Part shown: in pieces, positions 1 to 62,000 of the stretch
Layout of the letters: each line of letters begins with the position of its first letter
Numbering within the stretch: the first letter of the stretch is position 1
Source: Zygnema cylindricum
Taxonomy: Eukaryota > Streptophyta > Zygnematophyceae > Zygnematales > Zygnemataceae
Direction of reading: 5' to 3'
NCBI GenBank assembly: GCA_037447655.1
Contig: JBBHKE010003420.1
Location: 1 to 62,000, forward strand
DNA: 62,000 nucleotides
Notes under the pieces: generated by a model
What the model was told of the DNA's origin: nothing
Databases searched by the model: none
The model's input: the letters and a program-made list of their open reading frames with translations, nothing else
Made by a program: the position numbers and the translations under genes

Positions 1-1097
1 TACTCCCCTCTCCAGGCCCCCACACTTGTTGTAGTCATTAAAGGCTAGATAGGGAGCTAGATCCATGGCTACCTAAGCTCTCTAGAGAAGACATGGGGTA
101 AATTAGGTAGATATACCAAAAGTTAGTTGTCGAACCCAGGAATTGACCTTGGTACCTGCCGTCTGTCAATCAATCGTAGCCATTAGCTTTAACCGTTTAG
201 TCTAGCGCTAGTATTAAGAAATATTAGGTTTGATAATTACTTAATTAGTTACACGTAGACTTTATCATTTAACTGGAAATATATACGTAGTGCATAGATA
301 CAGTTATAGATAGTACGGAGAACGATTTAATGTATATGAAACAGATACCAACATTTGTTTCGAACACGAAACAAATACCGCGCACGTATTAATGACGGCT
401 ACGATCAAAAACTTGTTTTGATGGGACGGCCGAAAAATATGCCGAGATGGCGAAAAAAGATTTCGGCGGTTTGTGGTCATCGCTACATAGGATGACACGT
501 GGCAAAATGACATTGGATCGCGGCATCTCCTAGGATTACGTGAACGAATGTGGAGATGACATGTGTCAACATTTTGGCCATGTCGTACGATGGTTGTACA
601 AAAAGTACACCGACACCTGTACTTTTCTGTACGACAGAGTAATTTGATTAGTGCCGTACTTCAGTAGATAGTGTTTTAGAGGGAGATAGGACTTAGAAAA
701 ATTTGGCAGATATGACCCTCTCTTTGAGAGAGCACCTTGTATAAATGGCTAACTTTGGGCATCCATAACTATCAATTTACTTGACCATTTTCAGTGATTC
801 TTTTTGTTGCGCACTCAGGGAATCGAGGCTACACAAGGGTGTAATTGGTCAAATTTTTTGTCTGCCAAGGTGGTGGTATTTCTAAGGGAAAGTCAAAGTG
901 GGTGAATGGGTCCAAATCTCATATTCTTTGCATTTGTGGGAACTGAGCACAAGAAGTCTTATCACGAGTGAAGCAATAATAGGTTTGACCCCGTTAGAAC
1001 AGTCATTTGTGTTTAAATAAACTTGGAGTCGGCAATAACTAGATAAGCTTCTTTTTGATCTGCTTACTCTGGGGCCAATGTAGGTCTCAGAGTTTCA
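1..1097 (+). mobile_element. 5' LTR of an internally deleted copia element (element 1)
   Basis: The stretch is repeated at 4,201-5,360 in the same orientation, which identifies the pair as LTRs. Its left end lies outside the window. It ends at GAGTTTCA (1,097), just before a degenerate primer-binding region and a CATCTAGGGTGCC motif that follows the LTR in related elements. A TATA-like TATAAAT lies near 741. The LTR resembles family A but is clearly diverged from the copies at 11,314 and 16,714. Confidence 0.8.
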
Positions 1098-1925
1098 ATA
1101 CTCTCCCCACCATCTAGGGTGCCTATGTTTGATGGAACATGCTTCACTTATTGGGAGTTTACAATAGAGGGATTGCCTTTCGAGAAACACTTATGGGGAA
1201 TTGTTGAGGGACAAGTGAGATGTCTGCCACCTGGCTTTGGAGGAGCATACTATGGACAATCATCTGGGGCTGCCTAGAATATCAACCTGAGTTCAAATGC
1301 AACGGAAGGCGAAGGAAAAACCTTTCCGTGGATGGGGAAATTGGGGAGAAGGAAAAATGGACACCTATGGTGAGGGGAGATAGGCTCTCAGCTATGGTAC
1401 CATATGTAGGGATTAATACTGAAGAAATTGAAAGAAAAATATGGGAATACAAAAACACTATAACAAAACATCATACTTAGATATGTGTCAAAGTCCATTG
1501 TTATCACTCTTTTAAGTAAAACGAAGTCTTCAGAGATATGGGAAGCACTAAGTCAGATTTATAAGAGTGAGGCTGTTCTGAGGCAGCAGTTAGTAAAACA
1601 AGAAATAGATGCCTATGTTTATAAAGGCGGTAGCATGATAGAGTTTTGCAATGATATTGCTGAGCTATATGTTGAGCTTGCTAGTGCGGGATATATAGAA
1701 TGTGAGGAGAGGAAGATTAATACACTGCTCATGAAACTCCCAGATTAGTACGAAAACATTATTTGTGGTATGCAGGCAATCGATGGCTCCTCATGGACTT
1801 GGAGCTTTACCATGGGGATAATTCTTGTGAGGGAAAGCACTTTGGAGCTTCGTAGGGGAAGTGACATGATGAATGCATTTATAGCTGTTGGTGATTGGCG
1901 GAATCGTGATGAGAGGAACGGCGGT
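1098..1925 (+). pseudogene. Ty1/copia gag, N-terminal part, broken
   Basis: This is the first part of the Gag protein of element 1, which would form the RNA-packaging particle. The frame that starts just after the LTR can be aligned by eye to the Gag of the nearly intact element at 12,343: the PSR-P-FDGT-F-YWE start, the KGGSMIEFCNDIAELYVELASAG block (1,627-1,690) and the WSFTMGIILVREST block near 1,800. It needs several frameshifts and passes stops, so it cannot be translated whole. It is cut at about 1,925 by a family C fragment and resumes at about 3,208. Confidence 0.75.
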
Positions 1926-2204
1926 GACGAGTGTTGTTTTGCAAATTCAGTTTAGTGAGTGCGTGTCGTTGCGTGCATATAAAATGTTTCTTGGGCACAG
2001 TACAATATTCTAATGCTATCTTGATTTAATGTGGAGGTTCGAATGGATCTGCAAATTGGGGGTGCAATGGTACTAATTGCTTGAGATGTACGAAATTATT
2101 TAAATCAGTGGTAACCTTAGCCGAAGCGTGGTGACAGTTGAACAAAAGGGGAGAAAAAAGAAATGAAAACTTAGTGGTTGAGAGAGTTTAAAGGTTTGGG
2201 GGAG
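1926..2204 (+). mobile_element. 3' internal end of a family C copia element
   Basis: This 279-bp stretch lies between the interrupted gag of element 1 and a family C LTR. It ends in a purine-rich polypurine-tract-like run (GTTTGGGGGAG) directly before the TGTTGG of the LTR, as expected for the 3' end of an internal region. No coding domain can be recognised. The rest of this element is missing. Confidence 0.5.
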
Positions 2205-3207
2205 TGTTGGTTTTTGGAAACCTTTAGTCCTCTTTGTATCACATTGCTATGCTACCATGCTGCGCTAGTCACATCGCAGTCATAGCAGCTTGCGTACTAT
2301 GTAATAAGTTCATTGGAACGTACGGAATTGGACTTCAAGTGACGCGAAGAAACATAGACGAAGGTGCGGAATGTGTTGGAGAAATGGACGGCGGATCGCG
2401 AAGCGATCAGATGATTAATATTCGAAATGATTTAAATTGTACGTCGGCCGTACGAAACATAATGCGGCGGTCAAACATGTGATGAATTAGACGCCACCGG
2501 AGCTACGGATGGCTGCGCCGTCAGTTTAATGAGCGACGCGAAATCGCGTCGCTCACATGATATTTATTTTGGACGGTCCCGATTCGTTTGACGGAATTTG
2601 TAAGACTTTTAAATATTTAACAATGTTTGTCCCGTGTATTAATTATTACTGTAGCTTTCAGGTACACTCACATTAATAGAGGTAGTCGATTTATTACGTA
2701 CGGCTGGTATGCCTCCGTACAGTTAGTAGTAAGCTGTAGTATATATTTGTAGGACTTAGTCATTTCTAGACTTAGGAACTTTTTGGACAGAAACTGTTTC
2801 TGCTCTTTTTTGGGAATTTCATCTGAGAATTTCTCTCAATTTTATTGGCATAATTATCTGAAATTTTGCATGTTTGTTCCTCCTTGTGTTGGCAATATTG
2901 TGGCAGATTTGCAGAACTTTTGTGTCTCTGATTTGCTTCGGGATTCATTGTGAAGTTGGTCAGATTTATCAAAGTTCTGGCAGGTTGTTTTTCTGCACCT
3001 TTGACTGAGTGTTGTGATTATTCGGTTTGGTAATATTATATGAAATTTGGTGGGAATACTGAGTGTACTAGGAACTATCTGGTTTAGTAGTTTCAGCTTG
3101 GTTTGGTTATTCTGTAGAATTCTGAGTGGAATCAAATGAGGTTGTTTTGGGGTAGTCTGTGGTGCTTCCGAGGGTACATTCATGGCTGAAAAGGGCTATG
3201 AACAACA
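2205..3207 (+). mobile_element. Family C LTR inserted in element 1 gag
   Basis: The LTR begins TGTTGGTTTTTGG and ends GAACAACA. It matches the LTR at 27,192-28,031 in several blocks, such as the TACGGCTGGTATGCCTCC segment near 2,699 and the U5 segment from 2,750 to 2,960. Both copies end in the same AACAACA. The copy is about 160 bp longer than the other one. Element 1 gag resumes immediately after it. Confidence 0.7.
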
Positions 3208-3650
3208 ACGAGCGGAAGCGTGATGAGGGGAATAAAGACAAAGGTAAACCTTATCGGAACTTTGGTGGAAAGAGAGGGAGAAGAAAAGAAAGTGGAGGTT
3301 CGAAAAAAGGAGTTTGCGTCTTTTGTAGGGAACCGGGTCACTATATGGAGGAATGCCCTTGTTTGGAAAAACTTAGAAGTTGGAATGTGGATGAAGAGGA
3401 AAAAGAAGAAGAGGAGAAAGAGGATGAAGATATTTTAGAGCTTCTCCGGACCAGCAGTATGGGGAAGAGAGAAAAGCACACAGAAATTTCACGAAAGCAA
3501 CAATGTGCTTTTGGAGGTATAAGGGAAGTAAAGAGAGAGGAGATACTTGACGGAGTTCAAAACATTGAGGATAGTTTCATAGATATTTTGGAAACAGAAA
3601 ATTGGTCGGAAAGGGAGACTTCAACAGATTCCGAGGAAAGGGGATAATTC
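3208..3650 (+). pseudogene. Ty1/copia gag C-terminus with CCHC zinc knuckle
   Basis: This open stretch continues the Gag of element 1. It carries a basic region followed by a CCHC nucleic-acid-binding knuckle, C-VF-C-REPG-H-YMEE-C (about 3,313-3,355), and then an acidic EEEKEEEEKEDED tract. The segment RKQQCAFGGIREVK near 3,500 matches the Gag/protease junction of the element at 12,343 (RRQKCAYGGLKGE). The protease DSGAS motif that should follow is missing, and the sequence jumps to low-complexity glutamate-rich coding sequence. Integrase and most of pol are deleted. Confidence 0.75.
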
Positions 3651-4200
3651 ATTATAGAGGAGGTATTAAAGGATAGGGGAGAAGAGAAATATTTGATTAA
3701 AGGTTTAGGAGAGAAGAAATATTTATTGGGAATTAAAACAGAAACAGATAGTGGAAAGAAATCCATGGGAGAGAGTGAGGAAAGTTCAATTTTTGCGGGT
3801 AATGGGTTTGACATCACTAAATGTAGTGATGGTTTTTATGAAGGTGTGCGTGTAAAAGGGTTAGCATCTGGGTATATGTTGTAGATTGGAGATGGGGCTG
3901 GCTGTTTGGATTGCAAGAGAGAAATCGGGTTGTGTGTGGATGAAAAAGTGATGAGGTGGATAAAATCTTTGCTCGGGGTAATGAAAATTAGGATGCTTGA
4001 TAAAATATGTGATCACCAAGATCGAATGTTTATTTCAACTCATCTAATGGACCTTTTAAAATGTGAGGGTATTGTCATAAAGGTTTATAAAAAGAAAAGG
4101 AAAAAGGAAAAGGAAAAAAAAATAAAAAAAATTGGGAGGGATTATTTTGGTTTTTTTTGTGTGGGAGTTGAAAGGAAAACAGACTAGAAAATAAGGGGAG
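3651..4200 (+). pseudogene. Copia RNase H remnant of element 1
   Basis: A decayed frame still aligns with copia RNase H: FDITKCSDGFYEG and ASGYML-IGDGAG (about 3,808-3,905) correspond to TDITTWSDASYGD and TSGYVLYVGDGAC of the intact element, and VMRWIKSLLG (near 3,950) to LMWVKSLLG. Stops and frameshifts separate the pieces. The end is the polypurine tract AAATAAGGGGAG, directly before the 3' LTR. Element 1 lacks integrase and reverse transcriptase, so it would have depended on enzymes from other elements. Confidence 0.7.
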
Positions 4201-5360
4201 TGTTGATATTTGTGTATATTCTAGGTCTGTAAATAGGATAGAAAAAGGCAGAGGCAGTCTGCCTCTAACTCCCCTCTCAAAGCCAGCACACTTGTTGTAG
4301 TCACTGAAGCCTGGATAGGGAGCTAGAGCCATGGCTGCCTAAGCTCTCTAGAGAAGACAAGGGGTAAATTAGGTAGACTTACCAAAAGTAAGTTGACGCA
4401 CCTATGAATTGATTTTGGTACCTAGCGTCTGTCAATCAATCGTAGCGGGTAGCTTAAACCGTTTAGTTTAGCGCTAGTATTAAGACATATAAGGTTTGAT
4501 AATTATTTAATTAGTTACACATAGACTTTATCATTTAAATGGAAATATATACGTAGTGCATAGATACAATTATAGATAGTACGGAATACGGTTTAATGTA
4601 TATGAAACGGATACCGACATTTGTTTCAAACACCAAACAAATACCGCGCACGTATTTATGACGGCTACGATCGAAAACTTGTTTTGATCAGACGGCCAAA
4701 AAAGATGCCCAGATCGCGGAAGAAGATTTCGGCCGTTTACGGTCATCGCCACATAGGATGTCACGTGGCAAAATCACATTGGATCGCGGCATCTTCGAGG
4801 ATTACGTGAACGAATCTGGAGATGACATGTGTCGACATTTTGGCCATGTCGTACAATGGTCGTATAGAAAGTACACCGGCACCTGTACTTTTTTGTACGA
4901 CACAATAATTTGATTGGTGCCGTACTTCTGTAGATAGTGTTTTAGAGGGAGATAGGACATACAAAATTTGGCAGATAGGACCCTCTATTTGATAGAGCAC
5001 CTTGTCTAAATGGCTAACTTTGGGCAGCCATAACTATCAATTTACTTGACCATTTTCAGTGATTCTTTTTGCTGCGGACTCACTGGAATCCACGCTACAC
5101 AGGGGTGTTGTAGGTCAGAGTTTTTGTTTGCCAGGGTGGCGGTATTTCTAAGGGAAAGTCAAAGTGGGTGAATGGGTCCAAATCTCATATTATAACTTTG
5201 CATTCTGTGGTGGAATCGAGCACACAAAGCATTCCGGGGTGAAGCTAATGGGTTTGAGATTGTGAGGGTATGTCATTTGTGTTTAAATAAACTTGGAGTA
5301 AAGAATAGCTAGATAAGCTTCTTTTGATGCCACTAAGGGCCAATGTGGGTCTCGAGTTTA
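4201..5360 (+). mobile_element. 3' LTR of element 1
   Basis: It starts with TGTTGATATTTG right after the polypurine tract and repeats 1-1,097. It ends near GTCTCGAGTTTA (about 5,360). TATA-like sequence is absent here (TGTCTAAAT at 5,004 where the 5' copy has TGTATAAAT). The left part contains the antisense tRNA-like segment found in all LTR families of this window (about 4,395-4,475). Confidence 0.8.
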
Positions 5361-6277
5361 TTCCTCCCGTATGGCTGATTCCATTAAAGATAGGCACCCG
5401 AGAGGCCCATGCCAATTGCTACATATGGGTCCTCGAATAGGCAACTCACGAGCTAGGATATCCTTGACCCTTTTGTGTTTCAGCAAAATTGCCCACCCTG
5501 CACAAAAACTTGTCCACAATTAACCAAGAGAGGCTTTGTTCAAACCATAAGGAATTTGAATTTACTCCCAGAAGTTAGAAGGGGGTCAAAGATCTTTAAT
5601 GCAAACTTACCTGGGAGAAGCCTCACCAACATTAAGTCCTAAATCCCTCTCTAAACCTTTTACTAATAGAGTACATTACCAATCAGAGTAATGTGTCGCA
5701 CAGAAAGGTACAGGTGCTGAAGTACTTTCTGTATAGCCATCGTACGGCATGGCCAAAATGTCGACGTCTGCCATATCCGAATTCATTCCCATATTTTTAT
5801 GAGATGCCGCAAGCGAATGAGGTTGTGCCACGTGTCACTTGATGTGGCGATGACCAAAAACCGCCAAAACCCATATTTTGCGATCTCGGCACCTATCGTG
5901 GCCGTTCGATCAAAACCGACTTTCAACTCCAGCCGTTGTAAATAAATATGCGGTATTTGTTTCCCCGTCAAAACAAATGCGCGGTATTTGTTTCGCGAAG
6001 TAGCGTAAGCTGTACTTATACTCTAACTCTATCTATGTGCCACAAGTCTATTCGCGTTGTTAAATGAATGTCTATGTGTACATCTTTAAATATTTAACAA
6101 ACCCTATATACTTCAGCACTAGTCTTACACTACAGGACAAAGTTAACAACTAATGTTGACTTTGATGGACGGTAGGTTCCATAATCAAATCTTGGGTCCG
6201 GCATGTAACTTTTGGTAAACCTATTATAAAACTATTGCCTGTCTCTCTCTGACAGCATAGGTAGCCATGGCTCTGGC
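5361..6277 (-). mobile_element. Truncated minus-strand copia: 5' LTR and primer-binding region
   Basis: Read on the minus strand, an LTR-like stretch (about 6,277 down to 5,413) shares blocks with the other LTRs, such as the GTACTTTCTGTA hairpin arms near 5,720 and the CCATGG near 6,266. It is followed by ATGGGCCTCTCGGGTGCC, a mutated version of the ATGGGCCCACCCTCTAGGGTGCC that follows the LTR in family B, and by TTTAATGG. Only about 40 bp of internal sequence survive before the 3' LTR of element 1 cuts it. Confidence 0.55.
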
Positions 6278-6872
6278 TTAGAAAAGAGCTTATTAATAGT
6301 TCACTTCTATATTTTTAGTTAGACTTTAAGAGAGAGAGAGGATCAAAGCCACGCCATGGCTGCTGCCTTGTTTAGAGGTCCATATTGAAGTAGAGGATAT
6401 TGAACCGCAGTGTTAGCTAGGTCAAGATTTGAACCTTTGACCTACGCACTTTATATAGCCAGACGCCTTAACCATTGAGGCGCTAAAGAAACAATATGCT
6501 TGACAGTTTTTACAAATATTTAAACATTAACGCAATGAATTATTTAAACAAAACATATGGACTGATCGCGCGCACGCATGAAATCGCGCACACATCAAAT
6601 GGTGTAAATATACTTGATCGAACAGCTGACATCGCAGCCGCCAACCCAAAATGAACCTTTGGCGGCTTTCGGAGAAAGTGTCACGCGATAACATGTGGCG
6701 GCACCTTATTTGACACCGGAGAAGACGGGAGGAGGAACCATGGATCTCGATTCGACAAGTGTCACTTGCAAGGCCTTATCGTACAATCGCCGTACAATAA
6801 GTATATCGACAAATGTACGTTCTAGCACTGTACAGTATTCGTATTGGTATCAGTTTAGTAATAGGTAGCTAA
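6278..6872 (+). mobile_element. Family D 5' LTR, left part (outermost element of the nest)
   Basis: The sequence from GAAAAGAGCTTATTAATAG onward matches the start of the 3' LTR at 22,934. The first few bases of the LTR are altered. The LTR is interrupted at 6,872 by the minus-strand family B element, and its right part resumes at 19,089 (the joined sequence AATAGGTAGCT-GAGAGTAGG is seen uninterrupted at about 23,228). An antisense tRNA-like segment lies at about 6,415-6,490. Confidence 0.75.
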
Positions 6873-7874
6873 TGCAATTCTGTGTCCACCATTGTACTAC
6901 ACAATTCAAGAAGCCTCTAGGTAGTTTTTAAGCAACCCACTTTTAGCCACAACCACTGCTGCCAAAGCAGACAAATTGACAATTTGAGTGCCGGTGTAGT
7001 CTGGACTCCCCTGAGTCCGTAGCAATTAGAATCACTGAAAACGACCAACCAGCCGATAAGTTATGAGGCGGCAAAGATGCCAAAGTTATACAAAACTCTC
7101 TAAGAGGAGGTGCCTACCTACCAGATTTTCCTAAGTCCTAAACACCTCTCACAGCCCATATCTACTAACGTACGAATCAATCATACGATTGTAAAGTATA
7201 GAAAGGTACTACGGCCGATGTACTTTCTGTATGGCCTGTCTACGGCAAGGCCATTGGGTGGACGCGTGTCGCCATTCGATTCGTCCTTATGCTCCTAGGG
7301 ATTTCCGCGTCCTAATGTCATCCAACCACGTGTCGCCAAGTCATGCCATGCCTGCAAACCACCATGGTGGTCATTCCAGAATCTTGGCGATGATACGCGC
7401 CGTCGGATCCAAACTGGCTTTAAGTATTAGACGTTGAAACAAAAGTGGGGTTCATTTGTTATGTGTGTGACGTGTCGTACCTTAATCTTAAGGATCTCTA
7501 TGCATTCTATCTGTAATTCCGTTAATTGGACTAGATCTTTTAAACAACGTTTGAATAAATATCACACCCCATGTACTATAACGGACTTCTACGACAGACC
7601 GGTTAGAGCTAACGGCTAAGCCTCGCTCTCCCGGTTGGAGGTTCGAGTCCTACGGGACTCAACCTTTTTGTTGAGAGTGACGTATGTGACTCTTTAGTCT
7701 TGCCTGTGGAGATAAGGCAGCCATGGCTCAACCACCCTCTCTATCTTTCAGTGACTACAACAAGTATGTTGGCTAGAGAGAGGAAGTGGAGGCAGGCTGT
7801 CCGCCATTTTCTTTTTCTATTTTACTGATCTATTAAGACCTAGAAAATTTCTTATAAATCTAGAAATTTTAACA
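6873..7874 (-). mobile_element. Family B 3' LTR (minus-strand element)
   Basis: On the minus strand the LTR runs from TGTTAAAATTTC (7,874) to ...GAATTGCA (6,873), 1,002 bp. Its partner is 18,081-19,088. The host bases next to the two ends are GCTAA (6,868-6,872) and GCTGA (19,089-19,093), a 5-bp target duplication with one mismatch. A tRNA-like B box GGTTCGAGTCC (7,640-7,650) with an A-box-like TAGAGCTAACGG (7,604-7,615) lies on the plus strand, antisense to the element. Confidence 0.85.
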
Positions 7875-9072
7875 CTCCTATGTACGGCCAAGTACATTTC
7901 ATAAAGTAAATTAGACTTCCAACAACGTAAATTAGACTTCCAACAATGTGCCTGTAGGGAATAGACTTCATAAACTCTCTCTCTTCTAGACTTATTTGAT
8001 CGTTTAAAATTATCACTCCTCATTCTACACTTCCATCTCTTAATTTCTTCAAGTTTATGGGAGTGGTACAACTCTTTGCCTTTTCCATCTGTAATTTCTC
8101 AAGCATGTTACCTATTGCTTCTCTCTGAGTAAGTCTTATTATCCTTTCCCCCCTATCTCTCTCCATTTGAATTCCCTAAATATATCTTGCCTCCCCTAAA
8201 TCCTTTATGTGAAATCTGCTTGTAAGATCTTTCTTTAACTTATTGATCTTTTCCAAAGACTTCCTTAACACGAACAGATCATCCACATAAATTGCAATAA
8301 AAATCACACCATTATCATCTTCAAACATATAGATAGAGTGGTTAGTGATGATGTTCATATATCCCAAACCGGTAAAAAACTTATATAGTTTCTTATTCCA
8401 CTGTCAAGGAGCCTGCTTCAGCTCATATAAAGACTTTATGAGCCTGCAGATCTTGCTCTCTTCTCCTTCCTCCACAAACCCCTTTGGTTACTGCATGAAA
8501 ATTTCTTCCTCTAACTCACCATTGAGAAAGGTCGTCTTAATATCCATTTGGTGTATTTCCATGTCTTCCCCTACCGCTAGACTAAGGAGGATCCTTACTG
8601 ATGGGAACCGAACAACTAGGGCAAAAGTCTCCTCATAGTCAATTCCCTTCTTTTGGGTGAACCCCTTTGCTACCAACCGAGCCTTATATCTCTCAATGGT
8701 ATTATCAAGGTTTAGTTTTTGTGAAAACCCCCATTTACAACCAATTAGTTTTCTTTCCGGAGGATAGTCCGCTAGTTCCCAAGTATTTTCTTCCATGATA
8801 GAGGCCATCTCATCATTTATGGCTCTTATCCATCTGTCTTTCTCCGGACGATTCATTGCCTCCGAGTAATACTGAGGCTCATCTGGGCGAGATTGCTTAG
8901 CTACCTTATGAGCGGCCTGTTTTTCCTCTATCTTTTTGTTGCTCCTTCTCCCTCCCTCAAACTCCAAAGCTAGAATGGAGGGAAGTCTTGGATTTCTCCT
9001 TACCATCTCATCGGTTCCCTTATCCATGGAAGTCGGTTTCGATTCCTCCTCTTGTGTCTCCTTGAAGTCCAT
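7875..9072 (-). pseudogene. Copia reverse transcriptase with truncated RNase H (family B)
   Basis: On the minus strand the frame at 9,072-8,488 gives the linker and the start of reverse transcriptase: PRLPSILALEFEGGRRSNK, then KPIGC-like [42 protein letters not shown]. The catalytic YVDDLF (near 8,280) follows at 8,367-8,176. The usual YVDD is present. After EARYI the frame is broken. RNase H stops after a LIYF-MKCTWP segment close to 7,880, where the sequence jumps to the 3' LTR, so most of RNase H is deleted. Confidence 0.8.
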
Positions 9073-10172
9073 AAGAATATGTGAGGTTTTCGGTGGGTCT
9101 TTGTATCTTCAATCTCCCCTTAATCTATATTCACTGTTTCACTTATGTCTTTTTCGGGAACAACCGAGTTCTCCTCACTTTCGTACTCAAATCTAATTCT
9201 TATCTTCATGGTATATTTGAAGGGGTCAAATGACTTCCCTTTATCCATGACAACTAGGTGTTTGACTAGAATGATATCTTTTTTTGCTAAGTCATAGACT
9301 GTATATCCCTTGACATCGTCATCATATCCTACAAAGTTTCTTGGTTTTCCCTTAGCATCTAGTTTCCAGTTTTTCCTATCCATATCAAGACGGTAAACTT
9401 GGCTACCAAATACTATAAGGTGAGAGATATCTAGTTTTATTCCAACCCATCTCTCATAAGGTGTCATTCATTTTACGCATGAGGTAAGGACTGTATTCTT
9501 AATGTAGTTGGCAAAGTTCATGGCTTTTACCCAAAATCTCTTACCTATTTTCTTGTCGCCCAACATACTGCATACACTATCTCTTACTGTTCGCTTCAAC
9601 CTCTTAGCTACCCCATTTTGTTCCGGATAATATGGTAAAGTTTTTTAGTGCTCAACTCCTTCATTTCTCAAGTATTCCTCAAATTGGTTAGAGGTATATT
9701 CTCCTCCGTTATCACTCCTTATTCTCTTAATTGGGGTTCCATGCAACTTCTCACTCTAGGCTTTATATTCTTTAAAGTAAGTTGGTGTTGCAGACTTTGT
9801 TTTCAAGATGTAGACTGTAGAGTATCTAGAGTAGTCATCAGTTATTGTCCACATAAACCTCTTCCCTCTAACCGAAGGTATTTTTGCGAGTCCCAAGATA
9901 TATGTGTGGACCAAATCTAGTACTTTTTCACCCCTATATGTGGCGGCTTTGGGAAAGGGAAGTCTGTAAGCCTTACCTTAAGCACATTTACTACAATCAT
10001 CCTCCATTTTATTATCCCCAAAATGGATGCCTTCTACAAAACGAAGCTTCTTCATATCCCTTAGCCTACGAAAATTCACATGCCCCAACTGCTTATGCTA
10101 AATCATCAAATTTGGAACACCAACATAGTAAGCATTCTTTTTTTCATTACTCCCGTTAAGCCTAAACATTCC
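9073..10172 (-). pseudogene. Copia integrase (family B), frameshifted
   Basis: On the minus strand this segment aligns with the integrase of the element at 13,824. TPYERWVGIKLDISHL and VFGSQVYRLD are at 9,467-9,370 and YTVYDLAKKDIILVKHLVVMDKGKS at 9,300-9,215. Further upstream are the SDNGGEYTS core (near 9,700) and the zinc-binding and DLVHTYILG-like regions (about 9,880-10,080). Several stops and frameshifts interrupt it. The enzyme would have inserted the cDNA copy into the genome. Confidence 0.75.
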
Positions 10173-11313
10173 TTAGCTACCCATATCTGCCGTGAAGTAG
10201 ACTTGATCCCCATCCTTAGCGGTAAAGACTCCCTTTCTAGTGAAGGTATCAAATTCTTTCTCATCTAACACAGACATATAGACATGATTTTTACCCAGCT
10301 GAGGAATGTAGAGTACATCTGAGAAGGTGAGTATAGATGTCTTACCCTCCACTAAGACTTTTAGATCTACCGACCCCACTAGATCCGTAGTAACTACTCT
10401 CCCATCCCCATACTCTATCTCTACATTAGGGATCTTTCTTAGCTTAGTAAAAAGGTGCTTATCACGACACATATGCATCGATGCACCTAAGTTGATTATC
10501 TATCCTTCCTGTGGAGCTTCACGAATTGCTGCGATAGCACACTTCTGTTTGCGAGGAATCTCCTTCTCCTTCACACTCTCGTCAAGAAGAAGCTCCCCAT
10601 CCTCCTCCTCGGAGGACTCTTCATCAGTCTCTCCTTTCACTTTGTGATTAAAAGTGCCCTCTTCTTCCCTCTAGAAGAACCCCCTCCACGGTTCTCTTGG
10701 AGCCTCCGCTCCGACACCTTGACACAATCGGCTATGAAGTGTCCCGACTTTTTGCAAAAATGACAAAGACCCTTTGGGGGCCTCGGTCCTTCATATTGAT
10801 TCTCCCTCCTTTGTACAGTTTTTTCGGATCCTTCCCCCACCGGTTTGTTCCTGTACCTAAAGCTTGGATGCTCTTTTCCCCTCTACTAAATTCAGTGGTG
10901 TTTTCTTGCACAAGTATCATCTGGACCACTGTGTTCCACTTCCATGAACTGTCAGTCATTTCTTAAACTCAGTACACAATGTTTTCATACTCGTCGGGTA
11001 ACTTCATGACGAGAGTGTTAACTTTCATCTTCATTGTACCTGTCTATCTAGCACTCTCTACCTATATATACAAACAAGAGGGATCATTACAATAGTCTAA
11101 CATCTTTTCCCTTTTGTAAGTATAATTCCCTAATTTATGGTCTACCAACGGGAGCTCCTGAATAATACCAGCTTCATAGATCTCCACCAAACTCACCCAC
11201 AACTCCTCGGCCTTGTAAATGTGAAGGTGGTGGGTCACCAAAGCGTGAGTGAGGTGTCTTAAAATTAAGTGTTTGGCAGCCATGTCGATGTCTTCCCATT
11301 TTTGGTTATCGCT
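10173..11313 (-). pseudogene. Copia gag end and protease (family B)
   Basis: On the minus strand, the frame from 11,283 gives MAAKHLILRHLTHAL and LWVSLVEIYEAG (Gag), followed by a broken middle. The CCHC knuckle C-HF-C-KKSG-H-FIAD-C lies near 10,730-10,775. An acidic tract and the protease-side sequence MHMCRDKHLFTKLRKIP...VEIEYGDGRVV (10,478-10,400) follow. The protease DSGAS is mutated to an INLGAS-like reading. The N-terminal part of gag was displaced to 17,768-18,080 by the family A insertion at 11,314. Confidence 0.8.
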
Positions 11314-11533
11314 TGTAGAAACTAATGGTTTTATTAGTATTTTCTAGGTCTGAAAAGAAATATAGAAGTCGAGGCAGTCTATCTCTAACTTCTCTCTCCA
11401 ACTCTCAAACTTGTCGCAGCCACTGAGAAATTGGAGAGGAAGCTAGAGCCATGGCTACCTTGGCTATCCTGAGGTTTACGGGAATTTTATATTAGGGTTT
11501 ATATATTTAATTAAAATGTATGTGCCGGCGGCA

Positions 11534-11600
11534 GGATTTGATCCTTGTACCTGCCGGCCGGCAGACATGAAGTAGTCGATAGCCTTAGCCGTTTAATCTA
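11534..11600 (-). promoter_or_regulatory. Antisense tRNA-like A box / B box in family A LTR
   Basis: On the minus strand TAGATTAAACGG (11,589-11,600) resembles the Pol III A box and GGATCAAATCC (11,534-11,544) the B box, with tRNA-like spacing of about 44 nt between them. The segment looks like a decayed tRNA gene running against the element. The same arrangement is present at the same relative place in the family B and D LTRs. Whether Pol III uses it is not known. Confidence 0.45.
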
Positions 11601-11987
11601 GCGGTAGTGTTACCTAGCATATAGTTTGATAATTATTTACATATGTATACAAGCGATAAACCATTTAACTGAAATGAATTACGGGATACATAGATCCAGT
11701 AAAATATAATGTACGACTTACGGTACGGACAGAAATCAGTACCGCGCATTTGTTTCGTAAATGAAACAAATACCGCGCACGTATTTATTACGGCTACGAT
11801 TAAAGCCAAATTTAATCGGACGGCCGGGATTAGCGCCGAGATCGCGGAGGAAGTTTTCGGCGGTTTGTGGCCATCGCCACATCGGATGACGCGTGGCGAA
11901 ATTCCGTTGGATTGTGGAATCTCCGGAGATTATGGCACCGAATCCGGATTTGACATGTGTCGACATTTTGGCCATGTCGTACAATGT

Positions 11988-12028
11988 CCGTACATAAAGT
12001 ACACCGGCAGCTGTACTTTTATGTACGG
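11988..12028 (+). repeat. Strong hairpin in LTR
   Basis: CCGTACATAAAGTACA (11,988-12,003) is followed, after an 8-nt loop, by its complement with one extra T (TGTACTTTTATGTACGG). The stem lies about 100 bp upstream of the expected transcription start. Comparable GTAC-rich inverted repeats sit at the same place in the other LTR families (for example 4,862-4,900 and 7,198-7,240). Confidence 0.8.
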
Positions 12029-12342
12029 AACTCAATTCTGATTGGTTCCGTACATCAGTAGATAGAGTCTGTGAGAGAGATAGGACTTAGAAAAATTAGA
12101 AGATAGGACCCCCTCTCCCAGAGAGCTTCTGTACAAAAGGTCAACTTTGACCCTCCATAACTTACTGCTCAGGGGAGCAAATTCAGAGATTCTTTTTGCT
12201 ATCGACTCAGGGGAATCTTGTTTTCACAAGGGTGAAGTTGGTCAGAGTTTTTGTCTGCCAGGGTGGCAGTTATTTTTGCTTAAACACAAAGGGGTCAGGA
12301 TTATCCTAGAGGCTTCTTGGAAGCTGTCCACTCTGAGGACTT

Positions 12343-13728
12343 ATGGAGGTCTCAGAGTTTCAGGTTATGGGCCCACCCTCTAGGGTACCAATCTTTAATG
12401 GAACTGGCTTCATATACTGGGAAAGTATGATGATAGGAGCTCTATGCGAAAAAAGGTTTTGGGGGATAGTGAGTGGACGATTGGGGCGTCCATCAAGTCT
12501 TGGAATTCCTCCAGGGTTTAAAGGAAGCAGATTCACCAGGAAAGAGGATTCACCTTCAACGGAGGAAACAAAGGAAGGAGAGGTGGTGGACAAAGGAAAG
12601 GAGAAGGAGGCGACCACACCAATAGCAACTGGTTTAGCATTCATGTCACCTATTCCGAGGAACGAGGAGAATGATACTGAAACCTGGGACTTCAACAATA
12701 TGGCGGCAAAGCACTTCATCCTACGCCATCTCACTCAAGGACTTGCATGTCCTCATTTGCAGGTAGAGAGGGCATCCGATCTTTGGATGGCTCTCATAGA
12801 GATGTACCGAAGTGGTACGATTCAGCAACAACAGTTGGCTGATCAGAAAGTTAAGGAGTATTTATACAAAGGGGGAAATATGTTGGATTTTTGCAATGAG
12901 CTTGCTACACTCTTCATGGAGCTAGAGAGTGCGGGTAAAGTTTTTAGTGAAAAAGAAAAAGTTAACTGTTTACTAATGAAGTTACCTGATGAGTTCGAGA
13001 ACATAGTCAACCGTGTGCAGGACTTACCGGACTCAAGGTGGATATGGAACTCAGTGGTAGGGATGATTCTCGTTCGAGAGAATACGATTGAGATCCGAAA
13101 GGGAGGAAAGAGTGGCCAAGCCTTGGCAACAGCGATCGATTGGAGGAACAAGGATTCCCGGAAACCAGTCGGAAACTATGGGGGTAGGGAGCAGAAAAAA
13201 CAGGTTAGCGAGTTCGAACCAAGGGCTCCCAAAGGTTTATGTCATTTTTGTAAGAAACCGGGGCACTATATGGCAGAGTGCACCAAGCTAACCGAGCTTC
13301 GGTTAAAGGAGGGGCAGACCGGTGGTACCCCGAGAGGAAAGAAAAAGGCCCTTGTCACACATGTACTTGAGGCAGAATCCGAGGACGAGGACGATGAGCT
13401 CCTTTTGGATGAGGAGTTGGAGGGGAAAACTGAGGTTGAAATTCCACGAAGGCAGAAATGTGCTTACGGTGGATTGAAAGGTGAAGCAGGCTGGATTATA
13501 GATTCAGGTGCCTCAATGCACATGTGTAAGGATAGACACCTGTTCACTAAGATTAGAAAGATTCCCACCGTAGAGATAGAGTACGGGGATGGGAGGATAG
13601 TCACCACTACTCTTGTAGGATCGGTAGATCTGAAAGTGTTAGTAGAAGGAAAGACATCCATATTAACATTCTCCGATGTATTGTTTATTCCGGAGCTGAA
13701 CAAAAACCTTATCTCTACACAGTATTAG
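12343..13728 (+). CDS. Ty1/copia Gag and protease start (family A)
   Basis: The open frame of 461 codons starts at an ATG 20 bases before the LTR end, so its first codons are encoded by the LTR and the next by the primer-binding site. An alternative start is the ATG inside that site (12,366). Residues about 125-260 are the Gag core (AAKHFILRHLTQG, LWMALIEMY, YKGGNMLDFCNELATLFMELESAG). The CCHC knuckle C-HF-C-KKPG-H-YMAE-C is near residues 300-313. An acidic stretch precedes the protease with its catalytic DSGAS (near 13,500). The frame ends early by a one-base deletion near 13,720; the sister copy at 29,280 is in frame there. Pol continues in the next frame. Confidence 0.92.
   Translation: MEVSEFQVMGPPSRVPIFNGTGFIYWESMMIGALCEKRFWGIVSGRLGRPSSLGIPPGFKGSRFTRKEDSPSTEETKEGEVVDKGKEKEATTPIATGLAFMSPIPRNEENDTETWDFNNMAAKHFILRHLTQGLACPHLQVERASDLWMALIEMYRSGTIQQQQLADQKVKEYLYKGGNMLDFCNELATLFMELESAGKVFSEKEKVNCLLMKLPDEFENIVNRVQDLPDSRWIWNSVVGMILVRENTIEIRKGGKSGQALATAIDWRNKDSRKPVGNYGGREQKKQVSEFEPRAPKGLCHFCKKPGHYMAECTKLTELRLKEGQTGGTPRGKKKALVTHVLEAESEDEDDELLLDEELEGKTEVEIPRRQKCAYGGLKGEAGWIIDSGASMHMCKDRHLFTKIRKIPTVEIEYGDGRIVTTTLVGSVDLKVLVEGKTSILTFSDVLFIPELNKNLISTQY
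12363..12377 (+). promoter_or_regulatory. Primer-binding site matching the initiator tRNA-Met anticodon arm
   Basis: GGTTATGGGCCCACC follows the LTR directly. Its complement GGTGGGCCCATAACC is the anticodon arm of plant-type initiator tRNA-Met (CAT anticodon). The usual site would instead match the 3' end (TGGTATCAGAGC type). This is the internal, half-tRNA priming known from Drosophila copia and yeast Ty5. The site also lies inside the gag reading frame. Confidence 0.85.
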
Positions 13729-16460
13729 ATGATAAGGGTTTTTTCACTAGCACTAGGGAAGGAGTCTTTACTGCTAGTTTTGAGGAGGATGTCTATTTCA
13801 TTGCTGAGAAAGGTAGCCATGGGATGTTTAGGCTGATCTTAAGTAATGAAACGAAGAAACTTTATTATGCTGGTGTTCATGATATTATGATGTGGCATAA
13901 GAGGCTTGGGCATGTGAATCTAGATAAGTTAAGAGAGATGAAAAAGATGGGAGTGGTGGAAGGGATTCAGTTCAGTGAGAGTGATGATATAAGTGATTGT
14001 AGTGGGTGTGCTCAAGGTAAAGCACACAGATTACCCTTTCCAAAAACAGCCACCTACAAGGGAGAAAAACTTCTAGATCTAGTACACACAGATATTTGGG
14101 GACCGGCTAGAGTGCCCTCACCGGGGGGGAAGAGATTTATGATGACTATAACTGATGATTGGTCTCGGTATTCCCGAGTATATTTTTTGAAAAACAAGTC
14201 AGAAGCTGAGGACTGTTTTAGACAATATAAAGCATGGAGCGAAAAACTCCATGAAACTCCAATCAAGAGAGTAAGGAGTGACAATGGTGGAGAGTATACT
14301 TCTAACCAGTTTGAGGATTTTTTGAGGGAAGATGGGGTTCAACACCAAAAGACAGTTCCAGAAAATCCGGAACAGAATGGGGTAGCTGAAAGGTTAAATA
14401 GAACACTAAGTGATAGTGCTAGAAGTATGTTGTCGGATAAGAAGATAGGAAAAAGGTTTTGGGCAGAAACAATGAACTGTGCTAATTACCTCAAAAATAG
14501 AGTTCTTACTTCAGCTATAAAAGATCAAACACCTTATGAGAGATGGACAGGCCGGAAACCAGACTTATCTCATTTAAAGGTTTTCGGCAGTCAAGTATTC
14601 AGTCTAGATACTGATCGGTCCAATTGGAAGCTAGATCCTAAAGGAAAACCGGGATACTTATTAGGATATGATGAGGATGTTAAAGGATATAGAGTTTATG
14701 ATCTAAAAAGAGAAGATATAATCTTAGTAAAGCATCTAGTAGTTATGGATGAAGGAAAGTCTGTGGATCCCTTCAAATATACAAAGTCAGTAAAAATCAG
14801 ATTTGAGTCAGAAAATTCTGATGACTTTGAGCTTCCTAACTATCCAGGTTTTAGAGACGATGACATTCTTGCAGGAACAAATCAGACCGAAAAGGACTCG
14901 GCTGTGGAAACTCCAGTGACAACTCTACTCGAAGCGGAAGACGTGGTGGAAATTGATTTGGAATCAAGGGATAGGGGAGAAGCCGAGTTTGTTCGAAAGA
15001 ATCCACGAGAACCATCTATTCCGGCCTCAGATTTTGAGGGAGGGAGGAGAAGTAGCAAAAGACTGCAAGAAAAACAGGTTAATAACAAGGTAACTAAACT
15101 ATCTCATCAAGATGAACCTCAAACTTATCGAGAGGCGATGACTTGTCCAGAAAGAAACCGGTGGAAGACAGCCATCAATGAGGAGATGGCTTCAATCATG
15201 GCAGCCGATACTTGGGAGCTGGTGGACTGTCCACCTAACCGAAAACCAATCGGTTGTAAGTGGGTTTTCAAACTAAAACTGAACCCAGATAACACAATCG
15301 AGCACTACAAGGCCAGATTAGTGGCAAAGGGATTTACACAAAATGAAGGAATTGACTACGAGGAAACCTTTACCCCGGTGGTCAGATTTCCCTCCGTCCG
15401 CATACTTCTCAGTTTAGCAGCGGCGGAAGACATGGAAGTGCACCAGATGGACATCAAAATAGCCTTTTTGCATGGAGAATTAGAAGAGGAGATCTTCATG
15501 CGACAACCCGAAGGGTTTGTGGAAGAAGGAGAGGAGAGTAAGGTATGCCGGCTGATTAAATCTCTTTATGGTTTGAAACAGGCGCCCCGACAGTGGAATA
15601 AGAAGCTTGATGAGTTTCTTACCGGTCTAGGATATATTCGGATCAGCTCAGATCACTCAATCTATGATTTCGAAGATGAGGAAGGTTTTATATTTATTGC
15701 AATTTATGTTGATGATTTGCTTGTTTTAAGTAAATCAATGGAAAAAATTAATAAACTGAAAACCGATCTTAAGGGGAGATTTGAAATGAAGGATATGGGG
15801 GAAGCAAAATATATTTTGGGAATTCAAGTAGAGAGAGACCGAAAAAGAAAAATTATAAGATTGACTCAAAAGGAAGCAATAGGGAACATGCTTGAAAAAT
15901 TTCAAATGGATAAAGCTAATAGTTGTACAACTCCAATGGAATTGAAGAAGGGAAGTGAGGGGAGTGAGGAAGAAGGAGTCATAGTCTTAGACGAGGAATT
16001 ATCTCCTGAAGAACAGAAGTTCATGCAGACTATTCCTTACAGGCAAGTAGTGGGAAGTCTAATCTATTTTATGAATTGTACCCGACCGGATTTAGCTGCA
16101 GCTATAGGAGTGCTGAGTAAAAGTCTAAATGCTCCCACTAAGAAGGATTGGGAGGCAGCTAAAAGAGTCCTTAGATACTTGGTAGGAACTAGAGATCTAT
16201 GGTTGCATTTGGGTGGGGAGAATACTGACATCACTACTTGGAGTGATGCCAGTTATGGTGATGCTCCGATGAGGAGATGTACTTCTGGATATGTATTATA
16301 TGTGGGTGATGGGGCTTGCTGTTGGAGTAGCAAACAGCAAAAGGTTATTGCTCAGTCCACCATGGAGGCTGAGTATATGGCCTCTTGCTCTGCTGTAAAA
16401 GAATTGATGTGGGTCAAGTCTTTGCTTGGTGAGCTTGGTCACCTTAAGAGTGGTGTGTAG
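13729..16460 (+). CDS. Ty1/copia integrase, reverse transcriptase and RNase H (family A)
   Basis: This 2.7-kb segment carries the rest of the polyprotein (one open frame from 13,824). Integrase shows the HHCC zinc finger (HKRLGH...CSGCAQGK), the catalytic D,D35E residues (LVHTDIWGPA, RSDNGGEYTS, EQNGVAERLNRT) and the downstream SQVFSLD region. Reverse transcriptase has [45 protein letters not shown] and the active-site YVDDLLVLS. RNase H has WSDASYGD, STMEAEYMA and KELMWVKSLL. The frame stops at a TAG (16,458) where the sister copy has a glutamine codon. The order integrase before reverse transcriptase identifies Ty1/copia. Only the frameshift near 13,720 and this stop break the polyprotein. 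Confidence 0.95.
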
Positions 16461-16713
16461 AAAATATTTTGTGATAATCAGGCAGCAATCGCTATTTCTG
16501 CCAATCCTAAACACCATTTTAAAGCCAAACACATGGACATCAGACTCAGCTTTGTTAGAGAGAAAGTAGAAAACAAAATAATTAGTTTAGAGTACAGACC
16601 AGATAGTGAGATGGTAGCAGATATGATGACCAAACCTGTGCCTTCCCCTAAGCTAATTTTTTGCAAGGAGAAGTGTGGTCTAAAATTAAAGATTGACTAG
16701 AAAATAAGGGGAG
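16461..16713 (+). pseudogene. C-terminal end of copia RNase H and polypurine tract
   Basis: After the premature TAG the same frame stays open: DNQAAIAISANPKHHFKAKH, then LSFVREKVENKI and MVADMMTKPVPSPK, ending at a TAG at 16,698-16,700. These blocks are the conserved end of copia pol. AAAATAAGGGGAG (16,701-16,713) is the polypurine tract that primes plus-strand synthesis, directly before the 3' LTR. Confidence 0.9.
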
Positions 16714-17762
16714 TGTAGAAACTAATGGTTTTATTAGTATTTTCTAGGTCTGAAAAGAAATATAGAAGTCGAGGCAGTCTATCTCTAACTTCTCTCTCCA
16801 ACTCTCAAACTTGTCGCAGTCACTGAGAAATTGGAGAGGAAGCTAAAGCCATGGCTACCTTGGCTATCCTGAGGTTTACGGGAATTTTATATTAGGGTTT
16901 ATATATTTAATTAAAATGTATGTGCCGGCGGCAGGATTTGATCCTTGTACCTGCCGGCCGGCAGACATAAAGTAGCCGGTAGCCTTAGCCGTTTAATCTA
17001 GCGGTAATGTTACCTAGCATATAGTTTGATAATTATTTACATATGTATACAAGCGATAAACCATTTAACTGAAATGAATTACGGGATACATAGATCCAGT
17101 AATATATAATGTACGACTTACGGTACGGACAGAAATCAGTACCGCGCATTTGTTTCGTAAATGAAACAAATACCGCGCATGTATTTATTACGGCTACGAT
17201 TAAAGCCGAATTTAATCGGACGGCCGGGATTAGCGCCGAGATCGCGGAGGAAGTTTTCGGCGGTTTGTGGCCATCGCCACATCAGATGATGCGTGGCGAA
17301 ATTCCGTTGGATTGTGGAATCTCCGGAGATTATGGCACCGAATCCGGATTTGACATGTGTCGACATTTTGGCCATGTCGTACAATGTCCGTACATAAAGT
17401 ACACCGGCAGCTGTACTTTTACATACGGAACTCAATTCTGATTGGTTCCGTACATCAGTAGATAGAGTCTGTGAGAGAGATAGGACTTAGAAAAATTAGA
17501 AGATAGGACCCCCTCTCCCAGAGAGCTTCCGTACAAAAGGTCAACTTTGACCCTCCATAACTTACTGCTCAGGGGAGCAAATTCAGAGATTCTTTTTGCT
17601 ATCGACTCAGGGGAGTCTTGTTTTCACAGGGGTGAAGTTGGTCAGAGTTTTTGTCTGCCAGGGTGGCAGTTATTTTTGCTTAAACACAAAGGGATCAGGA
17701 TTTTCTTAGAGGCTTCTTGGAAGCTGTCCACTCTGAGGACTTATGGAGGTCTCACAGTTTCA
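16714..17762 (+). mobile_element. Family A 3' LTR, 1,049 bp
   Basis: This is the partner of 11,314-12,362, with identical length and ends (TGTAGAAAC and GTTTCA). The right target duplication TCGCT follows at 17,763-17,767. The host sequence then continues as family B gag, which places the insertion in that older element. The hairpin has two changes here (TTTTACATACGG) that weaken its stem. Confidence 0.95.
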
Positions 17763-18080
17763 TCGCTCTTCGTGGTTTTCATCGGCGCCGCTCTAGGTGC
17801 CGTGGTAATAGGGGCAATAGGAGTAAGAGGTGTCTCCTTCTCTTTCCCCTTTTTGGACACATTATTGTCCCTATGATTTTCCTCCTGTGTAACAGCACAT
17901 GTTGCTGCAAAAAACCTTATTCCACCAAACTGTGGTGGAGTTCCCTGAGGTTCATGTTTCACTTGTCCACTAACAATACCCTAGTATGGTTTTTCGCACA
18001 AAGCCCCTATCATCATGGCTTCCCAATAGATGAAGCGAGATCCATTGAAGATGGGCAACCTAGAGTGTGGGCCCATAACT
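17763..18080 (-). pseudogene. Family B gag N-terminus and primer-binding site
   Basis: On the minus strand this continues the gag interrupted at 11,313. AAGTTATGGGCCCAC (18,080-18,066) is the primer-binding site. It is followed by CTCTAGG, a PIFNG-like RFIYWEAMM segment, and coding for KGKEKETPLTPIAPITT (near 17,840). Stops are present. The ATG lies inside the primer-binding site. The sister copy at 25,488 reads KGKEKETPLIPIALITK. Confidence 0.8.
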
Positions 18081-19088
18081 TGCAATTATGTGTCCTCCAT
18101 TGGACTACATAATTCAAGAAGCCTCTAGGTAGTTTTTAACTAACCCAATTTCAGCCACAACCACTGCTGCCGAAGCAAATAAAATGACAATCTGACTGTA
18201 TCCCTATGCACTCTAGACTCCCTTGAGTCATAGCAAAAAGAATCACTGAAAATGACCAACCAGCCGATACGTTATGAGGCGGCAAAAATGCCAAGTTTAT
18301 ACAAAACTCTCTAAGAGAGAGGCGCCTACCTACCAGATATTCCTAAGTCCTAAACCCCTCTCACAGCCTCTATCTACTAACGTACGAACGAACCATATGA
18401 CTGTAAAGTACAAATAGGTACTACGGCCGATGTATTTTATGTTCGGCCTGTGTACGCCAGAGCCATTGGGTGTACTCCTGTCACCATTCGATTCGTCCTT
18501 ATGCTCCCCAAGATTTCCGCGTCCTAATGTCATCGAGCCACATGGCGCTAAGTCATGCCACTCATGCAAACCGCCAAAGCGGTCATTCCATGATCTTGGC
18601 GATGATACGCGCTGTCGGATTGAAACCCGCTTTTAGTATTAGCCGTCGAAACAAAAGTGCAGTTCATTTGTTTCGTTTCTGACGTGTCGTACCCTAATCT
18701 TAATGATATCTATGCATTCTATCCGTTATTGGGTTAATTGGACTAGATCCTGTAAACAACGTTTGATTAATATCACACCCCATGTAGTATAACAGACTTC
18801 TACGACAAACTAGTTAGAGGTGACGGCTACGCCTAGCTCTCGCCGTCGGAGGTTCGAGTCTTGCATGTTTCGACCTTTTTGTTGAGAGTGACGTATGTCA
18901 CTCTTTTGTCCTGCTTGTGGAGCTAATGCACCCATGGCTCAACCACCCTCTTCTATCCTTCAGTGACTACAACAAGTATGGTGGCTAGAGAGAGGAGGTG
19001 GAGGCATGTTGTCCGCCATTTTCTTTTTCTGTTTTACTGATCTATTTAGACCTAGAAAATACCCTATATATATCTAGTAATTTCAAAA
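18081..19088 (-). mobile_element. Family B 5' LTR (minus-strand element)
   Basis: On the minus strand it runs from a mutated start (TTTTGAAATT, where other copies have TGTTGAAAAT) at 19,088 to ...CATAATTGCA at 18,081. It is 1,008 bp, against 1,002 bp for its partner at 6,873-7,874. It ends next to the primer-binding site at 18,080. The tRNA-like segment with B box GGTTCGAGTCT lies near 18,850 on the plus strand. Confidence 0.85.
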
Positions 19089-19384
19089 GCTGAGAGTAGG
19101 CAGACTATGACTTAGTAATTTTTGATGCGCCTCTCTCAAAGTGACCTTATGTATAAATAGGTCGTCTTTGGCCAACCATGACTTATTGCATATGGGAGCA
19201 AATTCAGTGATTCTTTTTGCGGTGGACTGAGGGGGGTCTTATCCCCACAAGGGTGAGGTTGGTCAGTGTCATTGCCTGCCAGGGTGATACTCATTATTGG
19301 GGAAAGCAAAGTGGGTTGATGCTATCCTAGTGGCTACTTCTGAACTGCCCATTATGTCAAGGCAATGGAGCCCAGATAATTTCA
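19089..19384 (+). mobile_element. Family D 5' LTR, right part
   Basis: This continues the LTR cut at 6,872. It includes the TATA box TATAAATA (19,152-19,159), a start region that all families share (AATTCAGTGATTCTTTTTGC near 19,200) and the LTR end ATTTCA (19,384). Confidence 0.8.
19152..19159 (+). promoter_or_regulatory. TATA box of family D LTR
   Basis: TATAAATA lies 232 bp upstream of the LTR end and is repeated in the 3' LTR (about 23,307). It is the best-preserved TATA element among the LTRs of the window. Confidence 0.6.
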
Positions 19385-19402
19385 GGTTATGGGCCCACCA
19401 CC
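19385..19402 (+). promoter_or_regulatory. Primer-binding site of family D
   Basis: GGTTATGGGCCCACCACC follows the LTR. Its first 17 bases complement the anticodon arm of plant-type initiator tRNA-Met (GTGGTGGGCCCATAACC). This is the longest such match in the window and favours a green-plant host, because animal initiator tRNAs have GTGCTGGGCCCATAACC here. Confidence 0.8.
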
Positions 19403-19640
19403 TAGGGTGTCCATAAAGGATAATTCAAGTGTTATCTATACGGGAAAAGTAGGAGGAAGACCCTATCAAAAAGAAATGGGGGCTCGAAAGAGAGGTGTTT
19501 GTCACTTTTGCTAAACGCTGGGACATTACATGGCTAACTCCACCAGATTGGAAAAATTAAGTATTAAGTACGGGCAGGTGAACAACAGCAAAGAGGAGAT
19601 GGATGAACTTTTCCTTGATGAGAAAGGAGATAATCAAATG
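19403..19640 (+). pseudogene. Gag remnant with CCHC knuckle (family D)
   Basis: Most of gag is deleted. About 80 bp after the primer-binding site the sequence is already at the knuckle: KRGVCHFC-TLGHYMANS, with a stop after the second cysteine and the last cysteine changed to serine. The acidic EEMDELFLDEKGD segment follows. Confidence 0.7.
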
Positions 19641-20064
19641 TAAATACCAAGGAAGCAAAAGTGTGTATTTGGAGGTATGAGGGAGACACTGGAAGAAGGG
19701 TGAATAATTGATTCAGGTGCTTCAATGCACATGTGTAAAGATGGTTTACAAAATTGAGGAAGATTCTCTCAGGAGAAATAGAGTGTGGGAATGGGAGAAT
19801 AGTATATACTAGCTTGGTAAGATCTGTAGATCTGAAAGTGTTAGTAGATGGAAAAACTTCTATAGTCACCCTCTCAAATGTTCTTTATATCCCACAATTA
19901 AGTAAAAATCTGATTTCTACCTTGGTTTAAGATGACAAAGACTTTGTGACAAAACAAGTAAAGGGATATTCACAGCTAGCTTCAATGGTGAAGTATGTTT
20001 TATAGCTAAAAAGGGTAGGCAAGGAATATTCAAACTTGTTTTAACTAGTGGAGAGAAAGGAGTT
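19641..20064 (+). pseudogene. Copia protease region (family D)
   Basis: IPRKQKCVFGGM leads to the catalytic DSGASMHMCKD (about 19,710-19,742). Later sequence aligns with the LVRSVDLKVLVDGKTS and TLSNVLYIPQLSKNLIST blocks of sister elements. Frameshifts and stops interrupt it. Confidence 0.75.
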
Positions 20065-20900
20065 TTGTACTCGTGTATAAATGACAAGATGTTATGGCAT
20101 AAGCGCCAGGGTCATGTTTACATAAATAGACTAGAGGAAATGAGAAATAAAAAGAAAGTTGGTAGACTAGAATACAAAAATGAGGGAATAATGGATAACT
20201 GCAGTGGATGTGCTCAAGGAAAACTCCATAAACTTCCTTTTTCGAAAGCAGCAACCTTTAAAGGAGAGAAGCTTTTAGATCTTGTCCATACTGATGTATG
20301 GGGGCCAGCTCGGTTTCCATCAGCCGGTGGAAAAAGGTATATGCTCACCTTCAGTGATAACTGGTCAAGATACTCGAAGGTATATTTTATAAAAACCAAA
20401 AGTAAGGTTTTTAGATTTATTAAAGAATACAAGGCATGGAGTGAGAAGTTACACGAAACCTCTATAAAGAGGATAAGGAGTGACAATGGGGGGGAATACA
20501 CCTCAAATTAATTTGAAGAATGTTTAGGAGAAGAAGGAATTCAGCATCAGAAAACTGTCCGTGATAATCCAGAGCAAAATAGAGTTGTAGAAAGACTAAA
20601 TAGAACATTAAGGGAAAGTGTTGTGAGCATGCTACGTGACAAGAGAATAGGGAAACAATTATGGGCCGAAGCACTTAATTATGCTAACTACATAAGGAAT
20701 GGAGTCCTCACCTCAACTTTAAAAAGAGAAACTCCATATGAAAAATGGACCAGCAGAAAGCCGGATGTGTCTCATCTTAGGGTATTTCAAAGTCAAGTCT
20801 ATAGTTTGGATACGAACAAGTCTAATTAAAAGATGGGTGCAAAGGGAAAGCCATGATATTTAGTTGGATATGATGATGATGAAAAAGGATACAGAGTGTA
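20065..20900 (+). pseudogene. Copia integrase (family D)
   Basis: The sequence contains NDKMLWHKRQGHVYINRL, CSGCAQGKLHKLPF, LVHTDVWGPARFPSAGGKR and RSDNGGEYTSN, then a stop (20,509). EQNRVVERLNRT and the YEKWTSRKPDVSHLRVF block (to 20,829) follow. The H-H-C-C finger and the D, D and E catalytic residues can all be located. Two or three point stops have killed the frame. Confidence 0.85.
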
Positions 20901-22040
20901 TGACTTAAAAAAAATAGATGTTATTCTAGTAAAACATTTAGTGGTAATGGATGAAGGAAAATCGGTAGATATGTTCAAATATATCAAAGTTGTGAAAATC
21001 AGAATTGTACAAGATTTGAACTTGGAGGGAGAAACAAGTTTACAAGAAGTGATTCACCAAGGTGAAGAACAGCTAGTAAAGAAAGAAGAGAATGGAGCAC
21101 AAATTGAAGAAATAATATTAACGAACTCCGAGGAAAGGGGAGAATTCGAAAGAGGAACGGAATCTGAGGAAAGGGGAGAATCCGTAAGAGAAACAGAATC
21201 GAAGGAAAGGGAACAAGAAGAGGAACCTATAAGAAAGGAATCTGAGGATGCCTTTTATAGCGCCTTAGAATTTGAAGGAGGAAGAAGGATGAGTAAAAGG
21301 TTGCGAGAGAAACAGGTAAAAAATCAGCTTACAAGAATGACATACCCAGATGAGCCTCAAACCTATCAGGATGCTATCAACAATAAAGAGTGTGAAAGAT
21401 GGACAGCTACAATAAATGATGAAATTAACTCAATTATAGAGGCTAAAACTTGGAATTTGGTAGATTGTCCTCCGGATAGAAAACCTATTGGATGTTAATG
21501 GGTTTTTAAGTTAAAATTGAATCATGATAACTCTATTGAGATATTCAAGGCTCGGTTAGTGGCAAAAGGGTACACACAGAAGGAAGGAATGGACTATCAG
21601 GAAACCTTTGCACTGGTGGTGAGGTTTCCATCGTTTGGCCGCAACGCAAGACATGGAAGTTCATCAGATGGAAATTCAGACCGCCTTCCTCCATGGAGAA
21701 CAAGAGGAAGAGATCTTTATGAAGCAACCTGAAGGGTTTTTAGAGAAAGGGGACGAGAGCAAAATTTGCAGGTTAATCAAGTCCCTATTTGGACTAAAAC
21801 AGGCGCCAGGACAATGGAACATCAAGTTGGATAAGTTTCTTACCAAGCAAGGACTCATTAGAATCTGCTCGGACCACTCCATTTACATGTTTGAGGATGA
21901 GAATGGAGTCATCTATATTGCTCTTTATGTGGGTGATCTGTTGGTATTGAGTAAGTATTTGGAAATGACCACAAAACTTAAGAAAGATTTGAGAAGTCAA
22001 TTCGATATGAAAGACTTAGGGGATGGAAGTATATACTAGG
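20901..22040 (+). pseudogene. Copia reverse transcriptase (family D)
   Basis: A long glutamate-rich linker (20,950-21,250, with repeated SEERGE motifs) precedes FEGGRRMSKRLREKQ. Reverse transcriptase follows: RKPIGC then a stop, [49 protein letters not shown]. The active site is YVGDLLVLS near 21,925: the first catalytic aspartate of YVDD is replaced by glycine, which should abolish activity. Confidence 0.85.
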
Positions 22041-22933
22041 AATTCAAATAGAAAGAGATAGGGAAAAGAGAATAATTAGATTAACTCAAAAAGAGGTAAT
22101 AGGTTATATGCTTGAGAGATTTGGAATGGAGAAGGCCAATGGATGTACAACTCCTATGGAGTTAAAGAAAGTGAATGAAGGAAATGGTGATGGAGGAGTG
22201 ATTACATTGAATGATGAGATAAGTGAGGAAGAGAGAGAGTTTATAAAGATAATTCCTTACCGACAAGTCATAAGCGGTCTCATTTATTTTATGAACCGCA
22301 CTAGGCCGAACATAGCTGCAACGGTTGGAGTCTTGAGTAGAAGCCTTAACAATCCGAGAAAGAGAGATTGGAAGGCAGCTAAGAGAGTAATGAGGTATTT
22401 AATCTAGACTCGGGATTTATGGTTACATCTAGGAGGGGGAAACACTTACATCACCACTTGAAGTGATGCTAGTTATGGTGATGTTCATGTTAGAAGATCT
22501 ACTTCTGGATATATCATGAAAATTGGGGAGGGTGCTTGTTGTTCAAGTAGCAATCAACAAAAGGTTATTGCTCAGTCTACAATGGAGGCCGAATATTTGG
22601 TTGCTTGTGTTGCGGTAAAAGAGTTGATGTGGGTGAAAAGCTTTCTTCAAGAATTGGGATTTATGAAGGGTGGAATTGAAAATGTCTTCTGTGATAATCA
22701 AGTTGCCATTGCTATTGCTGCCAATCCAGAACACCACTTTAAAGCAAAACACATGGATATTAAGCTAAGCTTTGTTAGAGAGAAAGTGGAAAATAAAATT
22801 GTCAAATTGTTGTACAAATAAGATGGACAGATGATAGCTGATATGATGATTAAATCTGTCCCGTCGCCTAAACTCATTTATTGCAAAAAAGAAAGTGGAC
22901 TAGAACTGAAAAGTGAATAGGAATTAAGGGGAA
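22041..22933 (+). pseudogene. Copia RNase H and polypurine tract (family D)
   Basis: The sequence contains RIIRLTQKEVIGYMLERF, PYRQVISGLIYFMNRTRP, SDASYGDVHV, STMEAEYLVACVAVKELMWVKSF, DNQVAIAIAANPEHHFKAKHMDIKL and MIADMMIKSVPSPK. Stops occur in the middle. GAATTAAGGGGAA (to 22,933) is the polypurine tract. Confidence 0.85.
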
Positions 22934-23322
22934 TGTTGAAAAGAGGTAATTAATAGTTCAATTCTATATTTTTAGTTAGACTTCAAAGAAAGAGAGAGAG
23001 AGGATGAAAGGCACACCATGGCTACAACCTTATTTAAAGGTGCATATTGAAGTAGAGGATATTTTACCGGAATGTTGGCTAGGTCCGGATTTGAACCTGC
23101 GACCTACGCACTCTATATAGCTCGGTGCCTTAACCATCATTGCAAGGCCTTATTGTACAATGGCAGTACAATAAGTACATCAGCCAATGTACACCATAAT
23201 ACCGTATAGTCTTCGTATTGGAATACGGTGTAGTAATAGGTAGCTGAGAGTAGGTAGACTAGGACTTTGTAATTTTTGAGGCGCCTCTCTTAAGGTGACC
23301 TTATGTATAAATAGGCCGTCTT
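22934..23322 (+). mobile_element. Family D 3' LTR, deleted and truncated
   Basis: It starts TGTTGAAAAGAGG. It matches the 5' LTR but lacks about 290 bp after the tRNA-like segment (junction near 23,137), and its right end is cut at about 23,322 after the TATA region. The minus-strand B box GGTTCAAATCC (23,107-23,097) is a perfect match to the tRNA consensus. Confidence 0.75.
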
Positions 23323-23422
23323 TGTCTAGAGGAGTTAGAGGCAAACTACCTATGCTTCTTTTCTTGATTTTATTTTACATGTTCAAACCTAGAAAATACT
23401 AAAAAAAACCATTAATTTTTAC
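23323..23422 (-). mobile_element. LTR fragment, minus strand
   Basis: On the minus strand the first 100 bp of a family-A-like LTR are seen: TGTAAAAATTAATGG, then TAGTATTTTCTAGGT and GAGGCAAACT. The rest is absent. Confidence 0.6.
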
Positions 23423-24272
23423 ACACAGGGTTAGAATGTTGTAGGCAACAATGTCACCCGAAAACATGCAACATCACAAGTAGTTATCAAAGATAACGTG
23501 CGACGACATAGTTTGTAAACATTGAGAACTGTCACAAGCATTGTAGACGTATACAATCGTGATAAGTAACAATCTCGTTTTTAAGAATTGGGATTGTTGA
23601 AAACAATGTACGTAGAATCTTTGCTAAATTACAAAGTAAGCTCGTTGATTTAGAATTACATAGGGAGACCTTAAGTCGCAAAAAAGACATTAACATAAAT
23701 GCGGATACATTAGAAGTAGTTATCAAAGATCACGTGCGACAACGCAATTTTTAAATTGTAACTGGATTCACTACGCTTTAAAAATCCTATTTCTACAACC
23801 AATTTCAACCACCCATTCTATACATTGGAAAAATACACACTCATATTGAAATCACTCACATTAAGGATAAACTTTTATGGAGAAGTAGTTATTTTTTCCA
23901 CATAATATAAAGCTAGGTCTCTTGCCCTCTTGGCTCAACCCTTCTTTTAAAGTATATTTCCTCTACACTCCTCATTTAAGTATTTTCGAATCTTTTAACT
24001 ACTAAAATACTTAATAGTTGGTGAGAGATTTCTTATGCAAAATGGAGCTACTCCATTTTGGGTTTATTCGCTCATGACAAAGATTAGTCAGAATTTCCAC
24101 CATGCCTACTTTTCTTTTAGACTTCACTATTTATCAATCATCCCCTTGGTTCAGCCATGTCGGAGTCAACGCTTCGTTGAAAAAGTTTTACCTAGGCTAG
24201 TCATTGATCAGCTACGACTGAGACTGACCAATGCATAAACGTGTGAAATCTCTCACTAATTAGGTAACATTT
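23423..24272. other. Unassigned AT-rich spacer with a direct repeat
   Basis: No gene is recognised. AGTAGTTATCAAAGAT(A/C)ACGTGCGAC occurs twice, at about 23,478 and 23,716, about 240 bp apart. A 67-codon open frame at 24,035-24,238 shows no recognisable domain. The sequence could be the decayed edge of another element. Confidence 0.4.
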
Positions 24273-25269
24273 TGTTGAAAATACTAGATTTATAGGGTAT
24301 TTTCTAGGTCTAAATAGATCAATAAAATAGAAAAAGAAAAGGGCGGACAGCCTGCCTCCACCTCCTCTCTCTAGCCACCATACTTGTTGTAGTCACTGAA
24401 AGATAAAAAGGGTGGTTGAGCCATGGCTTGCTTAGCTCCATAGGAAGGACTAAAGAGTCACTCTCAACAAAATGTTGAGTGCGGCAGGACTGTAACCTCC
24501 GACGGGCAGAAGAAGGCGTAGCCGTCAGCTCTAACTGGTTTGTCGTAGAAGTTCGTTACAGTACATGGGGTGTGATATTTATTTAAACGTTGTTTAGAGG
24601 ATCTAGTTCGATTAACGAAATTACAGATAGAATGCACAAAGATTCTTCAAATATACGATATGACAAGTCACACACAAAACAAATAAATAGGACATTTGTT
24701 TCGACGGCTAAAACTGATAGCTGGTTTGGATCTGACAGTGCGTATAATCGCTGAGATCCCGAAATGGCCGCTTTAGGGGTTTTCGGGCGTGATGTAACTT
24801 GACGCCACGTTGTGAGATAACATTGAGAGGCAGGAATCCCATGGAGCATAAAGACGAGTGAGACGAAGACACGCATCCATCTAATAGCCTTGTCTACACA
24901 GGCCATACAGAAAGTACATCGGCCATAGTACCTTTTTGTACTCTATAGTGGTATGGTTGGTTTGTACGTCACCAGATATGGGCTGTGAGAGGGGTTTAGG
25001 ACATAGGGAATTTAGTAGGTAGGCACCTGTCTCTCTAAGAGAGTTTTATATAAACTTCGCATCTTTGCCGCCTTAAAACTTATTGGCAAGTTTGCCGTTT
25101 TCAGTGATTCTTTTTGTTAGGGACTCAAGGGAGTCTAGACTGCATAAGGTGCTGTCAGATTGTCAATTTGTCTGCTTGGGCATTAGTAGTTCTGGCTATA
25201 AGTGGGTTAGTTAAAAACTACTTAGAGGCTTCTTGAATTCTGTAGTCCAATGGAGGACACATAATTGCA
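24273..25269 (+). mobile_element. Family B 5' LTR (plus-strand element)
   Basis: It starts TGTTGAAAATACTAG and ends ACATAATTGCA (997 bp). It is the same family as 6,873-7,874 and 18,081-19,088 but in opposite orientation. A TATA-like TATATAAAC lies near 25,048. The antisense tRNA-like segment is at about 24,480-24,550. Confidence 0.85.
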
Positions 25270-26400
25270 AGTTCTGGGCCCACCCTCTAGGGTGCCTATC
25301 TTCAATCAATCTGGGTTTATCTATTAAGAAGCCATGTTGATTGGGATTTGTTCGAAAAACGATACTTGAATATTGTCTATGGACAAGTGAAACGTCCATT
25401 TGACGGAACTCCACCAGGGTTTGGTGGAATAAGGTTTTTCTGTAGCAGCATGTGCTACAGCAGAGGAGGCAAATGATCGGGACAACAGTGTGCCTGAAAA
25501 AGGGAAAGAGAAGGAGACGCCTCTTATTCCTATTGCCCTTATTACTAAGGCACCGAGAGCAGCGGCCGTAAAGACTGGGGAGAACGATACCCAAACGTGG
25601 GAAGACTTCAGCATGGCTGCCAAAAACTTAATTCTAAGACACCTCACTCAGGCTTTCACAACCCCACACCTTCACATTTATAAGGCCAAGGAGTTGTGGG
25701 TGAGTTTGGTGGAGATCTATAGAGCTATTACTATTCACGAGCTTTAGTTAGCTAAACAAAAGTTAGGAAATTATACTTACATAGGGGGAAAGATGTTACA
25801 CTACAGTTATGATCTCTTTTGTTTATATATGGAGATGGAGAGTAATGGATAGACAGGTACAATGAAGATGAAAGTTAACACTCTCATCATGAAGTTACCT
25901 GACGAGTATAAAAACATTATCTACTGATTACAGGAAATGACTGAAAGTTCCTGGAATTGGAACACAGTGGTCTAGATGATACTTGTGCACGAAAACACAA
26001 ATGAAATTAGGAGAGGGGGAAAGAGCCTCCAAGCTCTAGCAGCAAGAGCAAACCGGTGGAGGAAGGATCCGAAAAAATTGTACAAAGGAGAGAGAGATCA
26101 GTCTAGAGGACTGAGGCCCCCAAAGGGTCTTTGTCATTTTTGCAAAAAGTCGGGACACTTCATAGCCGATTGTGTCAAGCTGTCAGAGCGGAGGCTCCAA
26201 GAAAACCTTGTAGGGGGTTATTCCAGAGCGAAGAAGAAGGCACTTGTAATCACAAAAGGAGGAGAGACGAGACCCAGTCCTCTGGGAGGAGGAGGGGGGG
26301 AGCTTCTTCAAGAGAGTGTGGAGGAGAGGAGATTCCTCAGAAATAGAAGTGTGCTCTCGAACAATTCGGGAAGCTCCACAAGAAGGATGGATAATCGACT
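25270..26400 (+). pseudogene. Family B gag
   Basis: AGTTCTGGGCCCACC (25,270-25,284) is a mutated primer-binding site. Gag blocks follow: KGKEKETPLIPIALITK, MAAKNLILRHLTQAF and LWVSLVEIYRA (25,490-25,740), NTNEIRRGGKSLQALA (25,990) and the CCHC knuckle C-HF-C-KKSG-H-FIAD-C (about 26,130-26,175). Stops at 25,746 and elsewhere break the frame. Confidence 0.8.
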
Positions 26401-27191
26401 CAGGCGTATCCATATTTATGTGTCGTGATAAGCACACTTTACTAAGCTAAGAAAGATCCCTACTGTGGAGATAGAGTATGGGGATGGGAGAGTTGTTACT
26501 ACGGATCTAGTGGGGTCGTTAGATCTGAAAGTCTAAGTGGAGGGTAAGACATTTATACTCACCTTCTCAAATGTACTCTACATTCCTCAGTTAAGTAAAA
26601 ATCTTTCCTCTACGTCTGTGTTAGATGAGAAGGAGTTTGATACCTTCACTAGAATGGGAGTCGTTACAGCTAAGTACGGGGAAAAAGTCTACTTCAAGGC
26701 AGATAAGGGTAGCCAAGGAATGTTTAGGCTTAACGGGAGTCATGAAAATAAGAATGCTTACTATGTTGGTGTTCCAAAGTTGGTGATTTGAAAAAAGCGG
26801 TTAAGGCATGTGCATTTTGATATGCTGAGGGAAATGAAGAAGCTTGGTGTGGTAGAAGGCATTCATTTTGGGGATAATGAAATGAAGGATGATTATAGTG
26901 GCTGTGCATAAGGTAAGGCTTACAGACTTCTCTTTCACAAACACGCCACATATAGGGTTGAGAAAGTACTAGATTTGGTCCACACAGATATATCATGACC
27001 CGCAAAAGTACCTTCGGTTGGAGGGAAGAGGTTTAGGTTGATAATAACCGATGACTCATCTTGATACCCAGAAGTCTACTTTTTGAAAACAAAGTCTGAA
27101 ACACCAACTTTCTTCAAAGAATATAAAGCATGGAGTGAGAAGTTGCATGGAACCTCCATTAAGAGAATAAGGAGTGATAACGGGGAGAATA
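26401..27191 (+). pseudogene. Family B protease and integrase start, truncated
   Basis: The protease site is damaged (DSGVSIFMC). VEIEYGDGRVVTTDLVGSLDLKV, TFSNVLYIPQLSKNLSST and TRMGVVTAKYGEKVYFKADKGS follow. Integrase begins near 26,790 with a decayed zinc finger and reaches RIRSDNGENM (27,185), where a family C LTR starts. The catalytic domain is therefore cut at its second aspartate. Confidence 0.8.
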
Positions 27192-28031
27192 TGTTGTTTT
27201 GGAAAGCTTTAGTCCTCTCTATGCCTCGAGTGTGAGGGAGAGAGAGTTTCACGAATTAGCATATGTTTGGTTGTAAGTTCGTTTCTTTACACACCAGAAT
27301 TGATGTTCCACTAGATCGGTAGGGAGTACACCTTTGTATACACTCCCGAGACACAAGTCACTACAAGAAAGAGGACACTCCATAATATCCGATTGTTTGT
27401 GCATATATACATTTGAGGACAAAATGGCACATGGAGATTTGTCTACGGTGCCGAATGTGATATGTACGCGACTGAGGGAGACCGCCGACAAATACTGGTC
27501 CGTGTGAGCCACATACACGACAAATGATATGGCATATAGAATCCTACTCCTTTGTAAATATCTAGTTAAGTAGATTTTTGTCTTTGTGTGGTTAGTTGAT
27601 TAGTAAAGGAATCTTTTTGTATGACGTACCTTGTTCGGTTCGAGCCGCAGGTATTTATTGTACGGCTGGTATGCCTCCTTACGTTCAGCAGCATAGGCTT
27701 CGGTGTATATTAGTAGGACTTAGATAACTTTGAAGGTATGAACATTTTGTAGTCAAAAACTGTACAGCCTGTTTTTGGCATTTTCATCTGTGGATATCTC
27801 AAAGATCTATTAGCAGAATTACTTGTAATTTTGTGTGTATGTTCATCTTGATATTATCTACATTGTGGTAGATTTTCAGAGCTATTGTGTCTCTGGTTTG
27901 AGTTTTATCAACTGTTGAAGTTGCTGTTTTTCAGACCTGTTTTTGTGAAAGTTTCTTGCTTGGTTTGGTTCCGAGATGACTACACCGGCATCCTCATCGT
28001 CTTCGGTTCCGGCTGTTGTCTCAGAACAACA
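27192..28031 (+). mobile_element. Family C LTR, 5' end of the hybrid element
   Basis: It begins TGTTGTTTTGGAAAGC and ends GAACAACA (840 bp), just before GGTCACGGGCCCGCC, which stands in the primer-binding position. The end of the LTR encodes the Gag N-terminus (ATG at 27,976). It is related to the LTR at 2,205-3,207. Confidence 0.75.
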
Positions 28032-28467
28032 GGTCACGGGCCCGCCTTCACGAATTCCGGTTTTTGATGGGAGAGAATATCTGTATTGGGCAGATCTTGT
28101 AAGGTCGTATTTTGTACAAGTAAAGCTTTTTGATGTTGTTAATGGATCTATGGTAGAAACTGATGTAACCTATGATCAAAAGAATGAGCAGGCTCTTCAT
28201 TTGATAAAATTAATGATATCTAAGGAGTTGCATATGACATACATTCAGGCTTCTAAAGCATCAGAGATTTGGGATGCTTTGAAAAAGACATATTCTAGGG
28301 CTAATGCACAACATGAGATTATAACTGCTGGGCAGATCTGGGAATATAAGTATACAGGCGGAAGCATGGTAGAATATTGCAATAAATTCAGACTTCTAGT
28401 TGCTGAAAATGCATGTTCAGGTGGTTCATTTCCTAAGTATCACCAAGCAATTGGATTTTTGCAATGA
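27976..28467 (+). pseudogene. Family C Gag N-terminal half fused to family A gag
   Basis: The 163-codon frame begins with a serine-rich start inside the LTR end, then QVTGPPSRIPVFDG over the primer-binding region, REYLYWADLV, ASEIWDALKKTYS and YKYTGGSMVEYCNKF. It is a Ty1/copia Gag (UBN2-like) of a type different from family A. At about 28,446-28,465 it runs into TTGGATTTTTGCAATGAG, which is family A gag (compare 12,886), in another frame, and stops at once. The segment is thus half of a hybrid gag. Confidence 0.8.
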
Positions 28468-29037
28468 GTTTGCTACACTCTTCATAGAGCTAGAGAGTGC
28501 AAAAAAAGATTATAGTGAAAAATAAAAGGTTAACTGTTTACTGATGAAGTTACCTTATGAGTTCGAGAACATAGTCAACCGTGTGCAGGACTTGCCTGAC
28601 TCAAGGTGGATATGGAACTCAGTGGTAGGGATGATTCTCGTTCGGGAGAGTACGATTGAGATCCGAAGGGGAGGAAAGAGTGGCCAAGCCTTGGCAACTG
28701 CGATTGATTGGAGAAACAAGGATTCTCGGAAATGTTGGAAACTATGAGCGGAGGGAGCAAAAAAATCAGACCGACGAGTTCAGACCAAAGGCTCCCAAAG
28801 GTTTATGTCATTTTTGTAAGAAACCTGGGCACTATATGGCAAAGTGCACTAAGCTAAGCGAGCTTCGATTAAAGGAGGGGCAGACTGGTGGTACCCCGAG
28901 AGGAAAGAAAAAAGCCCTTGTGACACAGGAACATGAGGCAAAATCCGAGGACGAGGACGATGAGCTCCTTTTAGATGAGGAGTTGGAGGCGAAAAACGAG
29001 GTCGAAATTCCATGAAGGCAAAAATGTGCTTACAGTG
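28468..29037 (+). pseudogene. Family A gag C-terminal half of the hybrid element
   Basis: The sequence matches 12,905-13,480 of the intact copy: ENIVNRVQDLPDSRWIWNS, VRESTIEIRRGGKSG, the CCHC knuckle C-HF-C-KKPG-H-YMAK-C (last x positions changed) and the acidic ESEDEDDELLLDEELE-like tract. Frameshifts near 28,740 and a TGA at 29,013 interrupt it. Confidence 0.85.
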
Positions 29038-29400
29038 GATTGAAAGGTGAAGTAGGCTGGATTGTAGATTCAGGTGTCTCAATGCACATGTGTAAGGATA
29101 TGTACCTGTTCACTAAGATAAAAAATATTCCCACCGTAGATATAGAGTACAAGGAGTGGAGGATACTCACCACTACTCTTGTAGGATCGGTAGATTTGAA
29201 AGTGTTAGTAGAAGGAAAGACATACATAGTAACATTCTTCGATGTATTGTTTATTCCGGAGCTGAACAAAAACCTCATCTCTACATCCGTATTAGATGAT
29301 AAGGGTTTTTTTACTAGCACTAGGGAAGGAGTCTTTACTGCTAGTTTTGAGGAGGATGTCTATTTCATTGCTGAGAAAGGTAGCCATGGGATGTTTAGGC
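29038..29400 (+). pseudogene. Copia protease of the hybrid element
   Basis: Sequence in the frame 29,040-29,513. The catalytic triplet reads DSGVS instead of DSGAS (near 29,070). The NLISTSVLDDKGFFTSTREG stretch is intact here, whereas the copy at 13,720 has a one-base deletion, so this copy shows the ancestral frame. Confidence 0.85.
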
Positions 29401-30420
29401 TGATTTTACGTAATGAAATGAAGAAACTTTATTATGATAGTGTTCATGATATAATGATGTGGCATAAGAGGCTTGGGCATGTGAATCTAGATAAGTTAAG
29501 AGAGATGAAATAGACGGGAGTGGTGGAAAGGATTAAGTTCAGTGAGAGTGATAATATAAGTGATTGTAGTGGATGTGCTCAAGGTAAAACACATAGATTA
29601 CCCTTTCCTAAAACAACCACCTATAAGGGAGAAAAAATTCTAGATCTAGTACACAGAGATATTTGGGGACCGGCTAAAGTGCCTTCACCGGGGGGCAAGA
29701 GATTTATGATGACTATCACTGATGATTGGTCTCGGTATTCTCGGGAGTATTTTTTGAAAAACAAGTCAAAAGATCAAGATTGTTTTAGACAATATAAAGC
29801 ATGGAGTGAAAAACTCCATGAAACTCCAATCAAGAGAGTAAGGAGTGACAATGGTGGGGAGTATACTTCTAAGAAATTTGAGGATTTTATGAGGGAAGAT
29901 GGAGTCCAACACCAAAAGACAGTTCTAGAAAATCTGGAACAGAATGGGGTAGCTTAAAGGTTTAATAGTACACTAAGTGATAGTGCTAGAAGTATGTTAT
30001 TAGATAAAAAGATAGGAAAAAGGTTTTGAGCAAAAGCAATGAACTGTGCTAATTACCTCAAAAATAGAGTTCTTACTTCGTTTATAAAAGACCAAACACC
30101 TTATGAGGGATGGAAAGGCCGAAAACCAGACATATCTCACTTAAAGGTTTTCGGTAGTCAAGTATTCAGTCTAGATACAGATTGGTCTAATTCGAAGCTA
30201 GATCCTAAAGGAAAACCGGGATACTTATTAGGATATGATGAGGATGTTAAAAGATATAAAGTTTATGATCTAAAAAGGGAAGATATAATCTTAGTAAAGC
30301 ATCTACTAGTTATGGATGAAGGAAAGTCTGTGGATCCTTTCAAGTATATAAAGTCAGTAAAAATCAGATTTGAGTCAAAAAATTCCGATGACTTTGAGTT
30401 CCTAACTATCCACGTTTAAG
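29401..30420 (+). pseudogene. Copia integrase of the hybrid element
   Basis: MMWHKRLGHVNLDKLREMK ends in a TAG (29,511). CSGCAQGKTHRLPF, LVHRDIWGPAKVPSPGGKR, RSDNGGEYTSKKFE and EQNGVA follow, then a stop (29,955). The first catalytic region reads HRDIWGP in place of HTDIWGP, with the aspartate kept. TPYEGWKGRKPDISHLKVFGSQ continues to 30,419. Confidence 0.88.
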
Positions 30421-31472
30421 AGAAGATGACATTCTTGCAGGTAAAAATCAGACCGAAAAGGACTCGGCTGTGGAAACTTCTGTAACAACTCTACCCGAAG
30501 CGGAAGACGTGGTGGAAATTGATTCGGAATCAAGGGATAGAGGAGAAGCCGAGATTGTTCGAAAGAATTCACGAGAACCATTTATTCCGGCCTCAGATTT
30601 TGAGGGAGGAAGGAGAAGTAGCAAAAGGTTTGCAAGAAAAAGAGGTTAACAACAAAGTAACAAAACTATCTCATCAAGATGAACCTCAGACTTATGGAGA
30701 GGCGATGACTTGTCCAGAAAGAAACCGATGGAAGACCACCATCAATGAGGAGATGGCCTCAATTATGGTAGCCGATACTTGGGAGCTGGTGGATTGTCCA
30801 CCTAATCGAAAACCAATCGGTTGTAAGTGGATTTTCAAATTAAAACTGAATCCAAATAACACAATCGAGCGCTACAAGGCCCGATTAGTGGCAAAGGGAT
30901 TCACACAAAAGGAGGGAATTGACTACGAGAAAACCATTTCCCCGGTGGTCAGATTTCCCTCCGTCCGCATACTTCTCAGCCTGGCAGCAGCGAAAGACAT
31001 GGAAGTGCACCAGATGGACATCAAGACAGCCTTTTTGCATTGAGAATTGGAAGAGGAGATCTTCATGCGACAACCCGAAGAGTTTGTGGAGGAAGGAGAG
31101 GAGAGTAAGGTATGCCGACTGATTAAATCTCTTTATGGTTTGAAACCGGCGCCTCGGCAGTGGAATAAGAAGTTTGATGAGTTTCTTACCGATCTGGGAT
31201 ATATTCGGATCAGGTCAGATCACTCAATCTATGTTTTTGAAGATGAGGAAGGTTTTATATTTATTGCAATTTATGTTGATGATTTGCTTGTTTTAAGTAA
31301 TTCAATGGAAAAAATTAATAAACTGAAAACCAATCTTAAGGGGAGATTTGAAATGAAGGATATGGGGGAAGCAAAATATGTTTTGGGAATTCAAGTAGAG
31401 AGAGACCGAAAAAGAAAAATTATAAGATTGACTCAAAAAGAAGCAATAGGGAACATGCTTGAAAAATTTTAA
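30421..31472 (+). pseudogene. Copia reverse transcriptase of the hybrid element
   Basis: The linker with IPASDFEGGRRSSK-like sequence is frameshifted near 30,630. [34 protein letters not shown] and QMDIKTAFLH precede a TGA at 31,041, then EEEIFMRQPEEF, LYGLKPAPRQWN and the active-site YVDDLLVLS (near 31,275). The frame ends at a TAA (31,470). Sequence is very close to 15,060-15,900 of the intact element. Confidence 0.9.
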
Positions 31473-32280
31473 ATGGAGAAAGCTAATAGTTCTACAACTT
31501 CAATAGAGTTGAAGAAGGGAAGTGAGGGGAGTGAGGAAGAAGGAGTCATAGTCTTAGACGAGGAATTATCTCCTGAAGAACATAAGTTCATGCAGACTAT
31601 TCCTTACAGGCAAGTAGTGGGAAGTCTAATCTATTTTATAAATTGTACCCGGCCGGATTTAGCTGCAGCTATAGGAGTGCTGAGTAGAAGTCTAAATGCT
31701 CCCACTAAGAGGGATTGGGAGGCACCTAAGAGAGTCTTTAGATATTTGATAGGAATTAGGGATCGATGGTTGCATTTGGGTGGGGAGAATACTGACATCA
31801 CTACTTGGAGTGATGCCAGTTATGGTGATGCTAGGATGAGGAGATGCACTTCTGGATATGTATTATATGTGGGTGATGGGGCTTGCTGTTGGAGTAGCAA
31901 ACAACAAAAAGTTATTGCTCAGTCCACCATGGAGGCTAAGTATATGGCCTCTTGCTCTGCTGTAAAAGAATTGATGTGGGTCAAGTCTTTGCTTGGTGAG
32001 CTTGGTCACCTTAAGAGTGGTGTGCAAAATTTTTTTTGTGATAATAAGGCAACAATCACTATTTCTGCCAATCCTAAACATCATTTTAAAGCCAAACACA
32101 TAGACATCAAACTCAGCTTTGTAAGAGAGAAAGTAGACAACAAAATTATCAGTTTAGAATACCGACCAGATAGTGAGATGGTAGCAGATATGATGACCAA
32201 ACCTGTGCCTTCCCCTAAGCTAATTTTCTGCAGGGAGAAGTGTATTCTGAAATTAAAGATTGACTAGAAAATAAGGGGAG
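31473..32280 (+). CDS. Copia RNase H and polypurine tract of the hybrid element
   Basis: This 264-codon open frame covers the RNase H end: PYRQVVGSLIYFINCTRPDL, WSDASYGDARMRRCTSGYVL, STMEAKYMASCSAVKELMWV, then DNKATITISANPKHHFKAKH and MVADMMTKPVPSPK to its proper stop at 32,267. It is intact through the position where the nested family A copy has a premature TAG. AAATAAGGGGAG precedes the LTR. The E of MEAEYM, part of the RNase H active site, is changed to K here. Confidence 0.88.
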
Positions 32281-33334
32281 TGTAGAAATTAAAGGTCCAT
32301 TTTAAGTATTTTCTAGGTCTAAATAGAAATATAGAAATAAGCCGAGGCAGTCTACCTCTAAATTCTCTATCCAACTCTCAAACTTGTCGCAATCATTGAG
32401 AAATTGGAGAGGGAGCTAGAGCCATGGCTACCTAGGCTATCCAAAGGTTTACTGGAAATATATATTAGTTTGGGGTTTATTTACTAAAAGGTATATGCCG
32501 GTCACAGGATTTGATCGTGGTACCAACCGGCGGACAGACAGCCGGTAGACGCTAGCCTTAGCCGTTAAGTTTAGAACTAGTGTTACGTACTATATGGTTT
32601 GATAATTAATTAAACATTACCAAATAGAATAATTCTTTTATCTATAACTTTTTATGGGATACATAGATCCAGTAATGTAAAAGTACGGATTACGGTACGG
32701 ATAAGAAACCAATACCGCGCATTTATTTCTCTAATGAAACGAATTCCGCACATGTATTTATTATAGCTACGATTAAATGTGAATTTAATCGGACGGCCGG
32801 AATTAACGCCGAGATCGCGGAAGAGGATTTCGGCGGTTTGTGGTCATCGCCACATCGGATGACACCTGGCGTAATGACATTGGATCGCGGCATCTCCGAG
32901 GATTAAGGGAGCGAATCCGAACATACCACGTGTCGACATTTAGGCCATGTTGTACAGTGTTCGTACAGAAAGTAGATCGGCAGCTGTACTTTTGTGTACG
33001 GAACTGTATTTTGATTTGCTCCGTACATCAGTAGATAGAGTCTGTGAGAGAGATAGGACTTAGAAAGATTAGGAGATAGGACCCTCTCTCCCAGAGAGCT
33101 ACTGTACAAAAGGTCAACTTTGACCCTCCATAACTTTTGCTTAGGGGAGCAAATTTAGAGATTCTTTTTGCTATTGACTCCGTGGAGTCTTGCCTTCACA
33201 GGGGTGAAGTTGGTCAGTGTTTTTGTCTGCGAGGGTGGCAGTTATTTTTGCTAAAACACAAAGGGGTCAAGGTTATCCTAGAGACTTCTTGGAAGTTGTC
33301 CACTCTGAGGACTTATGAAGGTCTCAGAGTTTCA
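32281..33334 (+). mobile_element. Family A 3' LTR of the hybrid element
   Basis: It starts TGTAGAAATTAAAGG and ends GAGTTTCA, 1,054 bp, clearly the same family as 11,314-12,362 but more diverged. The 5' LTR of this element (27,192) belongs to another family, and no matching target duplication flanks the whole. Confidence 0.85.
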
Positions 33335-33886
33335 CACGTAGCACCAGGTCATGCCATGTCCTTAAATAACCGAAGTGACCATTCCGGGACTTCGGCGATG
33401 ATTAGCGCTGTCGGATAAAGATTGGCTTTTGATATACGGCGTCGAAATAAATGTCTGATTCATTTGTTTCGTGCGGCGAAATTGATGCACGCACAAAATC
33501 AGAACATGTTTCTATGTTCACTCCCTCGTAGTTATGTTAATCGGACTAATGTTCATATTAATGTTTAAATAAATATTGTACCCCATGTACTATAACGAAC
33601 TTCTACGACTGACGGGTTAGTGCTGACGACTACGCCTTGCTCTGCCGGTCGGAGGTTCAATCTTGCCAAACTCAACCTTTTGTTACGAGTTACTTATGTC
33701 ACTCTTTAGTCATACCTGTGGAGCTAAGGCAGCCATGGCTCAACCACCCTCTCCTACCTTCAGTGACTACAACAAGTATGGGGGCTAGAGAGAGGAGGTG
33801 GAGGCAAGCCGTCTGCACTTTTCTTATCCTATTTTGCTGATCTATTTAGACCTAGAAAATACCGTATAAATCTATTATTTTCAACA
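33335..33886 (-). mobile_element. Family B LTR fragment (minus strand)
   Basis: On the minus strand this is the first 550 bp of a family B LTR, from TGTTGAAAAT at 33,886. It includes the plus-strand tRNA-like segment near 33,610-33,680. The rest of the LTR is missing at the junction with the family A LTR at 33,334. Confidence 0.75.
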
Positions 33887-36689
33887 ACCTCTTGAGTTTT
33901 GGCTGTATGTGGAGTCCTTTGAAGTGGATGATATGGGAAGACATTCTTGACATTGAGGTGAATATTCCTTCCATCACATCCAATCTGTCCCAATTTGTCA
34001 GTTCTGGTTAGCAATGCATTTTTGTATCTTTTGACTTTGTAAGTCTCAACCTTCGGTTTTTCTCATGCTTTGACAAGTTTGAATTTCACGCGATCTTTGG
34101 AGTCGCCTATGGGTGTTCTCCTCAAATCTGCTCCCACTGGCTTTGAACTCCCTCCTAACACTAGGTAAGGTTTCTCCCTTCTTCGGTGACTTTGTTCTAC
34201 TTCTATTGCATGCTGCTCACACACTGTAAGCTGGAGTGTTTTGTAAGGTCCTCATTGATGTGATAGACAAGCATTGATTTCAGAATCTGGTTTGTGCCTT
34301 CGTTAATGACTAGGTCCTTGCTATTTTTTGACCTTTCCCCCTTTTCTCTCGAACTTGCAAAATTTGCCTTCTTCATAGCGGTAGGAGTTTTTCTTGGAGG
34401 TGGTACTCCTTTGAATTTGTTTTTTTTTTGTTTTTTTTTGGAGTGGACTTGGCCTTCGGCCAATCTTTCGTTTTTTCCCTTTTACACTGGAGGCATGGTA
34501 AGTTCTTTTCCATCATCTCCCCTTCAACTAAAAACACTCCTGCATTACTTGACTCGACATGTGAATGTTCTCTAGTTTTGATTTCAGTATTTTTCATTTT
34601 TGTGATGAATGTTTCTTGCACATTTGTGTTCGAAATATTTATTTGCAAGATTACCTTCTCTAAGCCTTTGTTCATTTTTGTTGCAGATTGAACTCCCTTC
34701 ATTCATGGTTCTTTGATTTTTGACCCTTCGGTAGTAAAGTGAGCGCCTTCGTTGGAGATGGTGAGCTGAGGGGTTTTTTTGTGGGGCCGACTCATTGGGC
34801 GTCTTTTGGAATATTTTTCACGGTGTGAGCTCCTCTTGGTGAGTCCTCTCTTGTACCTGTGTGACTCCCACTACTGCTAGAGGCAGTTTGATCTTTGATT
34901 TCTCGATGCTATATTTTGATGTTTCTTTTTCTATCTCCGTTTAGTCCTTGCACTAACCCACTTACCTCTAGATTTTTGTGATTTCTTTTCCTGTACTTTT
35001 CTCTCATTTTTTGGCCTCCTCTTTGTTTCCTCTACCTTGAATTTGATGGATTTGACCTTCATGAATTCTATCTTGCACGTTGACCTTGCTGTCCTCTCTA
35101 CCTTGGTGCATATAAACGTTAAATGAATTCATATGACCGCTTGTAGCCCAATGGCTACCTCTAACATCATTACTCCTCATGTGCCTCCGATTGGATTTGA
35201 ATCTTTCTACTTGGTGAGTTATTTGACCTCTATCAATGAGAGTTTTGATCCTTTTTTTGTCGGTTAGTGAATCTTGTCTACGTATCTCCAATGCCTCTCT
35301 AGAAACGCGCTTTCTATCTTGATTTACGATATGGCTTTTGACTTTTTGTTCAAAAACACTTGACTTCCTACATGTCATGTTCACCCAACCACTAAGAGTC
35401 TTTCTGATGTTTTCTGTTTTACTAACTCTTGTTCTTGTTTTGTTGCTTCGTTTCTCTATGACTGAGAGGTTTCTCCATTAACAGACCTTAAATTTTTTTC
35501 CGGAATCTTCTGACGTTAGTGGTGAAGACATAGACAGCTCGATCTGGTTTTCGAATGCATGGGGCCATCTTTACCACTTGATGGCGAAGGCTCCTTGGTA
35601 AGTATTCCCTTCCTTTTATCCACGCCTCTCTCCTCCCGCTCTTTCTTTGCTTGTCATTGTGAAATGATACTCGTGTGACCACGCTTTCGTTGTGGTTTTC
35701 ATAATCGGCCATTTTTTTTGTGTAGCCTGTCGCTCTGATTTTTTGCCATTTGTTTGCAGATTTCGCATATCCCTCTGTTCGTCTCTTTAGAAGTTGTCAC
35801 CCTCTACAATGTTGATGTTTTTTGTCATCTGTTTGCAGATTTCGCATATCCTTCTGTTTGTCTCTTTAGAAGTTGTCACCCTCTACAATGTTGATGCTGC
35901 GGCTTGTTCGTCTCTTTAGAAGTTGTCACCCTCTACAATGTTGATGCTGCGGCTTTGCTTCAGATCTGCGACAGGTCCTCCGATCTTTGCATTCTTGTTG
36001 CCGTGAGCCATAATGCTTAACTTTCCAGCAAACCCATCCAACCCATCCTCACTTTCCTCACTAGGTGTGAGTTCGATTGTTCTGATTTGGTTTCTGTTGT
36101 TACGTTTGTAGTCTTTGGTTTCGGTCTAATCTCTTTGTTGTGTGGGCGAGTTGTACTGGTCACTTTCTTCCCGCTTGCTTAGATTTTATGTGACACTCTG
36201 ACTACCACCTCACCTTGGATGTTCGATGCATGCCTTGAAGAGATGCTCCTCTTTTTCACTTTGGAGGAAACTCTTTTGTCTGTCACCCTTTTGACTTTTG
36301 ACTTCGTCTTCTCCACCCTTTTGACTTTTGACTTCGTCTTCTCCTCCGTTGTCTGAAGGCTCTTCGAATATCTTAAAATCCTCGTCAATCTGTGACTCCT
36401 CGGTGATGTTCAAAGCGGATTCCAACAGTGCGATCATTTGCTTCGCTCCACGTCCATGTCCCAGAGTTTTTGTATGACTTGGTAAGATTCCCCTTGATGT
36501 CATCCGAGAGGGATGGGATTAGCAGCAATGTTCGTTCATCCTTTCAGAGTTGAAGCTCGATAGCATCAGCTTCTTCTGAGAGTTGAGGCAGATTGCTCCT
36601 CCTTTTCCACTCTTTTAGAAGCCAATGCCCCTCTCCTCCCTGCCATTGACTCTCTTCTCTCCCCCTCCCTCCATGCTACTTAGCGCTCG
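33887..36689 (-). pseudogene. Unidentified decayed minus-strand coding region
   Basis: Minus-strand frames are open for long stretches with few stops: 36,503-36,210, 35,712-35,488, 35,384-35,004, 34,702-34,373 and 34,463-34,203. The products are lysine-, arginine- and glutamate-rich and contain no domain I recognise. They could be a gag-like or ORF1-like protein of a LINE or another element. A duplicated EDEVKSQKGG motif is encoded near 36,290. The plus strand shows no gene. Confidence 0.35.
35758..35953. repeat. Short tandem repeat, three copies
   Basis: The unit GTCTCTTTAGAAGTTGTCACCC followed by TCTACAATGTTGATG occurs three times (from about 35,780, 35,859 and 35,910). The first two copies also share the upstream TTTGCAGATTTCGCATATCC. 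The spacing of about 80 and 51 bp shows that the unit length differs. Confidence 0.8.
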
Positions 36690-37405
36690 ATGGTCGGGGC
36701 CCTTATGTACGCCATGCAAGCCCCCGCCCTCACATTGCCACAGCTGTCACTAAGCTTAGTCAAATCCTCCAACGTCCTTCCCTTCATCCTATTTCTCTAG
36801 CCAAACGTGTCATTCGTTATTTACAGACCACTAAATCTCTTTGTCTCACATACTTTTCCTCTGGCTCTAGTGCTCTCACGAGTTTTATTGATTCAGATTG
36901 GGCAAAAGATGAGCTTCCTCACCGTTCCACAACTGGCTCGTGCTATTTCTTGGGCAAAGGCCTTATCTCTTGGTCATGAGAAAAACAACCTACCACCGCC
37001 TGCTCCAACACTGAGGCGAAACATATGATCACTTGTCACGCTGCCAAGGAAGTTGTGTGGCTTCTCACTCTTCTTTCAAATCTTGAGTTCCACCTTTCAG
37101 CTCCTACTCTTATTTTCTACGATTCCCAATGAGCCATTACTTTGATCCGTAATCACGTCACCACAAGAGGACGAAACACATCGACATTCAGTATCATTAC
37201 TCTCGGGAGCGGGTCGAGGATGGCACTCTCCACTTTCTTTATGTCAAATCCACCGACCAAATGGTTGATTATCTTACCAAGGCTCTTCATCGCTCTCACT
37301 TTGAGCAGCATCGCCTCTCCTCTGGCCTTCGTCTTCCTTCTCCTCGTAGCTAAATTTCCCTTGTTTTCATCTCAATCTACTTCTTTTTTTTCACTTGAGG
37401 AGGGG
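36690..37405 (+). pseudogene. Family E copia RNase H remnant
   Basis: Frameshifted plus-strand sequence matches copia RNase H of a different lineage from families A to D. VGALMYAMQAP is near 36,692. YLQTTKSLCLTYF and FIDSDWAKDELPHRSTTGSCYFL lie at 36,815-36,955, followed by SNTEAKHM, HAAKEVVWLLTLLSNL and a KYIDI-like KHIDIQYH, with TKALHRSHFEQH at the end. The catalytic D of SDW and the E of TEAKHM are present. The polypurine tract GAGGAGGGG directly precedes the LTR. Confidence 0.85.
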
Positions 37406-37930
37406 TGTTAAGGGTCATTTAGCGTCGGTTCACTTTTTTTCACTGTTGGTCACGTCCGTACCCGTCATTACATGTGTCGGTCCACTCTTGCCGCCCTATG
37501 TACAAGTCTTTTGAGCGACGGTCTCACTCTTTGTCCTACGTATGTTTTTTTCTCCTTGTTGTGATTCTCTTTTGTATTTTGTTTGTGTCGTCGTACTTGT
37601 TGTCGCTTGCCTCTACGTCGCTACTTTAGGTCTTAATTACTTCTGTACATTGCCGCTCTAAAGTCAATCCTTTAGACTTTAGACTACATACGTTAGAATG
37701 TAGACTACATACATTAGAATCTAGTCGTAACGTCAAAGTCTCGAACACATTAATTAAAACTTAGACTAGGATCCTTTTTGTTACAGCGCATCAAAGAGCG
37801 CTTAGAACTCCAGAGTAATTAGCACTGTATATTTTGTATATAAGTGACTGTTCTCACTTAATGAAATCATCCCAAACTTAAATCAATTTCTCTCTCCAAT
37901 GCATTGATCTTTCTCTTCTCTATAATTTCA
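37406..37930 (+). mobile_element. Family E 3' LTR
   Basis: It begins TGTTAAGGGTCATTTAGCG and ends TATAATTTCA, 525 bp. A minus-strand relative lies at 57,646-58,035 with the same ends. After it, copy A of the microexon gene becomes recognisable at about 37,957, in intron 1. Confidence 0.85.
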
Positions 37931-38021
37931 TGGCTCCCGCCAATCCATCTCCAATATCTTAATATTGGACTTATCTCTTTCCATTTTTTCCATGTTCCGT
38001 ATTTTGTTTTCCATTTTACAG

Positions 38022-38066
38022 ATCCGTTAGGTGCAACAGGACGATATCTTCTCGAAGACGGTCGTG
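38022..38066 (+). CDS. Copy A exon 2 (45 nt)
   Basis: The exon is flanked by TTTTACAG and GTAAAACC. In phase 1 it encodes PLGATGRYLLEDGR. The tail LLEDGRG resembles the end of the repeated microexons (TLEDGRG in copy B at 53,500), which suggests that exon 2 belongs to the same module family. Confidence 0.7.
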
Positions 38067-38586
38067 GTAAAACCCAATGCTCCTCAAAAGAACTAAAAGG
38101 AATCACAATTTTCTTTTCCGAAACAAAAACTAGTGTGGATATTTTCTCCGAGGAAACTTCTATCCCTCATTCTCTCTCGAACTCCCTTATTCTAAATACA
38201 TCAGCAAAAGTGTAAACGCAAAAGTGTACATGACATCAGCAACTGCTAATGCTCAATTTTCCAATTGGTGATTAATACCAAATTGTCGATTGATATCATT
38301 TGTGGATTGACATTGTTAGGATGAATAATCATTGTAATATTGTAGATTGGATCACCGACCAATAATCCTTGCGAATAAAAGACACGAAGTTGACTTACTA
38401 TTTTTTTCAACACCTTTGTTGTTCTTTTCTTTTTTCCCTCCATTTGTCTCTCTCTCCTTCTCTTCCCTATCTCTTTCACTTCTCTTTCACTCCCTCCCTC
38501 TCTTTCTCTACCTCCCTTCCCCCCCCCCTCCCCTCTCTCCTCTCTCCTCTCCCCTCTCCCCCCTCCCTTCTCCCCTCTTCACCCAG

Positions 38587-38709
38587 CCCTCCGGAGCCAC
38601 AGTTTTCGCTACAGCCCGGCGTCCCGCCCCTTCTTATCTGGTGGGCGGTGCTACCAAACCTGTCCGTTCCGCGGCACGTGCATATACGCCGGCCCTGGCG
38701 GCCGATATG
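38587..38709 (+). CDS. Copy A exon 3, cysteine module (123 nt)
   Basis: Flanked by CACCCAG and GTACCG and in phase 1-1. The product contains FLSGGRCYQTCPFRGTCIYA (C-x3-C-x5-C) and ends GGRY. Compared with copy B, about five differences are silent in this frame, more than in the alternative phase-0 frame, which supports this reading. If unspliced, the frame stops about 30 bp further on. Confidence 0.6.
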
Positions 38710-39079
38710 GTACCGATATGAACCGCGACTATAAGCTTTATTAGTTTTCTGGGGAGGGTTCTTGGCGAGGGTTTTGAGGAAGGTTTTGAGGAGGGTTTTC
38801 TTGAAGGTTTTGAAGAGCTAGGGCGGATCTTTGGAAGGTTTTTGGGAGGGTTTGTGATTTTTGGGGTGATATATGAGCTTCCGGGGTCTGATGTTGTTGA
38901 GTGAAAAGGAACAAGAAGAAAAAAGAAAAATAAAGTAGTACACAGTTTTTGTTTGAATTTTATTAAGTTTGAATCAAAATGTTCTAACGATTTAAAATAT
39001 TGTAGGGAGAAAGGTCTTCGTACTCACTTGTTACTTCTTCTTTTGTGTGTTCATTAACACAATTTTTTTGTGTTTACAG

Positions 39080-39127
39080 GACGGAGAACGATGGAAGAGG
39101 ACAGGGAAACTCTTGAAGACGTGAAAG
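39080..39127 (+). CDS. Copy A microexon m1 (48 nt)
   Basis: Flanked by TTTACAG and GTCTCT. In phase 1 it encodes GRRTMEEDRETLEDVK. Confidence 0.7.
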
Positions 39128-39306
39128 GTCTCTTTTGCTCTCTCCCTCTCTCCCTCTCTCCCTCTCTTCTCCTCTCTCCTCTCTTGCTCTCCCCCTCTCC
39201 ACGTCTCCCCCTCTCCCCCCTTTCCTTTCAATTCCTCCCTCCCTCCCGCCACTTTCTCTCTCGTCGTGTTTTGGTTTCTGATTCGCACTATTTTATGTGT
39301 TTCCAG

Positions 39307-39348
39307 GACGCGAAACAATAGAGGAGGACAGGGAAATGCTTGAAGCAG
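39307..39348 (+). CDS. Copy A microexon m2 (42 nt)
   Basis: Flanked by TTTCCAG and GTTTTT. It encodes GRETIEEDREMLEA, the 14-residue form. Confidence 0.7.
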
Positions 39349-40110
39349 GTTTTTTTCTCCTCGCTCTCTATCCCCTCGATCTCTCACTCCCTCTCACTCA
39401 CTCCCTCTCACTCACTCTCTCCCCTCCCTCTCTCCCTCTCCCACTCTCTTTTACTCTCTCCCACTCTTTGTATCCCGCTCTCTCTCGCTCCCCTCGCTCT
39501 CTCCCTCTCGTCCTCTTTCCCTCTCATGCTCTCTCCCTCACTCCCTCTCTCCCCCTTCTCCTTCTCCCCTCCTCTCTCTCGCGCTTTTTCCACCTGCCTC
39601 TCTTTTGCCCCCCCTCTCTCCCACACACACATATACATACACTTTTTTTCTCGTCGCCCCTCTTTTTGTTTCCCTCTCCCTCCCTTACCTAATTTCTCTT
39701 TTCCTATCTCTCCCCAAATTTCCCACTTGCCCTCTCTTTTCTCTCTCCTCTGTGTAGATATGTGTGTATAAAAACATCCCTAAACAGGACTACATCCCTA
39801 TACAGAACTTAGAACAGTTTTCCACATTATATTTTTACTTAAAAATGTCTTAGAGTTAAGAATTTAAAGGTTTTTTTTTTTTTCTTGTGTTTGCCTCCTC
39901 CATCATCATCCTTTATTATCACTGTTGCTCTTGTATTGCGTTTACTTATAAATTAGACACTACGAGCTCTCCCTCTATCCCTCCCTTCCTTTTCCCCTCT
40001 TTTCCCTTTCACCTCTTTTCCCTTTCACCTTTTCCCTGAATCTTCCGTTTACCTTCCTTTTCTCCCATTTATCTCCCCCTCTCCCCCCCTCTCCCGTCCC
40101 ATCCCTCCGG

Positions 40111-40211
40111 CCTGTCTGTTGTTGGGCAATGAGAAGGCAAAGGCGCTTTGCATCTGCTGCTGGGCAATGAGAAGGCAAAGGCGCTTTGCATCATTGCTGC
40201 GGGCCAAAGAG
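40111..40211 (+). pseudogene. Copy A 63-nt-type exon with a 38-bp duplication
   Basis: This corresponds to the ACLLL...EKAKALC exon of the other cassettes. The acceptor is CCGG instead of CCAG, and 38 bp starting at GGCAATGAGAAGG are repeated, giving 101 nt and breaking the frame. The donor GTCAGT is kept. Confidence 0.65.
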
Positions 40212-40559
40212 GTCAGTATAGAAAGGAGGGGAGGGAGGAGATGGGAGGGGAGGGGAGGGCTTCCAGGGTTTTGGGGAGAGTTTTGGGGGTCAAGGGGTCT
40301 TCCTGTGAGGTTTAATGTGGTAATAAATTGAATTTGATGTGGAAAAATGAGCCTTGGAAAACCAATTTGTACCAAGTTGTTGCGACAAACGGAGAAGTGA
40401 AAGAGAATAATAAAAATTTGAGATAATCATTTTAGTAATGAAATTCAAATGCGATTTAACAATGATTTCGAATATTTATTTTCAAATGTTTTATTACTTT
40501 GTATTTGTGTCTCAATTTGTTATTTATTATATTATTCCTCATTTTCATTAACTTTCAAG

Positions 40560-40604
40560 CAAGGAAATCGATAGAGGACAGGGAAACAGTTGAAGATGCG
40601 AGAG
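40560..40604 (+). CDS. Copy A microexon m3 (45 nt)
   Basis: Flanked by TTTCAAG and GTCTCT. It encodes ARKSIEDRETVEDAR in phase 1. Confidence 0.65.
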
Positions 40605-40678
40605 GTCTCTCTCTCTCAAAATTTTTGAACCTTTTAGACTTTCTGTTTTTGACACCAAACTATTTTCTGTGGTTCCAG

Positions 40679-40726
40679 GAAGGAAAACGATGGAGGAGGA
40701 CAGGGAAACTCTAGAAGAAGTGAATG
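40679..40726 (+). CDS. Copy A microexon m4 (48 nt)
   Basis: Flanked by GGTTCCAG and GTCTCT. It encodes GRKTMEEDRETLEEVN. Confidence 0.7.
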
Positions 40727-41218
40727 GTCTCTTTCGCTCTGCCCCTCTTCCTATCCTCCCTTTCTCTCTCCCTCCTTTTTCTCTTTCCCTCCAATCCCTC
40801 CCTCCTCTCCTTTCCCCTCCCTTCCTCTCTCCCTCTTTCACACTCCTGCTCTCCCTCTCCCTCTCTCTCTCCCTTTCTCTCTCATCCACTCTCTTCCTCT
40901 CCCTTTCCACCCCTATTTCCCCCTCTATCTCTATCTCCCTCTCTCTCTCCCTCATCTTTTATATCTTTATCTCCCTCCCTCTCTCCCTTTCTCCATCTCT
41001 CTCTTTCTCTTTCTCCTACTCTCTCTCCTGCCTCTTTCTCTCTCGTGCCTCTTTTTCCCGCCTCTCTCCCTCTCTTACATCTCGTCGTAATACCTGTCTC
41101 CCTTTTACCCCTCTCATGCCTATCTCTCTCCTCCCTCTCTCGTTCTCTACCCCTCTCTCCCCCTCTCCCGTCTCATCGAACCTTGGATTTTTCTTTACAC
41201 TATTTTATGTGTTTGTAG

Positions 41219-41262
41219 GACGAGAAACAATAGAGGATAGGGAAACGCTTGAAGATGCCGAA
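41219..41262 (+). pseudogene. Copy A microexon m5, donor lost
   Basis: The acceptor TTTGTAG and the module GRETIEDRETLEDA are present, but GAATTTTTTGC stands where copy B has GGAGGTCTCT, so there is no GT donor. Confidence 0.65.
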
Positions 41263-41579
41263 TTTTTTGCTCTTTCTCTCTCTTTGTCTCTCGTGTCCTT
41301 CCATCTTGTCTCTCTCTAACCTTTCACCTTTCTATCTTTTGTTTTACCTCCCCCCCTTTACTTCCAAGAGTCTCGCTTTCAACCTCTCCCCCTCCATTCT
41401 CTCTCTTTCTCACCCTGCTCCACCCTCCCAAGACTGTCCATTCACCTCTCTCGCTCACTAATAAAGGTATTATCTTCTAAAAATTTGTAGCTCTGAAATT
41501 TACATAATTTTTTTATTACCTGTTAATTTAATTTTTGGGAGTAAATTGATTTTTGATTTCAACTATTTTTTGTTTCCAG

Positions 41580-41621
41580 GTCGTGAAACAATGGAGGGCA
41601 GTGAAATACTTCTTGAAGCAG
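41580..41621 (+). CDS. Copy A microexon m6 (42 nt)
   Basis: Flanked by TTTCCAG and GTCTCT. It encodes GRETMEGSEILLEA, a diverged module. Confidence 0.65.
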
Positions 41622-42226
41622 GTCTCTTTCTCTCCTCACTCTCTATTCCCTCGCTCTCTCACTAAATCTCCCTCGCTCTCTTCCGCTCTCTCTCGCACTC
41701 TCCTGCGCTCCCGCTTTCTCCCGCTCTCTCTCGTTCTCTCCCCCTTTTTCACTTTCCCTCCCTCACTCCCCCTATCCTTCTTTCTACCTCTTTCCCTCTC
41801 TCTCTCTCTCGCTTTTTGCCCCTCACTCTTTCGCCCCCCCCCCTCTCTCACTCAGACACATACAAACACCCTCTTATCCTCGCCTCACCCTCTATTTCTC
41901 TCTCCTTCCCTTTCCCAATTTCTCTCTTCCTAGCTCGCCCCATCTCCCCCCCTCCCCCTATCTCCCCTCTCTCCTCCTTTTTGTAGATATGTTTATATTG
42001 AAAATCCCTATATAGGAATTAAACTGTTTTCGGCATAAACTTTCTTCTTTTGACGTTTTTTATTCGGAGTTTAGTTTCTTTCTTATCAATAATCTTTCTT
42101 CTCTTTGCCTCTTTCATCATCTCGCCCTCTATCCTCTCGCTTCTCTTGACGTCTTTCCTTTTCTCCCACTTATCACCCTCTCCCTCCCTCCCCCCTCTTT
42201 CCCCCTCTCCCCTCACCCCCCTCCAG

Positions 42227-42289
42227 CCTGTCTGCTGCTACGGAATGAGAAGGCAAAGGCGCTTTGCATCATCGCCGCGAGCCGAAAAG
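42227..42289 (+). CDS. Copy A 63-nt exon c3, two-cysteine module
   Basis: Flanked by CCTCCAG and GTTAGA. In phase 1-1 it gives ACLLLRNEKAKALCII followed by AASRK: two cysteines ten residues apart, in a hydrophobic-basic-hydrophobic pattern. Confidence 0.65.
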
Positions 42290-42660
42290 GTTAGAAAATA
42301 AGGGAGGGGAGGGAGGAGAGGGGAAGGGAGGGGGGGGCTCCCCGGGTTTTGGGGACAGTTTTGGGTATGGTTTTGAAAGGAGGAAGCTTTTGGTGAAATT
42401 TTGTGGAAATTATTTGAATTTGATGAAGAAGAAATGAGCCCAAGACAACCAATTTGTTGTGAAAAAAGGAGAGGTAACAGATAATCATAGCATATCATTG
42501 AGATAAAGGATTTTTTTTTGGATTTTATTGATAAATGAAGTATTAATAAATATTTATTTTCAATTTCACTGAAACTGAATAAATAGAACTCCTCTTATTT
42601 CGTTTCATTGTTTTTATTTCCCAATTTATTGTTTATAATTTTTATCCTCATTTTGATTTA

Positions 42661-42698
42661 GTTTCCAACCATAGGGGAACTCTCAAAAATGCCGGAGG
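42661..42698 (+). pseudogene. Copy A microexon m7, degenerate
   Basis: ATAGGGGAACTCTCAAAAAT and GCCGGAGGTCTCTC are recognisable remains of the module end (compare 54,500-54,530 in copy B), but the first half is gone. Confidence 0.5.
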
Positions 42699-42822
42699 TC
42701 TCTCATAATTGGCAAATGGTCAAAGTTTTTTTAATGTTTTTTTTGTTTTTACTTTTTTCAATATTGTCTCTATTTTAAATAATATTTTTATTCCCCCTTT
42801 TTTTATTTTTTTTATGATGCAG

Positions 42823-42836
42823 AAGTTGTTCCTTAA
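42823..42836 (+). CDS. Copy A terminal exon, coding part
   Basis: After the acceptor GATGCAG the phase-1 frame gives EVVP and a TAA stop. The conserved sequence that follows, including TTTTGTAATACAATTAGAG (42,912-42,934, repeated at 55,070), would be 3' UTR. Confidence 0.55.
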
Positions 42837-43058
42837 GAAAGGAGTACAGTTCAAAGTGTGGACTTTTCCTCGACAGAAATTCGCATTTTTTTTTGAAACT
42901 TTTTTTTTCTACATTTTGTAATACAATTAGAGTCGCGATGTTCTCCAGTGCCAGTACCTCTAATGTTGGGTTTTGGAAGTATGGGGTTTAATATGGGTAT
43001 AGATTTTTATTCTAGATCCTTAGGGAGGGGGGAGGGGTTAAAGAGAGAGGGAGAGAGG

Positions 43059-43661
43059 TGTTGCTTTTGGACAACCATCTGAGCGATATGAGGAATCCCC
43101 CGCAGCCACAGACAGATTGGGCCTACTACAGGTCAATACACGCGGAGGGGCTTTAGGGAGTCACAGAAATTAGTTAGACAGAAAGATAGGAAAGAGTACG
43201 GAGGGATATAATTAGCAAACAGATGAAGTAGACCAATAGACAAAATAGAAGTACACGAAAGCCGTAGCTTTAATAAATGGTCTACTTAGGACAAAGGTGT
43301 TACAAATGACTTTCTTAATAAAGCCGAACTCTATTCTTGTCTTACTTGACTATGTCTGTACTGCTCATTTTGACATTAATGGATGAAGAATATTCTTCTT
43401 GTCTATTCTGAGTGCTTTTGTACTCTAATGCTGTCCGTCTACATGAAACACTGTCTAATGTGGTCCAATGGAATGATGCCTACGCATGCTTGTTCACATG
43501 AACCTAAATATGTACAACTCCATGATTGTAATAATGGTATGGCTCCTTGTCGTCCAAATCGTGACGTCCGTTCGTACAAATAGTACTGTTCCACGATGTG
43601 ACACCGATCACACAAAATCGGCGATACCCGATATTGCCCAAAATCGCCCATAAAATCAACA
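43059..43661 (+). mobile_element. Solo LTR in the 3' flank of copy A
   Basis: TGTTGCTTTTGG...AAATCAACA, 603 bp, is flanked by AGAGG on both sides (43,054-43,058 and 43,662-43,666). Copy B has the uninterrupted sequence GAGAGGGAGAGGACGGGAG near 55,203, the empty site. No internal retroelement sequence is present, so it is a solo LTR. The family differs from A to E. Confidence 0.85.
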
Positions 43662-44335
43662 AGAGGGAGAGGATGGGAGATTTTTTTGTTTTTTCGTTTG
43701 TACATTTTTGGTTTTAACTTTCGCCCATTTGGACTCGAGTTCAAATGGCTTCAAAGTTTTTTAGTATTTTTTTGTCTTTGGGGGGTGGGTTTTTCCAAAA
43801 ACCTTTTGTATTTTGAGAACTAAAGAAATATTGTTTTCATACTTCATTTGCAAATGATGGAATGATGACGTTTGGATTGAAATATAGTATTTTGTTTTTT
43901 TTTTTTTTACAGAACGTCACATGAAATGGAAAATTTGGTTTTGCTTTACCATATATTGTCGTATATTTTTTGTCCTTTATGATGTAATTGTCAGTTTTTC
44001 ATACCGCATCAACAACTAACTACTTGTTTAAGATTGAAAAAAAAAAACACATTCATTAGATTATGTCGTCCTCAATTCTCTTTCTTTTCCTTATCTTCAA
44101 AAGGAACTATAGAAACTCAACATTAAATTTTATAATTCGCTGGATTGTTTGGACGTCACATTCGAAAAACAATAAGGTAAATATGAAATTTCGATAATAT
44201 AGAGGAATCGAGGAATCTTAAATATCATTTTTTACATTCCACAAAATTGATACTGTCGTTGAGCTACAAAATGGACATCATCAACAGTAAACGAGTAGTA
44301 TTGGTAGGCGCCACCAAAGGCCAACTACCCAAACA

Positions 44336-46087
44336 TTATATTCTAAATAGAGGAAACAATATTCGAAGAGGGAAAAGGATGTTTACAAAGGGGCAAAAGA
44401 GGACGATATTTTAACGAGATTTCAAACGGTCTTTTAAAGGGCCAAAACGATAATTTTAAGGAAAAAAAGGCAAGGTCCACACTTTCCCAACCAAAAAAAC
44501 GTTGTAGAAGATGCTTGCCATTTTTCTACGTACATGTCCGTGACGAGAAGGGGAAAAAATAGCATGTACTCTCCCTCGTGCAAAATTTTTCGAAAACGTT
44601 TAACACGTGGAATAGCATTTTCCTATTCGTCAATCGACTATTACTTTAAATAAAATCTCCTCGTTAGTCGATTTTATTGGAAGTTTGAAGATGAGCTGAA
44701 AACGTGGAAGTGGGTCGAAATGATAATAGTGCCAAATTGGAGTACGCTCAAAGTTTCACGAGGACGCAAATTGTACTTTTACGGCTGAGGTTTTTTTTGT
44801 TTCATGTCCCATTTCTGTGAAAAAGAGTTAACTGCCACATTTTGTACACCAATATTTAATGAATGCCCAAATTAGTGTAATTGATGCTAATTAAACCATA
44901 TTTATGTCAAAGAATAAGGATAAAAAAAATATTAATTATAATTTAGGTTCGAGGGACAAATTTTGAAGGTGTTTATTTAGTGTTCTTAACAAAAATAGCG
45001 ATTCACAGTCTTCTGTACCATTATGCGAGTTGCCAAAAATGTGTCAAGATTTTATATAGTCCTTTTTTAAAGGACACAATCTAAAATAATTATACCCACG
45101 ATAACATTAAGCCAGAGTGAACGAGTATGGACGGTCAAAATTATTGCACGTCCTAACGCTCGTGTGATGTCACATGTCTTTCGTACTTTCATAGATTTGT
45201 ACTTTATATTCTAACATTCGAAATGGCATGATCGTATTTTATGTTCGATTTCGAGTATTACGAGTTGATTTCATCGACAATATGTAATTTTTTTTCACGG
45301 TTGCACAATTTCCCAACCTCCACGTGACAAGAAAATGCGCTAAAAATTGCTAACCGGAAGATATAGACCTTCGCGATGATCTTCTGTTTTTACGACATTG
45401 TGCGATGTAGCAAGTAGTGTTCCGTATCGAAGGCACCTTGCCAATATTCCATATGTACTTAAATTCGGGTATTCGGTAATAGATATATCGTTTTGATATT
45501 TGAGAAGTTTAATAGCGTGATACCTTTGTAAAGAATCGGTTTCGATATGCACTATTTATATCACGATATATCGAGGTGACTTTGGGTTCTAAAAAGTTTT
45601 CTGTGGGTCTCTCGTATGACTAACCGTATAATCTTGTCGTACGGACATTGAACTCCCACCGAATATAGCGTGATAATTTTTGTTCGTCCTGGAGCGATAT
45701 ATCGAGCCCTCTGATCGTTCGATATTCAATATATCGAATACATATTTTATCGCATAAATTTTTACCCGATACACAACACTAGCTAGCCACAACATTGTAG
45801 TAGCAAACCAAATTTGCCTCTTAAAATACGATAATATCGAAAGGAGCTTCACAATACGTATCACCACAGAGTATAAAAGTTGCAAAAGCCAAAATTTCCT
45901 ATACCACAATCCCACATTTTTTTTTTCAAAATCTGAACACCCGAAATCCGGTCGGGTTATGTCAAGCTCTTACCCGTACCCGAATATGTACAAAATTGAT
46001 GGTACATCTCCCTCATACCTTCCACGATACCAAGAGTACAGTGTACCATAATGTTGTATAGTATGGACACTAATGTACTGTACAGTA
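44336..46087. other. AT-rich spacer between copies A and B
   Basis: No gene is recognised. From about 44,980 the sequence is weakly similar to 57,190-57,560 (shared CCTAACGCTCGTGTGAT-like block), so it is the upstream part of the duplicated unit. ATATCG-rich stretches lie at 45,460-45,760. Confidence 0.5.
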
Positions 46088-46588
46088 CACCGCGAATCGT
46101 AATTAGAGTAATGAAAAAATTAGAGTACAAAAACTAAAAAAAAAAATTAGAGTAATTAACGCTAATTTATGTGATAGAGCCGTTTCACCTATGAAGTTTA
46201 CTCTAATTTATTTAAGTACTCTAATTTGGCACGCTAATATCCTCTACTGTAAATAAGGTATTTGTACAAAATTTGGCAAAACGTACAGTTTATCGTCACT
46301 ATGACGTTTGTACTACGCGGTTTGTTAAAACGGAGTTACATGATAACGACTTCTATTAAATCATTATTTGTACTTTTTTACTTAATAAAGTACAATTTTG
46401 CACGGTCGGAGGTCGTCCGTACTCCACACTATTTAAAACGAACCTATATTTGAATAAAAAACGCTAATTAAACTCTACCTTAAATAGAATAATGAAAAAA
46501 TTAGAATCATTTACTCTATTTCATGTGATAGAGTCGAAATTTCGAGCGACCGAATTAGAGTAATTTATTCTAATTACGATTCGCGGTG
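46088..46588. mobile_element. MITE 1 (TA target, Tc1/mariner-like)
   Basis: The ends are perfect 20-bp inverted repeats, CACCGCGAATCGTAATTAGA, and a TA lies on each side (46,086-46,087 and 46,589-46,590). The 501-bp interior has no coding sequence, and contains further TAGAGTAA inverted motifs. Confidence 0.8.
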
Positions 46589-46595
46589 TACTGTA

Positions 46596-46794
46596 CATCG
46601 CGAATCGTTATTAGCGTTATGAACTCTATATCAGCACCCCCAAATTTTGACATAAATACCTTAAATAGAATAAACTACACTATTTAAGGACGTGGACCAT
46701 AATCTGCCACGTCTCCTGGCACTAAATTAGAATGAATGACGCTAATTCTTTCTTTACACTAATAATTTCTCAACGCTAATAACGATTCGCGGTG
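46596..46794. mobile_element. MITE 2 (TA target)
   Basis: The ends CATCGCGAATCGTTATTAGC and the complement of CACCGCGAATCGTTATTAGC match at all but one position, with TA on each side. At 199 bp it lies 7 bp from MITE 1 and belongs to the same terminal-repeat family. Confidence 0.8.
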
Positions 46795-46809
46795 TAGTAG
46801 AACGTACCG

Positions 46810-47568
46810 GCGAAACCTTCAATTCTTTTCGTTGTTTTATTACCCGGCCGTACCCGAATTTGTTGTATTTTTTTTTGAATCACCCGGCCGAATCCGGCTG
46901 GCCCCCAAAATTTGGTAACCGTATCCGTTCTGGACCCGACGCGGGTGGGCGGTTACGGATCGGGTACGGATTCGGGTACCCGCTTGCGACCTCTGCCACA
47001 GTATCCTGAAGGGAAGCATCTTTCGCCTATGCAAGTTCCAGCTACGTCGTTTCCTCTTGCTATTGCGTAGATTCCCGGCCTCAATTTCGAATCAAGTTGC
47101 ACATGGGAGATTCGTACCATCTGAACTTTGGCAGGTTGGCCATGCAAGACGTTCGACCGTACGATCGAGCAAAGACATCCAAACGCACAAGATATAGCCA
47201 TGCCAAAGTTGCGCCATACGAACTGAATCGTACGATTGCGAGGCTGGCCGGGTTGATCGACGCCATGCAGTGCAAATCTGCCGTCCGATTAAAGATCATC
47301 GGGGCAATCACTCTGGGCCGTGAGCTGCTTCAAAGCCGGTCAACTCTCCCTTGAACTTTAGCCTAGAAAATCAATGTAAAGGCCTTTGACTTTTCCCAGA
47401 GTATTTCTTGTGTACCTGAACTTATAAATGTCGAGGAAATGTTTTAGATTATGTCATTGTGGTGGTGCAGAGAGTTAGAAAAGAGTTAAGGCAAGATACT
47501 TATACCACACTTAAAGAAGACTGTTTACTCTTAAGCACTGAATTTGGTCGGCGGATAGGAAATTAATC
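46810..47568 (+). promoter_or_regulatory. Upstream region of copy B
   Basis: About 700 bp are shared with 58,040-58,855 upstream of copy C. They contain repeated GGGTACGGAT-type motifs (46,940-46,985). A short open frame (47,097-47,354) is partly conserved in copy C (SYHLNFGRLAMQD / PYHLNFGRLVMHD), but the minus strand is equally open there, so coding is unproven. A TATA-like TATAAAT (47,423-47,429) lies 140 bp before the start codon; copy C has TGTAAAT at the same place. Confidence 0.55.
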
Positions 47569-47698
47569 ATGGCGAATTCGTTTGTTTTTAGTCTTTTTGT
47601 CGTTTTGTGGAGTGCAATGTTGTTGGCTTCTATGGCTAAGTTGGGTTTCGCGGAATCGGAAAATGTGGAAATGGAAAATGCACTTACCGGCGATATCG
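47569..47698 (+). CDS. Copy B exon 1: signal peptide
   Basis: ATG in a good context (ATCATGGCG) opens 43 codons: MANSFVF, then a hydrophobic core (SLFVVLWSAMLLASMA), KLGFA and a likely cleavage before ESENVEMEN. The donor is GTACGT at 47,699. The exon is 130 nt and ends in phase 1. Copy C exon 1 has the same length, with about eight residue differences. Confidence 0.8.
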
Positions 47699-50600
47699 GT
47701 ACGTTTTCTTCGTAAGCCGGTATTTATTATTATTATTATTATTTTTTTTCCTTCTATTCATTACATTGTCTATTTATTGCTGTTTCTTTTCTTGATTCTG
47801 GTATCGTGGTATACTCAATAATGGTGAGGATTTTGATGTTTTACTTTGGTGTTATAGACTAGAATTTTTATATGGACTGTTGAAATTTGTTGAAATTTGG
47901 TATGAATATTACTTCATGAGAAACAGCTTAACAGTTTTTAAGACCTGTAAAGATTACTATTTTTTCAGCCATTGAATCCATTATTTTTTTCTTTATCCTA
48001 TGAAATTTCACTATGACCACTGTTGATCCCACCTGAATTTTCTTTGCAGAAAAACGAAAAAAGTTTTTTTTAGTCAAGAATTCTTTCAATTTTGTTTATT
48101 TTTTTCTGTTGACGAAGGAATCTTGATATTGGACTGATCCGTTTCCCTGTGTTCCATGTTCCGTATTCTGTTTTCCATTTTCTTCTTTCAGATCCGTTAG
48201 GTGCAACTGGACGACATCTTCTCCAAGACAGCCGTGGTAAAACCCGATAGTCCTCAAAAAAACAAAAGGAATCGCAATTGTCTTTCTCAAAACCCAAAAA
48301 AGTGTGGATATCTTTCTCCGAATAAACTTCTTTCGCTCATTCCCTCTAGACTCCTTTTAAGTTTTGTAAAGCATTTATCTTCTAAGTACATTAGCAAAAG
48401 TGTAAACGCAAAACTGAACATCATATCAGCATCTGCTGACGCTTAGCCCAATGGTGATTTCTATTGTGGATTGACGTTCTCACTGTGAATAATCGTTGTA
48501 ATGTTGTAAATTAATGTAAAGAGGCGTGGATCATTGACCATTAATCCTTGCGGCGGATAAATGACACGAATTTGACTTAGTGTTTTTTTTCAACGACTCT
48601 CTTGTTTTTTTTTTTCCCCTTCCATATGTCCCTCTCTCTTCCTCGTCTCTCCCTCTTCTACCTCTCTTTCTCTCCCTCCTCTCCCTCTACATCCCTATCC
48701 CTCCTCTCTCCCCTCTGCAACCAGCCCTCCGGTTCCGCCAGCCTCGCTACTGCCCAGAGTCCCGCCCTTTCTTATCTGGCGGGCGGTGCTACCAAACCTG
48801 TCCGTTCCGCGGCACGTGCACATACGCCAGCCCCGGTGGCCGATATGGTATGGTATCGATATAAATCTCGGCTGGCATCTTTCTTGGGAGGGTTCTTAGG
48901 AGGGTTCTTGGGAGGGTTTTTGGGCGGATTTTAGGGCGGCGGATCTTCGTAAGGGTTTTTGGGAAGGTTTTGTGAGTTTCAGGGTGTTTACGAGCTTCGA
49001 AAATCAAATTCGTTGAGGAAAAAGGAACAAGAAGAATAGAAGAAAAGAAAATGAGTTCACCGTTTTTGTTTGGATTTCATTCTTGAAGTTTGTGTCGAAA
49101 TGTTTCAACGATTCGAAATGATATAAAGAAAAAGGTCTTCAAATAAGTAGCCTGTATTGACTTTTTACCTTTTTTTTTGTGTGTTCATTAACACGCAAAA
49201 TTTTGTGTTTCCAGGGCGGAGGACGATGGAGGAGGACAGGGAAACTCTTGAAGTCGTGGAAGGTTTCTTTCGCTCTCTCCTTCTCTCCCTCTCTCCATCT
49301 CTCCCTTTCCCCCCTTCTCCCCCCCTCTCCCTCTCTCCCTCTCTCCCTCTCTCCTCCTCGCCCCCTCTCCCCCTTTTTCCCTTCAATCCATCCCTCCCTC
49401 CAATTTTCTCTCTCATCGTATTTTGGTTTCTGATCCACACTACTTTGTGTTTCCAGGACGCGAAACAATGGAGGAGGACAGGGAAATGCTTGAAGCAGGT
49501 CTCTCTCTCCTCGCTCTCTATCCCCTCGATCTCTAACTCGCTCTCTCTCGCTCTCTCTCACTCTCTTGCTCTCTCCCGCTCTCTCTCGCTCCCCCTCGCT
49601 CGTTCTCTCCCTATCGTCTTTTTTCCCTCTCATGCTCTCTCCCTCACCCCCCCTCTCCCTTTTTCTGCCTCTTTCTCTCGCCCTCTCTCGCTCTCTGCTC
49701 TCCCACTCTTTCACACACACATACATACAATTTTTTTCGCCTCCCCCCTTTCTTTCCCAATTTCTCTCTTCCTATCGCTCCCCGTTCCCCCCACTTTCCC
49801 TCTCCCCCCTCTCTTCTCTGTGTAGATATGTGTATACGGAAACATCCCTTTAATTATATGTATATTTTTTTTTTTTCTTAAGAGTTTTCAAAGGCTTTTC
49901 TTGTGTTTGCCTCTTTCATCATCATCTTTCAGTATCGCTGTCACTTTTGTGGTTGTTATTTTTTATTGTGTTTACTAACAAGCTACACACTTGAGCTCTC
50001 CCTCTATCCCTCCTTTCCCTTGTCCCTCTCCCTAAGCATCCCGATGTCCTTCCTTTTTCTCACTTATCTCCCTCTCTCCGCCTCTTCCCTCCCCCTTCAG
50101 CCTGTCTGCTGCTGCGCAATGAGAAGGCAAAGGCGCTTTGCATAATCGCTGCGGGCCGAAGAGGTCGGAAAAAGAAGGAAGGGGAGGGAAGGGGAGGGCA
50201 AGGGAGGGAAGGCGAGGGGAGGGGAGGGGAAAGGAGAAGAGGGGAGGGCTCCCCGGGTTTTGGGGAGGGTTTTGAGAGTCAGGGGGTTTCCGGTGAGGAT
50301 AAATGTGGAATATTTGAATTTTGATGTAGAAAAAATGAGCCTTAAAAAAAAAAAGTGGCAAACAATGAAGTATAAGGGAGTTATAGCAAATTGATATAAA
50401 CGTTTTTTGTTACATTTTTATCGATGAACTTCCAATCCGAATTCCACAATGATTTGAAAACTTATTTTCAATCTCATTAAAAGAAAATAAATATAACTCT
50501 TACTGTCTTGTTTCTTTGTTTTTATTTATCAATTTATTATTTTTGTATCATTCCTCATTTTGATTATTTTTCTAAAAAGGCAAACGATGGAGGACAGGGA

Positions 50601-52870
50601 GACAATTGAAGATGCAGTCTCTCTTTCACCCTTCTTGATTTTTTACAACAAACTATTTTTGGTTCCATTTTTGACTCCAAACTATTTTTTGTGGAACCAG
50701 GAAGGAAGACGATGGAGGAGGACAGGGAAACTCTTGAAGACGTGAATGGTGTTTTTCGATCTCCCCTCTCCCTCACCTCCCTTTCTCTCTCCCTCCCTCA
50801 TCGCTTTCCCTCCAATCCCTCCCTCCCTCTTGCCCTTCCCGTCCATTCTCTCTCTCTCTCCCTCCCTCTCCTCCTTTTCCTCTCTGCCTCTCCCTCTCCC
50901 TCACCCTCTCTCGCCTCTCCTCCCCCCCTTGTTCTCTTTCTATATCTCTATCCCTCTCTCCCTCACCTTCTATCTCTCTATTTCCCAATCTCTCTCCCAC
51001 TCTCTCCCTCTCTCCATCTCTCTCTCCCTCTCTCTCTTTACATCTCTCTCTCCCTCTCTCTCTTTCTTACATCTCTCTCCTGCCTCTCTCTCTCTTACCT
51101 CTCTTCTCTCTCTCCTGCCTCTCTCCATCCCTCCCCCTCCCCCTCTCCCCCTCTTGCGTATCGTCGCAATACCTTTCCCCCTTCTACCTCTCATGCATTT
51201 CTCCATCCTACCTCTCTACCCCTCTCCCCCTCTCCCGTCTCGTCGTAACTTGGATTTTTATTCACACTGTTTTGTGTTTGCAGGTCGCGAAACAATGGAA
51301 AAGGATAGGGAAACGCTTGAAGATGCCGGAGGTCTCTCTCTTTCTCTCTATTTGTCACTCTTTGCCTCCTTCGTCTCTCCATCTTGTCTCTTCGCCCTCT
51401 CTCTTACCTTTCAACTTTCTTTTCTATCCCCCCACTTCTAGACTCTCACTTACCCCTCCATTCTCTCTCTCGCTCTCAGCCTGCCTCCCCTCCCCCTAGC
51501 CCGTCAATTCACCTCTCTCGCTCACTATTAAAGTTCCTTTTTGTTACTTTTTAATTTACTTTTTGGCTTTAAATTGGTTTTTGATTTCAACTATTTTTTG
51601 TTTCCAGGACGAGAAACAATGGAGGAGGGCAGGGAAATGCTTCTTGAAGCAGGTCTCTCTCTCTCTCTGTCCTATTCCCTCGCTCTCTCACTAAATCTCT
51701 CTCGCTCTCTCACGCTCTCTCCCACTCTCTCTCGCTCTCTCCCACTCTCTCCCGCTCTCTCCCACTCTCTCCCGCTTTCTCCCACTCTCTCCTGATCTCT
51801 CTCGCTCTCTCTCGCTCTCTCTCGCTCCCTCTCGCTCTTTCCCGCTCTCTCTTGTTCTCTCCCACTCTCTCTCCCTCTCTCGCTCGTTCTATCTCTCTCC
51901 CGCTCTCTCTCTATCTCCCGCTGTCTGTCGTTCTCTCTCTCTCTAGATTTCCCTCTCATACTCTCTCCCTTACTCTCCCTCTCCTTCTTTCTACCTCTTT
52001 CCCTCTCTCTTTTTGTCCCTCCTTTCGCCCTCCCCTCTCTTACTCACACACATATACACACCCTTCTCCTCGCTCCTCCCTCCTCTCCCTCCCTTTCCAA
52101 ATTTCTCTCTTCATAACTCTTCCCATCTCCCCACACTTCCCCTTCTCTCCCCTCTCTCCTCATCTGTGTAGATATGTGTATATAGAGACATCCCTATATA
52201 GGGATTAAATTGTTTTCCATATTAGTTTTCATTTTTTATTCGGAGTTTAGAATATTTCTTCAGAAGCTTTCTTCCCTTCGCCTCCTTCATCTTCTCTCCC
52301 TCTATCTCTCTATTCCCTTGCCTTTTTTTTCTATTTGCCCTCTCTCCTCCCGATGTCCTACTTTGTCGCCCACTTATCTCCCTCTCTCTCCCCCTCTCCC
52401 CCCCTCTTCCCCCCTCTCCCCTTCTCCCCCTCTCCCTCCCTCCTCTCCCTCCTCTCCAGCCTGTCTGCTGCTGAAAAGTGAGAAGGCAAAGGCGCTCTGC
52501 ATCATCGCCGCGGGCCGAAGAGGTCAGACGCAACAGGAGGGGAGGGAGGGGAGGGGAGGGGAGGAAAGGGCTCCCCGGGATTTGGGAAGGGTTTTGGGGA
52601 GAGTATTGGGGAGGTTTTTGAAATTCAGGAGCTTATTGGTAAGAAATATGTGATTATCTTAGCAAATCATTGCGATTTTGTTTGGATTTTATTAATCAAT
52701 GAAGTATTAATGAACATTTAATTTCAATTTCATTGAAAGCGAATAAATAGAAATTTTCATTGTTTTGTTTCTTTGTTTTTATTTCCCAATTTGATAAATT
52801 CTCTATTACTCCTCATTTTGATTAACTTCCTAGGAAGGAAAGCGATGGATGATATAGAAACAATTGAAGA

Positions 52871-52919
<49 letters not shown>

Positions 52920-54991
52920 GTTTTTTTATTTTTGACTCCAACCTATTTTTTGTGGCTCCAGGAAGGAAAACAATGGAGGAGGACAGGGAAACTCTTGAAG
53001 ACGTGAATGGTCTCTTTCACTCCCCCCCTCTCCCTCTCCTCCCTTTTTTCTCTCCCTCTATCGCTCTTATGTCCCTCCAATCCATCCCTCCCTCTCTCCT
53101 TTCCCCTCCTTTCCTGTCTCCCTCCTTCCCTCCCCCCTCTTCCTCTTTCCCTCTCCCCTTGCCCTCACCTTTGGCCCTCTCTCTTTTCCCCCATTTTTCA
53201 CCCTCTCTATCTCTCCCTCTCTCCTTTCCCTCACCCTCTGCCCCTCTCTTTCCCCCCATTTTTCACCCTCTCTATCTCCCCCTCTCTCTCATCATCTATC
53301 TCCCCCTCTCCGTCTCTTCTACATTTTTCTCTCTTAAATCTCTCTCACCTACCTCTCTGTCTCCTGCCTCTCTCTCTCTTCCGCCTCTTGCCTGCTTCTC
53401 TCCTTCTCGACCTCTCCCGTCTCGTATTAAATTGGATTTTGAATCACACTATTTTTTTTTTTGCAGGGCGGGAAACAATGGAGGAGGATAGGGAAACGCT
53501 TGAAGACGGAAGAGGTCTCTCTCTCTTCTCTCTCTCATCTTCTCACCACGCTCTCTCACTCATCGCCCTCAGTCTCTCCCGTTCTTTCTCGCTGTCCCGC
53601 TCAATTTGATCTCCCACTCTTGTTCTCTCTCTCTCCCTCTTACCCTCTCTCTCCCTCCTCTCTCCCAATCTCTTCCTCATTCTCTCTCTTTCTCGCCCTC
53701 CATCTTTCATTTCCCCCCCTCTCTCTCTCTTTCTATTTCACATAAAACATCTCTTCTTTACCCTGCTCTCTTTCATCATCATATCTTGTTATCCCTGTTC
53801 CCTCTATACTTGTCATCTTGTCTTTGTCGCTTTAAAATGGGTTGAACACTGGACACTCCTCGTCCTCCACCTCCTTTCTCTCTTACCCTCTCCCTTCTAT
53901 CTCACCCTCTCCCTAAACCATCCCCTCTTTTCCCCACCTCCCCCCTCCCCTCCTCCTCCCTTCTCCCCCCCCCTTCCCCCCCTCCCTCCCTCGTCCCAGA
54001 GCTCCTCCGCGGTTCTCTCCAGCCCTCCGGCGTCACGTGCATTGATGGGCGATGCGGCGTTCCCGGTTACTCCAGGCGCGTAATGCTCGGGTGAGGACCT
54101 GGGCTGGGAGAGGGAACCAGGAGCTGGCTGAGGGGGAGGGAGAAAAACGGGGGTGAGGGAGAAAGGAAAGGTTGGAACTATCAGAATCGTGATTTGACTT
54201 CTATAGGGTAGGGGAGGGGAGGGATTTGGGGAGGGTTTAGGAGTTACAAAGGTTACAATGAATTCGGAGCGGTTTTTGGATCCAGGTTTCGGGGATCATT
54301 GGGAGGTTTTGTGTTTTTTTTATCAGTTGGAAAATTAAAATTATTTGGAGGTCCTGCAATATATCAACCTCCGAATATTAAGTTTTTGGGAAAATTTGAA
54401 ATAATTAACCGTTTTTCAATCAGAATGTTACGATGATTTTTTACTTTTCATTTTGATTAATATTATTTGATGGGTTATTAGCAAGGCGAACGATCTAGCC
54501 GCATAGGGAAACTCTCGAGGATGCTGGAGGTCTCTCTCTCCCTCTCTCTCCCTCTCTCTTCGTCTTTTTTCGCTACCTCTCCTCGTCTCCCTCTCCTTCA
54601 CTCTCCCTCCTCTCTCCCTCTCTCTCCGCCTCTCTTCCCCTCTCCCCACCTCCCCCTCTCTCCCCTTTTTCTCCCGCTCTCTCCCCCTCTCTCTTTCGCC
54701 CTCTGTGTCCCTTTCCCTTTTTCCCTCCCCCCTCTCTCCTTATCTCTTCCTCTCCCTCCCTCTCTCTTTCTCCCCTCTCAACACCTTCACTCCCTCTCTC
54801 CATCTCTTCTTTCTCATCCATTCTGTAATTGCTAAGGCTTGACTATTGGCAAAAAAAATCAAAGGATTTTGTTTGTTTTTGTTTGTTTTTTTTTTCAACA
54901 TTGTCTCTGCTTTAATTCATATTTTTGTTTTAATTTATATTTTTCTTTCTGCTTTTTTTATTGTTTTTATGTCGCAGAAGGATTTCTTTAA
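47569..54991 (+). CDS. Microexon gene copy B: predicted secreted modular-repeat protein
   Basis: I do not recognise the family. The model has 13 intact coding exons: a 130-nt first exon with signal peptide, a 45-nt exon 2, a 123-nt cysteine exon, seven intact microexons of 42-48 nt, two 63-nt cysteine exons and a terminal exon. Four further units are degenerate. Every internal exon starts after AG, ends before GT, has a length divisible by three and sits in phase 1, so any subset can be skipped without changing the frame. The mature protein would be an acidic, probably helical string of GRxTMEEDRETLED modules broken by cysteine modules. It is presumably exported through the secretory pathway. 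Splicing has not been verified, and a role cannot be stated. Confidence 0.65.
48192..48236 (+). CDS. Copy B exon 2 (45 nt)
   Basis: Flanked by TCTTTCAG and GTAAAACC. It encodes PLGATGRHLLQDSR in phase 1-1, joined to exon 1 through a GAT codon. Confidence 0.75.
48725..48847 (+). CDS. Copy B exon 3, cysteine module (123 nt)
   Basis: Flanked by GCAACCAG and GTATGG. In phase 1-1 it contains RYCPESRPFLSGG and RCYQTCPFRGTCTYA, four cysteines in total. The C-x3-C-x5-C pattern is identical to copy A. Read through without splicing, it would end at a TAA 17 bp later. Confidence 0.65.
49215..49262 (+). CDS. Copy B microexon m1 (48 nt)
   Basis: Flanked by TTTCCAG and GTTTCT. It encodes GRRTMEEDRETLEVVE. 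Confidence 0.7.
49457..49498 (+). CDS. Copy B microexon m2 (42 nt)
   Basis: Flanked by TTTCCAG and GTCTCT. It encodes GRETMEEDREMLEA. Confidence 0.75.
49822..49850 (+). other. Conserved block with strong acceptor (possible poison exon)
   Basis: TGTGTAGATATGTGTATA at the end of a long CT tract recurs at 39,756, 41,984 and 52,164. Read after the AG in phase 1 it gives DMC(V/I) and a stop in the copies at 39,756 and 52,164. It could be an alternative terminal exon or simply a conserved intron motif. Confidence 0.35.
50101..50163 (+). CDS. Copy B 63-nt exon c2
   Basis: Flanked by CCTTCAG and GTCGGA. It encodes ACLLLRNEKAKALCII then AAGRR in phase 1-1. The same exon recurs at 52,460 and, in copy A, at 42,227. 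Confidence 0.7.
50580..50615 (+). pseudogene. Copy B microexon m3, degenerate
   Basis: The module QTMEDRETIEDA is readable, but bases are missing at both ends, so the acceptor phase and the donor no longer fit the series. Confidence 0.55.
50701..50748 (+). CDS. Copy B microexon m4 (48 nt)
   Basis: Flanked by GAACCAG and GTGTTT. It encodes GRKTMEEDRETLEDVN. Confidence 0.7.
51284..51331 (+). CDS. Copy B microexon m5 (48 nt)
   Basis: Flanked by TTTGCAG and GTCTCT. It encodes GRETMEKDRETLEDAG. Confidence 0.7.
51608..51652 (+). CDS. Copy B microexon m6 (45 nt)
   Basis: Flanked by TTTCCAG and GTCTCT. It encodes GRETMEEGREMLLEA, with one extra leucine relative to m2. Confidence 0.7.
52460..52522 (+). 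CDS. Copy B 63-nt exon c3
   Basis: Flanked by CTCTCCAG and GTCAGA. It encodes ACLLLKSEKAKALCII then AAGRR in phase 1-1. Confidence 0.7.
52834..52876 (+). pseudogene. Copy B microexon m7, donor replaced by a (TC)n repeat
   Basis: After CTTCCTAG the module GRKAMDDIETIEDI is open, but the 3' end runs into a (TC)n microsatellite (about 52,873-52,913) and the GT donor is gone. Confidence 0.6.
52962..53009 (+). CDS. Copy B microexon m8 (48 nt)
   Basis: Flanked by GGCTCCAG and GTCTCT. It encodes GRKTMEEDRETLEDVN, the same protein module as m4, with silent differences at the DNA level. Confidence 0.7.
53467..53514 (+). CDS. Copy B microexon m9 (48 nt)
   Basis: Flanked by TTTTGCAG and GTCTCT. It encodes GRETMEEDRETLEDGR, whose end resembles exon 2 (LLEDGR). 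Confidence 0.7.
54023..54093 (+). pseudogene. Copy B third cysteine-type exon, diverged
   Basis: It follows CTCTCCAG and begins CCCTCCGG like exon 3. In phase 1 it meets a TGA after seven codons. In phase 0 it stays open and gives TCIDGRCGVPGYSRR. I treat it as a degenerate or alternative exon. Confidence 0.45.
54482..54529 (+). pseudogene. Copy B microexon m10 with in-frame stop
   Basis: The length (48 nt), acceptor (TTATTAG), donor (GTCTCT) and end (RETLEDAG) are kept, but the fifth full codon is TAG (54,496-54,498). Inclusion would end the protein after ARRTI. Confidence 0.6.
54978..54991 (+). CDS. Copy B terminal exon, coding part
   Basis: After TCGCAG the phase-1 frame gives EGFL and TAA. 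The following 3' UTR is conserved with copy A up to about 55,950, including TTTTGTAATACAATTAGAG. Confidence 0.55.
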
Positions 54992-55959
54992 GAAAGTAGT
55001 ACGATTCAAAAGTGTGGACTTTTCCGCGGACAAAATTTTGCATTTTTTTTCAAAACCTTTTTTTTTCTATATTTTGTAATACAATTAGAGCCGAGATGTT
55101 CTACGGAACAAGTACCTCTAATGTTGGGTCTTTAGAATTTTGGGGTTTAAAATGGGGATAGATTTGTAGACAGGGGATGGGGCGCGTGAAAGAGAGAGTG
55201 AGAGAGGGAGAGGACGGGAGATTCTTTTTTGTTTTTTTGTTTGTACACTTTCTGTTTCAACTTTAGCCCATTTAGACTCGTTTTTAAGTTCAAATGGTGT
55301 CTTAGTTTGTTAGTCTTTTTTTGTTTTTTGGGGGTGGATTTTTACAAACCTTCTCCTATTTTTTGATAATCAAGGAAATATAGTTTTCATACTTCATTGA
55401 TGGAATGATGACGGTTGGATTGAAATAGTATTTTTTTTTTTTTAGAGAAAGTCACATGAAATTGACAATTTGGTTTTTGTTTTACCATATATTATCACAT
55501 CCTTTTTTGTCCTTTATGAGGTAGTTGTCGGTACTTCATATCGTACCAACAAATAATTACTCTTTTAAGATAAAAAAAAAAGAAAAAAAAAGAAAAAAAA
55601 AGAAACACGTTCATTAAATTATGCCGTCCTCATTTCTCTTTCTTTTTCCTTTCGTTTGAAAAGAACTGTGAAAACTCAACATTTTGTTTTGCCTGTGGAG
55701 ACATAATCTTACTAGCTTATTCTTCAATTTTTTTAATTATCTGGATTGTTTGGACGTCATAATAGAAAAACGATAAGGTAAAGAATCGATGATACAGAGG
55801 AATAAAGGAAATTAAATAGCATTTTTGACCATATCAAGTATGTAGAGATTCCATTCCACCAAAAGTGATAGGGTCGTTGAGTTAGAATATGGACATCATC
55901 AACAATAAAACGAGAAATAATGGTAGGTGCCGGCAAAGGCCAACTACCCAAATATGTTG

Positions 55960-57189
55960 TTGGCGTAATGTTGATAGTTTGGTTATTTGGTTTACGGCGA
56001 TAAACAATAAAATTGGTTTATGGCGATAAAACTTTATCGATAACCAACACTTGTTTTTCAATCACAACCTCGTATTAACAATTTGATAGGTGTGCAATGA
56101 AAAAGTTGTTTGTGACTACACCAACGTTAATAGTGATACATTGAAATCTTAGGTCCAGCATTTCAGCAATCGAGAAGGGATTCTCGGAGCCACGAACCAA
56201 TGGACAAGGCACAGATCGCTATGAAAGCGAAATGAAACAAGTCACAATGGATAGATCACACAAAAGTAGAAAACCCAAATGAAACAAAGCCACAATGGAT
56301 AGATTACAAAAAAGTAGAGAGTAGAGAGAAGATAGAATGCGATAGAAAAAGGTCCCAATGTAGAAAGTAAAAAGGTAGTCTCGTAATTAACTTTGTCACT
56401 TTATAATCAAGGGCCCACAAGGCGAAAGCCTATGTGAATCCGAATAGGTAGTACAATTGTTTGGAAAATCTAATTTGATATTCAATTGATTTACTTCCCT
56501 TGCTAAATTCTAATTTCTTGGGAAGAAATGCTAGTTACCGACAATACGTGAAATGGATTGTTGGCATTTATTGATGAGTAGGTGCTTAGAGCACTTACTC
56601 TACTATTAGCTTCCTAATGTATAAATAAAGAAGCGATCTTGGATGGTCGCACATTTTATACCTTTGTTTTGAGGGACGCCTTCAGGCTATTCTAAAAAAA
56701 CGTTCCTCAGGGAAGCGGTATAAGTCTTGGGACACTGTGTGAATCGGCATTTTGCTCAATTGTTTTCGTTCAACTATGTTGTGAATGTTTGGCTTCCTTG
56801 TATACGTTCGACTACACTTTGGTTTCGTCGGCAGTACTTCTTGTCATCATTCATCATTGTACTACATTGTTAGAGTCTTAACGTCCAAGTAGTTAGTGTA
56901 GTAAGAAATGAGAGGAAGAGACAAAGTTTTGTATGAAGGAGAGTTTCGACGTAATATGTTTGAAGTTGGCCGATGAGATGTGTCAATGAGTAATTTTTTT
57001 GAGTTGTGAATGCTTCCGTTGTGGTAATCTTTTGTGATGTTGCAAGCCATCCAATCATTTGGTGTTAGTAAAAATGATTCGATTTTAGATGGAGGTTTTT
57101 TTTTCTGGTGGATTTTTGATTTTTGGTTTTTGATGGTTTTTTTGGTCAGTTTATGAGGGTCAAAATTTAAGGGCGTTAAATAGTGAGAT
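55960..57189. other. Spacer between copies B and C, possibly LTR-like
   Basis: The similarity to the 3' flank of copy A stops at about 55,955. The next 900 bp begin TGTTGTTGGCG, contain TATAAATAAAG (about 56,621) and have a possible CA end near 56,865, so a solo LTR is possible; no target duplication was found. A 169-codon minus-strand frame (57,371-56,862) has no recognisable domain and low complexity, and I do not call it a gene. Confidence 0.35.
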
Positions 57190-57645
57190 ACGATTCTCAA
57201 CACTAATACCGACTCACGGTGGACTAAACCATTGTGTCGGTTGTCAAATATGCGTGAACATTTATATTTTCCTTTTTGAAAGCCACGACCTAAAAAATTG
57301 CTACCGGTCACGATATTATGCTCATGTGAACACGAATAAACGTTCAAACAACTCAAAATTATCGTCGTCATAACGCTAGTGTGATATAACTAGTGATTTG
57401 CATTGAGGCCCAATGCCGATTTTCGATTTGTACGTCATTTTGAGTACCCGATAATCAATATATCGCCTCGCTATATCAAGAATCTCAATATCACGATATT
57501 TAGCCGAATATATCGACCGATATTATGATATACTTTTTGGCTACATATCGAAGTGACGTTAAGTCATTTTTTTTTTCAAAAGCTCCCTACCCCCCCCCAC
57601 CCCCCGGAGAGTCTTCGTGTCCTCAGTGGTGTTGGGGGGGTGCCA

Positions 57646-58035
57646 TGAAATTATACACAAGAGAAAGATCAATGCATTTGAAAGAGAAATTGATTTGTAT
57701 TTGGGATGATTTCATTAAGTGAGAAGAGTCACTTATATACAAAATATACAGTGCTAATTACTGTGGAGTCTAAACGTTCTACGGTGCACTGTAACAAAGG
57801 TATCTTAGTCTAGATTCTAATAAATGTATGTAAGACAAAAGAAAGACTGGACCGACGGTCAAAGGACTAGACCGACGGTCAAAGGACTTTGTACGTAGAA
57901 AAGACTAGACCGACGTATGTAATGAAAAGTACAAAAGACTGTACCAACGTATAAAAGTACGGACAAGACCACCGACACATATAATGAAAGATACGTATGT
58001 TCCAAAAGTGAATTGACGCTAAATGACTATTAACA
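57646..58035 (-). mobile_element. Family E LTR (minus strand)
   Basis: On the minus strand it runs from TGTTAATAGTCATTTAGCG to TATAATTTCA and is a shortened relative (390 bp) of 37,406-37,930. The sequence beyond its 3' end (57,645 down to about 57,580) begins TGGCACC, the place of a primer-binding site, but no gag follows. It separates the two parts of the upstream region of copy C. Confidence 0.75.
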
Positions 58036-58855
58036 AAAGGTTCCGGATCCGACGCGGCAGGCCGGGTACGGATCGGGTAGGGATTAGGGTAGCAGATTTT
58101 GACCTCTGCCATGTGCTAGAGGTAGCAATCTGGTACCCGAATCTGGCCGTACCTGCATGTTTTTTTTGTTTATTTTGAATTACCTGGCGGAATCAGGCCA
58201 GATCCCAAAATTTGGCACCCGAATCCGTTCCAAATCCGACGTTGTCGTCCGGGTACGGGTCGTGTATGGATTCGGGTACCCGATTGCAACCTCTGCATGG
58301 AGGTAAGCATTTTCCTGCAGTGCAAATTCCAGCCACGTCATTTCCGCTGCTATTGCGTAGATTCCCGGCCTCAATTTCGAACGAAGTTGTACTTGGGAGA
58401 TCCGTACCATCTGAACTTTGGAAGGTTGGTCATGCATGACATTTTACCGTACGATCGAGCAAAGCCATCCAAACGCACGAGATATAGCCATGCTAAAGTT
58501 GCGCCGTACGAAGTGAATCGTACGATTGCAAGGTTGGCCCGGGGTATTGACGCCATGCAGAGCAAATCAGCCGTCGATTAAAAATTTCATCGGAACAATC
58601 ATTCCGCGCCATGAGCTGCTTCAAAGCCGGTCAGCTCTCCGTTGACCTACAGCCTAAGAAAATCAACGGAAAGGCCTTTGACGTTTCACACAGTATTTCT
58701 TGTGTATCTGAAATTGTAAATGTCGAGGAAATGTTTTAGATCATGTCATTTTTGGTGGGTTGAGAGAGTTAGGAGTAACGACAAAAAACAAATACCATAG
58801 TTGAAAGAAGTTGAATTCTAAGCACTGAAGTTGGCTGGCGGAGAGGAAAGCAATC

Positions 58856-58985
58856 ATGGCGAAATCGTTTGTTTTTCGTTTTTTTGTTGTTTTGTGGAGT
58901 TCAATGTTGTTAGCTTCTATGGCTCCGTTGGGTTTCGCGGAATCGGAAAATGTGGAAATGGAAAATGCGTTTACGGGTGATATCA
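58856..58985 (+). CDS. Copy C exon 1: signal peptide
   Basis: It encodes MAKSFVF, a hydrophobic core (RFFVVLWSSMLLASMA), PLGFA and ESENVEMENAFTGDI, with cleavage expected after GFA. The donor is GTACGT at 58,986. Length and phase equal those of copy B. Confidence 0.8.
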
Positions 58986-61242
58986 GTACGTTTTCTTTGT
59001 AAGCGGTTATTTGTTAATTCTTGTTTTTTCGTTCTATTCTTTATATTGTTGTTTTGTTGCTGTTTTTTTTTTGAATCTTGTACCATGTTATGCTCAGTAT
59101 TGGTGAGGATTTTGAAGTCTTACTTCTATGGTGTTATAAAGTAGAAGTTTTATAGGGACTGTTGAAATTTGGTAAGAACCTTACTGCATAAGAAAAACAG
59201 CTTAACAGTTATTAACAAATGCGAAGATTATTATTTTTTTCCCTATTCTATGAAAGTTGACTATGATCACTGTTAATCCCACCTGTATTTTTTTTTCAGA
59301 AAAACGATCATTCAGTTTTGTTTATTTTTTTTCTGTTGATGAAGGAATCTTAATATTAGACTGATCTGTTTCCATGTGTTCCATGTTCCTGTTGGAGGAA
59401 TGTCCACTTCGGACTCCACACGTGTGTATCGCAGTAAATGCTGGTCACGCCAGTGCGCCGTTCATTACCGTAAATTCGGTTTCAGGCGCTTGCATGCACA
59501 ATCGGCCGGGTAGCTCAGTTGGTAGAGCTAGTGTATGTCTAACACAAGGTCCCGGGTTCGATCCCCGGCTTGGCCATATAACCAAAGTTTTCACTTTGGC
59601 GCCCATGCGATATGTTGAATATCGCCGATCCTCATCTGTCCTGTATTCTGTTTTTCATTTCCTATTTTCAGATCCGTTAGGCGCAACTGGGCGACATCTT
59701 CTCGAAGACGGCCGTGGTAAAACCCAACACTCCACAAAAAGAACAAAGGGAATCGCAATTATCTTTCTCAAAACCAAAAATAGTGGAAATTTTCTCCAAA
59801 TAAATTTCTTTCTCTCATTCCATCTAGATTCCTTTGAGTTTCGTAAAGCATGTATCGCATGTAACTTCTAAATATATTTGCAAAAGTGTAAATGCAAAAC
59901 TGTACATGATATCAACATTTGTAAACGTTTAGTGTTCCTAATGGTGATTATTACGAAATTATTGATTGATATCATTTGTGGATTGACATTGTTAGTGTGA
60001 AGAATCATTCTGTTGTTGTAAATTGATGTAAATTAGTCTGGATCAGCGATCTTTAATCCTTGTGGATAAAAGACACGAATTTGACCAAGTGTTTATTTTC
60101 AGCGAATCTCTTGTTCTACTATTTCCCCCTCCATATGCCACTCTCTCTTCCTCGTCTCTCCCTCTTCCACTTCTTTTTCTCTACCTCCCTCTCTCCTTTA
60201 CGTCCCTACCCCTCCCCCTCCCCTTTCCCCTCTCACCCAGACCTCCAGAGCCGACGTCGTCGCAGCTCCGCAGAGTTCCGCCCCTACCTGTCCCGCGGGC
60301 GGTGGGATGAATACTGTCCGTACCGCCGCCGTTGCATATACACTGCCCTTTATCCCTTATCTCCTTGTCTCCCCTGTCTCCCTTGTTACCCCGTCTCCCC
60401 TATTCCCTTGTCCCCCCTATTCCCCTGTCTCACCTGTCTCCTTGTCTTCCCTGTCTTCTTGTCTCCCTTGTTCACCTGTAGGGGTTTGTGGAGGGGTTTT
60501 GAGAAGGGTTTTAGGGAGGTTTAGCAAACGGGAGGGGGTGGGGAGGGAGGAAGCGAGGGGTTTGTGGAGGGGTTTTGGGAAGGGTTTTAGGGAGGTTTAT
60601 GGGGAGGGCAGTGTTTTGGGGAAGGGAGAGGTTTGGCACCAGATTGTGAGATTGGAAGCTACACTGCTCATCATTATTAGTGCTATTTCTTTTATTTCGC
60701 CACTTAAAGCATCATTTCTCCGTACACACTTGTCGGATTGTGAAACGGAGACTGACAATAGGAAGGTGAGAATCTTGCCTTCCAATAGCAGCTATCGGAT
60801 CGACATCCCGACAAGTGTGGACGAAGTAAAATGTTTTAAATGGCGAGAAAAACTTTAACGTTAAAAACGATGAGCGGTGTAGCTTTCAAGAGGGTTTTGG
60901 GGAGGGTTTTCAAATAGTTTTTTGGGAGGTTTTTTGAGGAGTTTCAAGTGTTTGGGGGATGCATTTTGGGAAGGTTTTGGGGAAGGGAGGGTTTTGAGGG
61001 GGGGGGGGGGTTTTGAGGGAGGGGGGGGGGGGGGGGGGGGGGGTGGGGTGGGTGGGAAGGTAGGATTTTGGGGAGACTTTTGGTGAGGTTTCTCGGAATT
61101 TTAGGGAGTGGATGGTTATGGAGACGTATTTTTTTTCATCATCTCAATATTTTTTAAAATTACCTTTTTCCTTCCACTTTTTTTATATCGGTTTCATGAT
61201 GCAGAACGAGTTTTTTCCAAAGGATCTTTATTCAAAGTTTGA
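58856..61242 (+). CDS. Microexon gene copy C, condensed
   Basis: Exon 1 (58,856-58,985), exon 2 (59,672-59,716), an exon-3 remnant (from 60,241) and a terminal exon (61,205-61,242) are present in the same phase as copy B. All 42-48-nt microexons and 63-nt exons are absent, so the copy could encode only a short secreted peptide. Intron 1 is enlarged by a 246-bp insertion with a tRNA-like sequence. The exon-3 donor is lost in an expansion of CTCCCTTGTC repeats. A transcript that joins exon 2 to the terminal exon would still be in frame. Confidence 0.55.
59393..59638 (+). mobile_element. 246-bp insertion in copy C intron 1
   Basis: Copies A and B run uninterrupted through CCATGTTCCGTATT. In copy C the insertion lies between TCCTGT (59,387-59,392) and TCCTGT (59,639-59,644), a likely 6-bp target duplication. 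It holds a tRNA-like sequence in its middle and two small hairpins after it (CCAAAGTTTTCACTTTGG and GATATGTTGAATATC). It could be a SINE or a related tRNA-bearing element. Confidence 0.7.
59504..59576 (+). tRNA. tRNA-like sequence, predicted anticodon GUC
   Basis: 73 nt fold as a cloverleaf: acceptor GGCCGGG/CTTGGCC with two G-T pairs, D arm GCTC/GAGC, anticodon stem AGTGT/ACACA with the outer pair mismatched, and T arm CCGGG/CCCGG with TTCGATC. The loop ATGTCTA gives GUC (Asp), but position 37 is U, which is unusual, and the body does not look like plant tRNA-Asp. It may be a SINE head rather than a working tRNA gene. Confidence 0.55.
59672..59716 (+). CDS. Copy C exon 2 (45 nt)
   Basis: Flanked by TATTTTCAG and GTAAAACC. 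It encodes PLGATGRHLLEDGR, joined to exon 1 through an AAT codon. Confidence 0.7.
60241..60340 (+). pseudogene. Copy C exon 3 remnant
   Basis: After CACCCAG the phase-1 frame gives EFRPYLSRGRWDEYCPYRR and RCIYT. Compared with copies A and B, one cysteine is replaced by W and the end with the donor is missing. Confidence 0.55.
60340..60480 (+). repeat. CTCCCTTGTC-type minisatellite
   Basis: Imperfect copies of about 10-18 bp (CCTTGTCTCCC, CCTGTCTCC) fill 60,340-60,478 where the end of exon 3 should be. G-rich GGGTTTTGGGG runs follow from 60,480. Confidence 0.7.
60662..60879. mobile_element. MITE 3 / foldback element in copy C
   Basis: TA target dinucleotides (60,660-60,661 and 60,880-60,881) flank an element whose ends CACTGCTCATCATTATTAG and CACCGCTCATCGTTTTTAA are imperfect inverted repeats. 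The pairing continues inward for about 85 bp (ACACTTGTCGG against CCGACAAGTGT). Its termini resemble MITEs 1 and 2. Confidence 0.75.
60992..61051 (+). repeat. Long G runs
   Basis: Almost uninterrupted G (about 61,022-61,042 without a break) within the G-rich part of the copy C intron. Run length may be unreliable in the assembly. Confidence 0.8.
61205..61242 (+). CDS. Copy C terminal exon, coding part
   Basis: After GATGCAG the phase-1 frame gives ERVFSKGSLFKV and TGA. A short insertion relative to copies A and B removes their early stop. The similarity in the following 3' region continues to about 61,700. Confidence 0.5.
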
Positions 61243-62000
61243 CCATTTTCTTGGAGAAAATCCCCCAAAAAAGAATGATTGAAGAATTTTTTCCCATTTT
61301 AGACAATTTTTTGAAATTTTTGGTACAAAACAGTTAAATTTCTTTGGTACTCCGCCCCGATTTTGGGGTTTGAATATTTTGTGGTTGCATGTTCTATTAA
61401 AATTCTTGATATAGGGGAGGGAGAATGTGAAGGTGGGAGGGAGAGAGGTGGGAGGGGATGGAGTTTTTCCTGTTGTTTTTGTTTGAACAATTTTTTTTTC
61501 AAATTTTGGGCATTTGGAAATAAAGTTGAGATGGTTTTTTTTTTTTCTTAATCTTTTTTGTTTTTTTGGGGGTAGGATTCTCAATATTGAAACTTGAAAA
61601 AAAGTAAAAATGTATATATATATATTTTCATACTTCTTTTGCAAACGATAAAGGAATGATAAATTTAGGATTGAAATAGGGTATTTATTGAATTTTTCAC
61701 AAATAGTATATTTCACCTGTTTTTATTAGATACTTTGTCTTTTTTCCCTGTGTGATGGTTTTTTTAATTTAAAGTTTGTAATTCAGATTCAAAATTTTAG
61801 CTTTGAAAAGTTGAAGTTTCTTTAATGGTGTGAAAGAAATAAAAAACAAAAAGTGAAAGAAAAAACATTCAACGGATTCTTCTTTCGCTTTCCCATTTAT
61901 TTTTCTTTTCTTTCATCGAAGGATATTTCAAGACCATGAAAACCCTAAAAGTTTTTCATGTCAACCTCCTTAACAACTTATTTTGCATGCCAAGCCATAG

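Follow-up and report, generated by a model that had tools for sequence, protein, structure and literature searches.

The window, that is, the whole 62,000-nucleotide stretch of DNA analysed here, carries three copies (A, B and C, Table 1) of a tandemly duplicated nuclear gene family of a streptophyte, in whose sequence both the duplication of exon-intron units and their decay can be seen. Its exon layout and the conservation of that layout, a hydrophobic, signal-peptide-like start, an alternation of charge and a cysteine pattern can be read directly from the DNA. We propose, and consider the chances about even, that the family encodes secreted polyproteins serving as precursors of cationic, probably antimicrobial peptides, whose splicing, secretion, processing, disulfide bonds and activity we infer. 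Such an exon-wise construction looks like a new way to build defence-peptide precursors. The initial annotation had already recognised secreted, modular proteins with symmetric exons, and these features hold at the level of sequence, but it missed the alternation of acidic and cationic modules.

Extent and layout of the family

The family is larger than the three gene copies first reported: at least 14 related loci were identified, including A, B and C, of which 11 lie on the same 200-kb contig and three elsewhere in the 353-Mb genome. Matches to exon 1 number 12, nine on the contig of the window and three on other contigs. Full copies run from a signal-peptide exon (127–130 nt, the signal peptide being assigned by eye) through a short exon 2 and the internal exons to a last exon that mostly brings an immediate stop. 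Every modelled internal exon is symmetric, of phase 1-1. The 42-, 45-, 48-, 63- and 123-nt exons with AG/GT borders and phase 1-1 that the initial annotation described were found in A and B, together with their four-codon last exons, and the signal-peptide exons that it reported for B and C are present. Copy C retains a Cys-type exon, but no acidic module was seen in this copy and no acidic exon after the Cys-type one. Because all borders have one phase, whole exon-intron units can be gained or lost without a frame shift; gene J contains a 996-bp duplication, 99.5% identical, that includes a Cys exon. Gene H has an assembly gap inside. Among nine copies, the 300 nt directly before the ATG share 70–73% identity, against only 45% between positions -800 and -501. 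Copies A and B align at 70% over 4.1 kb and at 69% over 1.1 kb (exons counted in), so that their introns, described earlier as not conserved, can be aligned and are less conserved than the exons rather than unconserved.

Table 1. Predicted exons of copies A, B and C, numbered from the first nucleotide of the window.
Copy	Feature	Encoded peptide or detail	Position	Strand
A	Exon 2	DPLGATGRYLLEDGR; donor GTAAAACC; no signal-peptide exon seen upstream	38022..38066	+
A	Cys-rich cationic exon, 123 nt	ALRSHSFRYSPASRPFLSGGRCYQTCPFRGTCIYAGPGGRY	38587..38709	+
A	Acidic exon, 48 nt	GRRTMEEDRETLEDVK	39080..39127	+
A	Acidic exon, 42 nt	GRETIEEDREMLEA	39307..39348	+
A	Acidic exon, 45 nt	ARKSIEDRETVEDAR	40560..40604	+
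A	Acidic exon, 48 nt	GRKTMEEDRETLEEVN	40679..40726	+
A	Acidic exon, 42 nt	GRETMEGSEILLEA	41580..41621	+
A	Cys exon, 63 nt	ACLLLRNEKAKALCIIAASRK	42227..42289	+
A	Last exon, coding part	EVVP*	42823..42836	+
B	Exon 1, signal peptide	MANSFVFSLFVVLWSAMLLASMAKLGFAESENVEMENALTGDI; donor GTACGT	47569..47698	+
B	Exon 2	DPLGATGRHLLQDSR	48192..48236	+
B	Cys-rich cationic exon, 123 nt	ALRFRQPRYCPESRPFLSGGRCYQTCPFRGTCTYASPGGRY	48725..48847	+
B	Acidic exon	GRRTMEEDRETLEVVE	49215..49262	+
B	Acidic exon	GRETMEEDREMLEA	49457..49498	+
B	Cys exon, 63 nt	ACLLLRNEKAKALCIIAAGRR	50101..50163	+
B	Acidic exon	GRKTMEEDRETLEDVN	50701..50748	+
B	Acidic exon	GRETMEKDRETLEDAG	51284..51331	+
B	Acidic exon	GRETMEEGREMLLEA	51608..51652	+
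B	Cys exon, 63 nt	ACLLLKSEKAKALCIIAAGRR	52460..52522	+
B	Acidic exon	GRKTMEEDRETLEDVN, second occurrence	52962..53009	+
B	Acidic exon	GRETMEEDRETLEDGR	53467..53514	+
B	Broken acidic exon	In-frame stop	54482..54529	+
B	Last exon, coding part	EGFL*	54978..54991	+
C	Exon 1, signal peptide	MAKSFVFRFFVVLWSSMLLASMAPLGFAESENVEMENAFTGDI	58856..58985	+
C	Exon 2	DPLGATGRHLLEDGR	59672..59716	+
C	Cys-type exon	DLQSRRRRSSAEFRPYLSRGRWDEYCPYRRRCIY...; donor uncertain	60241..60366	+
C	Last exon, coding part	If phase 1 assumed	61205..61242	+

Acidic and cysteine modules

The module GRxTMEEDRETLED singled out at first is a real repeat, but it represents only the acidic half of the protein. The 63- and 123-nt exons, then listed along with the shorter ones, belong with larger exons at other loci to a separate, cysteine-containing cationic module with the motif CPxxRPYxxxxRCxxxCP...C. 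Acidic exons (39–90 nt, mostly 42–48 nt, with units mostly of 14–16 aa) have a mean charge of -3.4 (range -8 to -1, n = 43), and the Arg-rich Cys exons (63–177 nt, pieces of about 21–59 aa) one of +8.0 (range +4 to +17, n = 18); the two kinds alternate along the predicted proteins. In an alignment of 14 Cys modules three cysteines and one proline never vary and a fourth cysteine hardly does, with the canonical spacing C-x11-C-x(2,3)-C-P-xn-C, the length and number of the modules differing between copies. A structure model of the J module is a beta-hairpin without helices, obtained with low confidence (pLDDT 75.9).

The alternation of acidic and cysteine-rich cationic modules suggests peptide precursors like those of the Ib-AMPs or of pipid frogs. 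Such a precursor would open with a signal peptide, then a short leader, and continue with alternating Cys/Arg-rich pieces and acidic spacers, each on its own phase 1-1 exon. The precursor would enter the secretory pathway, the acidic units would neutralise and space the cationic pieces, and proteases would cleave near the module borders; the resulting disulfide-bonded cationic peptides would work extracellularly, an antimicrobial role being the most likely. No processing site could be recognised, protein searches yielded no homologue, fold comparison gave no match, and no antimicrobial family was among the Pfam and NCBIfam matches.

Comparison with known systems

The Ib-AMP precursor of Impatiens balsamina is described as a signal peptide with six basic four-cysteine peptides and acidic regions of 16–35 residues between them (PMC10136942). 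Exon 1 and the per-exon charge and cysteine counts reveal the same layout here, with a signal peptide, repeated basic Cys peptides and acidic spacers of similar length to those of that description; the likeness is one of precursor layout, the pieces of the present family being longer and more diverse. The Ib-AMP cysteine motif CCX8CX3C is absent: no CC pair occurs in the 14 aligned Cys modules. In the pipid-frog AMP genes (magainin, CPF, hymenochirin) peptide exons are tandemly duplicated, and they have in common with our family a signal peptide, an acidic spacer, this duplication and a suggested alternative splicing (PMC3899252), although the peptides are of other families and the lineage is another. 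Plant alpha-hairpinin precursors, as outlined in the same source as the Ib-AMPs, likewise combine a signal peptide with more than one four-Cys module (PMC10136942). Gene I (139708) has a double module with a matching spacing, C-x3-C-x11-C-x3-C, and the motif C-X3-C-Xn-C-X3-C is absent from single modules, for example in B and J. The helical hairpin of that family does not appear in the low-confidence model of the J module.

The aphid bicycle genes and schistosome micro-exon genes (MEGs) evoked by the initial annotation are partial parallels, the bicycle genes being nearer than they seem at first sight. Bicycle genes, reported from sap-feeding insects (aphids, phylloxerans and scale insects), have internal exons that almost all start at codon position 2, termed phase 2 there, and a cysteine-tyrosine-cysteine (CYC) motif (PMC9168663). 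Many small internal exons start at this position here as well (a phase 1 border in our terms), and the alignment of 14 Cys modules contains a Cys-aromatic-Cys order, whose likeness to CYC is one of residue order alone. Secretion, predicted here, and large, fast-changing gene sets are common to both, and a Cys-Tyr-Cys order in repeats may be a further likeness, but bicycle genes are an insect family with no homology shown, and the excerpted description of them does not mention the alternating acidic spacers that mark the present family. Secretion and many symmetric exons also recall MEGs, whose exons are given as 6–36 bp (PMC5825161); with exons of at least 39 nt, the present family falls outside that size class, and no sequence relation between the two is known.

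If the peptide-precursor reading is true, a streptophyte would have a family of secreted-peptide precursors in which each peptide and each spacer is one symmetric exon, adding a further acidic-spacer polyprotein to the Ib-AMPs and frog AMP genes and, in a photosynthetic host, a further case of secreted proteins with small same-phase exons to MEGs and bicycle genes. It would also offer a system to probe how the common phase of the exons, their odd donors and the duplication of units make a secreted repertoire change faster. Genes of this kind may well escape automatic gene finders.

Exon borders, splice donors and alternative readings

Acidic cores were located by a protein-profile scan of the contig that was blind to splice sites, and 54 were found; the profile seeds were exons originally found with their borders, and 25 of the 54 cores are identical to a seed. 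An AG stands exactly at the phase-1 acceptor position in 46 of the 54 (6.3% of random places), and in 40 this AG is joined by a phase-1 GT close to where the core ends (1.4% of random places). Both borders are present in all 25 seed-identical cores; among the 29 others, AG is found in 21 and both borders in 15. By manual reading, the 14 cores without both borders comprise seven lying inside longer exons in D, E and F, one in a 39-nt exon and six that lack a border. The reversed contig gave no core with a score of 18 or more, against 83 overlapping matches in the real one. The dN/dS of the exons, a check already suggested by the initial annotation, ranges from 0.19 to 0.52 and is always below 1: over all pairs of paralogues it is 0.45 for exon 1 (10 copies) and 0.24 for 48-nt acidic exons (26 exons), and over chosen pairs 0.19 for acidic exons (12 pairs), 0.52 for Cys exons (7 pairs) and 0.51 for exon 2 (1 pair). 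Acidic-exon values are biased low because these exons were gathered by motif; those near 0.5 in exon 1 and Cys exons indicate weak constraint. These data bear on the idea of a decaying cluster, in which most copies would be pseudogenes and the exon repeats remnants amplified with pyrimidine-rich introns. Broken acidic exons do occur in A and B (cores at 41227, 50584 and 52842, besides the in-frame stop of Table 1) and in others, exon-1 scans found none for copy A and none was seen for gene F, and the exon-2 acceptor of gene G is lost. However, the exact borders kept in 40 of 54 cores, an exon 1 that is open in the copies translated and the dN/dS below 1 make general decay highly improbable.

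The splice donors raise another question. Those of acidic exons are of GTCTCT type, with a +3 purine in 7/43 and a +5 G in 0/43, unlike those of exon 1 (8/8 and 7/8) and Cys exons (9/18 and 15/18) or five introns of four LHC-family genes (+3 purine in 5/5); exon-2 donors have no G at +5 in 6/6. Such odd donors make combinatorial splicing possible and the inclusion of the predicted acidic exons uncertain, and free in-frame combination of the predicted exons is possible. Module exons could thus be cassettes yielding many secreted isoforms per gene, as proposed for schistosome MEGs. The symmetry of the internal exons, the distinctive donors and the predicted pairing of flanks across Cys exons (mean 63 pairs, at least 36 in 17/18; acidic exons, mean 7) would fit such a splicing-driven variant system. 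Yet by matches to CAG|GTAAGT (out of 9) acidic donors, with 5.12, are hardly worse than those of Cys exons (5.39), exon 2 (4.83) and exon 1 (5.88; LHC introns, 6–7), and shuffled Cys-exon flanks gave 64 pairs, so that pairing of the C/U-rich and G-rich flanks follows from base composition alone; we regard this system as unlikely. A combinatorial form of the peptide-precursor reading appears doubtful: in a streptophyte, perhaps an alga, each cationic peptide or acidic spacer would be a symmetric cassette exon of a peptide arsenal, shared GTCTCT donors and pairable Cys-cassette flanks would allow regulated splicing to mix many precursors per gene, and unit duplication would supply new peptides and spacers.

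The uncut protein, in which acidic linkers would join furin-like cysteine repeats, might itself be functional: it could belong to the extracellular matrix or serve in adhesion or binding, for instance in mucilage, the wall or mating contacts. Gene J matches Furin-like_2 (PF15913; E 9.2e-6, 26.3 bits, cut-off 28), Furin-like (PF00757; E 0.002, 18.4 bits, cut-off 26.8) and GF_recep_IV (E 0.0022), but all three matches are under the Pfam cut-offs. The likeness to PF15913 and PF00757 covers part of the repeat only, around CVxxCP; one of 14 single modules matches Furin-like (E 1.3e-4) and the gene I model has no furin-like match. As the Cys modules are moreover strongly cationic and variable in length and number among copies, we consider an uncut protein possible, though clearly less probable than peptide precursors. 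Gene J also scores 28.8 bits against Fer4 (4Fe-4S ferredoxin; Pfam cut-off 21.1) over four stretches, the best one spanning 11 residues around CVRVCP, and the best single module reaches 14.4 bits (E 0.034); we take this for a short-motif match, a ferredoxin identity being disfavoured by the predicted secreted location.

Exon organization and genomic spread of the family

In ten copies the first exon measures 127–130 nt; its product, MANSxVxxISVVLWSSMLLASMAxLGxAESENVEMENALSGDI or a variant of this, contains a hydrophobic stretch. Exon 1 is followed in the majority of copies by a 45-nt exon 2, DPLGATGRHLLEDGR, which reaches 63 nt in the locus on contig C1969 and whose acceptor appears to have been lost in gene G. 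Downstream come two kinds of exon, both in phase 1-1: acidic exons, mostly of 42–48 nt, with the product GRxTMEEDRETLEDxx, and Cys exons of 63–177 nt, encoding cationic modules such as ALRFRQPRYCPESRPFLSGGRCYQTCPFRGTCTYASPGGRY in copy B and VLQRCPSTRPFWYQGRCVRVCPRNVRGRCRRVSPGFA in gene J. In D, E and F, one acidic exon is lengthened to 66–90 nt by DREILE-type repeats, and I and J carry Cys modules in a double form. According to exon models hand-picked from the candidate exons, the Cys exons (n = 18) average a charge of +8.0 and 3.9 cysteines, and the acidic exons (n = 43) a charge of -3.4 with no cysteine; the Cys exon of copy C and four further motifs stand outside these 18 (see table). An alignment of 14 Cys modules shows C17, C21, P22 and C29, as numbered in the first module, to be invariant and C5 and P10 to be nearly invariant. 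Gene I begins with the signal exon and exon 2; three Cys exons come next, the first followed by three acidic exons and each of the other two by two, and a stop ends the series. The last exon reaches a stop within five codons in seven of the nine copies aligned (A, B, D, E, I, K and the C1969 locus), the frames of C and J extending further. The remainder of this exon resembles a 3' UTR in that its indels do not keep to multiples of three; several such indels between copies, identified by eye, were the reason to reject a protein reading in another phase.

The genome (352.8 Mb, 2,689 contigs) was searched with the joined translation of copy B, which gave 45 matches at E<=10, match counts of these genome searches being lower bounds. 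The signal-peptide exon accounts for 12 of them (E 1.3e-5 or better), nine on the family contig (200,264 bp, the window being its first 62 kb) and three elsewhere (C693, C1440 and C1969). In all, we count 14 loci, namely A to K on the family contig (A–F, H and K on the forward strand; G, I and J on the reverse strand) and three on other contigs. This count includes A and F, in which module exons are present and exon 1 was searched for and not found. The joined Cys modules gave 14 matches in the whole genome, eight of them at E 1.3e-6 or better, all on the family contig; weak ones were found on C1969 (E 0.004, genome-wide search) and on C291, C2108, C2264 and C753 (E 0.003 to 3), the match on C291 (E 0.003) containing three stops. 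Weak module matches on C799, C750 and C1354 (E 0.47 and above) were attributed to chance, a motif scan of the stretches there having found no module exon.

Coding signal, splice sites and turnover of the exon units

Several observations made on the sequence argue that this is, very probably, a real family of coding, secreted and exon-modular genes. A protein-profile scan blind to splice sites located 54 acidic cores on the contig. An AG lies exactly at the phase-1 acceptor position in 46 of the 54, against 6.3% of random places drawn from both strands of the contig, and in 40 of the 54 this AG is accompanied by a phase-1 GT near the end of the core, against 1.4%. The seeds of the profile were exons that had been identified together with their borders; among the 29 cores not equal to a seed, 21 had the AG and 15 both AG and GT. 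The Cys pattern by itself is unspecific, with 12 matches on the reversed sequence versus 30 on the real one. Between copies, the identity of 26 acidic 48-nt exons is 0.84, 0.83 and 0.69 at codon positions 1, 2 and 3, and more than 20 nt away from these exons it drops to 0.38 on the upstream and 0.42 on the downstream side. In 36 pairs of exon 1, 82% of aligned letters are identical, and for the same pairs identity upstream declines from 73% in the nearest 150 nt to 70% (-300 to -151), 58% (-500 to -301) and 45% (-800 to -501); in intron 1 it is 64% and 56% in the first and second 150-nt stretch. The dN/dS values lie below 1 in exon 1 (0.45; 10 of the 12 matches, C693 and C1440 being left out), the 48-nt acidic exons (0.24), the Cys exons (0.52; seven chosen pairs trimmed to the alignable part) and exon 2 (0.51; one pair). 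The acidic values (0.19 in 12 chosen pairs) are low partly by construction, since these exons were collected by motif, and exon 1 is the fairer case. A block common to the copies lies ahead of each ATG; two more pieces of it occur elsewhere on the contig, where the signal-peptide exon was not found.

The acidic exons end mostly in AG/GTCTCTCTC, and their donors have a purine at +3 in 7 of 43 cases and a G at +5 in none. The corresponding counts are 9/18 and 15/18 for Cys donors, 8/8 and 7/8 for exon-1 donors, and 6/6 and 0/6 for exon-2 donors. For comparison within the same genome, five hand-placed introns of four LHC-family genes start with GTGACT, GTAAAG, GTGAGA, GTAAGT and GTATGA. The acidic donors are unusual without being plainly the weakest, because their plain matches to CAG/GTAAGT (5.12 of 9) are close in number to those of the Cys (5.39) and exon-2 (4.83) donors. 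On the sense strand, the pyrimidine fraction is 0.85 both downstream of acidic exons and upstream of Cys exons, and the G fraction is 0.41 downstream of Cys exons. Most stretches with >=85% pyrimidine fall within the family genes, on their sense strand; a lesser content is seen elsewhere on the contig, e.g. 4–5% at 105–110, 130–135 and 150–155 kb (the value at 125–130 kb is an assembly gap), and in two stretches of other contigs, L048 (4%) and L050 (3%). Flanks of 17 of the 18 Cys exons are predicted to pair across the exon with 36 or more pairs, which could be read as a selected RNA structure; shuffled flanks reach the same value, so this pairing is a matter of composition. That regulated splicing combines the exons seems unlikely.

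That whole units are gained and lost, as the equal phases permit, is seen from a 996-bp duplication in gene J (99.5% identity), which includes a Cys exon, from broken acidic exons in A and B, and from copy C, which retains the first two exons, the last one and a Cys-type exon and in which no acidic exon was found.

Coordinates of features in the window and on the rest of the family contig
Feature	Position	Strand	Remark
Copia-type retrotransposon frames	12337-16460		with the other copia-type frames below, occupy a large share of the window's left side
Copia-type frame	13557-16460		matches RVT_2, integrase, gag_pre-integrs
Other copia-type frame	about 8488-9467	-	by eye
Other copia-type frame	about 19936-22821		by eye
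Other copia-type frame	about 27949-32267		by eye
Tandem duplication, 38 bp	40115-40192		in would-be 63-nt Cys exon of copy A; acceptor AG apparently lost
Disrupted acidic exons, copies A and B	cores at 41227, 50584, 52842		
Broken acidic exon	54482-54529		contains stop
Upstream block, example	47300-47568		ahead of ATG
Upstream-block piece	63911-64100	-	in stretch L031
Upstream-block piece	81045-81258	+	in stretch L032
Cys motifs outside the 18 modelled exons	77514, 120025, 171516, 186763		
tRNA-Asp (GTC) gene-like sequence	59504-59576	+	within copy C intron 1

Relatives and possible function

The initial annotation could not match the layout to a known plant gene family. Two protein searches with queries derived from gene J gave no relative: the acidic-only model had no relative at E<=1 among the 7992 candidates sharing most words, and residues 100–240 of the fuller model none at E<=10 among 3997 candidates, in a database that may contain few spliced eukaryotic proteins. 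The PDB was searched by sequence with the acidic and gene I models and with the Cys alignment, and no relative was found; for the Cys alignment, nine ferredoxins with E of 0.6 or more were the only matches. AlphaFold2 modeled one Cys module, from 14 rows, as one beta-hairpin (mean pLDDT 75.9, pTM 0.45); Foldseek with this model gave a single match (E 7.5), and VIA-align of that one chain reported none. In Pfam, the furin-like matches of gene J were all sub-threshold and gene I had none, and a Fer4 match of gene J over the cut-off was taken for a short-motif match. A literature search, largely confined to freely available papers, found no description of this family.

Within the literature compared, the closest architecture is that of the Ib-AMP precursor, which comprises a signal peptide, six basic four-Cys peptides and intervening acidic regions of 16–35 residues (PMC10136942), but the family lacks the Ib-AMP cysteine motif. 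For the antimicrobial peptide genes of pipid frogs, tandem duplication of peptide exons is described and alternative splicing suggested (PMC3899252). The resemblance to bicycle genes noted initially holds for the exon layout, including the codon position that starts the internal exons, phase 2 denoting, in that paper, an exon whose first base is codon position 2 (PMC9168663); membership of the bicycle or alpha-hairpinin families is unlikely on lineage or single-module spacing, while the motif speaks neither for nor against it, and the exons do not have the size of those in schistosome micro-exon genes. On this basis, the genes most likely encode precursors that would function in the manner of Ib-AMP precursors and give rise to secreted cationic peptides, probably with antimicrobial activity. 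Judged from the sequence, the chances that the working products would be cut-out cationic peptides are about even, and those that such peptides would have an antimicrobial role are somewhat lower.

Host genome and other features of the window

We take the host to be a streptophyte: matches to the chlorophyll a/b-binding family number 88 in the genome, and its LHCII belongs to the green-plant type. The best single-domain chains for LHCII are the moss entries 8htu and 7xqp (about 460 bits); chain 9vfj_2 outscores them (549.7), its match being divided among several stretches. Contigs C519, C2590, C1116, C610 and C1077 carry tandem arrays of chlorophyll a/b-binding genes and shorter, ELIP-like genes. 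The tRNA-Asp-like sequence of the window sits in the ~250 bp of copy C that are skipped by its alignment to copy B.
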